Shown: positions 1 to 64,000 of the stretch, piece after piece | Numbering within the stretch: position 1 is the stretch's first letter | How the letters are laid out: each line of letters opens with the position of its first letter | Source: Streptomyces albogriseolus | Lineage (GTDB): Bacteria > Actinomycetota > Actinomycetes > Streptomycetales > Streptomycetaceae | Direction of reading: 5' to 3' | Length of the DNA stretch: 64,000 nucleotides | Assembly (NCBI GenBank): GCA_014650475.1 | Contig: BMVA01000001.1 | Location: 496,001 to 560,000, forward strand | Program-made: the position numbers and the translations under genes | The notes under the pieces: model-generated | The model's database searches: none | What the model saw: only the letters and a program-made list of their open reading frames with translations | Told to the model about the DNA's origin: nothing

Positions 1-348
1 GCGGGGGCGCTGGAGTATCCCCGCGATCCGGCCCTGCTCGACGCGGGAGGAGGGCAGGATGCCCTCGGTCTCGTCGTCGATGCGCTGGGCGGAGCCGGTG
101 GCGGTGGCCTCGGTGACCGCCTTGTCGTGCGCGGTCTTGGCGGCCCGGCGCTCCTGGCGGCGGCGCTGCTTGACCGTGCGGTAGATGTGCGAGGTGGCCC
201 GGCGGACCGCGATCGCGTCCGGGTGGTCCACGTCGATCTTGTCGAGTTCCTCGAGCACGCTCAGGCAGACGGCCAGCCGCTCCGGGTCGATGCCGGGCCC
301 GTGCGCCACCTCGTCCGTGGTCCCGGGTCCGTCCTGTGTCACCGTCAT
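1..348 (-). CDS. SDR-family oxidoreductase, C-terminus cut by window edge
   Basis: The first 116 codons of a gene running off the left edge are visible. The start is the ATG whose complement lies at 346-348. The visible part is a charged, helical N-terminal extension: residues about 20-40 read as a leucine/aspartate-rich helix (LAVCLSVLEELDKIDVDH) and residues about 55-85 are very rich in Arg, Lys and Ala. This extension matches my memory of a Streptomyces family of short-chain dehydrogenases whose Rossmann fold follows a CxxC segment. The catalytic domain itself is outside the window, so the assignment rests on the extension only. Substrate unknown. Confidence 0.6.
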   Translation of the reverse strand, partial: MTVTQDGPGTTDEVAHGPGIDPERLAVCLSVLEELDKIDVDHPDAIAVRRATSHIYRTVKQRRRQERRAAKTAHDKAVTEATATGSAQRIDDETEGILPSSRVEQGRIAGILQRPR

Positions 349-451
349 CGCCGCTGCCGTTCCCGCTTCGGTTCTCGCGGCGCTCCGTTCGCGTCCGCTG
401 TCGAACGGGGGATTTTACGGAGCGCCGGGCCGCAGCACCAAACCGCTGCGC

Positions 452-1879
452 TCAGTGATCGCAGGCCACGGTGAGTGCCGTCACCTCCTCGGTCACCGCG
501 CGGGCGAGCAGGTCGAGGTCCTCGACGGCCGCGCCGTCGGCCACCAGCCCGTAGTGGACGCGTCCCCGGTAGGTGGAGACCGCGACCGCGAGGGAGTGGC
601 CGGGGGCGAGCGGCGCGAGCGGGAACACGGCGCCGAGCGGGTCGCCGCCGAGGCGCAGGCCGAAGCCGGGCAGCGGCACGCTGGTGACCAGGACGTCGAA
701 CCAGAGCCGGGCCGCCTGCCCGAGCAGCGGCCCGCCGAGCCGGTGGCCGAGCGGCGGCACGTGCTCGGCGAGCAGCGCCACCGCGCCCGCGCCGCGGTGC
801 GGGCCCGCCTCCTTGTTGCGGTCCATGGCGGTGCGGACCCGGGTCAGCCGGGTGACCGGGTCCTTCTCGTCGACCGGGAGCCGCATCAGGTACCCGGAGA
901 GCCGGTTGCCCTGTGGGTGGGCGGTGCGGGGGCGGCGCCGGGAGACGGGGACGAGGGCGCGCGGGGCGACGCCGTCGCTGCCGTCGCCGCGCTCGTCGAG
1001 CCAGCGGCGCAGCGCGCCGGCGACGACCGCGATGAGGACGTCGTTGACGGTGCCGCCGGCGCTCTTGCGGATGAGGTGCACGTCGTCGAGGTCGACGACC
1101 ACGCCGGCGGTGCGGCGGGTGCCGCTGGGCGCGCAGGTGAGGGCGGGCGAGGAGCGCATGTCGAGGGTGGACCGGGCGACGGCGGCGCCGATGTCCAGGG
1201 CCCGGCCGGCCTCGGCGAGGGCGTCGCGCACCATGCCGGGCACCTCACGGACGTCCGGCACGACCCCGCGGGGCGGCTCGGCGGGCCTGGGCCGGGGGGT
1301 GGGCAGGTCCATGGGATCCATCAGCGCGGCGGCGAGGGTGAGGGCGCGCAGTCCGTCGGCGAGGGCGTGGTGGAACTTGAACAGGACGGCGAAGCGGGCG
1401 CCGCCCTCCTCCGGCAGCACGTGCGCCTCCCAGGGCGGACGGACGCGCTCCAGGGGGCGTCCCATCAGGTCGCCCGCGGCGGTGTGGAAGTCGGCGACGG
1501 GCGGGTGCAGCCGGACGTGGTTCAGCGGGTCGAAGCCGGGGTCGGGCTCGCGGGCGGCGCCGCCGAAGGCGAGCGAGCGGCGTACGACGGAGGTGAGCGG
1601 GCGGCCCAGCGCGGCCGTGAGCGGTTCGCCGGGGGCGGGCCAGGGGCGGCGCAGCGCCGAGAGCGGGCGCCGCAGTCCGAGTGGCTGCCAGGTGTCACGG
1701 ATGCGCATGCGCAGCCCGGGCACGGCGGCCGACCGCGCGGCGAGCAGGTCCGCGGCGTGGGCGGCCGCGGAGGGCGAGCCGGCCGTGAAGACGCCGAGCG
1801 CCGCGAGGTGCATGGGGTGACCGGCGGACTCGAGGTTCCAGAAGGCCAGGTCGAGGGGAGCGAGCGGGTCTGCGGTCAT
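452..1879 (-). CDS. Wax ester synthase / diacylglycerol acyltransferase (WS/DGAT)
   Basis: Encodes 475 residues, the normal length for bacterial WS/DGAT O-acyltransferases. These enzymes make triacylglycerol or wax esters by transferring an acyl group from acyl-CoA to diacylglycerol or a fatty alcohol at the membrane. The catalytic HHxxxDG motif is present as HHALADG (His170, His171, Asp175, Gly176). The N-terminus (PLDLAFWNLESAGHPMH) is typical of the family's first strand and helix, and the C-terminal half holds the expected NDVLIAVVAGALRRWL segment. It is monocistronic as far as can be seen, reading away from the GH2 gene with about 250 bases between. Storage lipid synthesis is inferred; the acceptor alcohol is not readable from sequence. 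Confidence 0.9.
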   Translation of the reverse strand: MTADPLAPLDLAFWNLESAGHPMHLAALGVFTAGSPSAAAHAADLLAARSAAVPGLRMRIRDTWQPLGLRRPLSALRRPWPAPGEPLTAALGRPLTSVVRRSLAFGGAAREPDPGFDPLNHVRLHPPVADFHTAAGDLMGRPLERVRPPWEAHVLPEEGGARFAVLFKFHHALADGLRALTLAAALMDPMDLPTPRPRPAEPPRGVVPDVREVPGMVRDALAEAGRALDIGAAVARSTLDMRSSPALTCAPSGTRRTAGVVVDLDDVHLIRKSAGGTVNDVLIAVVAGALRRWLDERGDGSDGVAPRALVPVSRRRPRTAHPQGNRLSGYLMRLPVDEKDPVTRLTRVRTAMDRNKEAGPHRGAGAVALLAEHVPPLGHRLGGPLLGQAARLWFDVLVTSVPLPGFGLRLGGDPLGAVFPLAPLAPGHSLAVAVSTYRGRVHYGLVADGAAVEDLDLLARAVTEEVTALTVACDH

Positions 1880-1980
1880 GGGCGGGGGCCTCGCATCGAC
1901 GACGGAAACGGATCAGCAGTCAATCGCTCCCGGCCGATTACGGTCAAGTACGATCTGGCTACCCATAGTTAACAGCATAG

Positions 1981-2027
1981 GACGTCTCCACCCCCTCTGC
2001 TGCTACGGCAGAAGGGGCGGAGACGTC
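1981..2027 (-). terminator. Large imperfect hairpin downstream of the GH2 gene
   Basis: The outer arms GACGTCTCC and GGAGACGTC pair perfectly and the inner arms pair with a few mismatches or G-U pairs, giving an about 22-bp stem with a very short loop at about 2003-2005. It lies about 100 bases past the stop of the GH2 gene and just upstream of the acyltransferase start, so it most likely terminates GH2 transcription. No T tract follows, as is common in high-GC actinobacteria. Confidence 0.55.
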
Positions 2028-2073
2028 GTGATGTGCGGGGCCCGCGGGGTGTCCCGGCCGTCCGGCGGGGTGG

Positions 2074-2103
2074 CGCACGCCACCCGGACGCACGCCACCC
2101 GGA
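2074..2103. repeat. Tandem duplication of a 15-base unit
   Basis: CGCACGCCACCCGGA occurs twice head to tail directly downstream of the GH2 stop codon. It is short, non-coding, and of no evident function. Confidence 0.7.
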
Positions 2104-2130
2104 CGGGCGGAGGCCCCGCTCAGCGGTCCG

Positions 2131-4749
2131 TCACTCCGTGGCGGGGCAGCCCGCGGGCCGGGCCCGGGAGGCGTCCCGGATCAGGTCCTGCTGCGCGGCC
2201 CGCACCCGCTCCACGTCGGGCTTCATCACCCGCCGGTCGTAGGTGAGCAGACCGTTGAGCTCGCCCTCCACGTCGGAGATCTGGGTGTAGACGGCGCCGT
2301 TGCCGCCCCGGCACACCAGCGCCCGTACCTCGTCGAGCTTGGTGAGGTAGTCGTCGGTGTAGGTCGCCGGGTCGACGTCGACGTACGACTGCTGCACGGG
2401 CCAGGCGTGGCCGGGCACCGCGAGGCCGAGACCGCCGTACTCGCCGCTGACCAGGGCGCGTTCACCGTCGGGCCGGGGCGGCAGGGCGGGGCTCGGGTAG
2501 CCGTGCTCGTCCATGATGTCGCCGGTGCCGCCGTCGGCGCCCAGGTTGAGTCCGGACTGGTTGTTGACCAGCCGGCTGGGGTCCCAGGACTTGGCCTGCG
2601 CGGCGATTCGGCCGACGTCGTACTGGCCCCAGCCCTCGTTGAAGGTGACCCACATGACGATCGACGGGCTGCTGATGTGCTCGTCGATCATCTCCTTCAT
2701 CTCGCGCTCGTAGCGGGCGCGGGCCTCGGCGTCGGGGGTGCGGGCGTCCCGCATGGAGGGCATGTCCTGCCACACCAGCAGTCCGAGGCGGTCGGCCCAG
2801 TGGAACCAGCGGTCGGGTTCGACCTTGATGTGCTTGCGCACCGAGTTGAAGCCGAGCTGCTTGTGCGCCTTCAGGTCGTGGGCGAGGGCCTCGTCGGTGG
2901 GCGCGGTGTGCAGGCCGTCGGGCCAGAATCCCTGGTCGAGGGTGGCCATCAGGAAGACCGGTTTCCCGTTGAGGACCGTGCGCGGCACACCGTCGATCTT
3001 CTCGACGGCGATGGAGCGCATGCCGAAGTAGCTGTTCACGCGGTCGGCGCCGACGCTGACCCTCAGGTCGTACAGGAAGGGGTCGTCGGGCGACCACAGG
3101 CGCGGCTTCCTGATCTTCAGGGTGAGCGGCTGTCCGGTGCGGCCGGTGGCCGTGGCGACCTTGCGCCGTCCGTCGTACGCGGTGGCCGTGACCGGCAGTC
3201 CCGCGCGGACGCCCTTCGCCTCGACGGTGAGCCGTTCGCCGGCCACGTCGGGGATCAGCTTGAGGGAGTCCACGTGGTCGCGGGTGACGGGCTCCATCCA
3301 GACCGTCTGCCAGATGCCGGAGCTGGGCGTGTACCAGATGCCGCTCGGGTCGAGGCGCTGCTTGCCCATGGGCGGGTTCTCGCCGTCGGCGGCGTCGGTC
3401 GGGTCGTAGACGCCGACGATCAGCTCCTGGGGGCCGCTCCGCTCCAGCGCGTCGGTGACGTCGACGGAGAACTTGTCGTAGCCGCCCTCGTGCGCGGTGA
3501 CCTTGGTGCCGTTGACGTAGACCTCGGCGCGCCAGTCGACCGCCTGGAAGTTGAGGCGCAGCCGCTTGCCGGAGCCGATGTGCCAGTCACGCGGGACGGT
3601 GAAAGTACGGCGGTACCACATGCGGTCCTCGTGCCGCTGGATCCCGGAGAGCTGGGACTCCACCGGGTACGGCACCAGGATGCGTTCCTCCAGCGTGCGG
3701 CCCACGGGCGGGCGCTCGCCCTCCTCGGCGGCGGCGAACTGCCAGCGGCCGTTGAGGTTCTGCCAGGCGGGGCGGGTGAGCTGGGGGCGCGGGTACTCGG
3801 GATGGGCGTTGCCGGGGCCCACCTCGTCGGCCCAGCGGGTGCGCAGTTCGTGGGTGGAGCGGTTGGGTCCGCTGGTGAGGAAGGCGTCCACGGGGTCGCC
3901 GTCGGCGGCCTTCAGACCGCCCTGGCCGTCGTACCGGACGTCGGCGCTGCCGCGGGCGGTGCCGGTCTTGTTGCCGACGACGGGTTCGGCGAGGGTGACG
4001 AGCAGCGCCCTCGGGTCGGCCGGGTCGGGTGCCGCCGAGGTCAGCGGCCAGGGGGCGCCGCCGATCACCGCGTTGAGGTGGTCGGTGAAGCCGGCGGGCG
4101 GTGTGGCGAGCGGCTCCGGGAAGTCGAGCTTGAGGGTGCGTCCGGACGCGAGGACGGTGGCGCCGAGGGCGCCGTCGTAGTCGAAGCCGTCCGGGAGGCG
4201 GAACGCCGACCGGGGCACCGCTTCCTTGGCGCCGCCGGGCGGGGTCCAGCGCAGGTGGAAGTTGGAGCCGCCGTAGTGCTCGAAGTACTCGACCTTGATG
4301 TCGTGGGCGCGTCCCGCGGTGAGCTGGACCGGCTCGGAGGTCTGCTCGTTGTCCCAGTCGTCGGTCCAGTGGTCGATGACGAGGGCGCCGTCGACCCACA
4401 GGCGGAAGCCGTTGTCCGAGCTGACCGAGAAGGTGTGGGAGCCGGTGGTCTCCGGCACGATCTTGCCGGTCCAGCGGACGCTGACGTCGTCCGCCCGGCC
4501 GGTGGTGAGGCTCAGGCGCGGCTCCAGGTTGTCGAAGTCGAGGTGCGGGTCGAAGGCGACGGCCTTGAGTTCGTGGAAGTCGAAGGCGCCGGGGGCGGAG
4601 TGGGTCCAGTACTCGCCCTTCAGCCCGTGGATCTCCACGGGGTCGTCCTCCGCGGCGGCCGAAGCGGGCCCGGTCGCGGTGAGGCCGGTGACGCCCAGCG
4701 CGGTGGCCAGGAGGAGGGCGAAGCGGTTCCTGAGTCGTCTGATGCGCAC
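2131..4749 (-). CDS. Secreted PA14-domain glycoside hydrolase family 2 enzyme
   Basis: I chose the GTG at 4749 because GGAGG sits four bases before it and the protein then opens with a clear Sec signal (RIRRLRNRF, a hydrophobic core, AXA-type ending near residue 32). Upstream in-frame starts would add about 30 residues before the signal. The 872-residue product has a PA14 carbohydrate-binding domain at about 40-185, a GH2 sugar-binding jelly roll at about 325-490, an immunoglobulin-like domain, and a C-terminal TIM barrel. The likely acid/base is Glu705 (TFNEGWG) and the nucleophile Glu770 (VSGEYGG). GH2 members are beta-galactosidases, mannosidases or glucuronidases; which substrate applies here is unknown. 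A LacI-type palindrome lies in front of it, suggesting sugar induction. Confidence 0.9.
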   Translation of the reverse strand: MRIRRLRNRFALLLATALGVTGLTATGPASAAAEDDPVEIHGLKGEYWTHSAPGAFDFHELKAVAFDPHLDFDNLEPRLSLTTGRADDVSVRWTGKIVPETTGSHTFSVSSDNGFRLWVDGALVIDHWTDDWDNEQTSEPVQLTAGRAHDIKVEYFEHYGGSNFHLRWTPPGGAKEAVPRSAFRLPDGFDYDGALGATVLASGRTLKLDFPEPLATPPAGFTDHLNAVIGGAPWPLTSAAPDPADPRALLVTLAEPVVGNKTGTARGSADVRYDGQGGLKAADGDPVDAFLTSGPNRSTHELRTRWADEVGPGNAHPEYPRPQLTRPAWQNLNGRWQFAAAEEGERPPVGRTLEERILVPYPVESQLSGIQRHEDRMWYRRTFTVPRDWHIGSGKRLRLNFQAVDWRAEVYVNGTKVTAHEGGYDKFSVDVTDALERSGPQELIVGVYDPTDAADGENPPMGKQRLDPSGIWYTPSSGIWQTVWMEPVTRDHVDSLKLIPDVAGERLTVEAKGVRAGLPVTATAYDGRRKVATATGRTGQPLTLKIRKPRLWSPDDPFLYDLRVSVGADRVNSYFGMRSIAVEKIDGVPRTVLNGKPVFLMATLDQGFWPDGLHTAPTDEALAHDLKAHKQLGFNSVRKHIKVEPDRWFHWADRLGLLVWQDMPSMRDARTPDAEARARYEREMKEMIDEHISSPSIVMWVTFNEGWGQYDVGRIAAQAKSWDPSRLVNNQSGLNLGADGGTGDIMDEHGYPSPALPPRPDGERALVSGEYGGLGLAVPGHAWPVQQSYVDVDPATYTDDYLTKLDEVRALVCRGGNGAVYTQISDVEGELNGLLTYDRRVMKPDVERVRAAQQDLIRDASRARPAGCPATE

Positions 4750-4823
4750 GGATCCTCCGTCGGTGAGGAAGTGACGGCTCTCGCTGTGCAGGTGCATGTT
4801 CTGTTCTGTGCGTTGTTCAGTCC

Positions 4824-4839
4824 CGTACAACGTTGTCAA
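4824..4839 (-). promoter_or_regulatory. LacI-family-type operator overlapping a -35 box
   Basis: The perfect palindrome ACAACGTTGT (4827-4836), extended on the minus strand as TTGACAACGTTGTACGG, resembles LacI-family operators found in front of actinobacterial sugar-utilisation genes. It overlaps a minus-strand TTGACA hexamer about 85 bases before the GH2 start, so a bound repressor would block the promoter. I could not pick a convincing -10 box. Confidence 0.45.
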
Positions 4840-4898
4840 AGAACAGCACTTGGCATAACAGCACGGATTCCGCCATCAGTCCAGGGACATGACAAAGA

Positions 4899-4923
4899 CC
4901 CCGATCGTCCCGTACGACCGGGG
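4899..4923 (-). terminator. Intrinsic terminator after glgC
   Basis: CCCCGATCGT and ACGACCGGGG form a 10-bp stem (one G-U) with a five-base loop. Read on the minus strand it is followed by TCTTTGT. It lies 15 bases after the glgC stop. Confidence 0.65.
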
Positions 4924-4938
4924 CCTCCCTGATAGGCG

Positions 4939-6159
4939 CTACGGCACCAACTGCCCCTTCCCCAGGGCGATCACGCCGCCCTTGGAGACCGTGTACAGCT
5001 CCGCGTCGCGCTCCGGGTTGACGCCGATCGTCGCGCCCGGCGGCACCTCGACGTTCTTGTCCAGCACCGCCCCGCGCACCACCGCGCCCCGCCCGATGTG
5101 CACGTTGTCGTGCAGGACCGACCCCTGCACCACCGCGCCGGGGTCGACGACCACGCCCGGCGACAGCACGGACCGTGTCACCTGTCCCCGGATCAGGCAG
5201 CCGGCGCTGACGATGGACTCGCTCGCGATGCCTCCCGCGTTGAACCGGGCCGGCGAAAGCTGCCCGGAGTGGGTGTAGACGGGCCACTGGCGGTTGTAGA
5301 GGTTGAACGCGGGGCGCTCGGCGATCAGGTCCATGTGGGCGTCGTAGTACGCGTCGAGCGTGCCGACGTCCCTCCAGTAGCCCTGGTCGCGGCTGGTCTC
5401 CCCCGGCACGTGGTTGGTGCTGAAGTCGTACAGGTGGGCCTCACCCCGCTCGGTGAGCTGCGGCAGGATCGAACCGCCCATGTCGTGCACCGAGTTCTCG
5501 TCCTCGGCGTCCCGCTGGAGCGCCTCGACGAGCGCCTTGGTGGTGAAGATGTAGTTGCCCATGGAGGCGAACACGCAGTCGGGGTCGTCGGCCAGGCCGG
5601 GCGGGTCGGCCGGCTTCTCCAGGAAGCGTTCCACGGTGAGTCCGTCGGAGCCCGGGGTGATCACGCCGAACGAGGGCGACTCCGCGCGCGGCACCCGGAT
5701 CCCGGCCACGGTGACGCCGGCGCCGCTCTCGATGTGCTGGCCGAGCATCTGGCGCGGGTCCATGCGGTACACATGGTCGGCTCCGAACACCGCCACGTAC
5801 TCCGGGCGCTCGTCGTAGATCAGGTTCAGCGACTGGAGGATGGCGTCGGCGCTGCCCAGGTACCAGCGCGGACCGAGGCGCTGCTGCGCGGGGACCGGGG
5901 TGACATAGTTGCCGAGCAGGCTGGACATCCGCCAGGTGGTGGTGATGTGCCGGTCCAGCGAGTGCGACTTGTACTGCGTGAGCACGCAGATCCGCAGGAT
6001 GTCGCCGTTCACCAGGTTGGACAGCACGAAGTCGACGAGTCTGTACGTGCCGCCGAAGGTGACCGCCGGTTTGGCGCGGTCCGCCGTGAGGGGCATCAGG
6101 CGCTTGCCCTCGCCGCCCGCGAGCACGATTCCCAGCACCGAAGGACCTCCACGACGCAT
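4939..6159 (-). CDS. glgC: Glucose-1-phosphate adenylyltransferase
   Basis: This 406-residue protein makes ADP-glucose from glucose-1-phosphate and ATP, the committed step of bacterial glycogen synthesis. The nucleotidyltransferase domain begins with the signature [19 protein letters not shown] (residues about 14-32), followed by [10 protein letters not shown] and the [10 protein letters not shown] metal-binding region. The C-terminal part is a left-handed beta-helix of hexapeptides ([20 protein letters not shown] and similar). The start at 6159 has GAGGAG a few bases upstream; the much longer open frame through glgA is spurious. It lies 50 bases behind glgA on the same strand and is followed by a hairpin terminator, so the two form a small glycogen operon. 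Confidence 0.96.
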
Positions 6160-6209
6160 GCCCGTCTCCTCACGCCGAGTTTTCCCATGACTGCCCCGGA
6201 CGGGCCGCT

Positions 6210-7361
6210 TCAGTCCTGCCGGAGGATCTCTTCGTACAGCCCGGCCGTGCGGCGTGCCACCGCGTCCCAGCCGAACTCCGTCACCGCGCGCTCCCGTCCC
6301 GCCTCGCCCATGGTCCGCGCCGTGTCCGGGTCGCCGAGCACCGAGTCCAGCGCCCGGGTGAGTCCCGCCTCGAAGTCGTCGTCCACGTCCACCAGCAGCC
6401 CGGTCCTGCCGTGGTCCACGACCTCCGGGATGCCCCCGACCCGGGAGGCGACCACGGCGGTGCCGCACGCCATCGCCTCCAGGTTGACGATGCCGAGCGG
6501 TTCGTACACCGAGGGGCAGGCGAACACGGTCGCGTGCGTCAGCAGTTGGATCACCTCGGGCCGGGGCAGCATCTGCGGGATCCAGTGCACGCCCTCGCGG
6601 ACCCGGCTCAGCTCCTCGTACAGCACGCGGAACTCCCGGTCGATCTCCGGGGTGTCCGGGGCGCCCGCGCACAGCACCACCTGCGCGGCCGGGTCGACGC
6701 CCCGCACCGCCCGCAGCAGATGGGGCACGCCCTTCTGCCGGGTGATCCGGCCGACGAACAGCACGTACGGCCGGGAGCGGTCGAGGCCGATCCGGTCCAG
6801 GGCGTCGGTGCCGGGGTCGGGGCGGTAGAGGGACGTGTCGATGCCGTTGTGGACGACGTGCACCCTGGCCGGGTCGAGGGCCGGGTAGCAGTCCAGGATG
6901 TCGTCGCGCATGGCTCCGGACACGGCGATCACCGCGTCGGCGGCCTCGTAGGCGGTGCGCTCCGCCCAGCTCGACAGGGCGTAGCCGCCGCCGAGCTGCT
7001 CGGCCTTCCAGGGGCGCAAGGGCTCCAGGGAGTGGGCGGTCACCACGTGCGGGATCCCGTACAGCAGCTTGGCGAGGTGCCCGCCGAGGTTGGCGTACCA
7101 GGTGTGGGAGTGGACCAGTTCGCGGCCCTGGAGGGCGGCGGCCATGGCGAGGTCCACGGAGAAGGTGCGCAGGGCGTCGTTGGCGCCGTCGAGCGCCGAC
7201 CAGGAGCGGTGGCGCAGCACGCCGTCGGCGCGGCCCTCGCCCCAGCAGTGCACCTCCAGGTCCACCAGGGACCGCAGCTCCCGGGCCAGGAACTCCACAT
7301 GGACCCCCGCGCCGCCGTACACGTCCGGGGGGTACTCCCGGGTCAGCAGTCCCACTCGCAC
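6210..7361 (-). CDS. glgA: Glycogen synthase, actinobacterial GT-B type
   Basis: 383 residues with a two-domain GT-B glycosyltransferase layout. The N-terminus [19 protein letters not shown] carries the family's GGxG motif. The C-terminal domain has the donor-binding stretch [10 protein letters not shown] and the [15 protein letters not shown] glutamate motif typical of GT4 enzymes. It resembles the corynebacterial/mycobacterial GlgA lineage, in which the enzyme transfers glucose from ADP-glucose, or makes maltose-1-phosphate, for glycogen. Pairing with glgC supports use of ADP-glucose. Cytoplasmic. Confidence 0.92.
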
Positions 7362-7397
7362 CTGAACCCCCTGTCTGCGCGGCCGTCCCTCCCATGG

Positions 7398-8183
7398 TCA
7401 CGCAGACGGGGCGCGCGGGGAAGAGCGGGGCGGCCGTACGAAGCAGCAGTCGCCGCAGACGCCTCCGCCGGGGACGCGGTAGTACAGGCAACAGCTGCGG
7501 CGGCGGAAGACGGTGGCGGTGAGGGTGCCGGCGCCGGCGAGGGCGGGGTGGGCGAGGAGGTCGCGGGACAGCCGGACGGCGCGGGCGGCGGCGTCGGGGC
7601 GGGCGTGACGGGTGATCTCGCGGGCGGCCGCCACGAGCGCGGAGGCGGCGTTGCCGCGCAGGAGGGCGGGCGCGACGCGGTGACGGGCGCGCAGGGCGGC
7701 GGAGAGGGGTTCGAGGTGGCCGTGCAGGACGATGCCGGCGAGGGAGGCCGCGTCGCCGGGCAGGGGCCGTACCCCGGCGAGCCAGAGGTCGTCGGGGGCG
7801 CTCCCCTCCGGGTCCCAGCGGAGCGCGCCCGGGGACAGGTCGGGGACGGCCCCGTACAGCGCGGCGCAGCCGAGGGCAACGGACCACAGGCGCGCGGCCA
7901 GACCCTGATGCGCCACGGAGGCGGCGACGCGGGGCTCCCGGGTGCGCAGGGCGGCGGCGACCCGGCGCACGCGGACGGTCAGGGGGTCGTCGGTCCGGAG
8001 GTCTGTCCGGGGGGAGGCGCTCGGGGGCATGTGCTGAACATCCTGGCGGCGGGGGCCGTATGCCTGGGCGAGCGTGGGTAGGTGACGGTCGGCGTCCTCC
8101 CCCGCGCGCAGGGCGAAGAAGCCACCGAGGTCGCGGAGGGCGGTGAGGCGCGGGTCGAGGTCCACGACGTACAGGAGTACCAA
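7398..8183 (-). CDS. FhuF-like [2Fe-2S] ferric reductase domain protein
   Basis: About 261 residues ending in a cysteine cluster [17 protein letters not shown] (Cys231, 232, 243, 246, 247), the hallmark of the FhuF C-terminal domain, which binds a [2Fe-2S] cluster. FhuF proteins reduce ferric siderophore complexes in the cytoplasm to release iron. The start is uncertain: TTG at 8183 gives the longest form, and a GTG 18 bases downstream is also possible. The gene ends 36 bases before glgA on the same strand. No siderophore gene is nearby, so it looks like a free-standing housekeeping reductase. Confidence 0.8.
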
Positions 8184-8393
8184 GTCTCTCAGGGGTGGTT
8201 GTCAGGGGCCTCGGCCTCGCGGCGCCCACCCAGGGGATGACAGGGGCGTCCCCGTACTCCATCGGCAGTAGGACGCAGAGGGTGCTCAGGGACGACGACG
8301 GGGAACACCCTGACACGGCATCGTGTTGGACATGGAAGCCGACCGTTCGCCGCGCCGGGCAGACCGCCCTCGCCTCACGCAGAGGAGCAGCCG

Positions 8394-10788
<2,395 letters not shown>

Positions 10789-10800
10789 TCAGGAGGGGCA

Positions 10801-10830
10801 AAAGTAAGCGCTGCGAACAGGCCGTGACAA
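10801..10830 (-). promoter_or_regulatory. Candidate sigma-70-type promoter of the wall hydrolase gene
   Basis: On the minus strand TTGTCA (10825-10830) and TACTTT (10801-10806) are separated by 18 bases and lie about 35 bases upstream of the start codon. Confidence 0.4.
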
Positions 10831-11061
10831 GGCGGCTATCAGCCGCACGGATGCGCCAAATGGCGTGGAAGATACGCCCGTTGCGCCCCTGTTTGCTGCC
10901 GGGCGTGGGCGTGCGCGGGCGCCTGGCGCCGGGCGCGGGAGCGTGCGAAGGCGTGCGCCGGACCGGAGCGCGGAGGGGGCGGCCGGCCGCACCGGGACGG
11001 GCGGGCCGCAGGTGACCGGCCGGAACGCTGAGTACGGAGGGCACCTTCGCGCGTATGTGCC

Positions 11062-11086
11062 TGCGCGGGTCCCGGGGACCCGCGCA
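11062..11086 (+). promoter_or_regulatory. Near-perfect palindrome in the gnd leader
   Basis: TGCGCGGGTCCC and GGGACCCGCGCA are exact inverted copies separated by one G, about 110 bases before the gnd ATG. It could be an operator or a leader hairpin. No regulator can be named. Confidence 0.45.
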
Positions 11087-11197
11087 TGCGCACGCGAGTG
11101 CGGCACGCAAGGATGGTCGATGTCAGGACCGGCGGGCGTCCACCCGGCAGCACCGGCACCCGGCGGCACCGATACCGAGGTCACCAGGAGCACCTGT

Positions 11198-12637
11198 ATG
11201 AGCAGTTCAGCGCAGATCGGCGTCACCGGGCTCGCGGTCATGGGCCGCAACCTCGCCCGCAATTTCGCCCGCAACGGCTACACGGTCGCGGTGCACAACC
11301 GGACCGCGGCCCGCACGCACGCGCTGGTGGAGGAGTTCGGGCACGAGGGGAGCTTCGTGGCGGCCGAGACGGCCAAGGAGTTCGTGGCGGCGCTGGAACG
11401 GCCGCGGCGGCTGGTCGTGATGGTGAAGGCCGGGGAGCCGACGGACGCGGTCATCGAGGAGTTCGCCCCGCTGCTGGAGCCCGGAGACATGATCATCGAC
11501 GGTGGCAACGCGCACTTCGCGGACACCCGCCGCCGGGAGCGGGCGCTGCGTGAGCAGGGCATCCACTTCGTCGGCATGGGCGTGTCCGGCGGCGAGGAGG
11601 GCGCGCTGCTCGGCCCGAGCATCATGCCGGGCGGCCCGCAGGAGTCGTACGACTCGCTGGGCCCGATGCTGGAGAAGATCTCCGCGAAGGCGAAGGACGG
11701 CTCGCCGTGCGTCACGCACGTGGGCCCGGACGGCGCCGGCCACTTCGTCAAGATGGTGCACAACGGCATCGAGTACGCGGACATGCAGCTGATCGGTGAG
11801 GCGTACCAGCTGCTGCGCGACGTCGCCGGGTACTCCCCCGCGCAGATCGCGGACATCTTCCGCACCTGGAACACGGGCCGGCTGGACTCGTACCTGATCG
11901 AGATCACCGCCGAGGTGCTGTCGCACGTGGACGCGGCGACGGGCAAGCCGTTCGTCGACGTGGTGGTGGACCAGGCGGAGCAGAAGGGCACGGGCCGCTG
12001 GACCGTGCAGATCGCCCTGGACCTCGGCGTGCCGGTGTCGGGCATCGCGGAGGCGGTGTTCGCCCGCTCCCTGTCGGGCCACGCGGCGCTGCGGGAGGCC
12101 TCACAGGGACTGGCGGGCCCCAAGCCGACGCCGATGAGCGAGGCGGAGGCGTCGGCGTTCGCCGACCGGGTGGAGCAGGCGCTGTACGCGTCCAAGATCG
12201 TGTCGTACACCCAGGGCTTCCACGAGATCGCCGCGGGCAGCCAGGAGTACGGCTGGGACATCGACCTCGGCGCGGTGTCGGCGATCTGGCGCGGCGGATG
12301 CATCATCCGCGCGGCGTTCCTGGACCGCATCCGAGCCGCGTACGACACGCGGGGGGACCTGCCGAGCCTGCTGTCGGCCGAGACGTTCGCGCGGGAGATC
12401 GCGGAGGCCCAGGACGACTGGCGCGAGGTCCTGATCGCGGCGACCCGCCAGGGCGTCCCGACCCCCGGCTTCGCGGCGGCGCTCGCCTACTACGACGCCC
12501 TGCGCGCGGAACGGCTCCCGGCGGCGCTGACCCAGGGCCAGCGGGACTACTTCGGCGCGCACACGTACCGCCGCGTCGACCGGGACGGCTCGTTCCACAC
12601 GCTGTGGGGCGGGGACAGGTCGGAGGCCCCGGCGTAG
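11198..12637 (+). CDS. gndA: NADP-dependent 6-phosphogluconate dehydrogenase (decarboxylating)
   Basis: 479 residues, the size of the standard Gnd. It converts 6-phosphogluconate to ribulose-5-phosphate, CO2 and NADPH in the pentose phosphate pathway. The N-terminal Rossmann motif is GVTGLAVMGRNLARN, NADP is suggested by HNRTAARTHAL, the substrate and catalytic region includes DGGNAHFADTRRRE, GVSGGEEGALLGPSIMPGG and FVKMVHNGIEY (catalytic Lys), and the C-terminal tail closes the partner active site. The ATG has AGGAG seven bases upstream; the longer upstream frame is rejected. Stand-alone and cytoplasmic. Confidence 0.96.
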   Translation: MSSSAQIGVTGLAVMGRNLARNFARNGYTVAVHNRTAARTHALVEEFGHEGSFVAAETAKEFVAALERPRRLVVMVKAGEPTDAVIEEFAPLLEPGDMIIDGGNAHFADTRRRERALREQGIHFVGMGVSGGEEGALLGPSIMPGGPQESYDSLGPMLEKISAKAKDGSPCVTHVGPDGAGHFVKMVHNGIEYADMQLIGEAYQLLRDVAGYSPAQIADIFRTWNTGRLDSYLIEITAEVLSHVDAATGKPFVDVVVDQAEQKGTGRWTVQIALDLGVPVSGIAEAVFARSLSGHAALREASQGLAGPKPTPMSEAEASAFADRVEQALYASKIVSYTQGFHEIAAGSQEYGWDIDLGAVSAIWRGGCIIRAAFLDRIRAAYDTRGDLPSLLSAETFAREIAEAQDDWREVLIAATRQGVPTPGFAAALAYYDALRAERLPAALTQGQRDYFGAHTYRRVDRDGSFHTLWGGDRSEAPA

Positions 12638-12663
12638 ACGGCGCGCCCCGGGCCGCCACCCCC

Positions 12664-12714
12664 AAAGGGGCGCGGGGAACTGCGCGACGAATCCCCACCG
12701 GCGGCCCGCACCCG
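12664..12714 (+). repeat. Streptomyces interspersed repeat, copy 1
   Basis: The core GGGGCGCGGGGAACTGCGCG followed by a CCCCACCGG...CCCGCACCCG segment is a sequence I recognise as recurring between genes in many Streptomyces chromosomes. It lies just after gndA. Confidence 0.7.
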
Positions 12715-12772
12715 CGCAACTCCCAGGCAAGCGGCACCCGGGCCCCCATCAAGGACCCGGGCTGCCACACCC

Positions 12773-12820
12773 GAAGGGGCGCGGGGAACTGCGCGACCAG
12801 CCCCCACCGGCCCGCACCCG
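12773..12820 (+). repeat. Streptomyces interspersed repeat, copy 2
   Basis: Same element and orientation as the copy 109 bases upstream, differing by small changes (one three-base segment and a few substitutions). The pair fills the gap between gndA and the proline-rich gene. Confidence 0.7.
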
Positions 12821-12827
12821 GGGAACC

Positions 12828-13097
12828 TCAGCTGAGCGGAGGCCCCGGCTCCGGATTGGGCACCGGCTCCGGCCCCGGAGGAATCGGCGACGGCGACGGC
12901 TCGGGCGGCCCCGGCTGCGGCGGGTTGGGCCCCGGCCCGGGGGGCTGTGGCCCAGGCGGCTGCGGCACGGGCTCGGGTCCCGGCGGCGGCTCAGGGGCAG
13001 GCCCCGGTTCGGGGGGCGGCGGCTGTGCGGGATCCGGCCCCGGAGCGGGCCCGGGCGTGGGACCCGGCGGGACGGGATCCGGGTACGGGTTCGTCAT
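12828..13097 (-). CDS. Small proline-rich protein of unknown function
   Basis: 89 residues composed almost wholly of Pro, Gly, Glu, Ser and Ala in irregular PxPxP and PGP repeats (PDPVPPGPTPGPAPGPDP and similar). It has no signal peptide, Cys or hydrophobic segment and should be disordered or polyproline-helical. GGAGG precedes the ATG at a normal distance, which supports translation. Similar peptides are common in Streptomyces genomes, but I know no function. Confidence 0.6.
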   Translation of the reverse strand: MTNPYPDPVPPGPTPGPAPGPDPAQPPPPEPGPAPEPPPGPEPVPQPPGPQPPGPGPNPPQPGPPEPSPSPIPPGPEPVPNPEPGPPLS

Positions 13098-13255
13098 GAT
13101 GCGTGTCCTCCGGCCGGTCGGTCGACGTGGGCTCTGGACTATTCCCCGCCTACCCGGCGGCCCCGCCCCCAGTCACCCGGCCGCGTGACGGGGTGACGGC
13201 CGGGCGGCGCACGGAAGGGACGACCTCCCACCCGGGCCCGCCCGGCGCACCCCTC

Positions 13256-13600
13256 TCAGAACCGCTCGGGATGCTCCGCGAGCCACCGCTTGGCCGCGCG
13301 CAGCACGTCCGGATCAGCAGGAGGAGCCTCCTCCGGGTGCCGCGCGGCCCACCGGACGACGTACGGACACAGCGGCGCGACGACGGTGCCCTCGCGGGCG
13401 GCGAGGGCGTAGAGCTCGCGGGCGAGGGAGCCGGCGATGCCCTTGCCCTCGTGGGCCGGCTCGACGACGGTGTGCACGGGGACGAGGGCGTGCGCGGGGT
13501 CGTCGAGGACGAAGTACTTGATCCGCCCGAGGACCTCACCGCCCGCGACCGCCTCGAGCCGTCCCGCGTCCCGGTCGTCGCGGATCTCGACACCGTCCAT
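13256..13600 (-). CDS. Small GNAT-like N-acetyltransferase (YjdJ type)
   Basis: 114 residues from the ATG with GGGGAG eight bases upstream; an in-frame GTG nine bases earlier overlaps that ribosome-binding site. The fold order matches the small single-domain GNAT family (GIKYFVLDD-like strands, then the acyl-CoA loop VVEPAHEGKGIAGSLARELY with the Q/RxxGxG/A-type motif). The C-terminus CPYVVRWAARHPE is also typical of the family. The substrate is unknown. It lies 42 bases behind panD on the same strand and may be co-transcribed. Confidence 0.82.
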   Translation of the reverse strand: MDGVEIRDDRDAGRLEAVAGGEVLGRIKYFVLDDPAHALVPVHTVVEPAHEGKGIAGSLARELYALAAREGTVVAPLCPYVVRWAARHPEEAPPADPDVLRAAKRWLAEHPERF

Positions 13601-13642
13601 ACCCGTCACTCCCCTGTTCCTCGGTTGCCGCCCCGACGCCGG

Positions 13643-14065
13643 TCAGGCCGTGGCCACGGCCTGCGGGCTGCGCTCCTGGTCCGACCCGGGGACCGGCTCG
13701 GACGGATCGGCGCCGAGGGCGACGATACGGTTGCCGGCGTCCACATGGACGACGCGCGGTTCGAGTGCCCGCGCCTCGGCGTCGGTCACCTGGGCGTAGC
13801 TGATGACGATCACGAGGTCGCCCGGGTGCACGAGGTGGGCGGCGGCCCCGTTGATGCCGACCACACCGGACCCGCGTTCCCCTTCGATGACGTACGTCTC
13901 GAGCCGGGCGCCGTTGGTGATGTCGACGATGTGCACGAGTTCGCCGGGCAGCAGATCGGCGGCGTCGAGCAGGTCCGCGTCGATCGTCACGGATCCCACG
14001 TAGTGCAGGTCGGCCTGGGTGACGGTGGCACGATGGATCTTGGACTTGAACATGGTGCGCAGCAC
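13643..14065 (-). CDS. panD: Aspartate 1-decarboxylase proenzyme
   Basis: 140 residues. PanD makes beta-alanine for pantothenate and CoA. The self-cleavage site is Gly24-Ser25 (HYVGSVTID), which generates the pyruvoyl cofactor; the [12 protein letters not shown] and NGAAAHLV stretches complete the double-psi barrel. It starts at a GTG with AGGAG six bases upstream. The C-terminal tail after about residue 115 is longer than in E. coli, as is usual in actinobacteria. Confidence 0.95.
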
Positions 14066-14228
14066 GTTGGACTCCTGGAAGTCGGCTCCCTGCCTGCTTT
14101 GTGCAGGTCAAAGGCGGTCTTCACTGTACACGGGCACGCGTCGGAGTCGAGGGTCGTGAGAAACATCGTTGCACTTCGGGGAGAAGGCTCCCGGCCTGCA
14201 CCGCCTCGCGTGTGGAAGCATGCCATCC

Positions 14229-15320
14229 ATGTCCACCGATCCCATAGACGCGGCCGCTGTGGCGCACACGGCCCGCCTCGTTGCCACGGTCCTCGCCCCC
14301 CTCGGTGCCGTAGACGCCGACGCTCCGCGCATCCAGCACGGGCCCGGCCGCAGGCTGCTCGTGCAGCGCGGGGACGACGAGCTCGCCGTGGTCGGTCTCG
14401 GCCCGACAGGTCAGGAGCACGGCGCCGAGTTCCGCTTCCCCGCCCCCTGGCCCCGGCCCTTCGGCGATGTCACCGTCTCTCCCACGGGCGACCTCGCCGT
14501 GTTCAGCGGTGTGCACGCCGTACGGGCCGTGGACCGGACAGGCAAGGTTCACTGGGAGCTCCCGCACGGGTGCTGGTCCACCGCCAAGTGCACGGCGGCC
14601 CATGCCTCGTTCGAGGAGTACGCGGACGATCCGCGGCATCGGCACGCGGACCGGGGTTCAGCCGCGTTCAGCCCGGACGGCACGCTGGTGTGGGCCCATG
14701 TGCGGCACGCACAGGACTGGCCGCACGAGGAGTGGCTGGTCCTTGACGCGGCCGACGGGTCGGTGCTCGGCCGGACCAGGACCTCGACCGTGGGTTCGGC
14801 GTCCGCGCACTTCCCGCATCCCGACGGCTCGTACATGGGACTGACCGTCGGTGAGGGGCATGAGGACTCCCCTTCGCTGTGGGGGCATTGGGACGGTACC
14901 GACCTGAGCTTCGAACGCGTCGAAGGGGTACTGCTGCAGGACGTCAGCCCGTCCGGTGGCCACTTCCTGTGCACGGATCCCGGCCAGTGGGCGCTGTATC
15001 TGCACGAGTCCGCCGGCGCGCAGGAAACCGGACGCCTCAACGCCAGGGATGTGGTGCCACCCGCGCCGGGTGAGGACATGGCACGCTGGGACTACGAGGG
15101 CGCCTACCCCTACGAGGACGGCGCCGTCGTCAGCACCGATGGGCACACCACCGAGCCCCGTCACTGGCTGGTGGACCCGGGCACGCCCTCCCTGCGCGGG
15201 CGGATCGTCTACTCCCTGCCGGTCCCGGGCGGCGCGTTGCCGGCCGGCCCCGGCCTGTGGGCCACCCTCGCCGAGGACCGCACGGCCGTCCACCTGTGGA
15301 GTCTGACCGACGCGAGCTGA
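14229..15320 (+). CDS. Unknown protein with beta-propeller-like repeats
   Basis: 363 residues from the ATG at 14229; an alternative ATG nine bases upstream is possible and neither has a strong ribosome-binding site. I do not recognise the family. The sequence has spaced blocks that look like propeller blades (VTVSPTGDLAVFSG, AAFSPDGTLVWAHV, DVSPSGGHFLCTD), each with an SPxG or SPDG turn as in WD40-like or YncE-like repeats. There is no signal peptide or membrane segment, so it is probably cytoplasmic. It is convergent with the giant RHS toxin gene, sharing a strong terminator. A protective role against that toxin is possible but unsupported. Confidence 0.65.
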   Translation: MSTDPIDAAAVAHTARLVATVLAPLGAVDADAPRIQHGPGRRLLVQRGDDELAVVGLGPTGQEHGAEFRFPAPWPRPFGDVTVSPTGDLAVFSGVHAVRAVDRTGKVHWELPHGCWSTAKCTAAHASFEEYADDPRHRHADRGSAAFSPDGTLVWAHVRHAQDWPHEEWLVLDAADGSVLGRTRTSTVGSASAHFPHPDGSYMGLTVGEGHEDSPSLWGHWDGTDLSFERVEGVLLQDVSPSGGHFLCTDPGQWALYLHESAGAQETGRLNARDVVPPAPGEDMARWDYEGAYPYEDGAVVSTDGHTTEPRHWLVDPGTPSLRGRIVYSLPVPGGALPAGPGLWATLAEDRTAVHLWSLTDAS

Positions 15321-15338
15321 GCGCGTCCCGCGACGCGA

Positions 15339-15371
15339 ACGCCCGGCCGGGGAAGCTCCCCGGCCGGGCGT
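15339..15371. terminator. Bidirectional hairpin between convergent genes
   Basis: ACGCCCGGCCGGGGA and its exact reverse complement form a 15-bp perfect stem with a three-base AGC loop, centred between the beta-propeller-like gene and the RHS gene stops. Confidence 0.85.
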
Positions 15372-15418
15372 CCTGCTTGCGTGTCCGCCGTCGCCACTGG
15401 AGGTGGCGCCGGGGTCTC

Positions 15419-18400
15419 CTAGCGCCTCAGGCGCCAGAACGTCCGGAAGTCGGTCTTGTCGGACGCTCCGCCGAACACCTCACCGTCGAGCTTCATCTTG
15501 CTCTGCTCGACAAGTGGTGCGCAGATGTCGGAGCACACGTTCTTCGACGTGCCGCCGTACAGCACCTCGTAGTCCGGGTTCTCCTCGAGCCACCTGAACA
15601 CCGATTCCTCGGCGTGCTCGTAGGCAGGGTTGCCCTTCTTGGTCACACGTCCGGGCACCAGGTTGCCGGGCACGAACGACTGGCCGTCGGAGAGGTTCAG
15701 AAGGTCGCCCTTCTGGCCGGAGCTCATGCCCACCTTCTCGACGATGTCCTTGGTTCCCTTCTTCCGGACCCCGATGACCGCGACGGTCACCATGGACTCC
15801 TTGAAGAAGTGGAGCTGACCGGCCAGTTCCTGGGCGCGCTGCTGCGCCCTGACCGCCTCGTCCTTGTAGCCACAGTTGTGAACCAGGACCGCCGCGGCAC
15901 CCGACCCCACGTAGTACGTGTGGACGCCCTCGACCGACAGGTTGTAGACCCTGGCCGAGCGGTGGGCGGTGTCGACCGCACTGATCTGGACCCAGGTACC
16001 GGCCGAGGTCTGCAGCCACATACCGGACTTGAGGTCCTTGGCCGGGACCCACGTGCCGAAGTCAGGCAGCCAGTAGAGGTGCGCGGCCGTCGAGGTCAGC
16101 TTGAGCGCCTTGCCCTTGCCGCCGGAGTCGACGGTGAGGGTGACGAGCTCCTTGGCGCCCTCGTGATCACGCGTCCCGGTGACCTGCCGGGCCCGGGTGT
16201 CGCCGGTCTCCGGGTCGGTGGCCACGACCAGGTCGCCGGCCTCCAGCTTCTCGATGGCCCGGGTGGTGCCGTCCGCGAGGACGACCTGGGTGCCCGGCAG
16301 GAAGCTGTTCACCTTGCAGGCGGGTGCCTGCGGACTGTCCGGCGACTTCGTCGTCGGGGCGTCCACGCCGTCCGCCTTGCGGGCGTCGCCCGCGGCGTTC
16401 GCCGCGTCACCGGCGTTGTCCACCGCCTTGCGGGCGTCGTTGGCGGAGTCCACCGCCTCGACCCCCTTCTCGACGTAGCGGCCGGCCTTGACGGCGGTGG
16501 CCGCGTACCCCGCGAGCGGGATCGCCGAGGTCAACGACAGTGCGGCGTCGACATAGTTGCCCTCGGCCGCGTACCAGATGCCGTTGGCGACGTCGGCGAC
16601 CTCACCGACGACGGGGACCAGACCGACCACGTCGAGCGTGGCATGGCCGATGTCCGAGAGCGACAGACCGAACAGGTGCCCGTCGAGCTCGACGAAGCTG
16701 ATCGGGTTGCCACCGGCGAACGCGTACCGGTTGCCGGTGAACGGGTCGGTGGCCAGGGACATGTCGGCCAGGGCACCGCTGTACGAGTCCCGGGTGAGGA
16801 AGCGGTTCAGCCCCGGGTCGTAGTTGCGGAAGCCCATGTCGTACGTGCCCGAGGCACCGTCCCAGCGCGAGGAGTTGAAGCGGAAGGAGTTGTAGTCGCT
16901 CTTGCCCTCGGTCCCGCTGCCCGGCTTGTCCGCACCGGTCATCTGGGACGAGTCGTCCGAACCGTAGGCCGTGTAGCCGTACGTGGAACGGGTCTTGCCG
17001 TCCTCCTTCGTGATCGCCTCGACGTCGCCGCGCGGACTCGTGACGTACTGCGAGACCTCCTTGCCGCCGTCGTCCTTGTGCTTGATCTGCGTGGCGCGCT
17101 GACCACCGGCTATGTACTGGTAGTCCTTGTCCGCCTTGCCGTCGACCGTTTCGCGTACGAGCGTCTTGTCCATGGCGAGGTAGGTGAACGCCGTGGTCCT
17201 GCCCTGGTCGCCCGTGGTGGTCTGGGAGACCGTCCGGTCGAACGGGTCGTAGACGTACGAGGTGGTCACCGCGGTGGCGCCCACGCCCTGCCGGACCTTC
17301 TCCTCACGGTCGAAGCCGTCGTAGTAGTGCTTCTCGACGGTCTGACCGCCGGTGCTGACGGTGTCGAGCCGGCCCAGCGGGTCGTAGTTGTAGGTGGACG
17401 TGACCCCGCCCGAACTCGCCGACAACAGGCGGTTGCGGTCGTAGCGCTGGGTGGTGGTGACGTTGTCCACCGTCTGCTCGATGATGTTGCTGTTGCGGTC
17501 GTAGCGGTAGGACTCGGTGGATGCGTCGTCGCCGCTCTTGGTGACCTTGGTGATGCGGTCCTGCGGGTCGTAGTCGAAGGTGTACGTGTTGTTGATGTAG
17601 GCCGAGTTGTCATCGGCGTTCATCAGCTTCAGAACGTCCTTGGAGCGGTGCCCGTTGGGCGAGTACTCCAGGTCGTGCTGCGACACCACGGTGCCGCCCG
17701 AGGTCTTCTCGAGCGACTGCTCCACCGACCCGTCGGGGTAGTAGCGCATGTCGAGCGTGTTGCCGTTGGGCTTGGTCTGCTTCAGGAGCTGGCCGCGCCC
17801 GGTGTAGGTCATCGTGGTGATCTGCTGATCGCCCGCGGTGGGCGAGTCGGCGTTGGTCACCCTCTTGACCATGTCGCGCTCGTCGTACTCGATCTTCGTC
17901 CAGGTCAGATCGTGCGTGGACGTGACGGGGTTGCCGTTCTCGTCGTAGGTCAGCGAGGTGGTGTTCTTCACCGTGCCGCCCGCGGACTCCTCCACCTTGG
18001 TGATGTGGTTGAGGCCGTCGTACGAGATCTTGTACGTGTCGATCTTCGCGCCCGGCGAGAGGTCACGGACCTCGGTCATGTTGCCGTTCGCGTTGTAGCT
18101 GTAGGTGAAGTCCTTCTTCTCGTCGTCCGTCTCACCGGAGTTCGAGCGGACCAGCTTCACCGCGTCCGCGAGCACCGTGCCGTTGGCGGCGTCGGTCAGC
18201 GTGACCTTCTGCGGACCGTCCTCCACGAACGCGTAGGACCCGAGTGAGACCCACACACCGGTGTTCGCGGTCTGGTCGACGGTCCTCGTGGTGCTGCCGC
18301 CGTCGTGGTCGACCTTGAACTTGGCGTCCGAGGCGGCACCCGTCATCTTCGGGTGGCGGACGAACACCTCGTAGGTGCCGTTCTGCGGGATGTTCAACTG

Positions 18401-21400
18401 CCAGGACATCGACGAGGTGCCGGTGCCCGCGGGGTGTGAGTACGTGTCGTAGCCGTACTGCTGCTCGGCCTGCGTCCGCGACCAGTTGCCCTGGGTCGCG
18501 GTGTTGTTGAAGTCCGAGCTGTCCACCAGGACGACCTGGTTGCCGACCGGCACACCGTCGTCCGAGTGGGCCCTCTTGTTGCCCGACGGGTAGTAGTCCC
18601 AGGTCATGGTGCGTTGCTGGGAGCCGCCCGCCGAGGTCAGCGTGTTCTTCGTCTGCTGGCCGAGCTTGTTGTACTCGTAGGCCGTGGTGATGTCCCACGG
18701 GTCCTTGGCCGTACGTGTCCAGCCGTTGTCGAAGTACGTGTAATCGGTGACGTTGCGGACCGTCTGGCCCTCCGACGGGGGAGCCGAGACCGACTTCAGG
18801 TTGCCGACGGAGTCGTACTCGTAGAACACCGAGTCCGGTGAGGAGTAGAGCACGTCGTCCTTGTCGTAGGGCGAGCGCTCCTCCTTGACCCGGTTCAGCT
18901 CGTCGTAGACCGTCTCCGACATGAAGTCCGCGTCGTCGTCACCGGTGGCGACACCGCGCGGGGTGGTGGTCTTCGTACGGTTGCCGACCTGGTCGTACGC
19001 GTACGTGGTCGTGCGGTAGGTGATGTTTCCGGAGGCGTCCTTCTTGACCGGCACCTTGGACTCGACGAGCGCGCCGCGTTCGTCGTACGTCGCGAGCGAC
19101 TCGTTGCCCTCCGCGTCGGTCTGCGCGATCTGGAGGCCGTCCTTGTCGTAGCGGACCGAGGTGGCCCACTCCAAGGCGTCGACCGTGCGCTTGACCCGGT
19201 GGTTCAGGTCGTACTCGTAGCGCGTGGTGTAGTCGTCGGCGTTCGCGGTGGCGTTCTTGCGCGCGTCCACGACCTTGACGACGTTGCCGACGTTGTCGTA
19301 CTCCACCGTCGCCCTGTTGCCCTCGGCGTCCACCATCTCGATCGGCTGGTAGATCGCGTCGAACGTGGTGGTGGCGGTGTAGTCGCCCTCGGTCGCCGTC
19401 AGGTTGCCCTGCGCGCCGGTACCGGAGACGAGGTTGCCGACCTTGTCGTAGACGGAGGTGGACCTGCGCACCGGACCGCCGGGCTCGTCGGACGGCTTGA
19501 CCGTCTCGATCCGCTGGTCCGCCTTGTCGAACACCGCCGTGGTCGCCGTCCCGTTGGGGGCGAAGGCCTTGGTGATGTTGTCGTTGGCGTCGTAGACCGG
19601 CTCCGGCGTGACGATGAACTCGCCTGCCTTCCGGTCCTTGGGCTCGCGCTTCTCCAGCGGCCTGCCGAACACGTCATAGGTCTGGGTGACCTCGGCGCCC
19701 TGGGCGTTGGTCACCTTGGTGACGTTGCCTCGCACGTCGTAGACGAAGTGCGAGGGGTGGCCGGCCGCGTCCGTGATGGTCTTCGGGTAGCCGGCCGGCG
19801 CGAACTCGCTGTACCGGGTGGCGTGCCCGTTGGCGTCGGTCTCCTTGACGACCTGTCCCAGCGCGTCGTACTCCGTGCGCGAGGTGTAGTCGCCCTCGGC
19901 GGCGGATGCGACGCCCTTGGGGTCGGTCACCGAGGTCAGGTTGCCCTTGGTGTCGTAGCCGAAGCGGTAGGTGCGGCCCTCCGGGGACTTCTTCTCGAAG
20001 AGGTCCGCGATATGGCCGTCGAGCCCGTAGGAGTAGGTGAGGGTCTGTGCCGCGGTACCGTTCTTGTTGGCCTCGGCGTCCTTCGTCTCCAGCGGATAGC
20101 CGGTCCCGGTGTCGTACTTCCACGTGGTGACCGCGCCGTTGGCCTCCTCCAGGCGCGTCACGTTGTTGTCGGTGTCCCAGGCCGTCCTGGTGGTCTCGGA
20201 CTTGGCGTTGGTCATCCGGGTGGCGCGGCCGTACCCGTCGAGCACGTACTGCGTGTCGTGGTTCTCGGCGTCCGTCACCTTGGTGTTGACGACCGAGCCC
20301 GCCGTGCCGTCCGGATCGGTGTACACATAGCCGGTGGTCCCGCCCAGGCGGTCCGTCAGCGTCTGCGTGTTCCAGTGGAACTTCGGGTCGTCGCCCTCGC
20401 TCGGGTAGTAGTAGTCCAGCGAGGTGGAGTTGCCACGCGGGTCGGTGACCTTGACCAGCTTGGCGTTCTTGTTGCCCTGCTCCATGTCGTACGTGAAGCG
20501 GAACACCTTGGGCTGCGCGCTGCCCGCACCGTCGGTCAGGGTGGTGAGCAGGCCCTTGTCGGAGTACTCGAAGGTGACCTTCCGGCCCGAGATGTCGGTC
20601 ATCGACTTGACGTGGTCGATGATCTTCGGGCTGCTGGTGTCGGCCTTCGTGTAGTACTCGACGGTGAGCGACTGACGCGCGGCCGGGTCCTCGATGTAGG
20701 TGAGGAACTTGACCGGCTTGTTGTTCGACTTGCGCTCGGCGTACGTGTACGTCTGTGTGTTGCCGTTCTTGTCGACGATCGACGTCAGGTAGCCGTCGCA
20801 GTCGAAGAAGAACTGGGTGCGGTCCGGTCGGGTCAGCGACCAGGCCTTCGGGTCGCCGTCCTTGTCCGGGGTGCAGTCCACGCCGGTGCCCTGCCGCAGC
20901 AGGTAGTGCACACCCGCCGGTGCCAGCCACGTCCCGTCCGCCTGCTTGCGGAAGACGTGGGCGGTTCCGTCACCGTCGGGGAGGGTGACCTCGGTCGGGT
21001 TCGGGTTGGGGTGGAAGTCCAGAGCGGCGCCCAGGCGCAGCGGCATCGCGGCCTGGGCCGACCAGCCGTGACCGAGGACCGTGTCGGAGGTGTCCTGGGA
21101 GTTGTACGCGAACCGGGCGAAGGTGGTGACGCCGCGGCCCGGGTTGGAGAACGCGTTGTACTGCCAGACGCTGTTGCCCGCGTACAGATTCGTCATCAGC
21201 GACGAACCCGCGCCCGTGTTCTTGCCCGCGTAGGAGTAGAACTTCTCCAGGCCGAGCTGGTTGGAGGTCGGGTCCTCCGTACGGACGTTCTGCGCCAGCG
21301 GGGCGATGCCGTCGCTGTCGGACAGCCAGGTACCGGTCGCGGTGTTCTTCAGGCCCCACTTCAGGACGTAGTCCAGGCGCCTGTTGCCCGAGTCCGAGTT

Positions 21401-24400
21401 GATCGGGGCCTTCAGCCTGGCCGGCACGGTGACCGAGTCGCCGGGCAGGACCTCGTCCGGCAGCGCCGTCTGAAGCTGGTTGCCGCCGGTGGTGGCGTCG
21501 GTGCCGTCCGGGAGCGACCAGGTGTAGGAGAGCGCGTGGTCGCCCGCCGCCCAGATGCCGGTGGTGGTGTTGGTGAGGGTGACGTCGACGGTGTACTCGT
21601 CACCCGGGATCATCCGGGACGGCGTGTACGGGGCGTGGTACGTCGCCTCCGTCGACTTCGTCAGGTACGTGACGACCAGCTGCGGGCGCAACTGCGGTTC
21701 CTCGGCCTCGGAGGAGAGGAACAGCGTCCGCTCCCGCGGGCCGGCCGGCGACTCGTCGCGCAGCTTGACCGCCACGCCGTGGTTGCCGGCGGGGTCCGAG
21801 ATCCAGCTCTGGGCCAGTGAGGTGATGTACCACGACTGCCGTGCCGGGTCGTTGCTGACCGTGCCGACCGTGTCGGAGACGGCGGCGTCCATGTCGCCAC
21901 CGGCCGTCGTCCACGACGTGGTGGGGTCCGCCTTCGTCCAGGACGCGGTCGCCTCGTCGAAGTCACGGGTCAGGGCGCGAGCTTCGTAGATCGCGCCGTT
22001 CGAGTCGGTCGTGGTCTGGAAGCCCCACATGTTGAGCTGCGCCTCGAGGACCCGGGCGTTGCTCGGGATCTCGCTGATGCCGGGGAACTTCAGCACGGCA
22101 CGGGTGGTGCCGTACGTGGCCGAGTTGTTGCCCACCGACAGCCACGGGTGGACGACCCCCACGTCGGTCAGCGTGTCGTGGCCGGTGGACGGCTCCGCCG
22201 AGGCGAGCGTGGTGTCGCGCTGCCCGGACTGCAGCACCACCGTGGTGCGTCCGGCCTTGGGCAGACGCACCAGCTCCGTGGCGGACGGGAGGATCTGCCC
22301 GTTCGCGGTCTTCACCGCGACCATGTAGTAGTACGCGTCGCCGAACTCCTCGGCGGAGTCGGCCGGGGTGGGGCTGGCCGAGGTGTCCGTGTAGGCGCGA
22401 GTGTCCTTGGCGACCGGGGAGACCAGGGTCTGCGAGGACGGCTTGAAGTGCTGGAAGACGCTGCGGTGGACCTGGTACTCGACGATGTCGTCACCCGGCG
22501 AGGTCGACGGGTCGGTGTACGCGGGCCAGGTCAGCTCGGCACCGGTGGAGTGGACGACCTTCGGCGGGTTGACGTCGACGCCCTGGTCGCCCCAGGTGAG
22601 GACCAGCTTCGGGTAGTTGGCGACCTCTCCCTTGTAGGCGTATTCGGCGGCCTCGTAGCGCGGGCCGCCCTTGGGGGCGCTCGCGGACTCGTCGGCGGCC
22701 TTCACCACGAAGCCGTGGTTGTCGTACATGCCGTCGAGCCACTGCTGAACGGTCCTGGTCACCGGGAAGGAATGCCAGGTGTTGACCGCCTGCGGCTGCT
22801 TGGTGACAACACCGCCCTTGGTGAAGCGAACCGCGTCCGCGAGGACGGTCGTGGAGGTCGAGGCGGGGCCGTCACCGAGCACGACCTGGCCGGTGGTGCC
22901 GGCCTGGAAGGGGTGCTTGCCCAGCGGCTTCCAGACGCCCTCGGTTCCTGCCCGCTGGTCGACCTGGTAGGTCTTGGTGCCGCCGTCGTACGTCACCGTG
23001 TAGGGCGCGTCGGCGGCGCGGTCGGAGGCCGGGACGTAGTGCACGTCGACCTGGTACTCGCCGTCCTCGGGGAGGCTCGGCCGCCAGGTGTACGTGTCAC
23101 CCGCCGTGGCGTCCTTGTTGTACCGGTAGTCCTGCCCGGTCGCGTACTGGGTGTACGCGGTGTTCCCCGAGGTGGGCCAGGCGCCCTGGGCGGCTGTGGT
23201 ACCGGAGTCGCCGTCGTCGACGAGGACCGACGTGCCGGACAGCTCCCCGGTGATGTCCTTGGCGCTGTTCCAGGTCGCGCCCGTCTCGGTCCAGGCCGTG
23301 GTGGCCCGGTGCGTCTCCAGCTGGACCTCGGTGGCGCCGGTGGTGTGCGTCTGGTCGTAGTACAGCTTCAGTTCGGCCGAATCCAGCTGCGTGCCGACGG
23401 GTATGCCGGACAGCCCGAACCTCAGCAGCGCACGCGACGTGCCGGTGCTGGTGTTGCCGACCGAAAGGCGCCAGAGGTCCGCATAGTTGGCGCTGGGGTC
23501 GTCCGAGGAGATCATCGCGTCCGCGGACTGCGTCGGAGTCGGCGCGATCGTGACGGTCGGGTCGACCGTCACCGGGTACTGGCGCTCCGGCGCCGCCAGC
23601 CACTCGGCGTCCGGCGTCAGACTGATGCGGTACGAGCCCTCTTTGCCGGACAGCACCTGGCGGACGGCGTCGGTGCCGGTGGTGCCGTACGCTGAGCCGG
23701 CGTCCTTCTTCGCGTCCGTCATGAACGGCGCGGGGATCACCAGCGCGGGGGCTCCGACGGGGGAGTTCTCGCCGTACAGCGAGATGGTGCCGTTCTTCTC
23801 CGATATCGCGGTCAGGCCGCCCGTGGTGAGCGTGAACTCGAAGGAGGGGGCGCCCTTCGGACGCTCGTTGAGGACGATGTCTTCCTTCACGCTGCCGTTG
23901 CCGACCGTGTAGGAGAGATCGATCCCCTGGCCCAGGGCGTCCTGGTAAGTGACCTTGTTGCCGTCGACCGCCGGCGTCAGCTTCGCGGCACCCGCGTCCT
24001 TGAGGCCGATGGCGACCCAGTGGCCCTCGTCGAGCTCGAAGCGGACCAGCTCACCGGGCCGTGAGCCGAAGTAGGTGCGGGCGAGGTTGGTGGTGTTCGC
24101 CTTCTCGAAGCCCTTCCGGCCGGTGTCGGTGACCGCGGTGTCGATCGGCTTCCACTCGGAGTCCTCACCCTTGCCCGTCTCGTAGGCGGTGGCCAGGGCC
24201 GAGACCTCGGACTGGATCCGCCCGTCCGACATGCGCCAGTGACGGGAGTACGGCGTCCGCCGGCCCGTCAGCTCCTTGACACGCTTGGCCTTCGGCGTGG
24301 CCTTCGCCTTGGCCAGCTTGTCACTGGCCGGGACATCGGTGTCGGGGAGCTCTGGCGGATCAGCTGGTTCGGCGTCCCCTTCGGCGAGGAGACCGCGGAG

Positions 24401-24523
24401 GCTGTCGGCGAGTTGTCCCGTGTCGGGTGGTGCCGCGAATGCCGGCGTCATCGGTGCGGCGGTCGCGAGGATCGCCAGCGCCGCACTCGAGGCCAAGAGC
24501 CTCACGGCCCGTGGTCTGTGCAT
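15419..24523 (-). CDS. Giant secreted RHS polymorphic toxin with HINT and deaminase-like tip
   Basis: 3034 residues. Order: Sec signal (1-30), conserved N-terminal region, a DNRLRE-type domain from about 334 interrupted by a golvesin-like beta domain, a second DNRLRE-type domain, dozens of YD/RHS repeats containing a second golvesin-like insert, the RHS core end (DMGFRNYDPGLNRFLTRDS), a pre-toxin segment (about 2617-2735), a HINT/intein-like domain (about 2736-2884, FLPGTQVVLADG to VLVHNC), and a 150-residue tip. The tip carries HAE (2970-2972) and a Cys pair (Cys2997, Cys3001, spaced CxxxC), as in zinc-dependent nucleic-acid deaminase toxins. The RHS shell should enclose the tip, HINT may release it, and targets are likely competing bacteria. 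No immunity gene follows on the same strand. Confidence 0.9.
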   Translation of the reverse strand: MHRPRAVRLLASSAALAILATAAPMTPAFAAPPDTGQLADSLRGLLAEGDAEPADPPELPDTDVPASDKLAKAKATPKAKRVKELTGRRTPYSRHWRMSDGRIQSEVSALATAYETGKGEDSEWKPIDTAVTDTGRKGFEKANTTNLARTYFGSRPGELVRFELDEGHWVAIGLKDAGAAKLTPAVDGNKVTYQDALGQGIDLSYTVGNGSVKEDIVLNERPKGAPSFEFTLTTGGLTAISEKNGTISLYGENSPVGAPALVIPAPFMTDAKKDAGSAYGTTGTDAVRQVLSGKEGSYRISLTPDAEWLAAPERQYPVTVDPTVTIAPTPTQSADAMISSDDPSANYADLWRLSVGNTSTGTSRALLRFGLSGIPVGTQLDSAELKLYYDQTHTTGATEVQLETHRATTAWTETGATWNSAKDITGELSGTSVLVDDGDSGTTAAQGAWPTSGNTAYTQYATGQDYRYNKDATAGDTYTWRPSLPEDGEYQVDVHYVPASDRAADAPYTVTYDGGTKTYQVDQRAGTEGVWKPLGKHPFQAGTTGQVVLGDGPASTSTTVLADAVRFTKGGVVTKQPQAVNTWHSFPVTRTVQQWLDGMYDNHGFVVKAADESASAPKGGPRYEAAEYAYKGEVANYPKLVLTWGDQGVDVNPPKVVHSTGAELTWPAYTDPSTSPGDDIVEYQVHRSVFQHFKPSSQTLVSPVAKDTRAYTDTSASPTPADSAEEFGDAYYYMVAVKTANGQILPSATELVRLPKAGRTTVVLQSGQRDTTLASAEPSTGHDTLTDVGVVHPWLSVGNNSATYGTTRAVLKFPGISEIPSNARVLEAQLNMWGFQTTTDSNGAIYEARALTRDFDEATASWTKADPTTSWTTAGGDMDAAVSDTVGTVSNDPARQSWYITSLAQSWISDPAGNHGVAVKLRDESPAGPRERTLFLSSEAEEPQLRPQLVVTYLTKSTEATYHAPYTPSRMIPGDEYTVDVTLTNTTTGIWAAGDHALSYTWSLPDGTDATTGGNQLQTALPDEVLPGDSVTVPARLKAPINSDSGNRRLDYVLKWGLKNTATGTWLSDSDGIAPLAQNVRTEDPTSNQLGLEKFYSYAGKNTGAGSSLMTNLYAGNSVWQYNAFSNPGRGVTTFARFAYNSQDTSDTVLGHGWSAQAAMPLRLGAALDFHPNPNPTEVTLPDGDGTAHVFRKQADGTWLAPAGVHYLLRQGTGVDCTPDKDGDPKAWSLTRPDRTQFFFDCDGYLTSIVDKNGNTQTYTYAERKSNNKPVKFLTYIEDPAARQSLTVEYYTKADTSSPKIIDHVKSMTDISGRKVTFEYSDKGLLTTLTDGAGSAQPKVFRFTYDMEQGNKNAKLVKVTDPRGNSTSLDYYYPSEGDDPKFHWNTQTLTDRLGGTTGYVYTDPDGTAGSVVNTKVTDAENHDTQYVLDGYGRATRMTNAKSETTRTAWDTDNNVTRLEEANGAVTTWKYDTGTGYPLETKDAEANKNGTAAQTLTYSYGLDGHIADLFEKKSPEGRTYRFGYDTKGNLTSVTDPKGVASAAEGDYTSRTEYDALGQVVKETDANGHATRYSEFAPAGYPKTITDAAGHPSHFVYDVRGNVTKVTNAQGAEVTQTYDVFGRPLEKREPKDRKAGEFIVTPEPVYDANDNITKAFAPNGTATTAVFDKADQRIETVKPSDEPGGPVRRSTSVYDKVGNLVSGTGAQGNLTATEGDYTATTTFDAIYQPIEMVDAEGNRATVEYDNVGNVVKVVDARKNATANADDYTTRYEYDLNHRVKRTVDALEWATSVRYDKDGLQIAQTDAEGNESLATYDERGALVESKVPVKKDASGNITYRTTTYAYDQVGNRTKTTTPRGVATGDDDADFMSETVYDELNRVKEERSPYDKDDVLYSSPDSVFYEYDSVGNLKSVSAPPSEGQTVRNVTDYTYFDNGWTRTAKDPWDITTAYEYNKLGQQTKNTLTSAGGSQQRTMTWDYYPSGNKRAHSDDGVPVGNQVVLVDSSDFNNTATQGNWSRTQAEQQYGYDTYSHPAGTGTSSMSWQLNIPQNGTYEVFVRHPKMTGAASDAKFKVDHDGGSTTRTVDQTANTGVWVSLGSYAFVEDGPQKVTLTDAANGTVLADAVKLVRSNSGETDDEKKDFTYSYNANGNMTEVRDLSPGAKIDTYKISYDGLNHITKVEESAGGTVKNTTSLTYDENGNPVTSTHDLTWTKIEYDERDMVKRVTNADSPTAGDQQITTMTYTGRGQLLKQTKPNGNTLDMRYYPDGSVEQSLEKTSGGTVVSQHDLEYSPNGHRSKDVLKLMNADDNSAYINNTYTFDYDPQDRITKVTKSGDDASTESYRYDRNSNIIEQTVDNVTTTQRYDRNRLLSASSGGVTSTYNYDPLGRLDTVSTGGQTVEKHYYDGFDREEKVRQGVGATAVTTSYVYDPFDRTVSQTTTGDQGRTTAFTYLAMDKTLVRETVDGKADKDYQYIAGGQRATQIKHKDDGGKEVSQYVTSPRGDVEAITKEDGKTRSTYGYTAYGSDDSSQMTGADKPGSGTEGKSDYNSFRFNSSRWDGASGTYDMGFRNYDPGLNRFLTRDSYSGALADMSLATDPFTGNRYAFAGGNPISFVELDGHLFGLSLSDIGHATLDVVGLVPVVGEVADVANGIWYAAEGNYVDAALSLTSAIPLAGYAATAVKAGRYVEKGVEAVDSANDARKAVDNAGDAANAAGDARKADGVDAPTTKSPDSPQAPACKVNSFLPGTQVVLADGTTRAIEKLEAGDLVVATDPETGDTRARQVTGTRDHEGAKELVTLTVDSGGKGKALKLTSTAAHLYWLPDFGTWVPAKDLKSGMWLQTSAGTWVQISAVDTAHRSARVYNLSVEGVHTYYVGSGAAAVLVHNCGYKDEAVRAQQRAQELAGQLHFFKESMVTVAVIGVRKKGTKDIVEKVGMSSGQKGDLLNLSDGQSFVPGNLVPGRVTKKGNPAYEHAEESVFRWLEENPDYEVLYGGTSKNVCSDICAPLVEQSKMKLDGEVFGGASDKTDFRTFWRLRR

Positions 24524-24817
24524 CGGTTTCCCTTCGAAGGAACCAAGGACCAGCTGCCGGGCGGCAGTTGGCAGCCGAGGTTCACAAGGAACACCCTGTC
24601 CATGTCAAGCACACAGACGATCTACGCAACTCGCCTTAAAACCATGGCAGTTGCGGTCTGAACTGCTGCTTCGCCTCTTCTCCGCAGGATCTTCCCGCGC
24701 GTGACGCGTTGAGATCAGGCCAATCCTGACCGGGTACCAGGATCGGTTGACAGGGGCCTCCCCGCCCCTTTTGGATCGGGCGGGGCCCGTCCGGGCCCGC
24801 GGCCGAGGGGAGATCGG

Positions 24818-25357
24818 ATGAGCAGCGAGACGCGCGAGGCGGGGCCCTCCACGTCCACCGTCGAGCACGCGGGGGCGGCCGCGGACGCTCCCGGAACGAC
24901 CGGGACGGCCGACGCCGGGGACGGCGGACGCAGGACCCGCTCCAAGCGCCCCGTGCTGATCTCGGCCGTCGGCTTCCTCGTGCTCTGTCTCGGCTTCGCG
25001 CTGTTCGGTATGGTGCGTGGCGGCGACGAGGGCAAGGCCGAGCCCGAGATCCCCACCGCGCCGGTGACGTACGAGGTGACCGGCGAGGGAACCGTCGACC
25101 TCAGCTACCAGGGGACGAGCGAGCAGGGCACGGCGGAGACCGTCTCCGACGCCCGACTGCCCTGGAAGAAGACGGTCGAGGTGCCTCTCGGCCAGAACCC
25201 CGTCATCAGCATCACTCTGGGCGAGCAGGGCGGTCAGGTCCGCTGCGCGGTCGCCGTGCGCGGGCGGCACATGCAGAGCGCCACGGCCGGCGGTGGGTTC
25301 GGCCGGGCGACCTGCTCGGCGCCCCTGCCCGCGCCGGCACCCGAGGCGTCCCACTGA
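24818..25357 (+). CDS. Single-pass membrane protein, MmpS-like exterior domain
   Basis: 179 residues: a Thr/Ala/Gly-rich cytoplasmic N-terminus, a basic RRTRSKRP stretch, one membrane helix at about 46-67, and an outside beta-rich domain (YEVTGEGTVDLSYQG) with two cysteines that could form a disulfide. The outside domain resembles the MmpS-type accessory domain of actinobacteria, but no MmpL partner is nearby. GAGGGGAG precedes the ATG. Function unknown. The 294-base region before it, shared with the divergent RHS gene, has plausible -35 hexamers for both directions but nothing else I can support. Confidence 0.7.
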   Translation: MSSETREAGPSTSTVEHAGAAADAPGTTGTADAGDGGRRTRSKRPVLISAVGFLVLCLGFALFGMVRGGDEGKAEPEIPTAPVTYEVTGEGTVDLSYQGTSEQGTAETVSDARLPWKKTVEVPLGQNPVISITLGEQGGQVRCAVAVRGRHMQSATAGGGFGRATCSAPLPAPAPEASH

Positions 25358-25868
25358 CCTCTCGCCCCTCTTGCAGGAAGGTACGCAGGTCAAAGCGCCA
25401 GCGGGTGAAGCAGGCGCCGTCCCGACCGAGCCCCTGCCTCGGAGCGTGCGAGGACTCGTACTGAGGCGCAGAAGGCGTCCCCCGCTCCCCGCGGGCCGCC
25501 GCAACCGCACGACAGCGGTCGCGCAGAGCCCTGTGCTCATGGTCGCGGGCCACGCTCCGGGGGCCGAACGACCCTGCGACGGAACCCGGATGACCCGTGC
25601 CGCAGCAGCCGCCTGTCGTACAGGCTGGAAGCAGGCACCTGAGCAGGGCCCGGACTGCACCGCCGGCACCCCTCGTTGGCCTCGAGCCGTGCGTGGTCAC
25701 GCGGGACAACGAGCCACACGAGGCGAAGGGGACAGGACGAGGGCCAACGACACGGCCACGGCTCTGGCCGTCGGCCACCGGGACCGGCTGATGAGCATGG
25801 CCCGCGAAGTCTACGAAGGCTTCGCAGAGACCGTTGTCGGCACACCCGGCGCATCGAGGAGGAACCTC
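25358..25868. other. Long non-coding region before the CBS-domain gene
   Basis: About 510 bases with no credible gene. Open frames here lack ribosome-binding sites and recognisable products. It contains one exact DevR-like palindrome (25561-25574). If that site drives the CBS gene, the 5' leader would be about 250 bases. Confidence 0.55.
25561..25574. promoter_or_regulatory. DevR/OsdR-like palindrome
   Basis: GGGCCGAACGACCC fits GGGNC-N4-GNCCC exactly. It lies about 300 bases upstream of the CBS-domain gene. Confidence 0.5.
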
Positions 25869-26534
25869 ATGTCACATGGTCCGCATCTCGTGAGCGATGT
25901 CATGACGCACACCGTCGTGGCCGTGGGCCGCGGCGCCTCGTTCAGAGAGATCGTCGAGCTCATGCAGCAGTGGAGGATCAGTGCCTTGCCCGTGCTGGAG
26001 GGCGAAGGGCGTGTCGTCGGTGTCGTGTCGGAGGCAGATCTGCTGCCCAAAGAAGAATTCCGCGACAGCGACCCTGACCGCTTCACGCAGTTGAGGCGGC
26101 TGCCCGACCTGGCCAAAGCGGGCGCACTGACCGCGGGCGAACTGATGAGTACACCGGCCGTCACCGTCCACGCCGACGCCACACTGGCGGAAGCCGCCCG
26201 GGTCATGGCACAGCGGCGGGTCAAGCGACTGCCCGTCACCACCGCCGAGGGGCTTCTCGAAGGCGTGGTCAGTCGCTCCGATCTCCTGAAGGTCTTCCTG
26301 CGGTCCGACGAGGAAGTCGCCGCCGAGATTCGCCAGGAGATCGTCTCCCCCCTCTTCGCCGGCTCCCCGCAACCTGTCCAGGTCCGCGTCTCCGGCGGCA
26401 GGGTGACGCTCAGCGGCCGTCTGCGGGACACCTCGTTGGTGCCCGTGGCCGCCCGTCTGGTCCGCGCGGTCGAGGGGGTGGTCGATGTCGAGTTCGATCC
26501 GCCGGACGGCGACGTGGTGCGTCAGGCCGACTGA
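25869..26534 (+). CDS. Tandem CBS-domain + BON-domain protein
   Basis: 221 residues. Two CBS domains (about 8-65, MTHTVVAVGRGASFREIVELM; and about 92-148, MSTPAVTVHADATLAEAARVM) form an adenosine-ligand-binding Bateman pair. A BON-like segment follows (about 160-215). Such proteins are abundant in actinobacterial dormancy and hypoxia regulons and are thought to sense AMP/ATP or NAD status. The start has GAGGAGGAA just upstream; the longer in-frame extension to the left has no family support. It is transcribed towards the decayed TetR gene. Confidence 0.9.
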   Translation: MSHGPHLVSDVMTHTVVAVGRGASFREIVELMQQWRISALPVLEGEGRVVGVVSEADLLPKEEFRDSDPDRFTQLRRLPDLAKAGALTAGELMSTPAVTVHADATLAEAARVMAQRRVKRLPVTTAEGLLEGVVSRSDLLKVFLRSDEEVAAEIRQEIVSPLFAGSPQPVQVRVSGGRVTLSGRLRDTSLVPVAARLVRAVEGVVDVEFDPPDGDVVRQAD

Positions 26535-26664
26535 CACGCCGGGCACGGAGCACGACGAGCGACGCAACCATAAGCCGCGCCCGGCCCGCAGGGTCGGTGT
26601 TCCTTCGTCGGCGGCGGGCTCGCAGTGACCCGTCGGGCGTCGAGGCATCCGCCGCGCGGGCCCC

Positions 26665-27267
26665 TCACGTGGCGGTCGTGGGGTTTGTGCGGTCCGGGTG
26701 AGGATGGCGGCCCGGGCGGCCGTCTTGGCGGCGTCGACGACCGCGCGGTCCTGCAGCAGGCGCCCGGAGGCCAGCGCGCCGTCGATGAGTAGCCCGAGAT
26801 GTGCGGCCGGAACAGCCGGCTCCGCGGCTCCCGCGGCTCCGGCGAGGCCCGTCAGCCACTCCTGGCGGCGCCGGGTGTGCTCAACGGTGGCCGCGTGGGC
26901 CTTGGACTCCGGCTCGGCCTCGACCGCGGCACTGATGAAGGGGCAGCCGAAGAAGCCGTGGCGGTCGAAGGAAGCCGGCAGCGCGTCGAACAGACCCACC
27001 AGCTGTTGAGCTGGGCCGGCCCCTGCGGCTCCGGCCGCCTCCTGCAACCGCCCCATCCACGACTCGTCCGTGCGCCGAAGGGAGGCAGCGAGGAGATCGT
27101 CCTTGGTGCGGAAGTGTGTGCAGGGCGTGGACTTCGCCACGCCGGAATCTGCGATGACCTGGTCCACCCCCACTCCCCGCAGCCCGTGTGTGTGGCTGAC
27201 GGCCGACCGGTTCACCGACCAGGTGCTCGGGCGCGCCCGAGCATTCCTTCCGTCGGCTCGTGGTCAT
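26665..27267 (-). pseudogene. Frameshifted TetR-family regulator
   Basis: Two frames together give a TetR protein. The N-terminus MTTSRRKECSGAPEHLVGEP starts at 27267 in one frame; the helix-turn-helix THGLRGVGVDQVIADSGVAKS and the ligand domain (ASLRRTDESWMGRLQEA, FFGCPFISAAVEAE) lie in another. The switch falls at a CACACAC run near 27186-27200. The conserved Leu-Tyr of the recognition helix (KSTLYTHF) reads Pro-Cys (KSTPCTHF). The ligand-domain frame has no stop until it is deep antisense to the CBS gene, whereas a natural stop exists in a neighbouring frame at 26665. It is either a decayed gene or affected by sequencing error in the CA run. Confidence 0.75.
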
Positions 27268-27332
27268 GACCGTGCCCCCGACGCCGGGATACCGGACCTC
27301 GGGGGCACGACGGCCCGTACCGCCAGCGTTGT

Positions 27333-27839
27333 TCACCCGTGCGCCATGGCACCGAGCTCCTTCGCCAGGCCCGCCGCCCAGTGCTCGACGGCGGCGAAGT
27401 CGCGGAAGTCACCGCCCTTGCCGTTGCGAAGGATCATGCGGGCGACGCGGCCTTGCGCGCCTTCGGTGAGGCAACCGCCGAAGGTGGCATGCCCGCGGGC
27501 GTCGAGCCCGGCCATGGCCCTCTTGACACCCGGCACGGGCGGAATGTCCCGCTGCGAGGCCGTCGGGTCGAGTGGTCCGGAGCTGAAGAACCACACCGGC
27601 CGGTGCGCCAGAGCTCCGCGGTGCCGCCGTACGAAGCGCCTGGCGTCCTTGTGCCAGCGCCCGGCGTACAGGGCACCGCCGACCACCACAGCCCCATAGC
27701 GGTCCAGGTCCGTCACCGACCGGGCGGGCAGCACCTCGGCCGTGATCTCCGTCCTCCGCAGCACCCTCGCCACGGCCTCGGCCATCTCCTCCGTCGACCC
27801 GTTGGCCGACCCGTAGGCGACCAGCACCTTCTGCTCCAT
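27333..27839 (-). CDS. Flavodoxin-domain protein (HemG-like)
   Basis: 168 residues. The N-terminus MEQKVLVAYGSANGSTEEMA is the FMN phosphate loop of flavodoxins, followed by YGAVVVGGALYAGRWHKDARRF and the WFFSSGPLD loop, as in HemG/protoporphyrinogen-oxidase-like flavodoxins. It probably carries electrons under low oxygen. I start it at the ATG at 27839 with AGGAGG upstream; a GTG 21 bases earlier would overlap the CBS-BON stop. It is last in the adhP-usp-CBS gene string. Confidence 0.85.
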   Translation of the reverse strand: MEQKVLVAYGSANGSTEEMAEAVARVLRRTEITAEVLPARSVTDLDRYGAVVVGGALYAGRWHKDARRFVRRHRGALAHRPVWFFSSGPLDPTASQRDIPPVPGVKRAMAGLDARGHATFGGCLTEGAQGRVARMILRNGKGGDFRDFAAVEHWAAGLAKELGAMAHG

Positions 27840-27856
27840 GAGGGGTCCGCCTCCTC

Positions 27857-28585
27857 TCACAGGCGCCGTAGCCAGTCGTCCGCGACACCGCCCGGCACGC
27901 GTGTGTCCCGGAACTCGGAGTCGTCGAAGCGGTGGGTGAGCCTGTCCACGACGTCGACGACTCCGTCGGTCCTACGGGTCATGGCCACCGCTGACTCGGT
28001 CTCGCTCTTCCGCTCCAGCTGGCCTTCCAGCGTGACGACTCCCTCCGTGACGGTGACGTCGACGCTGCCGCTGACCAGCCACAGCCCGCGCTCCAGCACG
28101 TCGCGGATCACTTCCTCGCGGATCTCCGCATCGGGTCGCAGGAAGGTCTGCAGCAGGTCGTGCCGGGTGACGATGCCGACCAGGCGGTCGTCCTCGTCGA
28201 GTACCGGGAGCCGGTTCACCCGGTGCTCGACCATGGTGCGGGCGGCCTCCACGACGGTGTCCTCGGCGTGCACGCTGACGGCGGGAGCGGTCATCAGGCG
28301 GCCGGCCGTGCGCGCCCGGGCCTTGGCCGCCTGCCGGCGGGCGCGGGGTGTCAGCCGCGCGAGGCGGAACCGCGGGGGCAGCTCGTAGGCGAGCGGCGTC
28401 GCAGCCTGGTGGAGCATCAGGTCCGTCTCGGAGACGACGCCGATGACGTGCTGGTCGTCGTCCACCACGGGCAGTCCGCTGACGCGGTGTTCCGAGAGCA
28501 GCCCGGCGACGGCTTTGAAGGGGGTGCCGTACTCGGCGCGGATCACCTCGGTGGTCATCACGGAGCCGACCTTCTGGTTCCTCAT
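27857..28585 (-). CDS. CBS-CBS-BON stress protein
   Basis: 242 residues. CBS1 spans about 7-60 (MTTEVIRAEYGTPFKAVAGLL), a basic linker about 72-95 (RARRQAAKARARTAGR), CBS2 about 96-150 (MTAPAVSVHAEDTVVEAARTM), and a BON domain about 160-225. It has the same design as the product at 25869-26534, so the two are paralogues. The ATG overlaps the stop of the upstream gene (ATGA), indicating translational coupling. The role is inferred as energy-status sensing under hypoxia. Confidence 0.92.
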   Translation of the reverse strand: MRNQKVGSVMTTEVIRAEYGTPFKAVAGLLSEHRVSGLPVVDDDQHVIGVVSETDLMLHQAATPLAYELPPRFRLARLTPRARRQAAKARARTAGRLMTAPAVSVHAEDTVVEAARTMVEHRVNRLPVLDEDDRLVGIVTRHDLLQTFLRPDAEIREEVIRDVLERGLWLVSGSVDVTVTEGVVTLEGQLERKSETESAVAMTRRTDGVVDVVDRLTHRFDDSEFRDTRVPGGVADDWLRRL

Positions 28586-29565
28586 GTCTGTTCCTCCTCA
28601 GCGCAGTCGGCGCGGACAGGGGTCCTGCGGCCGACGGGCAGCAGGCGTATCCGCGCGTCGAGAACGGTGACCCCGCCCGGTGTGGCGGGGACCGGATTGA
28701 AAAGGGCCTCGGCGAGCTGCGGCAGGTCCACGGCCATCCGGGACAGCCGGTGGAGTACCCGCTCCAGCCCTTCCAGGTCGAGGGGGCCGCCGCCTTGCGT
28801 GCCGAAGAGCAGGGGGACGCGGCGCTGGGCGGTGATCAGGTCGTGCACGTCCTGACCGGTGAGCGGTGCGAGGCGGGCGGCGTGGTCGGCGAGCACCTCT
28901 GTCGCCGTGCCCCCACGGACCGAGGACGACGAGGGGGCCGAAGACGCCGTCCTGGCCCAGGGCTGCTGAGGGATGCCGTAGCAGGAGAGGAGTTCGGCGC
29001 AGGCACGCGGGTCCAGCCAGCCCCCGTCCGGCTGCCGGCCGAGGAAGTCGTCCGCCAGGGCGTGCGCACGGGAGGTGTCGCTGTCGTCCACGTCCGGCAC
29101 GGTGCCGACAGGCCGGGCGAGCCAGGCGGCCCGTCGGGCGGCGTGGGCCAGCGTCACGATGACCGGACAGTCCGCCGCGGTGGCCACGGCCAGGCTGACG
29201 GAGCCGAGCGGGAGGTCGGCGAGTTCGCCGCGCCCGCGGTGGCCCACGATCACGACGGAGGCGTGGCGCGCCTCGCGCAAGAGGACGTACTCCGGTTCCT
29301 CGGCCACCGCTTCGGTGGTGACGGGGATGTCCGGGTGGTGACGACGGGCACGGCGGGTGGCGACGACGAGGATGTCGTCGGAGGTGACGTGACCCGACGG
29401 CTTGCCGATCTCTCGGGCGAGTGAGGCACCCTCATGGCGGTCCCAGCGGTAGGCGTGGACGATCCGCAGGGGTACTCCGTGCCGGGCGGCTTCGTCGGCC
29501 GTCCGGTCGACGGCCCGCACGCTCGGCTCGGAACCGTCGACGCCGACGACCACGGGCAGGGACAT
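28582..29565 (-). CDS. Chimera: USP domain fused to remnant ADP-forming acyl-CoA synthetase
   Basis: 327 residues. Residues 1-137 are a good universal stress protein domain (VVVGVDGSEPSVRAVD; nucleotide loop GHRGRGELADLPLGSVS). From about 142 the sequence changes to the C-terminal half of an ADP-forming acyl-CoA synthetase (AARRAAWLARPVGTVPDVD, DGGWLDPRACAELLSCYGIP). Residues about 200-216 are nonsense (QQPWARTASSAPSSSS); the neighbouring frame there reads DGVFGPLVVLG, the expected synthetase sequence. Homology then resumes (GGTATEVLADHAARLAPL, LFNPVPATPGG) to the end. Most of the ATP-grasp domain is missing, so synthetase activity is not expected. The stop overlaps the CBS-BON start. Confidence 0.8.
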   Translation of the reverse strand: MSLPVVVGVDGSEPSVRAVDRTADEAARHGVPLRIVHAYRWDRHEGASLAREIGKPSGHVTSDDILVVATRRARRHHPDIPVTTEAVAEEPEYVLLREARHASVVIVGHRGRGELADLPLGSVSLAVATAADCPVIVTLAHAARRAAWLARPVGTVPDVDDSDTSRAHALADDFLGRQPDGGWLDPRACAELLSCYGIPQQPWARTASSAPSSSSVRGGTATEVLADHAARLAPLTGQDVHDLITAQRRVPLLFGTQGGGPLDLEGLERVLHRLSRMAVDLPQLAEALFNPVPATPGGVTVLDARIRLLPVGRRTPVRADCAEEEQT

Positions 29566-29570
29566 CGTTC

Positions 29571-30593
29571 TCAGCCTCCGGCGCCGAGGTCGAACACGAT
29601 GCGGGCCTTGACCTGACCGCGCAGGACCTCGTCGATGCAGTCGTTGACGGCGGTGAGCGGGCGGGTCTCCAGGATGACCCGTGTGCGGCCCTCGGCGTGG
29701 AGCTGGAAGACCTCGGCGAGGTCCTGGCGGGTGCCGACGATGGAGCCGATCACCGAAGTACCGTTCAGGACGGTGTCGAAGATCGGGACCGGGAGGGTGC
29801 CGTGTGCCGGCAGGGCCACCATCACGAGCTTCCCGCCACGCCGCAGCCCGGAGTTGACGGCTGTGAAGGCGGCCGGGTTCACGGCGAGGGCGAGAGCCGC
29901 GTGCGCGCCGCCGTGCCGCTTCAGCTCGGCGCCGACGTCCTGGGTGCGGGCGTCGACGATGATGTCCGCGCCCAGTTCCCGGGCGAGTGCGAGCTTGTCG
30001 TCGGTGACGTCGATCGCGGCGACCCGCGCCCCGGCGATCTTCGCGTACTGCACCGCCAGGTGGCCCAGTCCGCCCACGCCCGAGATGGCGACGAGCTGGG
30101 CGGGCCGGACGTCCGCGACCTTGAGCGCCTTGTAGGTGGTGACACCCGCGCACGTCAGAGGGGCGGCGTCCAGGGCACTGACGCCCTCGGGCACCGGCTG
30201 GGCGAAGTCGGCCCAGGCGAGCATCTTCTCGGCGTACCCGCCGTCGCAGCCGTACCCGGTGTTGATCTGACTCTCGCAGAGGGTCTCCCAGCCGGACCGG
30301 CAGTGCTCGCACCGTCCGCACGCCTTGCCGAGCCAGGGCACCGCGACGCGCTGTCCCACGGCGAGGTGGGTCACGCCCTCGCCGAGCTTCTCGACGAGGC
30401 CGACGCCCTCGTGGCCGGGCACGAACGGCAGAGTGGGCTTGACGGGCCAGTCGCCGTGCGCGGCGTGGATGTCGGTGTGGCACAGACCGGACGCCTCGAC
30501 ACGGACGCGGACCTGTCCGGGGCCGGGTTCGGGGTCGGGGCGCTCCTCGATGACCAGGGGCTTGCCGAACTCCCGGACGACCGCTGCCTTCAT
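29571..30593 (-). CDS. adhP: Zinc-dependent alcohol dehydrogenase
   Basis: 340 residues, an MDR-family alcohol dehydrogenase. Catalytic zinc ligands include Cys38 (SGLCHTDIH) and the GHEGVG His-Glu; the structural zinc site is the four-Cys lobe CGRCEHCRSGWETLC. The NAD-binding loop is SGVGGLGHLAVQYAK, with an acidic residue after the second strand (AIDVTD) favouring NAD over NADP. It likely interconverts ethanol and acetaldehyde to balance NADH when oxygen is low. It ends five bases before the USP chimera start and is probably first in an adhP-usp-CBS-flavodoxin operon, perhaps reading through from the DoxX gene. Confidence 0.93.
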   Translation of the reverse strand: MKAAVVREFGKPLVIEERPDPEPGPGQVRVRVEASGLCHTDIHAAHGDWPVKPTLPFVPGHEGVGLVEKLGEGVTHLAVGQRVAVPWLGKACGRCEHCRSGWETLCESQINTGYGCDGGYAEKMLAWADFAQPVPEGVSALDAAPLTCAGVTTYKALKVADVRPAQLVAISGVGGLGHLAVQYAKIAGARVAAIDVTDDKLALARELGADIIVDARTQDVGAELKRHGGAHAALALAVNPAAFTAVNSGLRRGGKLVMVALPAHGTLPVPIFDTVLNGTSVIGSIVGTRQDLAEVFQLHAEGRTRVILETRPLTAVNDCIDEVLRGQVKARIVFDLGAGG

Positions 30594-30629
30594 GATGCCT
30601 TCTCCTTCGGTGTCTCTTGGCCGGCCGCG

Positions 30630-30692
30630 TCAGTCGTGCGCGACGACGTCGACGGGGGCGGTGGCGTGGCAGGTCGGTGGGACGGGTCCTTG
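30630..30692 (-). pseudogene. C-terminal remnant of a universal stress protein
   Basis: In the gap between the DoxX-like gene and adhP one minus-strand frame reads GPVPPTCHATAPVDVVAHD followed by a stop. This matches the typical USP ending seen intact in the neighbouring USP gene (GPVTQALLHHAAAPVAVISHD). Nothing USP-like lies upstream in that frame, so only about 20 codons survive. Confidence 0.6.
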
Positions 30693-30717
30693 GGAGGAGC
30701 CGCCCCACCGGCCGTGT

Positions 30718-31347
30718 TCAGCGCAGCCACCGGTGGTCACGGACGATCGGGAGCCGGGCCCACAGCCGGCCCAGACCCAGCGCGTCACCGGCCGAGACCG
30801 CGGCCAGCGCGATCAGGACCACCGCGTAGATCAGGTGGTAGTCGACGAACGGGTTCGTCGACATGCTCGCCGACCCGTCCGACAGGTGCTTCGCCGGCGG
30901 CCACTCCGCCACCCACATCAGCGCCATCATCACCGACCCCGCCAGCGCCGCCAGGCGCAGCGCCACTCCGGCGGTCAACGCCAGCCCGATCCCGAGCAGG
31001 CCGAGCATGAACAGCCAGTCCGCCCACGCCGCCCCGGCCCAGGCATGGAACGTCGACTCCATCGGACCGACCGCGACGTGCCCGAGGAAGCCCTCGGTGG
31101 GCGAACCACCGTCGACCCAGCCCTTCCCCGAGGCGGTGGCGTAACCGAAGCCGAACGTCTTGTCGAGGAACGCCCACAGGAAGACGAACCCCATCAGCAC
31201 CCGCACCGAGGCGAGCACGCCGGCCCGTGCGGTGAACGCGCCGGCCTCCGCCGACACCGCCTCCCCCGGCGCGGAAACGGCGCGGTTCCCGCGGAACGAC
31301 GGCAGATGGAAACCTGAACCACGATGTGTGGGCTGGTGCACGGACAT
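30718..31347 (-). CDS. DoxX/DoxD-like membrane protein
   Basis: 209 residues with about four to five membrane helices (VLASVRVLMGFVFLWAFLDKTF, WLFMLGLLGIGLALTAGVAL, SVMMALMWVAEW, LIYAVVLIALAAV). The layout fits the DoxX/thiosulfate:quinone oxidoreductase DoxD-type family. These are common in actinobacterial hypoxia regulons; whether this one uses thiosulfate is unknown. GAAGGAG precedes the ATG. A one-mismatch DevR-like site lies about 120 bases upstream, so it probably has its own promoter. Confidence 0.82.
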   Translation of the reverse strand: MSVHQPTHRGSGFHLPSFRGNRAVSAPGEAVSAEAGAFTARAGVLASVRVLMGFVFLWAFLDKTFGFGYATASGKGWVDGGSPTEGFLGHVAVGPMESTFHAWAGAAWADWLFMLGLLGIGLALTAGVALRLAALAGSVMMALMWVAEWPPAKHLSDGSASMSTNPFVDYHLIYAVVLIALAAVSAGDALGLGRLWARLPIVRDHRWLR

Positions 31348-31469
31348 GACAGTGACTCCTTCGGAGAGGATCCGGCTGGTTCCTGACACCACCCACTCTC
31401 CCGCCCCCCACCACCCCGCACCCGACGCCGTAGGTCCGCACCCCAGGGACTCAACAGCCCCGATCCACA

Positions 31470-31483
31470 GGGACCTTCGGCCA
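31470..31483. promoter_or_regulatory. DevR/OsdR-like palindrome, one mismatch
   Basis: GGGACCTTCGGCCA fits GGGNC-N4-GNCCC except for the last base. It lies between the USP and DoxX-like genes, upstream of the latter. Confidence 0.35.
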
Positions 31484-31502
31484 CCACCGGAGACAGAACA
31501 GC

Positions 31503-31542
31503 CGCCTGTACGCGGCGGTGTCTCACCCATCGCGTACAGGCG
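31503..31542 (-). terminator. 12-bp inverted repeat downstream of the USP gene
   Basis: CGCCTGTACGCG and CGCGTACAGGCG are exact inverted copies with a 16-base loop, about 65 bases beyond the USP stop. Most likely a terminator separating usp from the DoxX-like gene. Confidence 0.55.
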
Positions 31543-31607
31543 AGCCGAGGGTCGGACAGGGGGAAGGCTGCCTCGTCGTGCTCGCTGTCCTGGGCAGTCC
31601 CTCTCGG

Positions 31608-32528
31608 TCAGTCGTGCGAGATCACCGCCACCGGAGCAGCGGCATGATGCAGCAACGCCTGGGTCACCGGACCGATATGAGCGCCGATCGCCGCCCGGCG
31701 GTTCTGCCTGCCCACCACCACGAGGGCGGCGTCGTAGGAGGCGTCGACCAGGTGGTGTCCGGCACCACCGATCGTGGCCTGCGCGTGAACCTCCACAGCG
31801 GGGTACCTGTCCTGCCACGGCCGCAGGACGTCGGACAGTTCGCTCCGTACCTGCTCGACCATGCCGTCGTTCAGGTCGGGCATGAGCGTGCCGCCGTAGT
31901 AGTAGGGCGGCAGCGTCCAGCCGTGAATGATCCGCAGGCGTGCAGCGCGCCGTGAAGCCGTGTCGAAGGCGAAGTCGATCACCGCGTCATTGGGCTTGTT
32001 CAGGTCCAGGCCCAGGACGACGTCTGGGTGGCCGGAGACGGGGAAGACCTCGCGTGCCGAGGTCTCCGGCGGCGCCTCCTCCTCGCCGTGCTCGGCAGCA
32101 CGGACGAGGACGACGGGCCGCTCGCACGAGGCCAGGACGGCATGGGAGACGGATCCGAGCAGGTATCCCGCCGCCCTGCCCAGCCCCCGGGATCCCAGCG
32201 CCAGTAGCTCTGCCTCCTCGGCGGCCTTCAGCAGAGCCGGGACGGGCAGACCGGGGATCTCGTCCGTGTCGATCCGCAGACCGGGGCGGGCTTCACCGAC
32301 GCGGGCGCGTGCCTGGGCCAGCAGGTGTTGTGCCGATGCCCGCCGCAGGTCGCTCGGCGGCACCGGCACACCGGCTCCGGTCCCCGGTGCGAAGGCGGGG
32401 GCTTGCCACTCCCACGCGGTCACCAGCCTCAGAGGCAGGTCCCGGAGCTGTGCCTCGTGCGCCGCCCAGTCTGCGGCAGCCAGGCTCGCCGGCGAGCCGT
32501 CCAGTCCGACGGTGATGGTGTGGGTCAT
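31608..32528 (-). CDS. Tandem universal stress protein
   Basis: 306 residues made of two USP domains (about 1-145 and 165-306). The first has the ATP-binding loop GSRGLGRAAGYLLGSVSHAV; the second has a weaker version (VGRQNRRAAIGAHIGPVTQALL), as is usual in tandem USPs. Such proteins bind ATP and are strongly induced by hypoxia in actinobacteria. GAAGGAGG precedes the ATG. An exact DevR-like site is centred about 43 bases before a likely transcription start, so it is probably transcribed from its own promoter as well as behind arcC. Confidence 0.93.
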   Translation of the reverse strand: MTHTITVGLDGSPASLAAADWAAHEAQLRDLPLRLVTAWEWQAPAFAPGTGAGVPVPPSDLRRASAQHLLAQARARVGEARPGLRIDTDEIPGLPVPALLKAAEEAELLALGSRGLGRAAGYLLGSVSHAVLASCERPVVLVRAAEHGEEEAPPETSAREVFPVSGHPDVVLGLDLNKPNDAVIDFAFDTASRRAARLRIIHGWTLPPYYYGGTLMPDLNDGMVEQVRSELSDVLRPWQDRYPAVEVHAQATIGGAGHHLVDASYDAALVVVGRQNRRAAIGAHIGPVTQALLHHAAAPVAVISHD

Positions 32529-32583
32529 GGAAATCCTCCTTCAGGCTGCTTCGAGTCTCGATCCCGTCAGGCGGTGACAGCAG

Positions 32584-32597
32584 GGGCCACCGGACCC
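32584..32597. promoter_or_regulatory. DevR/OsdR-like palindrome before usp
   Basis: GGGCCACCGGACCC, exact match. A minus-strand GAGACT (32554-32559) would serve as -10 box, placing the site centre near -43, the classic position for a DevR-type activator. Confidence 0.55.
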
Positions 32598-32653
32598 TGG
32601 CCAGGAGCCGACCGTCCCGGAATCCGGCTCGCCGGTTCGCCGCCCGCCGCCTG

Positions 32654-33577
32654 TCATCCGATGGGGAGTTCGGGTCGTACGAGCGTCCCCGATGTTCCGT
32701 GGGCGATGGCGTACGCGGCGTCGAGCGCTCCGATCGCGGCCAGGCCACCGGTCCGTTCCACGAACCGGGCAGCGGCCTCTGTCTTGGGCTTCATCGAACC
32801 CTCGGGGAAGGTGCTGTCCCGAAGTTGCGCGGGGGTCACGTCGAGCACGGGCTGCTGGCGAGGCGTGCCGAAGTCGGTGTACACGTTCGGGACGTCGGTG
32901 AGGATGAGCAGGAGATCCGCCTTGAGTTCCTCGGCCAGGAGAGCGGCGGTGAAGTCCTTGTCGACGACGGCTTCGACCCCGGTCAGCTCCCCCGTGTCGT
33001 GATCGGCCGTCACGGGGACGCCTCCGCCGCCGGCGCAGACGACCAGCGTTCCGCTGCTCAGCAGGGCGTGGACGGTGTCCGTCTCCACGATGGTCTCGGG
33101 CGCCGGGGACGGGACGACGCGGCGCCATCCCCCGGTGTCCTTGGCGATGTGCCAGCCGCGCTTGCGGGCGAGGACGTGCGCCACCTCCCGCGAATAGATC
33201 TGGCCGACGAACTTGGTGGGCCGCTCGAAGGCCGGGTCGCCCGCACGGACCACGGTGTGGGTGACGAGCGCGGCGACCTGCCGTCCAGGGAGGGCGCCTC
33301 GCAGGGCCCGGGCGAGCAACGATCCGATCATGCCCTGTGTCTGAGCGCCCAGGACGTCCAGAGGGTAGGGAGTGGACAGGGCGGGATCAGCCGCGCTTTC
33401 GAGGGCCAGCAGGCCGATCTGGGGGCCGTTGCCGTGCGTGATGACGAGTTCGTTGTCACGGGCGAGTGCGGCGAGAGCGGTGACGGCCCTGTCGATGTTG
33501 GCCTGCTGCACCGCGGCGTCGGGGCGTTCGCCCCGGTGCAGCAGGGCGTTGCCGCCGAGGGCGACGACGATGCGCAT
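32654..33577 (-). CDS. arcC: Carbamate kinase
   Basis: 307 residues. It transfers the phosphate of carbamoyl phosphate to ADP, yielding ATP, the energy step of the arginine deiminase pathway. Signatures: MRIVVALGGNALLHRGE at the start, VITHGNGPQIG, VCAGGGGVPV, and the nucleotide region LLILTDVPNVYTDFG with SMKPKTEAAARFVE near the end. GGAGG precedes the ATG, three bases after the arcB stop, so it is coupled to arcB. Confidence 0.96.
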   Translation of the reverse strand: MRIVVALGGNALLHRGERPDAAVQQANIDRAVTALAALARDNELVITHGNGPQIGLLALESAADPALSTPYPLDVLGAQTQGMIGSLLARALRGALPGRQVAALVTHTVVRAGDPAFERPTKFVGQIYSREVAHVLARKRGWHIAKDTGGWRRVVPSPAPETIVETDTVHALLSSGTLVVCAGGGGVPVTADHDTGELTGVEAVVDKDFTAALLAEELKADLLLILTDVPNVYTDFGTPRQQPVLDVTPAQLRDSTFPEGSMKPKTEAAARFVERTGGLAAIGALDAAYAIAHGTSGTLVRPELPIG

Positions 33578-33580
33578 GGT

Positions 33581-34582
33581 TCAGTCCTCCAGAGTGGCCA
33601 CGAGCACGGCCTTGATGGTGTGCAGCCGGTTCTCGGCCTGGTCGAAGACAAGGGATGCGGACGAGGAGAAGACGTCGTCGGTGACTTCGAGGCCATCCAG
33701 TCCGTAGGTGTCGAAGAGTTGCCTGCCCAGGCGGGTGCTGCGGTCGTGGAGTGACGGCAGGCAGTGCATGAACCGGGTGTCCGGCTTGCCGGTGGCCGCC
33801 ATCGTCCTGGCGTCGACGCGGTAGGGCAGCAGCAGTTCGACGCGCTCCCGCCAGGTCTCTGCCGGTTCGCCCATGGACACCCACACGTCGGTGTGGAGGA
33901 AGTCGGCACGGCGGACGGCCTCGTTCACGTCCTCGGTCAGGGTGATGCGGGCACCGCTGCCGGCGGCGAGGGAGCGGCACGCGGTGACGAGACCGGATTC
34001 GGGCCACAGCGCTCTGGGGGCGGCGATCCTCACGTCCATACCGAGCAGTGCGCCCATGGACAGGAGGGAGTTGCCCATGTTGTTGCGGGCGTCACCGAGG
34101 TAGCAGTAGCTGATCTCCGCGAGAGGCTTCGGGCTCTGTTCGGTCATCGTGAAGACGTCACAGAGGCTTTGGGTGGGGTGGCTGGTGTCGGTCAGCCCGT
34201 TGAAGACCGGCACACCGGAGTGTTCGGCGAGGCCGGTGACGACGGACTGGCCCGAGCCGCGGTACTCGATGCCGTGGAACATGCGGCCGAGGACGCGGGC
34301 GGTGTCGGCGACGGATTCCTTGACGCCGAGGTGGGTGTCCCCGGGGCCGAGGTAGGTGGTGGCGGCTCCCTGGTCGGCCGCGGCGGCCTCGAAGGCGCAG
34401 CGGGTACGTGTCGAGGTCTTCTCGAAGATCAGGGCCAGGTGCCGGCCGGTCAGGCGCGGCCGCTCGGTGCCCAGGAGCCGGGCCTTCTTGAGGTCGGCGG
34501 CGAGATCCAGGAGGTGCCTGATCTCCGGTGCGGTGAAGTCGAGCTCGCTCAGGTAGGAGCGGCCCCGCAGGTCGATGCTCAC
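33581..34582 (-). CDS. arcB: Ornithine carbamoyltransferase, catabolic
   Basis: 333 residues. In this operon it should work in the catabolic direction, splitting citrulline with phosphate to ornithine and carbamoyl phosphate. The carbamoyl-phosphate loop is STRTR (57-61), with [12 protein letters not shown] and the ornithine-binding loop MHCLPSLHD, plus the SMG-type [14 protein letters not shown] segment. It starts at a GTG with GAGGAA upstream. Context between arcA and arcC decides catabolic arcB over biosynthetic argF. Confidence 0.94.
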
Positions 34583-34604
34583 GGCGGTTCCTCGTGGTCG
34601 GGGG

Positions 34605-35834
34605 TCAGACGACCGGGTCGCGTTCGACGGGGCAGCTCATGCAGCGGGGACCGCCCCGGCCGCGGCCGAGTTCGGCACCGGCGATGGTGATCACTTCGAT
34701 GCCCTGTTTGCGCAGGTAGGTGTTGGTGGTCACGTTGCGCTCGTAGCCGACGACGACGCCGGGGGCCACGGCGAGGAAGTTGCTGCCGTCGTCCCACTGT
34801 TCACGTTCGGCCGCGCGTACGTCCTGGGGTGCGGACAGCATGCGGACCTTGTCCAGGTCGAGGGCCTCGGCCAGGGCGGTGGCGAGATCGGACTCGGCGT
34901 TGACGTCGAAGCCGCAGTCACGATCCGTACTGGGCACCAAGGACCAGGAGCGCAGGGAGTCGGCCAGGCCCGGATAGACGGCGAAGGCGTCCCTGTCGAC
35001 CATGGTCAGGACGGTGTCCAGGTGCATGTACGCCCGTGTGGCGGGGAGTTGGACCGCCAGCAGGCGCTCGGCCGTGCCCTCGGCGAAGAGGCGGGTGGCG
35101 AGGGTCTCGACGGCTTGGGGAGTGGTGCGTTCGCCCATGCCGACCATGACCGTGCCGTTGCCGAGGATGTGGACGTCACCGCCCTCCAGGGTGCCCTGAC
35201 CGCCGGACGCCGGGGAGCAGTCCAGGAGAGGGCTGGTGACGGACTCGGCGAACAGCGGGTGGAAGCGGTAGACGGCCGCGGCGTGCAGGCTTTCCCGGCG
35301 CCGAGCGCGTTTCGCCATGGGGTTGACGGAGAGCCGGTCGTAGATCCAGCACGAGTTGTCGCGTGGGAACAGATGGTTGGGCAGCGGGGTGAGAGCGAAG
35401 TCCTCCTCACCGAGCGCGCTCCAGAAGAGGCTGTTCGGAGTGGTCAGCGGCAGGTCGTCCTTCAGCAGGCCGCCGATCAGGTAGCCGGCGAGTGTCTCAC
35501 CGTCGAGGTCGGCACACAGGTGCCGTATCGGCTCCGCGAGGGCGGGGCCGACGACGCCCGGCGTGATGATCCGGTCCAGGAGCCAGGTGCGGGCCTCGGC
35601 CATGTCGAGGACCTCGGCGAGCAGATCGGCGAAGTAGTGGACGCGTACACCCTGGTCCCGCAGGGCCTGGGCGAAGGCGTCGTGCTCTTCGCGGGCACGC
35701 TTGGCCCACAGGATGTCGTCGAACAGCAGGGCGTCGACGTTGCGAGGCGTCAAGCGGGAGAGTTCGAGTCCAGGCCGGTGGAGGATGACCTGGCGAAGTC
35801 GGCCGACCTCGGAGTCGACGTGGAAGACGGTCAT
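34605..35834 (-). CDS. arcA: Arginine deiminase
   Basis: 409 residues. It hydrolyses arginine to citrulline and ammonia. The catalytic Cys401 lies in the C-terminal MSCPVERDP, the catalytic His in [11 protein letters not shown], and the substrate Asp/Glu in [10 protein letters not shown] and [11 protein letters not shown]. The N-terminus [20 protein letters not shown] is typical. GGAG lies upstream of the ATG. It is second in the operon after the antiporter. Confidence 0.96.
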
Positions 35835-35870
35835 GGTCGCAAGCTCCAGGGAGAAGGGGGTGGTGAGTGG

Positions 35871-37400
35871 TCAGTGCTGGTCGCGCCGGGCGCTTCCGCG
35901 GAAGCGAACGACCGTCGTCCGGCGACCGGGCAGACGAGCGGACCTGGTCTCCGGTGCTCGTGGGGCAGGAGGGACTGCCGCGGCCGAGCCGGGCGGGACG
36001 TCGGACGCCGCAGGCGCGGCTTCGTCGAGCGCCCCGCCCTCTTGGCGGGTGCGCTTGAGCCAGACGTACACCGGCAGGCCGAGCAACAACACGAACAGGC
36101 CGTAGTAGACCGTCTGGTAGCCGCTGCCCTGGATCGACCAGTAGGAGAAAGCCATGGCGAGTGCGGCGACGGTGACGTCCCGGATCAGCCGGCCGAGCGT
36201 GACTCCGTCCCGGCCGCGGACCAGGACCCAGTACAGCTGTGCGGCGGCGGAGAACAGATAGGGAATCACCGCGGTGAGCACACTCAGCAGGACGATCTTG
36301 GTGAAGACGTCCTCGAAGCGTGTGTAGCTGAACACCGTGATCAAGGAGGCGAGCACGGTGGAGACCACGATGCCGAAGACCGGTACGCCGCCGACGCCCC
36401 GCGTCCGGGCGAAGGCACCGGGGAAGAGTCCATCGCGGGCGGCCGCGTACGGCATCTCCGCGCAGAGCATCGTCCAGCCGTTGAGTGCGCCGATGCCGGA
36501 GACGATGGCCGCCACGGCCACGGTGTTACCCGCCCATGTTCCGCCGAAGATGTTGTTGGCGGCGTCGGTGAAGGGTGCGGTGGACGAGCCCAGCGCGCCG
36601 TGCGAGACGGTACCGAAGACGGCGAGCGTGCCCAGGATGTAGATGACCGCGCAGGCCAACGTTCCGTAGACGGTGGCGCGGGACACGTTGCGCCCGGGGT
36701 CCCGTACCCGCCCGGCGACCACCGAGGCGGCCTCCAGCCCGAGGTAGCTGAAGAGCGCGATGGCCGCGGCCGCCGATATCGCCCCCAGCGTCGAGTGCCC
36801 GCTGGCATTGAAGGGACCGAAGTTGTCAGGGTCGACGAACAGCAGCCCGATGGTGGCCATGAAGATCAGCGGTACGAACTTCACCACGGTCGTGATCACC
36901 TGGAAGGCGCCCGTGTTCCGCACGCCGGTGAGGTTGACGGCTGCGGGGATCCACAGCCCCACCAGGGCGATCAACACCGAACCGCCCACCCGGTGGTCGG
37001 TGTTGACGAACACTTCGACGTACCCGACCCATGCCACCACGATCGCCGCGTTGCCTGCCCAGGCGGTGATCCAGTACGACCAGGCGTTGAGGAACCCGGC
37101 GAATTCCCCGAAAGCTTCCCGGGCGTAGACGTAAGGTCCCCCGCTGGACGAGGTGCGCTTGGACAGCGCTCCGAACGTCATCGCCAGCGCCAGGGCGCCG
37201 AGCGTGACCGCCGCGAACGCCACGAGGGAGATCGGCCCGTACGGCGCGAGTGCGGACGGAAGCGCGAAGACCCCGGTTCCGATGATGCTGCCGATCACCA
37301 GGGCGGTGGCTGCCGGCAAGCCCAGCGAGGATGCCGCACTGGGACGGCGATCCGTGCCTGCCCCACCCGGGGACTCGGATTTTCTTGAGGTCGAGGGCAT
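35871..37400 (-). CDS. arcD: APC-family amino acid antiporter, likely arginine/ornithine
   Basis: 509 residues with about 12 membrane helices. The first helix carries the APC substrate motif ALVIGSIIGTGVFALPSAL. The C-terminal 60 residues are a polar, Pro/Ala/Arg-rich tail. Being first in an arcA-arcB-arcC operon, it most likely exchanges extracellular arginine for ornithine, though exchange with another amine cannot be excluded. AGGAG is seven bases before the ATG. A near-match DevR-like site lies about 105 bases upstream. Confidence 0.88.
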   Translation of the reverse strand: MPSTSRKSESPGGAGTDRRPSAASSLGLPAATALVIGSIIGTGVFALPSALAPYGPISLVAFAAVTLGALALAMTFGALSKRTSSSGGPYVYAREAFGEFAGFLNAWSYWITAWAGNAAIVVAWVGYVEVFVNTDHRVGGSVLIALVGLWIPAAVNLTGVRNTGAFQVITTVVKFVPLIFMATIGLLFVDPDNFGPFNASGHSTLGAISAAAAIALFSYLGLEAASVVAGRVRDPGRNVSRATVYGTLACAVIYILGTLAVFGTVSHGALGSSTAPFTDAANNIFGGTWAGNTVAVAAIVSGIGALNGWTMLCAEMPYAAARDGLFPGAFARTRGVGGVPVFGIVVSTVLASLITVFSYTRFEDVFTKIVLLSVLTAVIPYLFSAAAQLYWVLVRGRDGVTLGRLIRDVTVAALAMAFSYWSIQGSGYQTVYYGLFVLLLGLPVYVWLKRTRQEGGALDEAAPAASDVPPGSAAAVPPAPRAPETRSARLPGRRTTVVRFRGSARRDQH

Positions 37401-37503
37401 GGCGGCGCTCCTGGTGTCGGCCGTTCTCAGCAGGCGATTCGATCCATGACCGATCCTGCTGCGGCGGGAGCGCGCCGATCAGTGGCTACCGGTCCACCGA
37501 GGA

Positions 37504-37517
37504 AGGCCGATGGTCCC
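37504..37517. promoter_or_regulatory. DevR/OsdR-like palindrome, one mismatch
   Basis: AGGCCGATGGTCCC departs from GGGNC-N4-GNCCC only at the first base. It sits in the about 230-base gap between narI (first copy) and the arc operon. Confidence 0.35.
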
Positions 37518-37627
37518 CTGTGATCGCTTCCGACCGGCCCACGGGACCGCGGCGCCACTCGTGAACGCCTGCTCCTGCCGGGAGGCGTTGAGGACTTGCC
37601 CGCCGCACCGGGCAACGGGACCGGCGG

Positions 37628-38398
37628 TCATGAACCGGTGCGTTCCCAGCCACGGTGCGGGGCCCGGGCGCCGAGCCGGACGTCACGGCTGCGGTAGACG
37701 ATGTAGGGGCGGGTCAGGTAGCCCAGCGGTGCGGTGAGCATGTGGACGAGCCGGGTGAACGGCCAGGCCGCGAACAGCAGCAGGGCGCTGAGGGCGTGCA
37801 GCTGGAACAGTACGGGGGCGCCGGACATCAGGGCCGGGTCGGGCTGGAAGTAGAAGATGGACCGGAACCAGGGGGAGATGGTCTCGCGGTAGTCGTACCC
37901 TCCGCCGACGACGTTCGCGGCCACGGTCGCGGCCAGGCCCAGCACGATGGTCACCGTCAGGGAGACGTACATGGCCTTGTCGTTGCGGGTGGTGGCGGAG
38001 AAGACCGGGCCGACGGTCCGTCGGCGGTAGACCAGGATGGCCAGCCCGCCGACCGTGGCGACGCCCGCGATCGTGCCGAGGACGACCGCGCCGACGTGGT
38101 ACGTGTGTTCACTGATCCCGGCCGCTTCGGTCCAGCTCTTGGGGATGACCAGGCCGCCGATGTGGCCGAGGAGCACGACGAGGATGCCGAAGTGGAACAG
38201 CGGGCTGCCGATGCGCAGCAGGCGCCGTTCGTACAGCTGCGAGGAGCGGGTGGTCCAGCCGAACTTGTCGTAGCGGTAGCGCCAGATGTGACCGAGGACG
38301 AAGATCGCGAGGGAGACGTAGGGCAGGACGACCCACAGCAGGGTGCCGCCGGCGCCTGCCTCCGCCGCCAGGGTGAGGGGCTGCGCGGACGCGGTCAT
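37628..38398 (-). CDS. narI: Nitrate reductase gamma subunit (cytochrome b), copy 1
   Basis: 256 residues with five membrane helices. NarI takes electrons from menaquinol and passes them through two b haems to NarH. Candidate haem ligands are His in VLGHIWRYRYDKFGW, HFGILVVLLGHIGG, FQLHALSALLLF and FTRLVHMLT. It overlaps narJ by four bases and ends the nar operon. Confidence 0.95.
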   Translation of the reverse strand: MTASAQPLTLAAEAGAGGTLLWVVLPYVSLAIFVLGHIWRYRYDKFGWTTRSSQLYERRLLRIGSPLFHFGILVVLLGHIGGLVIPKSWTEAAGISEHTYHVGAVVLGTIAGVATVGGLAILVYRRRTVGPVFSATTRNDKAMYVSLTVTIVLGLAATVAANVVGGGYDYRETISPWFRSIFYFQPDPALMSGAPVLFQLHALSALLLFAAWPFTRLVHMLTAPLGYLTRPYIVYRSRDVRLGARAPHRGWERTGS

Positions 38399-39066
38399 CG
38401 GGGGCCTCCTACGACGGGGTCGGGCAGGAACACGGGGGCCGCGTACGGGTCGAGACCGACCTGTTCCTCGGGCGGGCCTTCGGCGGCGAGCCGGAGGACG
38501 GCTTCGCGTTCGTCGCCGGCGAGGGCCGGCAGGGTGGCGGAGACGGAGTCCAGGAGGTGGCCCCAGGGCGAGCCGTCGTCGTTCAGGGCCAGACGCAGCA
38601 GCTCCAGTCCGGCCCGGTGTTCGGACAGCAGACCGATTCCCGCGGCCGGGTCGGTGGCGGCGAACTCGAGGACGACGGCCAGGTGGTCGGGCAGTTCGTC
38701 GTCGGCCAGACGCCAGCCGGCCGCGGCGTAGGCCTGCTTGAGCCGCAGCAGGCCGATGCCGCGCTTTCTGGTGTCGCCGTGGGCGTAGTAGGTCAGGTAG
38801 AGGCAGCAGCGTTTGCGGTGGTCGAAGGTGGCCACGTAGGCGGCCGCCAGATCGGTGAGGGCGGTCCGCTCGGCGTGCGCGGTGAAGCGGAGCAGGGGGC
38901 GGGCGACCGGTTCCGGCAGCGTGGCGGCGACCCGGGCGGCCAGCGCCAGACGCTGCTCGAACTGCTCGTCGGGGTAGGCGAGCAGCAGCGACTGGGCCTG
39001 CCAGGCGGGAGAGTGCCAGGGCTCGGTGCGAGCGGTTCGAGCGGTGCGTGAGAACGTCCGTTTCAT
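38395..39066 (-). CDS. narJ: Nitrate reductase assembly chaperone, copy 1
   Basis: 223 residues, a TorD/NarJ-family chaperone that helps insert the Mo cofactor and attach NarGH to NarI. The family core is FDHRKRCCLYLTYYAHGDTRKRG and DELPDHLAVVLEF. The ATG overlaps the narH stop (ATGA). Confidence 0.94.
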   Translation of the reverse strand: MKRTFSRTARTARTEPWHSPAWQAQSLLLAYPDEQFEQRLALAARVAATLPEPVARPLLRFTAHAERTALTDLAAAYVATFDHRKRCCLYLTYYAHGDTRKRGIGLLRLKQAYAAAGWRLADDELPDHLAVVLEFAATDPAAGIGLLSEHRAGLELLRLALNDDGSPWGHLLDSVSATLPALAGDEREAVLRLAAEGPPEEQVGLDPYAAPVFLPDPVVGGPR

Positions 39067-40769
39067 GGCTTCGGTTCGACCTCCCCGCCGCTGTCCGCGT
39101 CGCCGCCGTCGTCTGAGCCGGGAGGTGGCTCCGGGAACAGGCCGGGTGGCGAGCCCTTGCCGTCCCAGTTGAGGAGGTTGACGCGGGTGGCCTTGGCCGT
39201 GGGCGCGGCCGGGGTGTCGGAGGTCTGCCGGTCGCGCAGGGCGTGGAAGTTCTCCACGGCGATCGGAGCGGCCCCGCCGGAGGTTTCGCCGAAGGGGCCG
39301 GAGCCGCCCATGCCGGGGCCGCCCTCGTAGTCGAGGCTGCACTCGGTGGCCAGCTCTTCCAGACTGTGGGCCTGTTCGGCGTGGGCGGGCGGGATGACGT
39401 ACCGCTCGTCGTACTTGGCGAGGGCGAGCAGCCGGTACATGTCGTACATCTGCTCCTCTCCCATGCCGACGGACGCGGGGATGGCGGCGTCCGGCTCGCG
39501 GCCGAGGTTGATGTCGCGCATGTAGGCGCGCATGGCGGCGAGGCGGCGCAGCACCGCGTCCACGGGTGCCGGGTCGCCGGCGGTGAAGAGCTGGGCGAGG
39601 TAGTCGACGGGGATGCGCAGGGCGTCGACGGCGGCGAAGAGGGTGCGGTGGTCCTCGGCGTCGTGGCCGGTGTCGCGGACGGCGTCGACGACCGGGGAGA
39701 GCGGCGGGATGTACCAGACCATGGGCAGGGTGCGGTACTCCGGGTGCAGCGGCAGCGCCACCTTGTACGTGTTGATCAGCGCGTGGACCGGGGAGCGCTG
39801 GGCGGCCTCGATCCAGTCCCGCGGGATGTCCGCACGCTCCGCCGCGGCGATCACCTCGGGGTCGTGCGGGTCGAGGAAGACCTGCCGCTGGGCCTCGTAG
39901 AGGCCGGTGTCGTCGGGGGTGGAGGCGGCTTCCAGCACCCTGTCGGCGTCGTAGAGGACGAGGCCGATGTAGCGCAGCCGGCCGACGCAGGTCTCGGAGC
40001 AGACGGTGGGCAGTCCGACCTCGACGCGCGGGAAGCAGAAGGTGCACTTCTCGGCCTTGCCGGTGCGGTGGTTGAAGTACACCTTCTTGTACGGGCATCC
40101 GGTCACGCACATCCGCCAGCCCCGGCAGCGGTCCTGGTCGACCAGGACGATGCCGTCCTCCTCCCGCTTGTAGATCGCGCCGGAGGGGCAGGAGGCCGCG
40201 CAGGACGGGTTGAGGCAGTGCTCGCAGATGCGCGGCAGGTAGAACATGAAGGTCTGCTCGAACTCGAACTTGATCTTCTCGGAGACCTCGTTCAGCAGGA
40301 CGTCCTTCTCGCTGGTCGCGGCCGATCCGCCGAGGTCGTCGTCCCAGTTGGCCGACCAGGAGATCTTCATGTCCTTGCCGGTGATCAGGGACTTGGGGCG
40401 GGCGACCGGGGTGTGTTCCTGCAGCGGGGCGTTGGTGAGGGTCTCGTAGTCGTACGTCCAGGGCTCGTAGTAGTCGTCGAGCGACGGCAGGACGGGGTTG
40501 GAGAAGATGGTGATCAGCTTCTTGAACCGGCCGCCCGCCTTCAGCGTGAGGCGGCCCTTCTTGTTGAGTTCCCAGCCGCCCTTCCAGGTGTCCTGGTCCT
40601 CGTAGCGGCGGGGGTAGCCCTGTCCGGGGCGGGTCTCGACGTTGTTGAACCACACGTACTCGACGCCGGTGCGGTTGGTCCACGCCTGTTTGCAGGTGAC
40701 CGAGCAGGTGTGGCAGCCGATGCACTTGTCGAGGTTCATCACCATCGCCATCTGGGCCATCACGCGCAT
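39063..40769 (-). CDS. narH: Nitrate reductase beta subunit (Fe-S), copy 1
   Basis: 568 residues, about 60 more than copy 2, the excess being a Gly/Pro/Asp/Glu-rich C-terminal tail. The four Fe-S cluster segments are CIGCHTCSVTCKQAW, CEHCLNPSCAASCPSGA, CRGWRMCVTGCPYKK (Trp marks the [3Fe-4S] site) and CTFCFPR with CSETCVGR. Cytoplasmic face of the membrane. The ATG follows the narG stop by one base. Confidence 0.96.
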   Translation of the reverse strand: MRVMAQMAMVMNLDKCIGCHTCSVTCKQAWTNRTGVEYVWFNNVETRPGQGYPRRYEDQDTWKGGWELNKKGRLTLKAGGRFKKLITIFSNPVLPSLDDYYEPWTYDYETLTNAPLQEHTPVARPKSLITGKDMKISWSANWDDDLGGSAATSEKDVLLNEVSEKIKFEFEQTFMFYLPRICEHCLNPSCAASCPSGAIYKREEDGIVLVDQDRCRGWRMCVTGCPYKKVYFNHRTGKAEKCTFCFPRVEVGLPTVCSETCVGRLRYIGLVLYDADRVLEAASTPDDTGLYEAQRQVFLDPHDPEVIAAAERADIPRDWIEAAQRSPVHALINTYKVALPLHPEYRTLPMVWYIPPLSPVVDAVRDTGHDAEDHRTLFAAVDALRIPVDYLAQLFTAGDPAPVDAVLRRLAAMRAYMRDINLGREPDAAIPASVGMGEEQMYDMYRLLALAKYDERYVIPPAHAEQAHSLEELATECSLDYEGGPGMGGSGPFGETSGGAAPIAVENFHALRDRQTSDTPAAPTAKATRVNLLNWDGKGSPPGLFPEPPPGSDDGGDADSGGEVEPKP

Positions 40770-40770
40770 G

Positions 40771-43700
40771 TCAGTACTCCACCTCCTGGTCGGCGCGGCG
40801 GCGGATGACCGTGACCTCGTCGCGCTGGTTTCCGGTCGGGCCGAGGTAGTTGAAGGCGTAGGAGAGCTGGGCGTAGCCGCCGATGAGGTGGCTGGGTTTG
40901 ATCAGCAGGCGGGTGAGGGAGTTGTGGATGCCGCCGCGCCGGCCGGTGGTCTCGGTGCGGGGGACGTCGATGAGGCGGTCCTGGGCGTGGTGCATGTAGA
41001 CGGTGCCCTCGGGCATGCGGTGCGAGACGACCGCGCGGGCGGCGACGACGCCGTTGCGGTTGACGGCCTCGATCCAGTCGTTGTCCCGCACGCCGATCTT
41101 CGCCGCGTCCCGCGTGCTCATCCAGATGGACGGGCCGCCCCGGGACAGGGACAGCATGAACAGGTTGTCCTGGTACTCGGAGTGGATGGACCACTTGTTG
41201 TGCGGGGTCAGGTAGCGAACTGTCACGCCCAGTTCGCCCGTGTCCCCGACGCGGGGCTCGTCGAACAGAGCGTGCATGTTCAATGGCGGCCGGTAGACGG
41301 GCAGTTGCTCACCGAGGGCCGTCATCCAGTCGTGGTCGAGATAGAAGTGCTGGCGGCCGGTGAGGGTGTGCCAGGGCTTGAGCCGCTCGACGTTGACGGT
41401 GAACGGGGAGTAGCGGCGGCCACCGGTCTCCGAACCGGACCACTCCGGTGAGGTGATGACGGGTACCGGGGCGGCCTGGGTGTCGGCGAAGGTGATCTGT
41501 TTGCCCTCGTGCTCGGCTGCCAGGTCCGCCAGCCGGGTTCCGGTGCGGGCTTCGAGGGTGTGGAAGCCCTGGGTGGCCAGATGTCCGTTGGTGGTGCCGG
41601 ACAGGGCGAGGATCGCCTCACAGGCATGCACGTCGCGGGCGATGGAGGGCCGCCCGTCGGCCGCGCCGCCGCGCACGGTGCCGTTCTTGTGCCGCAGGTA
41701 CTCCAGTTCGCGGTCGACCTTGAAGGTGACGCCCTTGGTGGTCGCGCCCAGGCTGTCCAGCAGCGGGCCGAGGGCGCCCATCTTGTCGGCGACGGCCGCG
41801 TAGTCGCGTTCCACCGTCACGAGCTTCGGCATGGTGCGTCCGGGGACCGGCTCGCACTCCCCCGCCTTCCAGTCGCGTACGCGGCCGTGCGGGGTGGCCA
41901 TCTCGTCGGGGGTGTCGTGCTGCAGCGCGGCGGCGACCACGTCCTTGCGGACGCCCAGGTGTTCGGCGGCCTGACGGCTGAACTCCTTGGCGATGGTGTG
42001 GAAGGCGTCCCAGTCGGTGCGGGTCTGCCACGGTGGGGCGATCGCCGGATTGAAGGCGTGCACGAAGGGGTGCATGTCCGTGCTGGACAGGTCGTGCTTC
42101 TCGTACCAGGTCGCGGCGGGCAGGACGACGTCGGAGAAGACGGTCGTGCTGGTCATCCGGAAGTCCAGGGTGAGCAGCAGGTCGAGCTTGCCCTCGGGGG
42201 CCTCGTCCCGCCACACGACGTCCCGGGGACGGGCGTCCGGCGGCGCCTCGGCCGCCCGGACCGAATGGTCGGTGCCGAGCAGGTGTCTGAGGAAGTACTC
42301 GTTGCCCTTGGCCGACGAACCCAGCAGGTTGGCACGCCAGATGGTCAGCACCCGGGGGAAGTTCTCCGGCGCGTCCGGGTCCTCACCCGCGAACCGCAGC
42401 CGTCCGGCCTTCAGTTCGCCGACGATGTGCTCGGCGACCGGACGGCCCGTGGCATCGGCCTCGTCGGCGAGATCCAGCGGGTTGCGGTCGAAGGTCGGGT
42501 AGGACGGCATCCAGCCCATCCGCGCGGACTGCGCGATGACGTCCGCGGTGGACTTCCCCGCGAACGGGCCGCCCGCGCCGGCCGCCGCGAGGGTGTCCGC
42601 GGAGAACGGGTCGTAGCGGAACTGGTCGCTGTGCAGGTACCAATAGGCGGTCTGGATCATCTGCCGGGCGGGCCGGTTCCAGTCGGAGGCCGTGGCGATC
42701 GCCGAGTAGCCGGTGATCGGGCGGACCTTCTCCTGGCCGACGTAGTGGGCCCAGCCGCCGCCGTTGACGCCCTGGCAGCCGGTCAGGGTGGTCAGGGTCA
42801 GGAAGGCACGGTAGATGGTGTCGGAGTGGAACCAGTGGTTCGTCCCCGCCCCCATGATGATCATCGAACGTCCGCCGGACTCCTCCGCGTTGGCCGCGAA
42901 CTCCCGCGCGATCCTGGTCGCCTTCTCCGCGGCGACCCCGGTGATCGCCGCCTGCCAGGCAGGGGTGTACGGCGCGTCCGCGTCCTCGTACGACGCCGGC
43001 CACTCCCCCGGCAGCCCTTCGCGGCCCACCCCGTACTGGGCCAGCAGCAGGTCGTACACCGTGGTCACCAGCCGCCCGCCGACGCGGCGCACGGGAACCC
43101 CGCGCCGCAGCCGCCCGGCGCTGCCGTCGGGAACGTCGAAACGGGGCAGTTCGACGACGGCCGGTGCCTCGTCGGCGCCTTCGGCCGACAGAAGAGGGTC
43201 GACGGCGCCGAGATCCAGGTTCCACTTCCCGGCGCCGCCCTCGCCGTAGCGGTCGCCGAGCGTGCCGTTCGGCACCACCGGCTGCCCGGTGGCCGCGTCC
43301 AGCAGCACGGTGCGGAACTCCGCGTTCTCGGCCGTCGCGTGCTCGCCGCCCAGGTCGGCGGCGGTGAGGAACTTGCCCGCACGGTAGGTGCCCGGCGTGT
43401 CGTCCCTCTCGTCGAGGGCCACCAGGAACGGCAGGTCGGTGTACTTCTTGACGTAGTCGGTGAAGTACGGCGTGACCCGGTCGACGAAGAACTCCTTGAG
43501 AATCACGTGGCCCATGGCCATGGCGAGGGCCCCGTCGGTGCCGGGCTGCGCGGCGAGCCACTCGTCGGCGAACTTCACGTTGTCGGCGTAGTCGGGCGAC
43601 ACGGCGACGACCTTCTGGCCGCGGTAGCGGGCCTCCGCCATCCAGTGCGCGTCCGGGGTCCGGGTCACCGGCAGGTTCGAGCCCCACATGATCAGATACC

Positions 43701-44496
43701 CGGCGTCCCACCAGTCCCCGGACTCCGGTACGTCGGTCTGGTCGCCGAAGACCTGCGGGGAGGCGACCGGCAGGTCCGCGTACCAGTCGTAGAACGACAG
43801 CATCGCTCCGCCGAGCAGGGAGTAGAAGCGCGCCCCGGCGGCGTGCGAGACCATCGACATCGCCGGGATGGGGGAGAACCCGGCCAGCCGGTCCGGCCCG
43901 TACTCCTTGATCGTGTGCACATGCGCGGCGGCGATCATCTCGACCGCCTCGTCCCAGCTCGCCCGTACCAGACCGCCCTTGCCGCGCGCCCGCTTGTAGC
44001 GGCGCGCCTTCGCGGGGTCGGAGACGATGTCCGCCCAGGCCGCCACCGGGTCGCCGAGGTGGGCCTTGGCCTCGCGGTACATCTGCAGCAGCACGCCCCG
44101 CACATACGGGTAGCGCACCCGGGTCGGCGAGTACGTGTACCAGGAGAAGGCCGCCCCGCGCGGGCAGCCCCGGGGCTCGTACTCGGGGCGGTCCGGGCCG
44201 ACCGAGGGGTAGTCGGTCTGCTGGGCCTCCCAAGTGATGATGCCGTCCTTGACGTACACCTTCCAGGAGCAGGAGCCGGTGCAGTTCACGCCGTGGGTCG
44301 AGCGCACCACCTTGTCGTGCGACCAGCGGTCCCGGTAGAACTCGTCCGCCTGCCGGCCGCCCTTGCGGTGCAGGGTGCGCAGGTCGTCGGAGACCTCCGC
44401 CCGTCGGCTGAAGAACCGGCGTGAGCGCACCAGCGCCTCCGCCAGATCGCTGTCCATACCCGTCCGCGTCTGTTCCGGGCTGGTCTCCGCGCTCAC
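40771..44496 (-). CDS. narG: Respiratory nitrate reductase alpha subunit (Mo), copy 1
   Basis: 1241 residues from the GTG at 44496 (GGAG seven bases before); a longer in-frame extension to 44589 lacks a ribosome-binding site. It reduces nitrate to nitrite with electrons from NarHI. The N-terminal [4Fe-4S] ligands are THGVNCTGSCSW (His, Cys, Cys) and EPRGCPRG (Cys), and the Mo-coordinating Asp lies in SFYDWYADLPVASPQ. The C-terminus GGIHNSLTRLL is typical. No exact DevR-like site was found in the 150 bases upstream, unlike copy 2, so the two operons may be controlled differently. Confidence 0.96.
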   Translation of the reverse strand: MSAETSPEQTRTGMDSDLAEALVRSRRFFSRRAEVSDDLRTLHRKGGRQADEFYRDRWSHDKVVRSTHGVNCTGSCSWKVYVKDGIITWEAQQTDYPSVGPDRPEYEPRGCPRGAAFSWYTYSPTRVRYPYVRGVLLQMYREAKAHLGDPVAAWADIVSDPAKARRYKRARGKGGLVRASWDEAVEMIAAAHVHTIKEYGPDRLAGFSPIPAMSMVSHAAGARFYSLLGGAMLSFYDWYADLPVASPQVFGDQTDVPESGDWWDAGYLIMWGSNLPVTRTPDAHWMAEARYRGQKVVAVSPDYADNVKFADEWLAAQPGTDGALAMAMGHVILKEFFVDRVTPYFTDYVKKYTDLPFLVALDERDDTPGTYRAGKFLTAADLGGEHATAENAEFRTVLLDAATGQPVVPNGTLGDRYGEGGAGKWNLDLGAVDPLLSAEGADEAPAVVELPRFDVPDGSAGRLRRGVPVRRVGGRLVTTVYDLLLAQYGVGREGLPGEWPASYEDADAPYTPAWQAAITGVAAEKATRIAREFAANAEESGGRSMIIMGAGTNHWFHSDTIYRAFLTLTTLTGCQGVNGGGWAHYVGQEKVRPITGYSAIATASDWNRPARQMIQTAYWYLHSDQFRYDPFSADTLAAAGAGGPFAGKSTADVIAQSARMGWMPSYPTFDRNPLDLADEADATGRPVAEHIVGELKAGRLRFAGEDPDAPENFPRVLTIWRANLLGSSAKGNEYFLRHLLGTDHSVRAAEAPPDARPRDVVWRDEAPEGKLDLLLTLDFRMTSTTVFSDVVLPAATWYEKHDLSSTDMHPFVHAFNPAIAPPWQTRTDWDAFHTIAKEFSRQAAEHLGVRKDVVAAALQHDTPDEMATPHGRVRDWKAGECEPVPGRTMPKLVTVERDYAAVADKMGALGPLLDSLGATTKGVTFKVDRELEYLRHKNGTVRGGAADGRPSIARDVHACEAILALSGTTNGHLATQGFHTLEARTGTRLADLAAEHEGKQITFADTQAAPVPVITSPEWSGSETGGRRYSPFTVNVERLKPWHTLTGRQHFYLDHDWMTALGEQLPVYRPPLNMHALFDEPRVGDTGELGVTVRYLTPHNKWSIHSEYQDNLFMLSLSRGGPSIWMSTRDAAKIGVRDNDWIEAVNRNGVVAARAVVSHRMPEGTVYMHHAQDRLIDVPRTETTGRRGGIHNSLTRLLIKPSHLIGGYAQLSYAFNYLGPTGNQRDEVTVIRRRADQEVEY

Positions 44497-44646
44497 CGTG
44501 ACACTCCGCCCCGGGCACCCTCGCCCGTTCAAATCGTGATCGGTTACGGCCGATGACGACTCTACGACCGCTGGCCCCCGGAAGGTCAACAGCCACTCCC
44601 GAACACGACGGCACGGGGCTCACGGGCGTTGCTCCCAGAATGGGGG

Positions 44647-45126
44647 TCAGGGGGCGGTCGGCCGGGCCAGGGTGCTGCCCGCCTCAGCGCGTACGGCCTC
44701 GACCGCTTCCCACTCCTCGGTGCTGAGATGGGCGAGCGCCGCCGGGAAGACGCCGTCCTGTTCCTTGAGGATGTGATCGCGCAGCATGGCCATCGCCTCC
44801 ACGAGCCGGTCCGGCCACGTCGGGTCGGAGGGTGTGACGCCGTCGGCGGCCTCGGCCAGCACCGCCTCGATGCGACGGTGCTCGGCCTCCAGGGCGGCGA
44901 TCTGGTCCGGGAAGTCTCCGGCCATCGCGGGGAACAGGCCGTGCTCCTCCACCTGTGTGTGAGGACCGAGCACGGCCGCGATCTCGCGGGCGTGCTGCGC
45001 CGTCCCGGCCACGTCCCCGGCCCGCTGGGCGAGGCGCAGATGGCTGATCAGGCGGACGACCTCGTCGTGCTCGCGGGTCAATTCCTCGATCGACGCCAGC
45101 GACTGACATCCGCAGTACTCACACAC
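44647..45126 (-). CDS. Hemerythrin-domain protein with N-terminal CxxCxC
   Basis: 159 residues from a GTG with AGGGAG upstream. The hemerythrin four-helix bundle supplies di-iron ligands in TREHDEVVRL, HTQVEEHGLFPAM, AEHRRIEAVL and DHILKEQDGVFPA. It begins with the unusual metal-ligand-like MCEYCGCQS. Hemerythrins bind O2 or NO; between narK and narG an NO- or O2-sensing or repair role in nitrate respiration is plausible. It is 78 bases downstream of narK, on the same strand. Confidence 0.88.
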   Translation of the reverse strand: MCEYCGCQSLASIEELTREHDEVVRLISHLRLAQRAGDVAGTAQHAREIAAVLGPHTQVEEHGLFPAMAGDFPDQIAALEAEHRRIEAVLAEAADGVTPSDPTWPDRLVEAMAMLRDHILKEQDGVFPAALAHLSTEEWEAVEAVRAEAGSTLARPTAP

Positions 45127-45203
45127 CGGTCTGCTCCCTGCTTCTCGTTGTTCTCGTGTTCTCGTTGTTCTCCGCGTCCTTCGTTCCTCTTCGTCCGGTC
45201 CGC

Positions 45204-46484
45204 CTACGCGGCGGTGCCGGCGCTGGTGCGGTGCCGGCGGCCGGCGCGCGGCTCGCGCCCGCCGCCCTCGGCCGAGGCGCGCACACCGGTGAGGGTGAAG
45301 GCGAGCGCCGCGGCCGCCACGATCGCCAGCAGGACCAGTCCGGCCGCGTACGTGCCGTACGCGCCGTACAGCGAGCCCATCACCAGCGGCGGCAGGAAGC
45401 CGCCCAGGCCGCCCGCTGCGCCGACCACACCCGTGACGGAGCCGACCTGCTCGGCCGGGGTCCGCAGGGACACCAGGGTGAAGGTCGCCCCGCTGCCCGC
45501 GCCGAGCGCGGCGGCCATGGCCAGGAAGGCGAGGGTGCCCACCGGCGCCAGGGCCGGAGTGAAGGACTGCACGACCGCTCCGGCCACGACCACGGCCAGC
45601 GAGCCGGCCAGCACCCGGACCGGGCCCAGCCGGTCGGACAGCCAGCCGCCCATCGGGCGCATCGCCACCGCGAGGAGGACGAACCCGGCCATCCGGTTCG
45701 CCGCGTCGGCCTGGGTGAGGCCGTAGCCGGTCTTGAGGTAGGTGGGCAGGTAGACGGAGAACGCCACGTAACCGCCGAACGCCACCGCGTAGAGCGCGGA
45801 CGCCTGCCAGGTGATGGGGAGCTTGGTGGTGGCGGCCAGCCGGCGGGCCAGCGGCTCGGTCGGCACGGTGCGGCCGGGCGCGTCGCGCAGCAGAGTTGCG
45901 GCGGCCACGGCGTACACGGCGAGGACCGCGGCGGTGATCAGGAACGCGGTGGACATGCTGTAGGCGTCGACCAGCTTCACGGTGGTCAGGGCGCTGATGG
46001 CGGTGCCGCCCATGCCGGCGCCGAAGACGCCGATGGCGAGTCCCCGCCGCTGGGGCGGGAACCAGGCGTTGACGAGCGGCACGCCGACGGCGAACGCGGT
46101 ACCGCCGATACCGAGGAAGAACCCGCCGATCAGCAGGGCGCCGAGGGAGGAGTGTCCGGCCAGGCCGAGGTAGAGCACCGGCACGACGGTGGCCGCCGAC
46201 ACGATCGGGAACATCACCCGGCCGCCGAACCGGTCGGTCAGCGCGCCGACCGGGATCCGGCCCAGGGAGCCGACCACGACCGGCACCGCCACCAGCAGCG
46301 ACTGCTCGAACGAGGACAGGTCGAGCCCGTCCTTGAACCGGGGGCCGAGGGGGCTGAGCAGCGCCCACGCCCAGAAGTTCACGGCGAAACCAACGGTGGC
46401 CAGTGCCAGCATCAGCCATGCCCGGCCGGACACCGCCCCGTCTGACGGTGAGCTGCCGCTCTTCGACCTCATCGGCTGGACCAT
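45204..46484 (-). CDS. narK: Nitrate/nitrite transporter, MFS NarK type
   Basis: 426 residues with about 12 membrane helices. NarK signatures are FAVNFWAWALLSPLG in the first helix, GRIPVGALTDRFGGR in the loop, and two glycine-rich nitrate-signature helices (FGAGMGGTAIS, GVVGAAGGLGGFLPPL). It imports nitrate and/or exports nitrite. Start chosen at MVQPMRSK with AAGAGG upstream. It is divergent from the PPOX-like gene with DevR-like sites between. Confidence 0.95.
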   Translation of the reverse strand: MVQPMRSKSGSSPSDGAVSGRAWLMLALATVGFAVNFWAWALLSPLGPRFKDGLDLSSFEQSLLVAVPVVVGSLGRIPVGALTDRFGGRVMFPIVSAATVVPVLYLGLAGHSSLGALLIGGFFLGIGGTAFAVGVPLVNAWFPPQRRGLAIGVFGAGMGGTAISALTTVKLVDAYSMSTAFLITAAVLAVYAVAAATLLRDAPGRTVPTEPLARRLAATTKLPITWQASALYAVAFGGYVAFSVYLPTYLKTGYGLTQADAANRMAGFVLLAVAMRPMGGWLSDRLGPVRVLAGSLAVVVAGAVVQSFTPALAPVGTLAFLAMAAALGAGSGATFTLVSLRTPAEQVGSVTGVVGAAGGLGGFLPPLVMGSLYGAYGTYAAGLVLLAIVAAAALAFTLTGVRASAEGGGREPRAGRRHRTSAGTAA

Positions 46485-46606
46485 GTTGTCCGTCCTCTTC
46501 CTCTTCGGGGTTACTGCACCACGGGGACCGCACATGCCCTACAGGCCCCTTGCCTGCGGAACGGCGTCCCGGAACCACTGTCCGCACCGGGAGCCGCCGG
46601 CGGCAT

Positions 46607-46620
46607 GGGCCATCCGTCCC
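46607..46620. promoter_or_regulatory. DevR/OsdR-like palindrome before narK
   Basis: GGGCCATCCGTCCC, exact match, centred about 130 bases before the narK ATG. A minus-strand GACAGT (46577-46582) would be a -10 box placing the site near -43. Confidence 0.5.
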
Positions 46621-46741
46621 TGCCGGCGGACCGACGGCCCCCGGGGCCGGACCCGGACGTCCCGCCACACGGCCCTCCGTACCGTGTTGCCCGCGCGGCT
46701 CCGGCGAAGCAAGGGCTGCGACCGGCCGGCCGCACGCCCCT

Positions 46742-46769
46742 GGGGGTAGGGCCGGTCGGCCCTACCCCC
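46742..46769. promoter_or_regulatory. Extended DevR/OsdR-like palindrome before the PPOX-like gene
   Basis: The exact core GGGCCGGTCGGCCC (46749-46762) sits inside a 28-base palindrome whose outer arms are GGGGGTA and TACCCCC. Its centre is 42.5 bases before the ATG at 46798, so if transcription starts at the ATG the site is at the canonical activator position. This is the strongest site in the window. Confidence 0.6.
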
Positions 46770-46797
46770 GCACGGCGACCGCGGGGACGATGGTCTG

Positions 46798-47220
46798 ATG
46801 TCCCAGAACGACGCCTTTCGCGCAATCGACCGGCAGGACTGCCTGCGCCTGCTCGCCAAGGTGCCGGTCGGCCGCGTGGTCTACACCCGGCACGCGCTGC
46901 CCGCGGTCCTGCCCATCAACTTCTCCCTCGACACGGACTCCTCCGTGCTGCTGAGCACCTCACCGGACTCCGACCTCGTCCGCGCCATCGACGGCGTCGT
47001 GGTCGCCTTCGAAGCGGACGAGTTCGACGCCGCGACCCGGTCCGGCTGGAGCGTCGTCGTCACCGGACGGGCCACCGTCGTGACCGATCCGGCCGAGCAC
47101 GACCGGCTCCGGGAGACCGGGCCCACGTCGTGGATGCCCCAGCGGGAGACGGTGTTCGTCCGGATCGCATCGGAGATGGTCACCGGACGCGAACTCAGGG
47201 GGACACACGGCCCGTTGTGA
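46798..47220 (+). CDS. Pyridoxamine 5'-phosphate oxidase-like flavin/F420 protein
   Basis: 140 residues with the split-barrel fold of the PPOX superfamily (DCLRLLAKVPVGRVVYTRHALPAVLPINF at the start; SGWSVVVTGRATVV near the end). Family members bind FMN, F420 or haem. Several mycobacterial relatives belong to the dormancy regulon. The upstream sequence has only a weak GGGGA before the ATG, and the palindrome spacing suggests a leaderless or near-leaderless transcript. Its last 26 bases overlap the convergent nitroreductase gene. Confidence 0.85.
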   Translation: MSQNDAFRAIDRQDCLRLLAKVPVGRVVYTRHALPAVLPINFSLDTDSSVLLSTSPDSDLVRAIDGVVVAFEADEFDAATRSGWSVVVTGRATVVTDPAEHDRLRETGPTSWMPQRETVFVRIASEMVTGRELRGTHGPL

Positions 47221-48217
47221 TACGCGGCCCGGCACCGGCAGCAGCGGAGAGCCCCGGTGCTCGCGGTGTGACGGCGCCGTCCGGGCCGTAGCCGAAGCGG
47301 ATCAGCACGTGCGGGTGGCACCGCTTGTGTCGCGGGAGGGCGGTCGCGGCCCGCAGATCGGGCCATTCCATGGCCTGGTGCAGGAGTGAGGTGCGCAGCC
47401 CGTGGGCGGTTGCCGTGAGGAGGACGTACTGCAGGGCCTGACCCGCCCTCAGCCAGTCCTCCCGCCGGTCGTGTGCCGTCCACAGCAGACCGAGCTGGAC
47501 ATGGCGTTCGAACCACAGGGCCGGCCGGCGGACGGCGCGGAGGGGGCCGGTGAAGTCCCGCATCGGCATCCGCCCGGCCGCGTCCGGCGGGCCGAGGGCC
47601 GTGACGGGGATGCCGTAGGAGGAGTCCCTTCCTGGCGCGGTGATCCAGGTGAGGGTTTCGGCGGTGCGGTCCCGGTGGGCGTGGTTGCGTGCCTCGGCGG
47701 CGGCAGTGGGGCGCAGCAGCCGCCGTGTTCCGGCGATGTCCGGTACGTGCAGGCGGGCGCCGGCGGCGTGGGCCGCCGCCGTCATCTCCGCCACGATCGG
47801 CTCGGGCACCGGGCGGCCGGTGAACGGCATCCGGCTCGTGTGCCGCCGCGCGATGGCTTCGTAGAGACCGGGGTCCGCCGGCTGGTCCTCCGCGTCCACG
47901 GAACCGGTGAGTCGTACGGTGGCCAGCAGGCCGGGCTCGTACGGGTCCGGCAGCAGCCTCACCTCCGGTCGCCGGCCGAGGTGAAGGGCGGCGAGGCGGA
48001 GGTTGAAGACCGCGGCGCCCACGGACAGGTACTGGGCGCGGTGCAGGGGATCGGTCAGCGGGAGTGTGCGCTGCGGCGCGGAACGGACCTCCAGCACCTG
48101 GTGGTGGACGTCGAGACCGAAGCGCCAGGGCTGTGTGTTGTGGATCGACGGTGCTGCCACGGCGGCCGCCAGGAGCGATTCCACGGTGGCTGCGTCAAGT
48201 GCGTCTCGGGTGCGCAT
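47195..48217 (-). CDS. Acg-family nitroreductase-like flavoprotein
   Basis: 340 residues. The start ALDAATVESLLAAAVAAPSIHNTQPWRF is the nitroreductase/Acg signature; later blocks (ARRHTSRMPFTGRPVP, QALQYVLLTATAHGLRTSLLHQAMEWPDLR) match the duplicated Acg family named after mycobacterial Rv2032, a dormancy-regulon protein thought to sequester FMN. I chose ATG at 48217 with AGGAGG close by; an ATG 39 bases upstream overlaps the copD stop and would add a Glu-run N-terminus. It is last in the radical SAM-nirK-copD string. Confidence 0.88.
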   Translation of the reverse strand: MRTRDALDAATVESLLAAAVAAPSIHNTQPWRFGLDVHHQVLEVRSAPQRTLPLTDPLHRAQYLSVGAAVFNLRLAALHLGRRPEVRLLPDPYEPGLLATVRLTGSVDAEDQPADPGLYEAIARRHTSRMPFTGRPVPEPIVAEMTAAAHAAGARLHVPDIAGTRRLLRPTAAAEARNHAHRDRTAETLTWITAPGRDSSYGIPVTALGPPDAAGRMPMRDFTGPLRAVRRPALWFERHVQLGLLWTAHDRREDWLRAGQALQYVLLTATAHGLRTSLLHQAMEWPDLRAATALPRHKRCHPHVLIRFGYGPDGAVTPRAPGLSAAAGAGPRITTGRVSP

Positions 48218-48252
48218 GCTGCCTCCTTCTTCTTCTTCTTCGTGGCCGCGGC

Positions 48253-48699
48253 TCATGTGGCGGGCAGGGCGGTGGCGAGCAGGACGACGCCGAGTGAGCC
48301 GACAAGGGAGACGACCGCCAGGGACCTGGCAAGCTCGGCGCGGCCCTTCGCGTGCGCGATGCCGTGTCCGGCCGCGGCCAGCATCACCACCGCGAACAGG
48401 GCGAGTTTGGCGGCCAGGGTGCGGCCGTAGCCGGGTTCGGCGAGCGAGGCCCAGGTGACTCCCCGGTGCCAGGCCATCGCCCAGCCGGTGGCCAGTTGCA
48501 CGGGCAGGAACACCGCCCCGGTGAGCATCCCGAACCGGCGGCCCGCCGCGGCGGTGAAGCGGTCCTTGGCCTCCGGGCCGAGCAGACGGCGGGCCAGCGG
48601 CAGGATCACCAGGGTGAGGGCCAGCTGGCCGCCGACCCACAGGGCGGCGCCGGCCACGTGCGCGAAACGCACCAGGGACCACCAGCCGACGGTGTCCAT
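48253..48699 (-). CDS. CopD-like membrane protein
   Basis: 148 residues with four membrane helices, in the order of the CopD/PcoD copper-import family (FAHVAGAALWVGGQLALTLVILP; GRRFGMLTGAVFLPVQLATGW; AAKLALFAVVMLAAAGHGIAH; SLAVVSLVGSLGVVLLATAL). The His in the first and third helices could bind copper or haem. Its ATG overlaps the nirK stop (ATGA), so it is translated with the copper nitrite reductase and may help supply copper to it. Confidence 0.82.
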   Translation of the reverse strand: MDTVGWWSLVRFAHVAGAALWVGGQLALTLVILPLARRLLGPEAKDRFTAAAGRRFGMLTGAVFLPVQLATGWAMAWHRGVTWASLAEPGYGRTLAAKLALFAVVMLAAAGHGIAHAKGRAELARSLAVVSLVGSLGVVLLATALPAT

Positions 48700-51344
48700 C
48701 ACCTGCTCACCTCCACCGTTCCGTGCGCGCCGGCCTCGGCGTGACGCATGTCGTGGTCGACGAACGGGTAGTGGCCGGCCTCGGGGAACGTCGTCTCGGC
48801 GAAGCCGCCCTGCGCCGGGGCCAGGTCCAGCACCTGTGCGCCGCCCGCGTCGCCGGGCTTCAGCGTGTAGGCGCCTTCCTTGTACACGGTGTCGAAGACG
48901 GTGCCGACGACGTGGAAGGCGACGCCGTCGCTCGGCCCGGCCGCGATCACCCAGAACCGGGCCCGCTCGCCCGCCTTCACCGTGAGCGGCTCCTTCGCGT
49001 ACTGGGCCGCGATGCCGTTGAACACCCAGGCGTCCGGGGTGTTCTGACGCATCTTCGTCACCTGGGCCGTGCTGCCGGGTGTGCCGAGGTACAGCTCGGA
49101 GGAGACCAGCACGTACTCGTGGTCGACCTTCGCCAGGCCCGGCGGGTCGATGATCACGGCGCCGTACATGCCGTTTCCCATGTGCTGGAGCATCGGCGCG
49201 GTGCTGCAGTGGTACAGCCATGCTCCGGCCTTCTCGGCGCGGAACCGGTAGACCAGCCGCTCCCCCGGGTCGAGGGTGCGCATGGGCTCGTCGGGGGCGA
49301 GGGCGCCGGCGTGGAAATCGATGCCGTGGCCCATGCCGGTGTCGTCGTTGACCAGGGTGATCTCGAAGACGTCGCCCACCTTGCCGCGCAGGGTGGGGCC
49401 GGGTGCGCTGCCGCCGAAGGTCCACATCTGCTGTTTCACGCCTGGTGCGACCTCCACCGTCGTGTGGGCGGCGTGCAGTTCGGTCCTGTGGACCGTGCCG
49501 CCCGGCGCGGGGGCGAGGCCGGCGTCGCGTGAATGCCAGGTGTCGGAGAAGTCGGCGGTGAGATCCAGCCCGTCCGGGGTGGCGACGGCCGAGTGCCCGC
49601 CGTGACCGTCCGCGTGTCCGGCCGTGGCGTCCTTCGCCGTGCCCTTCACGACGATGTCCATGGTCATCCCGGCGGCCCGGTGTCCGGGCAGGGTGCACCA
49701 CGCCGCGCGGTCCCCGGTGATGGTTCCCAGGTCGAGGGTGTGGCTGTCGCCCGTGCCGAGCATCGGAGTGGACGGGCCGGACTCGACCTTGAGGTCGTGA
49801 CGCCGGGCGTCGGCGTTGGTGACCTTCAGCCGCAGCGCCGTTCCCTCGGTGACCTCGATCCGGCCCGGACGGATGCGCAGGTCGGCGAGGGTCACCTCGA
49901 CCGTGCGGTGCGCGGCCGCGGTCCCGCTTCCCGCCGCGGAGGCGACGGCCGGGTCGCCGGTGTCGCCCCCGCTGTTGGCCACGAGCACGGCCAGCACGGT
50001 CAGGACGACGCCCGCGGCCGTGCCCCACAGCGCGGGGCGCCCGGACGCACCGGCGGTCCCCGCGTCCTGGGACGCCTTACGGCCACCGCGGACGAGTGCC
50101 GGCACCGCGAGGGTGAGGAACGCGGCCCCGGCCAGCGCGGCCAGCAGTGTGCCGGTCGTGGCGGCGGGGCCGGGCAGCGGGAGCGCGACGAGCGCCGCGC
50201 CGGTGTTGAGGGTCGCCAGCCGCGGCAGCCAGCCCCGTTCGAGCAACGCCCGTACGGCGGCCCGGTCTTCGGGGCCGCTGCTGAGGACGACCGGGAGCAG
50301 ATAGGTGAGGGCGCCGATGAGGACCTGGGCGACGAAGCCGATGAGCAGCACCGGCAGCAGCGCGTCGATCTCGGCCTGTGCTTCCGCGAGCGGCCGGGCG
50401 GCGAGCCATGCCAGGTCGGCCGCCGCGGCGATCAGCAGCCAGCAGGTGCCCGTGGCGAGCATCCAGGCCGCTGCCGCGGAGACGGGACGGCTGCCGCGTA
50501 CGGTACGGACGAGCAGGTGGACGGCGAGGGCCGCGCCCGCCACGTAGAGGGCGAGGCCCGCCGCGGCGGGCCGGCGCCACCCGAGGACCAGAGCGGCGGC
50601 CGCGACCAGGAGTCCGCTGCCGGTGAGCCACAGCACCCATCGGGACACCTTGGCGGTGCGGTCCCTCATCCGTACGCCCAGCACGGTCGGCCACAGCATG
50701 AACAGCGTGCCCAGGACGGGCAGACCGATCCAGCCGAGCAACGTGACGTGGATGTGCGCCAGGCGCAGTCCCGCGTACCGGTCGGGCCCGCCGGCCCCGC
50801 CGCCCGACAGCATCCAGCCCAGGACGGCGTCGGCGATCAGGGCAGCGGTGGCCGCCCGGTAGTAGGAGACGATCGGCTTGAGCCGTCCGCCGAGCGCGCC
50901 CCGCCCCAGGCTAACCAGCATCATCAGGTGCGCGCCGGCCGCGGCCACCAGCAACGCGGCGGAGACGGCGGTCAGCACGGGAGTGGCGGTCCACACACCG
51001 GTGATCAGCCCGGCCACGGCGAGGTTGGCCGTCGTGAGCCGGGCGGTGCTCCAGCGCTCGTCGGGGATCTTCGCGTGCAGCAGTGCGACGGCGAAATGCT
51101 CGCTCCACACCAGGACGGCGGTGGTGACGGCACCGAGCAGGAACAGGTGCACGGACGTCCAGCGGGCCACCGGCACGGTCTCCTGCGCCGCGGCCGCGAG
51201 CAGGGCCAGGGCCAGCCACGCCACGACCAGGACGTGGGCGCGCAGATGCCGGGACTTCACTCCGGACGCTCTGAACCTGCTGGGGTACCTGGCCGGCCCG
51301 CTCGCGTCGCCTGTCCCGGTGGGCCCGCCGGCGATGGTGGTCAT
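48699..51344 (-). CDS. nirK: Three-part copper nitrite reductase: membrane module + cupredoxin + NirK
   Basis: 881 residues. Residues about 35-457 form about 12 membrane helices with several His (RWTSVHLFLLGAV, LAHIHVTLLGWIGLPVLGTL), resembling haem-copper/NnrS-type membrane domains. Residues about 480-568 are a plastocyanin-like domain with type-1 ligands His516, Cys550, His555, Met560. Residues about 600-881 are a NirK body with all expected ligands: type-1 His673, Cys713, His721, Met726; type-2 His678, His712, His864; catalytic Asp676 and His811. It should reduce nitrite to NO, the membrane and cupredoxin parts probably feeding electrons. Start at 51344 (GAGGAG just upstream) overlaps the radical SAM stop. 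Confidence 0.9.
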   Translation of the reverse strand: MTTIAGGPTGTGDASGPARYPSRFRASGVKSRHLRAHVLVVAWLALALLAAAAQETVPVARWTSVHLFLLGAVTTAVLVWSEHFAVALLHAKIPDERWSTARLTTANLAVAGLITGVWTATPVLTAVSAALLVAAAGAHLMMLVSLGRGALGGRLKPIVSYYRAATAALIADAVLGWMLSGGGAGGPDRYAGLRLAHIHVTLLGWIGLPVLGTLFMLWPTVLGVRMRDRTAKVSRWVLWLTGSGLLVAAAALVLGWRRPAAAGLALYVAGAALAVHLLVRTVRGSRPVSAAAAWMLATGTCWLLIAAAADLAWLAARPLAEAQAEIDALLPVLLIGFVAQVLIGALTYLLPVVLSSGPEDRAAVRALLERGWLPRLATLNTGAALVALPLPGPAATTGTLLAALAGAAFLTLAVPALVRGGRKASQDAGTAGASGRPALWGTAAGVVLTVLAVLVANSGGDTGDPAVASAAGSGTAAAHRTVEVTLADLRIRPGRIEVTEGTALRLKVTNADARRHDLKVESGPSTPMLGTGDSHTLDLGTITGDRAAWCTLPGHRAAGMTMDIVVKGTAKDATAGHADGHGGHSAVATPDGLDLTADFSDTWHSRDAGLAPAPGGTVHRTELHAAHTTVEVAPGVKQQMWTFGGSAPGPTLRGKVGDVFEITLVNDDTGMGHGIDFHAGALAPDEPMRTLDPGERLVYRFRAEKAGAWLYHCSTAPMLQHMGNGMYGAVIIDPPGLAKVDHEYVLVSSELYLGTPGSTAQVTKMRQNTPDAWVFNGIAAQYAKEPLTVKAGERARFWVIAAGPSDGVAFHVVGTVFDTVYKEGAYTLKPGDAGGAQVLDLAPAQGGFAETTFPEAGHYPFVDHDMRHAEAGAHGTVEVSR

Positions 51345-52606
51345 GCCACTCCTCGGTGCTGGTCCGGACCCGCGTCGCCGTCCTCGTGCGGGGTGTTCCT
51401 GCCGTCGGCGGCGCCGGGCAGCAGCGCGGCCAGCTCCGCCTGGTGGGGGAAGGATCCGGGGACGTATCCGCACCACGGTTCCTCGGCGTACGGGTCACCG
51501 GTGACGCCGTAGGCGCGCGATCGCGAGCCGCCGCAGACACGGCGGAACTCGCACGCTCCGCACCGCCCGCCCAGCCGGTCGGCGTCCCGCAGTCCGGTGA
51601 ACAGCTCGGAGGTGCGGTAGATCTCCGGGAGCGGTGTCTCGCGGACGCTTCCGGCGCCGAGCGGCAGGAAGCCGCTGGGGTGCACGGTGCCGGTGTGGGA
51701 GATGAAGACGAAGCCGCGGCCCGCGTTGACGTCCAGGGGCGGGCGTCGCGTCCGGCGCGCTGCGGCGTCCAGGCCCAGCTCGGCGGCCCGCTCGCGCAAC
51801 TCCCGGTACAGCGGCCCGAGTCCGAGCACCGCCACATGGTCGTCGCCGGTGGCGGCGAGGACCCGTCGCTGCAGGGCGACGCGGCGGAAGTGGTGGGCCT
51901 CGGTGGTCTTGGCGGGCACGGTCAGGCCGACGTCGTGGACGAAGTTGAGCACGTCCTCCGTCTCCGCCGGGGTGAGTGCGCCGAGGGTGCGGCCACGGCC
52001 GGTGGGCACCAGGAAGAAGGCGCTCCACAGCATCGCGCCGTGCTCGGCGACCAGACGGACGATGTCGGGGAGGTCGTGCAGGTTGTGCCGGGCGACCGTG
52101 GTGTTGATCTGCACTTTCATGCCGAGGGCGCGTGCGGTGTCCCAGGCGTCCAGGGTCCAGCGGAACACCCCGGGCACACCGCGGAAGGTGTCGTGGAGGT
52201 CGGCGGTGGAGCCGTCCAGGCTCAGTGAGAGGCCGACCGCGCCGGCCGCGTGCAGCTCCCGCAGCCGCTCGGGGGTGAGCGTCGGCGTGCCGGAGGGTGA
52301 CACCGCGACACGGACGCCGATCTCCCTTCCGTGCACGATGAGTTCGGTCAGGTCGGGGCGCTGGAACGGGTCGCCGCCGGTGATCACGAACAGCGGCGCG
52401 GGCCGGCCGAAGGAGGCCACCTGGTCCAGCAGGTCCTTCGCGGCAGCGGTGTCCAGCTCGCGCGGGTCGCGGTCGGGCACGGCCTCGGCGCGGCAGTGCA
52501 GGCAGGCCAGCGGGCAGGCCCGGGTGGACTCCCAGATGACGATGAAGGGCCGCTCCCCCGCGTCGTGCCGCTGCCGTCGGACGGGCTGCTGGGCGGTGGC
52601 GTTCAT
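51341..52606 (-). CDS. Radical SAM/SPASM protein (NirJ-like)
   Basis: 421 residues. The radical SAM cluster is CPLACLHC (Cys31, Cys35, Cys38), with the SAM-binding GGDPF motif and LSLSLDGSTADLHDTFRG. The C-terminal SPASM-type cysteines are CGACEFRRVCGG and a later EPWCGY. The closest families I recall are NirJ of haem d1 synthesis and peptide-maturing SPASM enzymes. No cytochrome cd1 gene is present; instead it overlaps nirK by four bases (ATGA), so it probably serves nirK or the small upstream ORF. Confidence 0.88.
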   Translation of the reverse strand: MNATAQQPVRRQRHDAGERPFIVIWESTRACPLACLHCRAEAVPDRDPRELDTAAAKDLLDQVASFGRPAPLFVITGGDPFQRPDLTELIVHGREIGVRVAVSPSGTPTLTPERLRELHAAGAVGLSLSLDGSTADLHDTFRGVPGVFRWTLDAWDTARALGMKVQINTTVARHNLHDLPDIVRLVAEHGAMLWSAFFLVPTGRGRTLGALTPAETEDVLNFVHDVGLTVPAKTTEAHHFRRVALQRRVLAATGDDHVAVLGLGPLYRELRERAAELGLDAAARRTRRPPLDVNAGRGFVFISHTGTVHPSGFLPLGAGSVRETPLPEIYRTSELFTGLRDADRLGGRCGACEFRRVCGGSRSRAYGVTGDPYAEEPWCGYVPGSFPHQAELAALLPGAADGRNTPHEDGDAGPDQHRGVA

Positions 52607-52767
52607 CGCGCGGTCCTTCCCAGCGCCCGGGGGCTGTGTCCGGCCGCCCTGGAGTCAGGGCAGACGAGGCGGGCGGCCGGACGGTGACCGGGCCGGACCG
52701 TGCGCGGCGCCCACCGCGAGGGACAGCGGTGGAATCGGCATCGAGGGCGGTCGATGTGGTCGTGCAC
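52603..52767 (-). CDS. Candidate 54-residue His/Cys peptide before the radical SAM gene
   Basis: A GTG start with GGAGG seven bases before it opens a 54-codon frame, MHDHIDRPRCRFHRCPSRW continuing as an Arg/Pro-rich tail with a further Cys. Its TGA overlaps the radical SAM ATG (ATGA). The ribosome-binding site, coupling and His/Cys-rich head suggest a real gene, possibly a leader peptide, a metal-binding peptide or a substrate of the radical SAM enzyme. Caution: every ATGA start offers a stop in that frame, and GC3 bias cannot discriminate here. Confidence 0.4.
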   Translation of the reverse strand: MHDHIDRPRCRFHRCPSRWAPRTVRPGHRPAARLVCPDSRAAGHSPRALGRTAR

Positions 52768-52846
52768 GGCGTTACCTCCGGATCGGTCGCCGTCAGCATC
52801 CACCGGCGGCGGCGGTCCGCGCGGCCGCCGATGGTCTTGTCGAACA

Positions 52847-52860
52847 GGGCCGTTGGTCCC
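52847..52860. promoter_or_regulatory. DevR/OsdR-like palindrome
   Basis: GGGCCGTTGGTCCC, exact match, about 85 bases upstream of the small ORF start; likely serves the nirK string. Confidence 0.45.
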
Positions 52861-53178
52861 TCTGCGCGGCAGGCGCGGAGGGCCGGACGGACCGTCGGAG
52901 AGGCGACGGCGCGGGTGGGGTCCCCTGTGGCGGCCTGGCACCCGGAGGAGACGGAGTTTCCGGTCCCGTCCGCGCGCACCGCCGCAGGTCGAGGACGGTG
53001 CGGCAAGCGGGGTGTCAGGGCGTCCGCGGTGGTCGCCAGGACGGGCTCCCAGGCCGGTCGGTGCGGCGTCGAGGCCCGGGCCGGCGGTGACTGAGCCGCA
53101 GCCGCCGGGCTTCGGGGCCGCGTTCGCGGCACTCCACGGCGAAGGCTCCCGGGTTGCCCCGTGCCGGAACCCTCCACC

Positions 53179-53192
53179 GGGACCTTGGGCCC
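53179..53192. promoter_or_regulatory. DevR/OsdR-like palindrome, distal site of narG copy 2
   Basis: GGGACCTTGGGCCC, exact match, centred about 100 bases before the narG ATG and 54 bases (about five helical turns) from the proximal site. Confidence 0.5.
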
Positions 53193-53232
53193 TCATGCGA
53201 CCTGCGGGACCGGGCCGGAAGGCCGTCCGGCA

Positions 53233-53276
53233 GGGACCGCCGGCCCAGGCGGGACGCGGGGTGCGCCGCCTAGCGT
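53233..53276 (+). promoter_or_regulatory. Proximal DevR-like site and -10 box of narG copy 2
   Basis: GGGACCGCCGGCCC (53233-53246, exact) is centred about 45 bases before the narG ATG. TAGCGT (53271-53276) ends eight bases before that ATG, which would put the transcription start at or one or two bases before the start codon. Confidence 0.5.
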
Positions 53277-53284
53277 TCTCGGCC

Positions 53285-56200
53285 ATGGAGAACGATCAGA
53301 ACGCACGGCGTGAGCCGCTGCGCGCCGGTGAAAGCTGGCCGCTGGCCGCCCGCAGGCTGCTCACCCGCCGCGAGGTGTCCGCCGACGGGCGCGCCGTGTT
53401 CGGCACGGGCGATCCCTCGTGGGAGGGCTTCTACCGCGACCGGTGGTCGCACGACAAGGTGGTGCGCTCCACGCACGGGGTGAACTGCACGGGCTCGTGC
53501 TCGTGGATGGTGTACGTCAAGGACGGCATCATCACCTGGGAGCACCAGGCCACCGACTACCCGTCGATCGGCACGGACTGCCCCGAGTACGAGCCGCGCG
53601 GCTGCCCCCGCGGAGCGTCGTTCTCCTGGTACACCTACTCCCCCAGCCGGGTCCGCTACCCGTATGTGCGCGGCGCGCTGCTGAAGCTGTGGCGGGAGGC
53701 CCGCAAGCGGCTGGGCGACCCGGTGGCCGCGTGGGCCGAGATCACGTCCGACCCGGCGAAGGCGCGGGCGTACAAGCGGGCTCGCGGCAAGGGCGGTCTG
53801 GTGCGCGCCGACTGGGACGAGGTGAGCGAGCTGATCGCCGCCGCCCAGGTGCACACGGTCAAGGAGTACGGCCCGGACCGGGTCGCGGGTTTCTCGCCCA
53901 TCCCGGCGATGTCGATGGCGTCCTTCGCGGCCGGCGCGCGGTTCCACTCGCTGATCGGCGGCACCCTGCTGTCGTTCTACGACTGGTACGCCGACCTGCC
54001 GATCGCCTCGCCGCAGGTCTTCGGCGACCAGACGGACGTGCCGGAGGCGGCCGACTGGTGGAACGCCGGCTATCTGATCATGTGGGGCTCCAACATCCCC
54101 GTGACCCGTACGCCGGACGCGCACTTCCTGACCGAGACCCGTTACAACGGCACCAAGGTCGTCGCGGTCAGCCCGGACTACGCCGACAACGTCAAGCACG
54201 CCGACGAATGGCTCGCCCCGCATCCCGGCACCGACGGGGCGCTGGCGATGGCCATGGGGCACGTGATCCTGCGCGAGTTCCTCGTCGACCGCGAAGTCCC
54301 CTACTTCCAGGACTATCTGCGCACGTTCACCGACGCGCCGTTCCTGGTGACCCTGCGCGAGCACGACCGGGGACTCGTTCCCGACGGGTTCCTGACCGCC
54401 GCCGACCTCGGCCTGGACGGCGAGGAGAACGCGGAGTCCAAGACCGTCCTCCTGGACCGGGCCACGGGCGAGCCCGTGGTCCCCGGCGGCTCGCTCGGCT
54501 TCCGGTGGGGGGAGGCCGGGCGAGGCCGCTGGAACCTCGAGCTGGGTGACACGGTGCCCGAGTTGAGCCTTCTGGAGCGTGCGGAGGACACGGCCGAGGT
54601 CGCGCTGCCCCGCTTCGACGAGGGAACCACCGAGGGCGGTTCGTTCATGGTCCGGGGCGTCCCGGTCCGCCGGATCGGCGGACGGCTCGTCACCACCGTC
54701 TTCGACCTGATGCTGGCCCAGTACGGCGTGCACCGCCCGGGCCTTCCGGGAAGCTGGCCGTCGTCGTACGAGGACGCCTCCGAGCCGTACACCCCTGCCT
54801 GGCAGGAGACGATCACCTCCGTGCCGGCCGGGCAGGCGGCCCGGATCGCCCGGGAGTTCGCCCGCAACGCCGAGCGCACCCAGGGCCGTTCGATGATCGC
54901 GCTGGGCGCCGGCACCAACCACTGGTTCCACTCGGACACCATCTACCGGGCCTTCCTGGCGCTGACGACCATGACCGGCTGCCAGGGCGTCAACGGCGGG
55001 GGCTGGGCGCACTACGTCGGCCAGGAGAAGGTCCGCCCGGTCACCGGGCAGCAGCATCTGTCCTTCGCCTTCGACTGGCAGCGGCCCACCCGGCACATGG
55101 CAGGCACCTCGTACTGGTATCTGAACTCCGACCAGTGGCGCTACGAGGCGTTCGGGCCCGACGAGCTGGCCTCCCCGCTCGGCGACGGCCGGTTCAAGGG
55201 CAAGGCGTTCGCGGACTGCCTGGCGCAGGCCGTGCGGCTGGGCTGGACTCCCGGTCACCCCGGCTTCAACCGCAATCCCCTCGACCTGACCGACGAAGCG
55301 GCCGCCGCCGGGCGTCCGGTCGCCGAGCACATCGTGGACGAGCTGAAGTCCGGGCGGCTGCGGTTCGCCGCCGAAGACCCCGACGACCCGGCGAATTTCC
55401 CGCGCGTGCTGACCGTGTGGCGGGCGAACCTGCTGGGTTCGTCGGGCAAGGGCAACGAGTACTTCCTGCGTCATCTGCTGGGCACCGACGCGGCAGTCCG
55501 CTCCGCGGAGACCCCGGCCGAGCTCCGGCCGAAGGACGTGGTGTGGCGGGACGAGGCGCCCGAGGGCAAGCTCGACCTGCTGGTCACCATGGACTTCCGG
55601 ATGACCTCCACCAGCCTCCTCTCCGACGTCGTCCTGCCGGCCGCGACCTGGTACGAGAAGGACGACCTGTCCTCCACGGACATGCATCCCTTCGTGCACG
55701 CCTTCACCCCGGCCATCGCCCCGCCCTGGCAGGCCCGCACCGACTACGACACGTTCCTGACCATGGCCGACCGGTTCAGCGAGCTGGCGGCCGAGCACCT
55801 GGGCACGCGTACCGACGTCCTGACGGTTCCGCTGCTGCACGACACCCCCGACGAACTCGCCCAGCCGGGCGGGGTGGTGCGGGACTGGAAGACCGGCGAG
55901 TGCGAGCCGGTCCCGGGCCGGACCATGCCCAAGCTGGTCGTCGTCGAACGGGACTACGCCGCGATCGCGCAGAAGATGCGTGCCGTCGGCCCGCTGCTGG
56001 ACACCCTGGGCACCACCACCAAGGGCATCACCGTCCACCCCGACCAGGAGATCGAGGAGCTGCGGCACCGCAACGGCACCGTCCGGGACGGGGTCGCCGC
56101 CGGACGGCCCTCGCTCGCCACCGCCTCCGACATGTGCGAGGCGATCCTCGCCCTGTCCGGCACCACCAACGGACGCCTGGCCACCGAAGGCTTCCGGGCG

Positions 56201-56986
56201 ATGGAGCGGCAGACCGGCAGCGAGGGGCTCGTCGGGCTCGCCTCCGAACGGGAGGCCGAGCGGATCACCTTCGCCGACACCCGCACCCAGCCCCGCTCCG
56301 TGATGACCTCCTACGAGTGGTCGGGCTCGGAGACGGGTGGCCGCCGCTACTCCCCGTTCGTCATCAACACCGAGCACAAGAAGCCCTGGCACACCCTCAC
56401 CGGCCGCCAGCACTTCTTCGTCCAGCATGACTGGATCTCCGAGCTGGGCGAGCAACTGCCGGTCTACCGACCCCCGTTGAACACGCCCAGGCACTACGGG
56501 GACGAGCAGCTGCGCGAGGACGGCCGGGCGGAGGTGACGGTCCGCTATCTGACCCCGCACTCGAAGTGGTCCATCCACTCGAACTACCAGGACAACAAGT
56601 ACATGCTCGACCTGTCCCGCGGCGGACCCACGATCTGGATGTCCTCGGAGGACGCCGAGAAGATCGGCGTGAAGGACAACGAGTGGATCGAGGCGTACAA
56701 CCGCAACGGCGTCGTCGCCGCCCGGGCCGTGGTCACCCACCGCATGCCCGAGGGAACCGTGTACATGTACCACGCCCAGGACCGCAACGTGAACGTGCCC
56801 AGGACCGAGGTCACCGGCAAGCGCGGCGGCATCCACAACTCCCTCACCCGGCTGCTCCTCAAGCCGACCCATCTCGCGGGCGGCTACGCCCAGTTCACCT
56901 ACGCCTTCAACTACTACGGCCCCACCGGCAACCAGCGCGACGAGGTCACCGTCATCCGCCGTCGCTCACAGGATGTGGAGTACTGA
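53285..56986 (+). CDS. narG: Respiratory nitrate reductase alpha subunit (Mo), copy 2
   Basis: 1233 residues, a close paralogue of copy 1. Fe-S ligands are in THGVNCTGSCSW and EPRGCPRG, and the Mo-ligand Asp is in SFYDWYADLPIASPQ. The ATG has no good ribosome-binding site, and a -10-like TAGCGT lies just before it, so the mRNA is probably leaderless. It heads the operon narG-H-J-I-vkor, with the narH ATG one base after its stop. Two exact DevR-like sites stand in front. Confidence 0.96.
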   Translation: MENDQNARREPLRAGESWPLAARRLLTRREVSADGRAVFGTGDPSWEGFYRDRWSHDKVVRSTHGVNCTGSCSWMVYVKDGIITWEHQATDYPSIGTDCPEYEPRGCPRGASFSWYTYSPSRVRYPYVRGALLKLWREARKRLGDPVAAWAEITSDPAKARAYKRARGKGGLVRADWDEVSELIAAAQVHTVKEYGPDRVAGFSPIPAMSMASFAAGARFHSLIGGTLLSFYDWYADLPIASPQVFGDQTDVPEAADWWNAGYLIMWGSNIPVTRTPDAHFLTETRYNGTKVVAVSPDYADNVKHADEWLAPHPGTDGALAMAMGHVILREFLVDREVPYFQDYLRTFTDAPFLVTLREHDRGLVPDGFLTAADLGLDGEENAESKTVLLDRATGEPVVPGGSLGFRWGEAGRGRWNLELGDTVPELSLLERAEDTAEVALPRFDEGTTEGGSFMVRGVPVRRIGGRLVTTVFDLMLAQYGVHRPGLPGSWPSSYEDASEPYTPAWQETITSVPAGQAARIAREFARNAERTQGRSMIALGAGTNHWFHSDTIYRAFLALTTMTGCQGVNGGGWAHYVGQEKVRPVTGQQHLSFAFDWQRPTRHMAGTSYWYLNSDQWRYEAFGPDELASPLGDGRFKGKAFADCLAQAVRLGWTPGHPGFNRNPLDLTDEAAAAGRPVAEHIVDELKSGRLRFAAEDPDDPANFPRVLTVWRANLLGSSGKGNEYFLRHLLGTDAAVRSAETPAELRPKDVVWRDEAPEGKLDLLVTMDFRMTSTSLLSDVVLPAATWYEKDDLSSTDMHPFVHAFTPAIAPPWQARTDYDTFLTMADRFSELAAEHLGTRTDVLTVPLLHDTPDELAQPGGVVRDWKTGECEPVPGRTMPKLVVVERDYAAIAQKMRAVGPLLDTLGTTTKGITVHPDQEIEELRHRNGTVRDGVAAGRPSLATASDMCEAILALSGTTNGRLATEGFRAMERQTGSEGLVGLASEREAERITFADTRTQPRSVMTSYEWSGSETGGRRYSPFVINTEHKKPWHTLTGRQHFFVQHDWISELGEQLPVYRPPLNTPRHYGDEQLREDGRAEVTVRYLTPHSKWSIHSNYQDNKYMLDLSRGGPTIWMSSEDAEKIGVKDNEWIEAYNRNGVVAARAVVTHRMPEGTVYMYHAQDRNVNVPRTEVTGKRGGIHNSLTRLLLKPTHLAGGYAQFTYAFNYYGPTGNQRDEVTVIRRRSQDVEY

Positions 56987-56987
56987 C

Positions 56988-58514
56988 ATGCGTGTGATGG
57001 CTCAAGTGGCGATGGTGATGAACCTCGACAAGTGCATCGGCTGCCACACCTGCTCGGTCACCTGCAAGCAGACGTGGACCAACCGCACCGGCGTCGAGTA
57101 CGCCTGGTTCAACAACGTCGAGACCAAACCCGGCGTCGGTTACCCGCGCCGCTACGAGGACCAGGAGCACTGGAAGGGCGGCTGGATGCTCGACCGGCGA
57201 GGCCGGCTCGTCCTGCGCTCCGGCGGCCGGATCAAGCGACTCCTCTCCCTCTTCTCCAACCCCGACCTGCCGTCCATCGAGGACTACTACGAGCCGGTCA
57301 CCTACGACTACGACAACCTGGTCAGCGCCCCGGCCCAGAAGGACATCCCCGTCGCCCGCCCCCGCTCCGTCCTCACCGGCGAGCCCGCCGCCATCACCTG
57401 GGGCGCCAACTGGGAGGACGGCCTCGGCGGCGCACCCGAGAACGCCGGCGCCGACCCGAACCTCAGCGGTGAGTGGGCCCAGAAGGTCAAGTTCGAGTTC
57501 GAGCAGACCTTCCTCTTCCACCTGCCCCGCCTGTGCGAGCACTGCCTCAACCCCGCCTGTGTGTCGGCCTGTCCCTCGGGCGCGATGTACAAGCGGGTCG
57601 AGGACGGCATCGTCCTCGTCGACCAGGACAAGTGCCGCGGCTGGCGCATGTGCGTCACGGCCTGCCCGTACAAGAAGGTGTACGTCAACCACGCCACCGG
57701 CAAGGCCGAGAAGTGCACCTTCTGCTTCCCGCGCATCGAGGCCGGTCAGCCCACCGTCTGTTCCGAGACCTGCGTCGGACGTCTGCGCTACCTCGGTCTG
57801 CTCCTCTACGACGCCGACCGTGTCGGCGAGGCCGCCGCCACCCCCGACGAGAAGGACCTCCTCGACGCCCAGCGTGGCGTCTTCCTCGACCCGAACGACC
57901 CGGACGTGCGGGCGGCGGCCCGGGAGTCGGGCATCCCGGAGGACTGGCTGGACGCGGCCCGCCGCTCCCCCGTGTACGACCTGGTCATGCGGTACAAGGT
58001 CGCGCTGCCCCTGCACCCGGAGTACCGCACCCTGCCGATGGTCTGGTACGTCCCTCCGCTCTCGCCCGTCCTGGACGCCGTCGACGCGGCGGGCGGCGAC
58101 CAGGACGACCCCGACCACGTCTTCGCCGCCGTCACCCGGCTGCGCATCCCGCTGGAGTACCTGGCGGAACTGTTCACCGCCGGCGACGCCGAGGTGGTCG
58201 CCGGGGTGCTGATGAAGCTCACCGCGCTGCGCTCGTACATGCGCGAGCGCACCCTCGGCGAGGACGGCGACGAGTCCGTGCTCAAGGCCGTCGGGCTCAC
58301 CGTGCGCGAGGCGGAGGACATGCACCGGCTCCTCGCCGTCGCCAAGTACGAGGACCGCTACGTCGTCCCCGCCGCCCACAAGGAGGACGCCGCCGCGCTC
58401 ACCGCGACGGAGAACCGCTGCCCGGTCGAGACGTCCGGTGACCCCGAACCCCGCACGATCATGCTGGGCATCCCCACCCTGCGCCGCGACACCACTCCCG
58501 GAGGCCGAGCGTGA
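56988..58514 (+). CDS. narH: Nitrate reductase beta subunit (Fe-S), copy 2
   Basis: 508 residues, near the E. coli NarH length. Cluster segments CIGCHTCSVTCKQTW, CEHCLNPACVSACPSGA, CRGWRMCVTACPYKK, and CTFCFPR with CSETCVGR are all present. It lacks the long acidic tail of copy 1. The stop overlaps the narJ GTG. Confidence 0.96.
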   Translation: MRVMAQVAMVMNLDKCIGCHTCSVTCKQTWTNRTGVEYAWFNNVETKPGVGYPRRYEDQEHWKGGWMLDRRGRLVLRSGGRIKRLLSLFSNPDLPSIEDYYEPVTYDYDNLVSAPAQKDIPVARPRSVLTGEPAAITWGANWEDGLGGAPENAGADPNLSGEWAQKVKFEFEQTFLFHLPRLCEHCLNPACVSACPSGAMYKRVEDGIVLVDQDKCRGWRMCVTACPYKKVYVNHATGKAEKCTFCFPRIEAGQPTVCSETCVGRLRYLGLLLYDADRVGEAAATPDEKDLLDAQRGVFLDPNDPDVRAAARESGIPEDWLDAARRSPVYDLVMRYKVALPLHPEYRTLPMVWYVPPLSPVLDAVDAAGGDQDDPDHVFAAVTRLRIPLEYLAELFTAGDAEVVAGVLMKLTALRSYMRERTLGEDGDESVLKAVGLTVREAEDMHRLLAVAKYEDRYVVPAAHKEDAAALTATENRCPVETSGDPEPRTIMLGIPTLRRDTTPGGRA

Positions 58515-59329
58515 ACCCGCTGCCCTCCCCCAGAGCCGAACGCCTGGGGGGACCCCCGTCGATTCCCGCCCTCGTCCGCACCAGGATCCGGGCCGCCGTA
58601 CGCCGCCCTGCCCGGCTCACCCCCGAGGAGACGGCGGGCCGAGCGCTGGTCCTACGGCTCGTGTCGCTGCTCCTGCAATACCCCGACTCCGAACTGACCT
58701 CGTCACGGCCGGAGTTGGCCGCCGTCGTGGAGACCCTGCCGGCCACGCCCGGGGCTGAGCACCTGGCCCGGTTCACCGACTGGTTCGCCGCGCAGGATCC
58801 CGAGGCGCTGGAGCGGCACTACGTCGAGATGTTCGACCTGCGCCGCAAGAGCAGCCTCTACCTCACCTACTACCTGCACGGCGACACCCGCCGCCGGGGC
58901 ATGGCTCTTCTCACCCTCGGCCGGCGTTACCGGGCCGCCGGCTGGAACACCGAGGGCGGAGAACTGCCCGACCATCTGCCGGTCGTCCTGGAGTTCGCCG
59001 CGCTGGCCGGTCCCGGCGGCGGGGAGGCGCCCCTGCGCCAGCACCGGCGCGGTGTGGAGCTGATCCACCGGGCGCTGACGGACTCGGACTCGCCGTACCG
59101 GCACGTGCTGGCCGCGCTGCTCACCCTGCTGCCGCCCCCCACGGAGGCCGACCGCGCGGCGGTGGCCCGGCTCGTCGCGGAGGGCCCGCCCAACGAGGAG
59201 GTCGGCCTCGACCCGTACGGGACCTACGGGGAGGGGGAGTTCGCTCCTCCCGGCACCTTCGTGCCGCCGATGCCCGCCCCGCCGACCCATGTTCCGCACG
59301 CCCCGACCAGCCTGACGGAAGGCGACTGA
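58511..59329 (+). CDS. narJ: Nitrate reductase assembly chaperone, copy 2
   Basis: 272 residues, longer than copy 1 (223). The extra length is an N-terminal Pro/Arg-rich stretch (about 1-40) and a Pro-rich C-terminal tail (about 245-272). The core MFDLRRKSSLYLTYYLHGDTRRRG and ELPDHLPVVLEF matches copy 1. It starts at a GTG overlapping the narH stop. Part of the N-terminal extension is encoded by a hairpin repeat, so that stretch may be an insertion. Confidence 0.93.
   Translation: MNPLPSPRAERLGGPPSIPALVRTRIRAAVRRPARLTPEETAGRALVLRLVSLLLQYPDSELTSSRPELAAVVETLPATPGAEHLARFTDWFAAQDPEALERHYVEMFDLRRKSSLYLTYYLHGDTRRRGMALLTLGRRYRAAGWNTEGGELPDHLPVVLEFAALAGPGGGEAPLRQHRRGVELIHRALTDSDSPYRHVLAALLTLLPPPTEADRAAVARLVAEGPPNEEVGLDPYGTYGEGEFAPPGTFVPPMPAPPTHVPHAPTSLTEGD
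58526..58552 (+). repeat. Hairpin repeat inside the narJ N-terminus
   Basis: TCCCCCAG and CTGGGGGGA form an 8-bp stem around AGCCGAACGC. I recognise this CTCCCCCAG...CTGGGGGG unit as a common Streptomyces dispersed repeat. Here it is translated as part of NarJ residues about 5-14. Confidence 0.55.
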
Positions 59330-60117
59330 TGAACGCCGCGTTCTCCCCCCTGGCCGCCGCTGCGGCGAGCGGCGCCGATCTGCTTCTGTGGGTCGCCGTC
59401 CCCTACATCTGCCTCGCCGTGTTCGCCGTCGGGCACGTCTGGCGCTACCGGCAGGACCAGTTCGGCTGGACCACGCGCACCACCCAGCTCCTCGAACACC
59501 GCTGGCTGCGCTGGGGCAGCCCGCTGTTCCACCTCGGCGCCTTCATGGTCATCGCCGGGCACGTCGTGGGGCTCGCCGTTCCCGGCTCCTGGACGGAGGC
59601 CGTCGGCATCACCGAGCACGCGTACCACACCACAGCCGTGTGGGCGGGCTCGGTGGCGGGCGTCGCCATGGTCGCGGGACTGGGCATGCTGTGCGCCCGA
59701 CGGCTGCTGACCCGCCGGATCAGGCTCGGCACCGACCGCAGCGACAAGCTCCTCTTCCCGCTGCTGTCCGCCACCGTCCTGCTCGGCATCACCGCGACCG
59801 CCGCCCACAACGTGTTCGGCGCCGGATACGACTACCGCTCCACCGTCTCCGTCTGGTTCCGCGGCCTGTTCGTCCTCCAGCCGGAGCCCGAGGCGATCGC
59901 CGGGGCCCCGCTGCTGTTCCAGCTGCACGCCCTGAGCGCCTTCCTGCTCTTCGCGGCCTGGCCGTTCACCCGGCTGGTGCACGTGTGGAGCGCCCCGATC
60001 GGATACCTGGTCAGGCCGTACCTGGTCTACCGGCGGCGCACCGCACCGGCCGCGGACCCGACAGCCTCGGGCCGGACCCGCTCGGCCACCCGCTCCGGCT
60101 CCCGGCGAGCCGCATGA
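59329..60117 (+). CDS. narI: Nitrate reductase gamma subunit (cytochrome b), copy 2
   Basis: 262 residues with five membrane helices and the same haem-ligand segments as copy 1 (AVGHVWRYRQDQFGW, HLGAFMVIAGHVVG, FQLHALSAFLLF, FTRLVHVW). The ATG overlaps the narJ stop and the stop overlaps the VKOR ATG. Confidence 0.95.
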   Translation: MNAAFSPLAAAAASGADLLLWVAVPYICLAVFAVGHVWRYRQDQFGWTTRTTQLLEHRWLRWGSPLFHLGAFMVIAGHVVGLAVPGSWTEAVGITEHAYHTTAVWAGSVAGVAMVAGLGMLCARRLLTRRIRLGTDRSDKLLFPLLSATVLLGITATAAHNVFGAGYDYRSTVSVWFRGLFVLQPEPEAIAGAPLLFQLHALSAFLLFAAWPFTRLVHVWSAPIGYLVRPYLVYRRRTAPAADPTASGRTRSATRSGSRRAA

Positions 60118-60749
60118 GTCACGGACCGGTGCGGGCGCCGGACGCCACGAGCGTCCGGCGCCCGCAGGCGGTGGGCGCGAGCCGCCGAACGGGGTGGGTG
60201 ATGGTCCTCACCGGGGTCGTCGGCTGGCTCGCCTCCTTCCAGCTCACCGTGGAGGACTGGCTGCTCCTGCGCGACCCGGACCGCCAACCGCCCTGCGACA
60301 TCAGCCCCGTGGTGAGCTGCGGCAGCGTCATGTCCAGTCCCCAGGGCAGCGTGTTCGGCTTCCCCAACATGCTGCTCGGCCTGGGCGCCTTCGCCGCCGT
60401 GACCGCCCTGGGCATCGCCGTGCTCTCGGGGGCGCGCCTGCACCGCCGGCTGTGGCTCACGCTGGACGCCGGGGCGCTGGCGGGAGTGGTGTTCGCGCAC
60501 TGGCTGATCGGACAGTCGCTCTACGAACTCAACAAACTGTGCCCCTACTGCGCCGTGGTCTGGACCGTCACCATCGCCCTGTTCTGGTACGTGACCCTGC
60601 ACTGCATGGAACAGGGCGTCGTCCCCGTGCCCCGTGGCGTCCTGGAGGTCGTACGGGACACGCACTGGATGCTGCTCGGCGCCTGGTACGGGATCATCGT
60701 GCTGCTCGTCCTCACCCGGTTTCTGCCGTACTGGAGCAGCCTTCTGTAG
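60114..60749 (+). CDS. Vitamin K epoxide reductase-family thiol oxidoreductase
   Basis: 211 residues with about four to five membrane helices. VKOR catalysis uses two Cys pairs, seen as Cys61/Cys69 (PPCDISPVVSCGSVM) and the active CPYC Cys143/Cys146 in a helix. The SPQGSVFGFPNMLLGL segment is typical. Bacterial VKOR reoxidises DsbA-like proteins using quinone. Translational coupling (ATGA) to narI links it to this nar operon, which is unusual; it may form disulfides when oxygen is scarce, or act on copper-site cysteines of NirK-type proteins. Confidence 0.9.
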   Translation: MSHGPVRAPDATSVRRPQAVGASRRTGWVMVLTGVVGWLASFQLTVEDWLLLRDPDRQPPCDISPVVSCGSVMSSPQGSVFGFPNMLLGLGAFAAVTALGIAVLSGARLHRRLWLTLDAGALAGVVFAHWLIGQSLYELNKLCPYCAVVWTVTIALFWYVTLHCMEQGVVPVPRGVLEVVRDTHWMLLGAWYGIIVLLVLTRFLPYWSSLL

Positions 60750-60760
60750 CCGCCGACGAA

Positions 60761-60779
60761 GACGCGGCAGTGCCGCGTC
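60761..60779 (+). terminator. Hairpin after the nar2-vkor operon
   Basis: GACGCGG and CCGCGTC pair around CAGTG, 12 bases after the VKOR stop. No T tract follows. Confidence 0.55.
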
Positions 60780-60810
60780 GCACAGGGCCGACAGGAGAGC
60801 GTCCCTGTGC
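60780..60810 (+). terminator. Second hairpin in tandem
   Basis: GCACAGGG and CCCTGTGC pair around a 15-base loop, immediately after the first hairpin. Confidence 0.45.
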
Positions 60811-60840
60811 CGAGCGGCCCCGTGACGGGACCGGGTTCCG

Positions 60841-60876
60841 GGGCCGACGGGCCCGAATCGGGGGGCCGTTCGGCCC
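60841..60876. promoter_or_regulatory. Tandem DevR/OsdR-like palindromes before hmp
   Basis: GGGCCGACGGGCCC (60841-60854) and GGGCCGTTCGGCCC (60863-60876) are both exact matches and lie 22 bases apart centre to centre, two helical turns. A related but wider-spaced element (GGGCC-N7-GGCCC) follows at 60901-60917. Confidence 0.55.
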
Positions 60877-60994
60877 CGCCTCGTCCAGCGCAGCGCATCA
60901 GGGCCGAAACGCGGCCCGGCGCCTGCTACACAGAAGATGCCGCTGATGCGATGCGGCGGCCCGTCCCCCTCTCACCCCCTGCCCGGGAGGCTCC

Positions 60995-62209
60995 ATGCTG
61001 TCCGCAGAATCCGCCGCCGTGGTCCGTGCCACCCTGCCCGCCGTGGCCGGAGCGCTCGACGAGATCACCACACGCTTCTACGGCGCGATGTTCCGCGACC
61101 GGCCGGAACTGCTCGACGGGATGTTCAACCGCGGCAACCAGGCCAGCGGGGCCCAGCGCCGCGCGCTGGCCGGTTCGATCGCCGGATTCGCGACCGCGCT
61201 GCTCGACGATCCGGACACCCGCCCGGACACCCTGCTGGACCGGATCGCGCACAAGCACGCCGCCGTGGGCGTCACCGACGACCAGTACACGATCGTGCAC
61301 AAGTATCTGTTCGGCGCGATCGCCGAGGTCCTCGGCGACGCCGTCACCCCGGAGGTGGCGGCCGCCTGGGACGAGGTGTACTGGCTGATGGCCGGTGCGC
61401 TGATCAGCCGTGAAGCCCGGCTGTACCAGGACGCGGGCGTCGAACCCGGCCAGGTCTGGCGGCAGTGGAGCGTGGTGGAGCGCCGCACCGAGACGCCTGA
61501 CGTGGTGTCCTTCGTGCTCCGTCCCGCCGACGGCCGGCCGGCGCCGGAAGCGCGCGCCGGCCAGTACGTGAGCGTGCGCGCCCTGATGCCCGACGGCATC
61601 CACCAGCTCCGCCAGTACAGCCTGTCCTCGGACCCGGGCGGGGAACTGCGGCGGATCACCGTCAAGCGGGTCGCCGGCACGGACGGCGCGCCGGACGGCG
61701 AGGTCTCCCGGCTGCTGCACGAGCGGATCCGCGAGGGCGACGAACTGACCCTGTCCGCTCCCTTCGGGGACGTCTTCCTCGACGACCCGGCCGACGCCAC
61801 CACTCCGGTCGTCCTGGTCTCCGCGGGCATCGGCGGTACCCCCATGACCAGCATCCTGGCCCGTCTCGCCGCCCTCGGCTCACCCCGCCCGGTGCTGGTC
61901 CTGCACGCCGACCACTCGGCCGCCGACCACGCCCTGCGCGACGAGACGCGCGAACTCGTCGGACGACTGCCGGACGCCCGGGCGGTCTTCTGGTACGAAC
62001 GGCCCGGCCCGGGGGAAGTCGACGCCCGCGAGGGTCTCATGAGCCTCGACGGCATCGAACTGCCCGAGGACGCCTCGGTGTTCCTGTGCGGTCCGCTGCC
62101 CTTCATGCGCGACGTTCGCGGACAGCTGCTGCGTGCCGGGGTTCCGGCACGGCACATCCGCTACGAGGTGTTCGGCCCCGACCTGTGGCTGCCCGGCCCG
62201 GCGGACTGA
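60995..62209 (+). CDS. hmp: Flavohaemoprotein / NO dioxygenase
   Basis: 404 residues: a globin domain (about 1-140) with proximal His in IAHKHAAVGV (His88 likely), and a ferredoxin-NADP reductase-type domain (about 150-404) with the FAD motif RQYSLS, SAGIGGTPMTSIL for NAD(P)H and FLCGPLPFMRDV near the end. It converts NO and O2 to nitrate using NAD(P)H, protecting cells from NO made by nitrite reduction. GGGAGG precedes the ATG. Tandem DevR-like sites lie about 125 bases upstream. Confidence 0.95.
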   Translation: MLSAESAAVVRATLPAVAGALDEITTRFYGAMFRDRPELLDGMFNRGNQASGAQRRALAGSIAGFATALLDDPDTRPDTLLDRIAHKHAAVGVTDDQYTIVHKYLFGAIAEVLGDAVTPEVAAAWDEVYWLMAGALISREARLYQDAGVEPGQVWRQWSVVERRTETPDVVSFVLRPADGRPAPEARAGQYVSVRALMPDGIHQLRQYSLSSDPGGELRRITVKRVAGTDGAPDGEVSRLLHERIREGDELTLSAPFGDVFLDDPADATTPVVLVSAGIGGTPMTSILARLAALGSPRPVLVLHADHSAADHALRDETRELVGRLPDARAVFWYERPGPGEVDAREGLMSLDGIELPEDASVFLCGPLPFMRDVRGQLLRAGVPARHIRYEVFGPDLWLPGPAD

Positions 62210-62231
62210 ACACCGCCGCGCCGGGGCGGGG

Positions 62232-62606
62232 TCACGTGCCGGTCCTGGCGGCCTCGACCGCCTCCCGCACGGTGGGATGGACGTGCCGCAGCTCCGCCCC
62301 GGCGTCCGCGGTGCTCAGCACGTCCCGCACCTGACCCACGTCGCGGGCCAGCAGCAGCCGGACTCCGCGGACCTTCAGCTCTCCGGCCAGCTGGTCGAGC
62401 ATGCGTACGGCGCTGACGTCGATGAAGGGGACGGTCTCCGCGTCGATCACGACCGCCGTGGCTCCGTCCCGGCCGGCGGCCTTCCCCACCGTGGACCGGA
62501 TCCGCTCGGCGTTGGCGAAGCAGACGTCCCCCTCGACGCGCAGCACGCCGACGATCGCCTGCTTCGCGGCACCGTCGCTCCAGCTCTCCAGCGGGGTCCT
62601 GCCCAT
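62232..62606 (-). CDS. Stand-alone STAS domain protein, probably a SulP remnant
   Basis: 124 residues forming one STAS domain (VGVLRVEGDVCFANAERIRSTV; AVVIDAETVPFIDVSAVRMLDQL; GVRLLLARDVGQVRDVL). These sequences look most like the cytoplasmic C-terminal domain of SulP anion transporters; no transporter part is attached. It lies six bases after the DUF1254 stop on the same strand, with a poor ribosome-binding site. It is either a truncated SulP or a free regulatory STAS protein. Confidence 0.7.
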   Translation of the reverse strand: MGRTPLESWSDGAAKQAIVGVLRVEGDVCFANAERIRSTVGKAAGRDGATAVVIDAETVPFIDVSAVRMLDQLAGELKVRGVRLLLARDVGQVRDVLSTADAGAELRHVHPTVREAVEAARTGT

Positions 62607-62612
62607 CCGAGG

Positions 62613-64000
62613 TCAGTCCACCACCTCGATCTCGCCCGGACGCCAGGTCTTGTCGAAGAAGGGACGCAGCGGGCTGTAGAGCCGCAGGACCGCGAACCAT
62701 CCCCGGCCCGGCGTGGTCCGGATCCAGTTGCCCTCCGGCACGCCGTCGGGCCGGTCGGGTCCGAAGTGCACCGTGGTCGTGCCGTCCGCGCCGGAAACCG
62801 CTGCCGGGGTGGGATAGGCCTGGCTGCCGGCCCGTGGGAACCGTTGCGGGGTGTCGAGCATCGACCGCGTCTGGTTGTCGTAGACGGTGACCGACCAGAA
62901 CTTCGCGGCGGGGATGTCCGGTGGGAGTACCAGTCGGTAGTACCTGCCGCCGTCGAGGGCACGGCCCTCCTGATCCGCCATGGAGAACACGTACTGCGAG
63001 CCGACGCCGGGCAGTGGCGCCGTGAACGCCGGGCTGATGCCCACGCCCAGGTACCACCACCAGGACCGCAGATTGAGCTTCCGGGCGCCGTCGTTCGGGC
63101 GGAGCTCGACGCCCCTGTCGGTGATGTCCGCGGGCGGGGCCAGGAACTCGTGGCCGGACACGAGCAGGCCGTTGAGCCATTGGGAGGAGGCGCCGTAGTA
63201 GTGCGCCCCCTCGGCCGGACGCGGACGGCAGGCGAGGGTGCGGGCCGTGGCGTTGCCGACGGCGGCAGCCTCGGTGAGGATCTTCCGCATCCGCGCGTCC
63301 GGCTCGAAGGGTCTGCCCTTGACGATGCCGACCGCGGCCAGCGCACCGGCGATCTCGGGGTCGAGCGCCTCGGCCGGCTGGTCGTGCACGAGTTCGCTCG
63401 CGAGGTCGAAGTACGTCACGTCCCCGGGCGGAACGGTGTTCATGGGCAGTCCGGAGCCCTCGACGAAGCGCGGCGGGCCGGGCCTGCGCAGCGCGGCGGT
63501 CCAGGTCTCGGCGGTCCATGGCAGCGGCGGGGCCGTGCCGCCGGTGACGATCTCCCCGATGCCGGTTCCGTAGTACCCGGGGATGTAACGGTGGATGCGC
63601 AGGCCCTCCTTGATGCGCTCGACCGCCGGCTTCGGGTCGTCGCCCTCCAGGAAGGCCCGGCCGCCCAGGATGAGCCGCGTGGTGCGGGCCCGCAGCGTGA
63701 AGAACCCGCCCTCGGGAAGAGGGCCCTCGTGACCGGGCGGCACGAAGAGGTACCTGCCGCCCGCTCCCCGGTCCGGACCGGCCATGCCGGGGTCAGCGAC
63801 CCAGCGGAACCACATGTCGTTGAGAAAACAGAGGGCCAGCGGCGGCACTTCCACCACCACGGGGCCCTCGGTCAGGTCGAGGAAGGTGAGGAAGTAGACG
63901 GTGTCGGCGTTCCCGGTCAGCACGAGTGTCTTGGGATCCATGAACTCCGAGAAGAGCAGGACGTCGTGGTCCTGGATTCCGGCCTCCAGGAACCCCCGGC
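62613..64000 (-). CDS. DUF1254/DUF1214-family protein, N-terminus cut by window edge
   Basis: About 462 codons are visible and the frame runs open past the right edge (DHDVLLFSEFMDPKTLVLTGNAD), so the internal ATG at 63941 is not the start. Conserved blocks are NADTVYFLTFLDL, a central linker, GVGSQYVFSMADQEG, FWSVTVYDNQTRSML and NWIRTTPGRGWFAVLRLYSPL near the end, which define the DUF1254 + DUF1214 pair. Many family members are exported. No enzymatic role is established to my knowledge. Confidence 0.9.
   Translation of the reverse strand, partial: RGFLEAGIQDHDVLLFSEFMDPKTLVLTGNADTVYFLTFLDLTEGPVVVEVPPLALCFLNDMWFRWVADPGMAGPDRGAGGRYLFVPPGHEGPLPEGGFFTLRARTTRLILGGRAFLEGDDPKPAVERIKEGLRIHRYIPGYYGTGIGEIVTGGTAPPLPWTAETWTAALRRPGPPRFVEGSGLPMNTVPPGDVTYFDLASELVHDQPAEALDPEIAGALAAVGIVKGRPFEPDARMRKILTEAAAVGNATARTLACRPRPAEGAHYYGASSQWLNGLLVSGHEFLAPPADITDRGVELRPNDGARKLNLRSWWWYLGVGISPAFTAPLPGVGSQYVFSMADQEGRALDGGRYYRLVLPPDIPAAKFWSVTVYDNQTRSMLDTPQRFPRAGSQAYPTPAAVSGADGTTTVHFGPDRPDGVPEGNWIRTTPGRGWFAVLRLYSPLRPFFDKTWRPGEIEVVD

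What the first reader, a model, noticed from the sequence alone, without database searches (positions are those of the whole stretch)
25561..60876. Recurring DevR/OsdR-like palindrome marks a 35-kb hypoxia regulon
Seen: GGGNC-N4-GNCCC occurs exactly nine times and with one mismatch twice, in front of a CBS gene, usp, DoxX-like gene, arc operon, narK, PPOX-like gene, the nirK string, narG copy 2 and hmp. My hand scan found none in the intergenic regions of the first 25 kb. With eight fixed G/C positions and roughly 36% each of G and C, under one copy is expected by chance in the about 2.4 kb of island intergenic DNA. Known: the mycobacterial DosR box core is GGGACTWWAGTCCC, same length and geometry, and S. 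coelicolor OsdR controls an overlapping dormancy regulon. Inferred: one DevR-type regulator encoded elsewhere controls this island.
Basis: partly seen in the sequence, partly recalled or inferred. Interest (0 to 1): 0.8.

Follow-up and report, generated by a model that had tools for sequence, protein, structure and literature searches.

The report
OsdR/DevR hypoxia regulon in Streptomyces
A short mirror-image DNA tag in front of many genes of this stretch is very likely the docking site of a known low-oxygen switch protein of soil bacteria, here apparently wired to more nitrate, nitrite and nitric-oxide genes than listed for the model strain.

Summary
Nine exact GGGNC-N4-GNCCC sites lie between genes in 4.0 kb of island intergenic DNA, 0.88 expected from other intergenic DNA of this genome (p 4e-7); whole-window and one-mismatch counts are not above chance. 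A matrix made from published S. coelicolor OsdR sites finds nine there too (0.65 expected, p 3e-8). The genome encodes a DevR homologue (solved match DevR, E 3e-80) beside a DevS-type kinase on another contig, plus a second of each; both regulator genes carry a box. In 80 loci, 76 from Streptomyces, the box recurs before PPOX (73/79), narK (28/30), narG2 (17/19), the radical SAM gene heading the nirK string (11/14) and hmp (12/16), but before narG1 only 1/17. This is the known OsdR regulon; narGHJI copy 1 seems not to be in it. New detail: boxes at nirK, hmp and arc genes; box spacings of 21-22, 33 and 54 bp; and a PPOX box 42.5/43.5 bp before the start codon with a -10-like hexamer at -12 to -7, suggesting a leaderless promoter. 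Binding and hypoxic induction are untested.

The parts
25560..25575 (.). OsdR box GGGGCCGAACGACCCT upstream of the CBS-BON gene 25902-26534(+)
   Evidence: matrix score 13.2; A-N3-T -10 candidate CAGGCT at +54; 334 bp from the called start
25902..26534 (+). CBS-BON domain protein
   Evidence: Pfam CBS E 7e-29, BON E 4e-9
31469..31484 (.). weak box AGGGACCTTCGGCCAC upstream of the 179-aa gene 30718-31257(-); may be chance
32583..32619 (.). box pair 21 bp apart upstream of the two-domain Usp gene 31608-32528(-)
   Evidence: exact pattern at 32584 (matrix score under 4.5) and 32604 (score 7.2); -10 candidate GAGACT 53 bp from the distal box
31608..32528 (-). universal stress protein
   Evidence: Pfam Usp E 6e-42
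37503..37518 (.). box AAGGCCGATGGTCCCC upstream of the arc operon
   Evidence: score 12.6; -10 candidate CAGGAT 53 bp downstream
32654..37298 (-). arginine deiminase operon: amino acid permease, deiminase (arcA), OTC (arcB), carbamate kinase-like (arcC)
   Evidence: Pfam
37628..44496 (-). narGHJI copy 1: no box; probably not part of the regulon
   Evidence: no site of score 4.5 or more in 44497-44646; 1 of 17 relatives' narG1 upstream regions has one of 10 or more
44647..46412 (-). NarK transporter (45204 to 46412 or 46484) followed by hemerythrin (44647-45126)
   Evidence: TIGR00886 E 3e-59, below its curated cut-off; hemerythrin E 3e-19; the two narK starts
46606..46641 (.). box pair 20 bp apart serving narK (leftward)
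   Evidence: scores 11.5 and 7.1; -10 candidate GACAGT at 32 and 52 bp
46748..46763 (.). near-consensus OsdR box AGGGCCGGTCGGCCCT serving PPOX (rightward)
   Evidence: score 20.8, centre -42.5 from the PPOX start codon, GACGAT at -12..-7; same geometry in 73 of 84 PPOX rows of relatives
46798..47220 (+). pyridoxamine 5'-phosphate oxidase-like protein (SCO0214 counterpart by name and order)
   Evidence: Pfam Pyridox_ox_2 E 5e-28
47195..48217 (-). Acg/Rv3131-family FMN nitroreductase; no own box here, 35 bp behind the nirK string and perhaps read with it
   Evidence: NF047509 E 5e-84, above its cut-off; gene spacing
48253..52606 (-). radical SAM (51341-52606), membrane-cupredoxin-NirK fusion (48699-51344), CopD-like protein (48253-48699): the nirK string
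   Evidence: TIGR04053 E 2e-147; PDB nitrite reductase 2dv6 E 4e-44; TIGR02376 E 2e-45, below its cut-off; CopD below its cut-off
52846..52894 (.). box pair 33 bp apart serving the nirK string (leftward)
   Evidence: scores 17.0 and 12.9; -10 candidate GATGCT 54 bp from the strong box
53178..53247 (.). three-box array (53178, 53211, 53232; steps 33 and 21 bp) serving narG2 (rightward)
   Evidence: scores 9.9, 8.6, 10.4; -10 candidate TAGCGT 32 bp from the nearest box, 8 bases before the ATG
53285..60117 (+). narGHJI copy 2
   Evidence: Pfam for narG, narJ, narI; narH (56988-58514) not scanned, named by position
60840..60877 (.). tandem boxes 22 bp apart upstream of hmp
   Evidence: scores 11.8 and 18.2; no -10 candidate at the expected offsets
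60995..62209 (+). flavohaemoglobin (NO dioxygenase) Hmp
   Evidence: PRK13289 E 7e-105, below its cut-off; Pfam globin, FAD- and NAD-binding domains

Best explanation
The palindromes are binding sites (boxes) of OsdR, the Streptomyces orthologue of mycobacterial DevR/DosR, and the island is one block of a dispersed OsdR regulon. When oxygen falls (or NO changes), the haem-binding OsdK/DevS-type kinase phosphorylates OsdR; OsdR~P dimers bind GGGCC-N4-GGCCC boxes. One box overlaps the -35 position (centre about -42.5 from the transcription start), often with further boxes two, three or five helical turns away, and OsdR recruits RNA polymerase to a poor -10 element (A at -11, T at -7). Targets here: CBS-BON gene, usp, arc operon, narK, PPOX, the nirK string, narGHJI-2 and hmp. 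SHOWN here: the sites, their enrichment, their conservation in other species, the geometry, and the presence of regulator and kinase genes with the key residues. INFERRED: binding, the direction of control, the signal, and leaderless transcription of PPOX.
For: A matrix made only from 25 published S. coelicolor OsdR sites gives 9 hits of score 10 or more in island intergenic DNA, 0 in island coding DNA, 0.65 intergenic expected (p 3e-8). Island core as in S. coelicolor SCO0212-0219 by the gene names. DevR homologue C12:173211-173909: best solved match DevR 3c3w, E 3e-80, with the aspartate and DNA-contact residues of DevR in the alignment; the adjacent kinase matches the DosT/DevS haem GAF domains (E 4e-50 to 8e-44), and both kinases keep the His and the Tyr 22 residues later. 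Boxes stand before both osdR copies and before 21 of 31 OsdR-type genes tested (2 own, 29 of relatives), against 0 of 10 other NarL-type regulators of this genome. In the 80 relatives' loci: ppox 73/79, narK 28/30, narG2 17/19, radical SAM of the nirK string 11/14, hmp 12/16 with a box; shuffles 1-5% for these classes. Box-pair spacings peak at 21-22, 33 and 54 bp in intergenic DNA. Genomes with a regulator of 70% identity or more hold more strict consensus sites (2.3 vs 0.8 per genome, 43 vs 18 genomes, p 3e-4); the reversed control pattern does not differ (1.3 vs 1.5). In S. coelicolor OsdR binds such sites in gel shifts (PMC5069765, passages), and DevR binds upstream of narG2 and deletion of devS or devR lowers its transcripts (PMC4766573, passages).
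Against: The raw count in the window is not above chance, 3 of 12 exact sites in the stretch are coding, and one-mismatch sites are not enriched. Outside the island the pattern is not commoner between genes than other spacers. narGHJI-1 and the genes at 27-30.6 kb have no box in front. 10 of 31 OsdR-type genes tested lack an upstream box. 11 of 84 PPOX-labelled rows lack the geometry: 8 have no box of score 10, 3 have it elsewhere. In the own genome alone the -10 peak is weak (6 of 78 oriented sites at offset 32, next best 4); hmp and the 179-aa gene have no -10 at the expected offsets, and in relatives only 15 of 27 narK and 6 of 13 hmp promoters with a box show it. No expression or binding data exist for this strain in what I saw. 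The sign of the NO response is unsettled: PMC4766573 reports that NO lowers DevS phosphorylation and narG2 transcripts, PMC5069765 cites up-regulation of the osdR region by an NO donor.
Confidence: 0.92

Rival explanations
1. The palindromes are bound by another NarL/LuxR-type or Crp/Rrf2-type regulator that happens to prefer a similar GC-rich palindrome; OsdR is a bystander.
For: The genome search with OsdR lists 87 matches, many of them full-length relatives at 35-45% identity; NsrR controls hmp in S. coelicolor (PMC4766573 passages).
Against: The matrix was built from published OsdR sites, not from the window; boxes precede both osdR copies but none of 10 other NarL-type genes tested; consensus sites co-vary with OsdR presence among 61 genomes.
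Confidence: 0.05
2. Chance: a 71% G+C genome produces such palindromes anyway.
For: 718 sites in 8.07 Mb; 14 in the window against 10.3 in shuffles; one-mismatch sites 13 against 10.1 expected.
Against: Nine exact intergenic sites against 0.88 expected; spacer and reversed-pattern controls; conservation at fixed positions in other species.
Confidence: 0.01
3. For PPOX, the invariant GATG before the start codon is a conserved upstream start codon or other translational signal, not the -10 element of a leaderless promoter.
For: A-8, T-7 and G-6 together read ATG; A-8 and G-6 are each kept in 72 of 73 rows.
Against: Only 20 of 73 rows have a Shine-Dalgarno core against 616 of 999 other genes (my gene caller rewards such cores when it picks starts, which inflates the 616); the frame it would open differs among rows by eye; the same A-N3-T at the same distance from a box recurs before narK, narG2, nirK, usp and nitroreductase genes, with other letters at -8 (GACAGT, TAGCGT, GATGCT).
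Confidence: 0.15

Closest known systems
OsdR (SCO0204)/OsdK (SCO0203) regulon of Streptomyces coelicolor (PMC5069765)
   Same: Same 16-bp consensus, DevR/DevS-type pair, box before osdR, and hemerythrin-narK-PPOX-nitroreductase-narGHJI2 order with sites before narK/PPOX and narG2; nar copy 1 outside (Nar1 and Nar3 not under OsdRK according to the review PMC8139620, passages).
DevR/DosR-DevS-DosT dormancy regulon of Mycobacterium tuberculosis
   Same: Regulator and kinases are close homologues with the key residues; several boxes per promoter with the nearest one over the -35 (PMC3029386 passages); two haem-type kinases.
NsrR-controlled flavohaemoglobin of Streptomyces
   Same: The genome's second Hmp (C2:329504, 61% identical) lies beside an Rrf2/NsrR-like gene, named by eye from its sequence.
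   Different: That copy has no box of score 8 or more within 1.5 kb; the window's hmp has two OsdR boxes.

Membership tests
OsdR/DevR regulon | Promoter palindromes matching the published OsdR sites more often than in other intergenic DNA | tested here: met
   9 vs 0.65 expected at matrix score 10 or more
OsdR/DevR regulon | Genome encodes a DevR-type NarL-family regulator with the phosphorylated Asp and the DNA-contact Lys/Lys/Asn | tested here: met
   alignment to 3c3w: residues at positions 54, 179, 182, 183 identical (their roles are recalled)
OsdR/DevR regulon | DevS-type kinase: two GAF domains, HisKA_3, ATPase, haem His and distal Tyr | tested here: met
   (His149/Tyr171 roles are recalled)
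OsdR/DevR regulon | Box in front of the regulator's own gene | tested here: met
   both copies
OsdR/DevR regulon | Gene order narK - PPOX - nitroreductase - narGHJI2 shared with S. coelicolor | tested here: met
   against Table 1 of PMC5069765, with the nirK string inserted; S. coelicolor DNA itself was not aligned
OsdR/DevR regulon | Nearest box overlaps the -35 region | tested here: inconclusive
   geometry fits but no transcription starts were mapped
OsdR/DevR regulon | Binding by phosphorylated OsdR and hypoxic induction | not testable with these tools
   needs gel shifts, ChIP or RNA-seq

The most novel reading that the evidence does not exclude
In part of Streptomyces one oxygen/NO-sensing system (OsdKR) directly controls a whole nitrogen-oxide cycle, nitrate to nitrite (Nar2, NarK), nitrite to NO (NirK fusion) and NO back to nitrate (Hmp), together with arginine fermentation and probably pyruvate formate-lyase and AdhE, through a readable promoter code: one box at -42.5 over the -35, further boxes at helical steps of 21-22, 33 and 54 bp, a poor -10 and, for PPOX, a leaderless mRNA.
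Probability: 0.45. Interest if true: 0.55.

Novelty: new member of a known kind. Interest (0 to 1): 0.42.

Why it matters
Streptomycetes cannot grow anaerobically yet carry anaerobic enzymes (the 'anaerobic paradox' in PMC5069765, section 16 read). The boxes tie nitrite reductase, flavohaemoglobin and arginine deiminase to the same switch as nitrate reductase 2, which suggests where NO may come from in strains with nirK; PMC4766573 (passages) left the mechanism of NO production in S. coelicolor open. The fixed geometry would make the regulon predictable base by base in other streptomycete genomes and gives a direct test of leaderless control.

Tried and rejected
Considered chance (rejected for the exact intergenic set; not rejected for one-mismatch sites), another spacer or a reversed palindrome, and one uniform 35-kb regulon (rejected: narGHJI-1 has no box here, and 16 of 17 relatives' narG1 upstream regions have none of score 10). 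The own-genome -10 peak alone was too weak to carry the promoter argument, so relatives were used; the offsets tested were taken from the peaks on the same loci, so that test is not independent. A first script to find boxes before osdR orthologues failed to place the gene in 9 of 31 loci and mis-placed it in others (13 of 31) and was replaced by a tblastn-based one (21 of 31). Literature: searches (OsdR, leaderless; 2 papers; Streptomyces, nirK, OsdR; 1 paper) found no paper that, as far as I saw, links OsdR with leaderless promoters or with nirK control; of these three I saw passages of PMC8139620 only, the other two as listings. Searches were read as listings. Passages were read of PMC3029386, PMC6448022, PMC4766573, PMC6302529, PMC8139620 and PMC5069765, of the last also sections 7 and 16. 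Fischer 2019 and Daigle 2015 are known to me only through those papers. The 70% identity line between OsdR-type and other regulators was drawn after seeing the list; two genomes (G033, G058) reach it only by partial matches. Upstream regions under 60 bases were dropped; 80 of 135 loci were kept; genes beside 14 of the 39 outside boxes were annotated.
Full report
OBSERVATION. GGGNC-N4-GNCCC occurs 14 times in the window, 12 times from 25,561 to 60,876. Counted without regard to genes the number is ordinary (shuffle mean 10.3), and genome-wide the pattern (718) is rarer than the same pattern read backwards (1,181). The signal is in the placement: 9 sites in 4,008 island intergenic bases against 61 in 278,898 intergenic bases elsewhere (2.05 Mb examined, 25% of the genome), 0.88 expected, p 4e-7.

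INDEPENDENT MATRIX. To avoid testing a motif on the data that suggested it, I built a matrix only from the 25 sites printed in Table 1 of Urem et al. 2016 (PMC5069765, section 7 read), whose consensus is AGGGCCGATCGGCCCT. At score 10 or more it finds 9 intergenic and 0 coding sites in the island, and 45 intergenic and 80 coding elsewhere; 0.65 were expected in the island's intergenic DNA (p 3e-8). Of 1,795 sliding 36-kb windows the island's has the most (9); the best windows apart from it have 5 (two blocks of contig C12, one of them holding osdRK), the median is 1.

REGULATOR. The GAF_2 search led to a 582-aa kinase on C12 next to a 232-aa response regulator. The regulator's best solved match is DevR 3c3w (E 3e-80), with the residues at DevR positions 54, 179, 182 and 183 identical (roles recalled). 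The kinase's first GAF domain matches DosT and DevS haem domains (E 4e-50 to 8e-44); the His before PPM and the Tyr 22 residues later, equivalent to the recalled DevS His149 and Tyr171, are present in it and in a second kinase at C1:303-305 kb. The two kinases are 74% identical. A second regulator copy lies on C5 (86%, 85%) with a full consensus box centred 74 bp before its start.

OTHER PLACES IN THE GENOME. Of 39 intergenic boxes of score 10.5 or more outside the island I annotated the genes beside 14. They include osdR, two further PPOX genes (C1:451472, C12:169198), three Usp genes, a CBS-BON gene, the divergent PFL and PPDK genes (PFL followed by its activase gene) and an AdhE-like gene. 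PFL and PPDK were already seen co-expressed with osdR in S. lividans (PMC6302529, Table 2 passage). Others have no evident link: C1:696156 lies between convergent genes, C1:292466 between a molybdopterin oxidoreductase and a methyltransferase gene, and several neighbours have no Pfam match.

RELATIVES. The PPOX protein retrieved 80 named loci, 76 from Streptomyces (135 matched, 80 kept). Upstream regions of at least 60 bases with a box of score 10 or more: ppox 73/79, narK 28/30, narG2 17/19, radical SAM (first gene of the nirK string) 11/14, hmp 12/16, usp 18/27, nitroreductase 15/22, cbs 5/9, adh 4/5, hemerythrin 3/10, narG1 1/17, arcC 0/2, unlabelled genes 151/672; dinucleotide shuffles give 2.1% for unlabelled genes and 0.9-5% for ppox, narK, narG2, radical SAM, hmp, usp and nitroreductase. 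In 11 of the 14 loci with the radical SAM gene a nirK gene was also labelled. The unlabelled figure is high, I think because these loci are rich in hypoxia genes. The arc operon was not tested in relatives in any number. Related species are not independent; a box in a region whose spacer has diverged is nevertheless a footprint.

PROMOTER GEOMETRY. Of 84 PPOX-labelled rows 76 have a box of score 10 or more, 73 of them centred at -42.5 (54) or -43.5 (19) from the start codon. All 73 have A at -11 and T at -7 from the start codon (mostly GACGAT, GACCAT, CACGAT), as have all 53 rows left after removing those at least 75% alike; in the 36 of these at -42.5 the spacer columns from -33 to -12 are at 39-72%. 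Only 20 of 73 have a Shine-Dalgarno core, against 616 of 999 other genes (the gene caller favours such cores). I read this as a -10 element whose transcript starts at the start codon, with OsdR over the -35. The same A-N3-T at 31-33 or 53-54 bp from a box of score 7 or more occurs in narK 15/27, narG2 15/19, radical SAM/nirK 11/11, hmp 6/13, usp 16/20 and nitroreductase 15/17 promoters with such a box, against 2.4, 3.9, 0.0, 1.2, 2.1 and 1.5 from shifted offsets (offsets chosen from then on the same loci). Box pairs in intergenic DNA of the relatives peak at 21-22 bp (23 and 32), 33 (13) and 54 (18) against a mean of 4.2 per spacing; the 99 coding sites show no comparable peak. The 54-bp peak is partly due to narG2 orthologues. 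In the window the pairs are 20, 21, 21, 22, 33 and 33 bp apart. PMC3029386 (passages) describes close packing and overlap with the -35 for M. tuberculosis DevR promoters, so the architecture is shared, not new; the leaderless PPOX arrangement I did not find described (search 35).

CO-VARIATION. Among 61 genomes of the genus, 43 with a regulator at 70% identity or more have 2.3 strict AGGGCCGNNCGGCCCT sites each, 18 without have 0.8 (p 3e-4); the reversed pattern gives 1.3 and 1.5 (p 0.80). Of 31 OsdR-type genes tested (2 own, 29 of the relatives' matches) 21 have a box in front; none of 10 other NarL-type genes of this genome does.

WHAT IT DOES. The nirK fusion aligns with copper nitrite reductases over its last 390 residues and, by eye, keeps the Cys-His and active-site Asp/His stretches (roles recalled). 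It is found in 15 of 150 genomes of the genus at E 1e-150, the own included. With Nar2, NarK and Hmp it would close a nitrate-nitrite-NO-nitrate cycle under one sensor. Radical SAM, nirK, CopD-like and nitroreductase genes follow each other with gaps of -4, -1 and 35 bp, so the box pair at 52,846 may drive all four. The genome's other Hmp lies beside an Rrf2-type, NsrR-like gene (by eye) and has no box of score 8 or more within 1.5 kb, so the two Hmps appear to be split between two regulators. In S. coelicolor hmpA is under NsrR and narG2 under DevSR (PMC4766573, passages).

VERDICT. A real, conserved OsdR regulon: known in kind, confirmed here with controls, extended in content (nirK, hmp, arc) and refined in promoter geometry. 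narGHJI-1 should be taken out of the claimed regulon. The organism is taken to be a Streptomyces because 76 of the 80 best named loci are; the genome itself is unnamed.

Noticed in passing
G000:C12:174003-180058 and 181490-184132: Pyruvate formate-lyase, its activase, PPDK and an AdhE-like gene lie beside osdRK with boxes at 177114, 177259 and 181344: a fermentation set in a supposed aerobe; PFL and PPDK are already linked to OsdR in S. lividans, for AdhE I saw no such report.
   Followed up: partly
G000:C5:275611-276294: Second osdR copy (85-86% identical) with a full consensus box; no kinase gene was called within the 1.5 kb on either side that was read.
   Followed up: partly
G000:C1:292466-292481: The best-scoring box of the 2.05 Mb stands between a molybdopterin oxidoreductase and a divergent SAM methyltransferase gene.
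   Followed up: no
G000:C2:443292-445934: A second near-full-length relative of the NirK fusion, 46% identical.
   Followed up: no
15419-24451 (-): A 3,010-aa open reading frame next to the island, not examined.
   Followed up: no
51341-52606 (-): A TIGR04053 radical SAM/SPASM protein (next best models AhbD and NirJ types) heads the nirK string; it was labelled together with nirK in 11 of the 14 relatives' loci with nirK. Its role beside a copper nitrite reductase is unclear.
   Followed up: no
window-wide: The reversed pattern CCCNGNNNNCNGGG is commoner in the genome (1,181) than the pattern itself (718).
   Followed up: no
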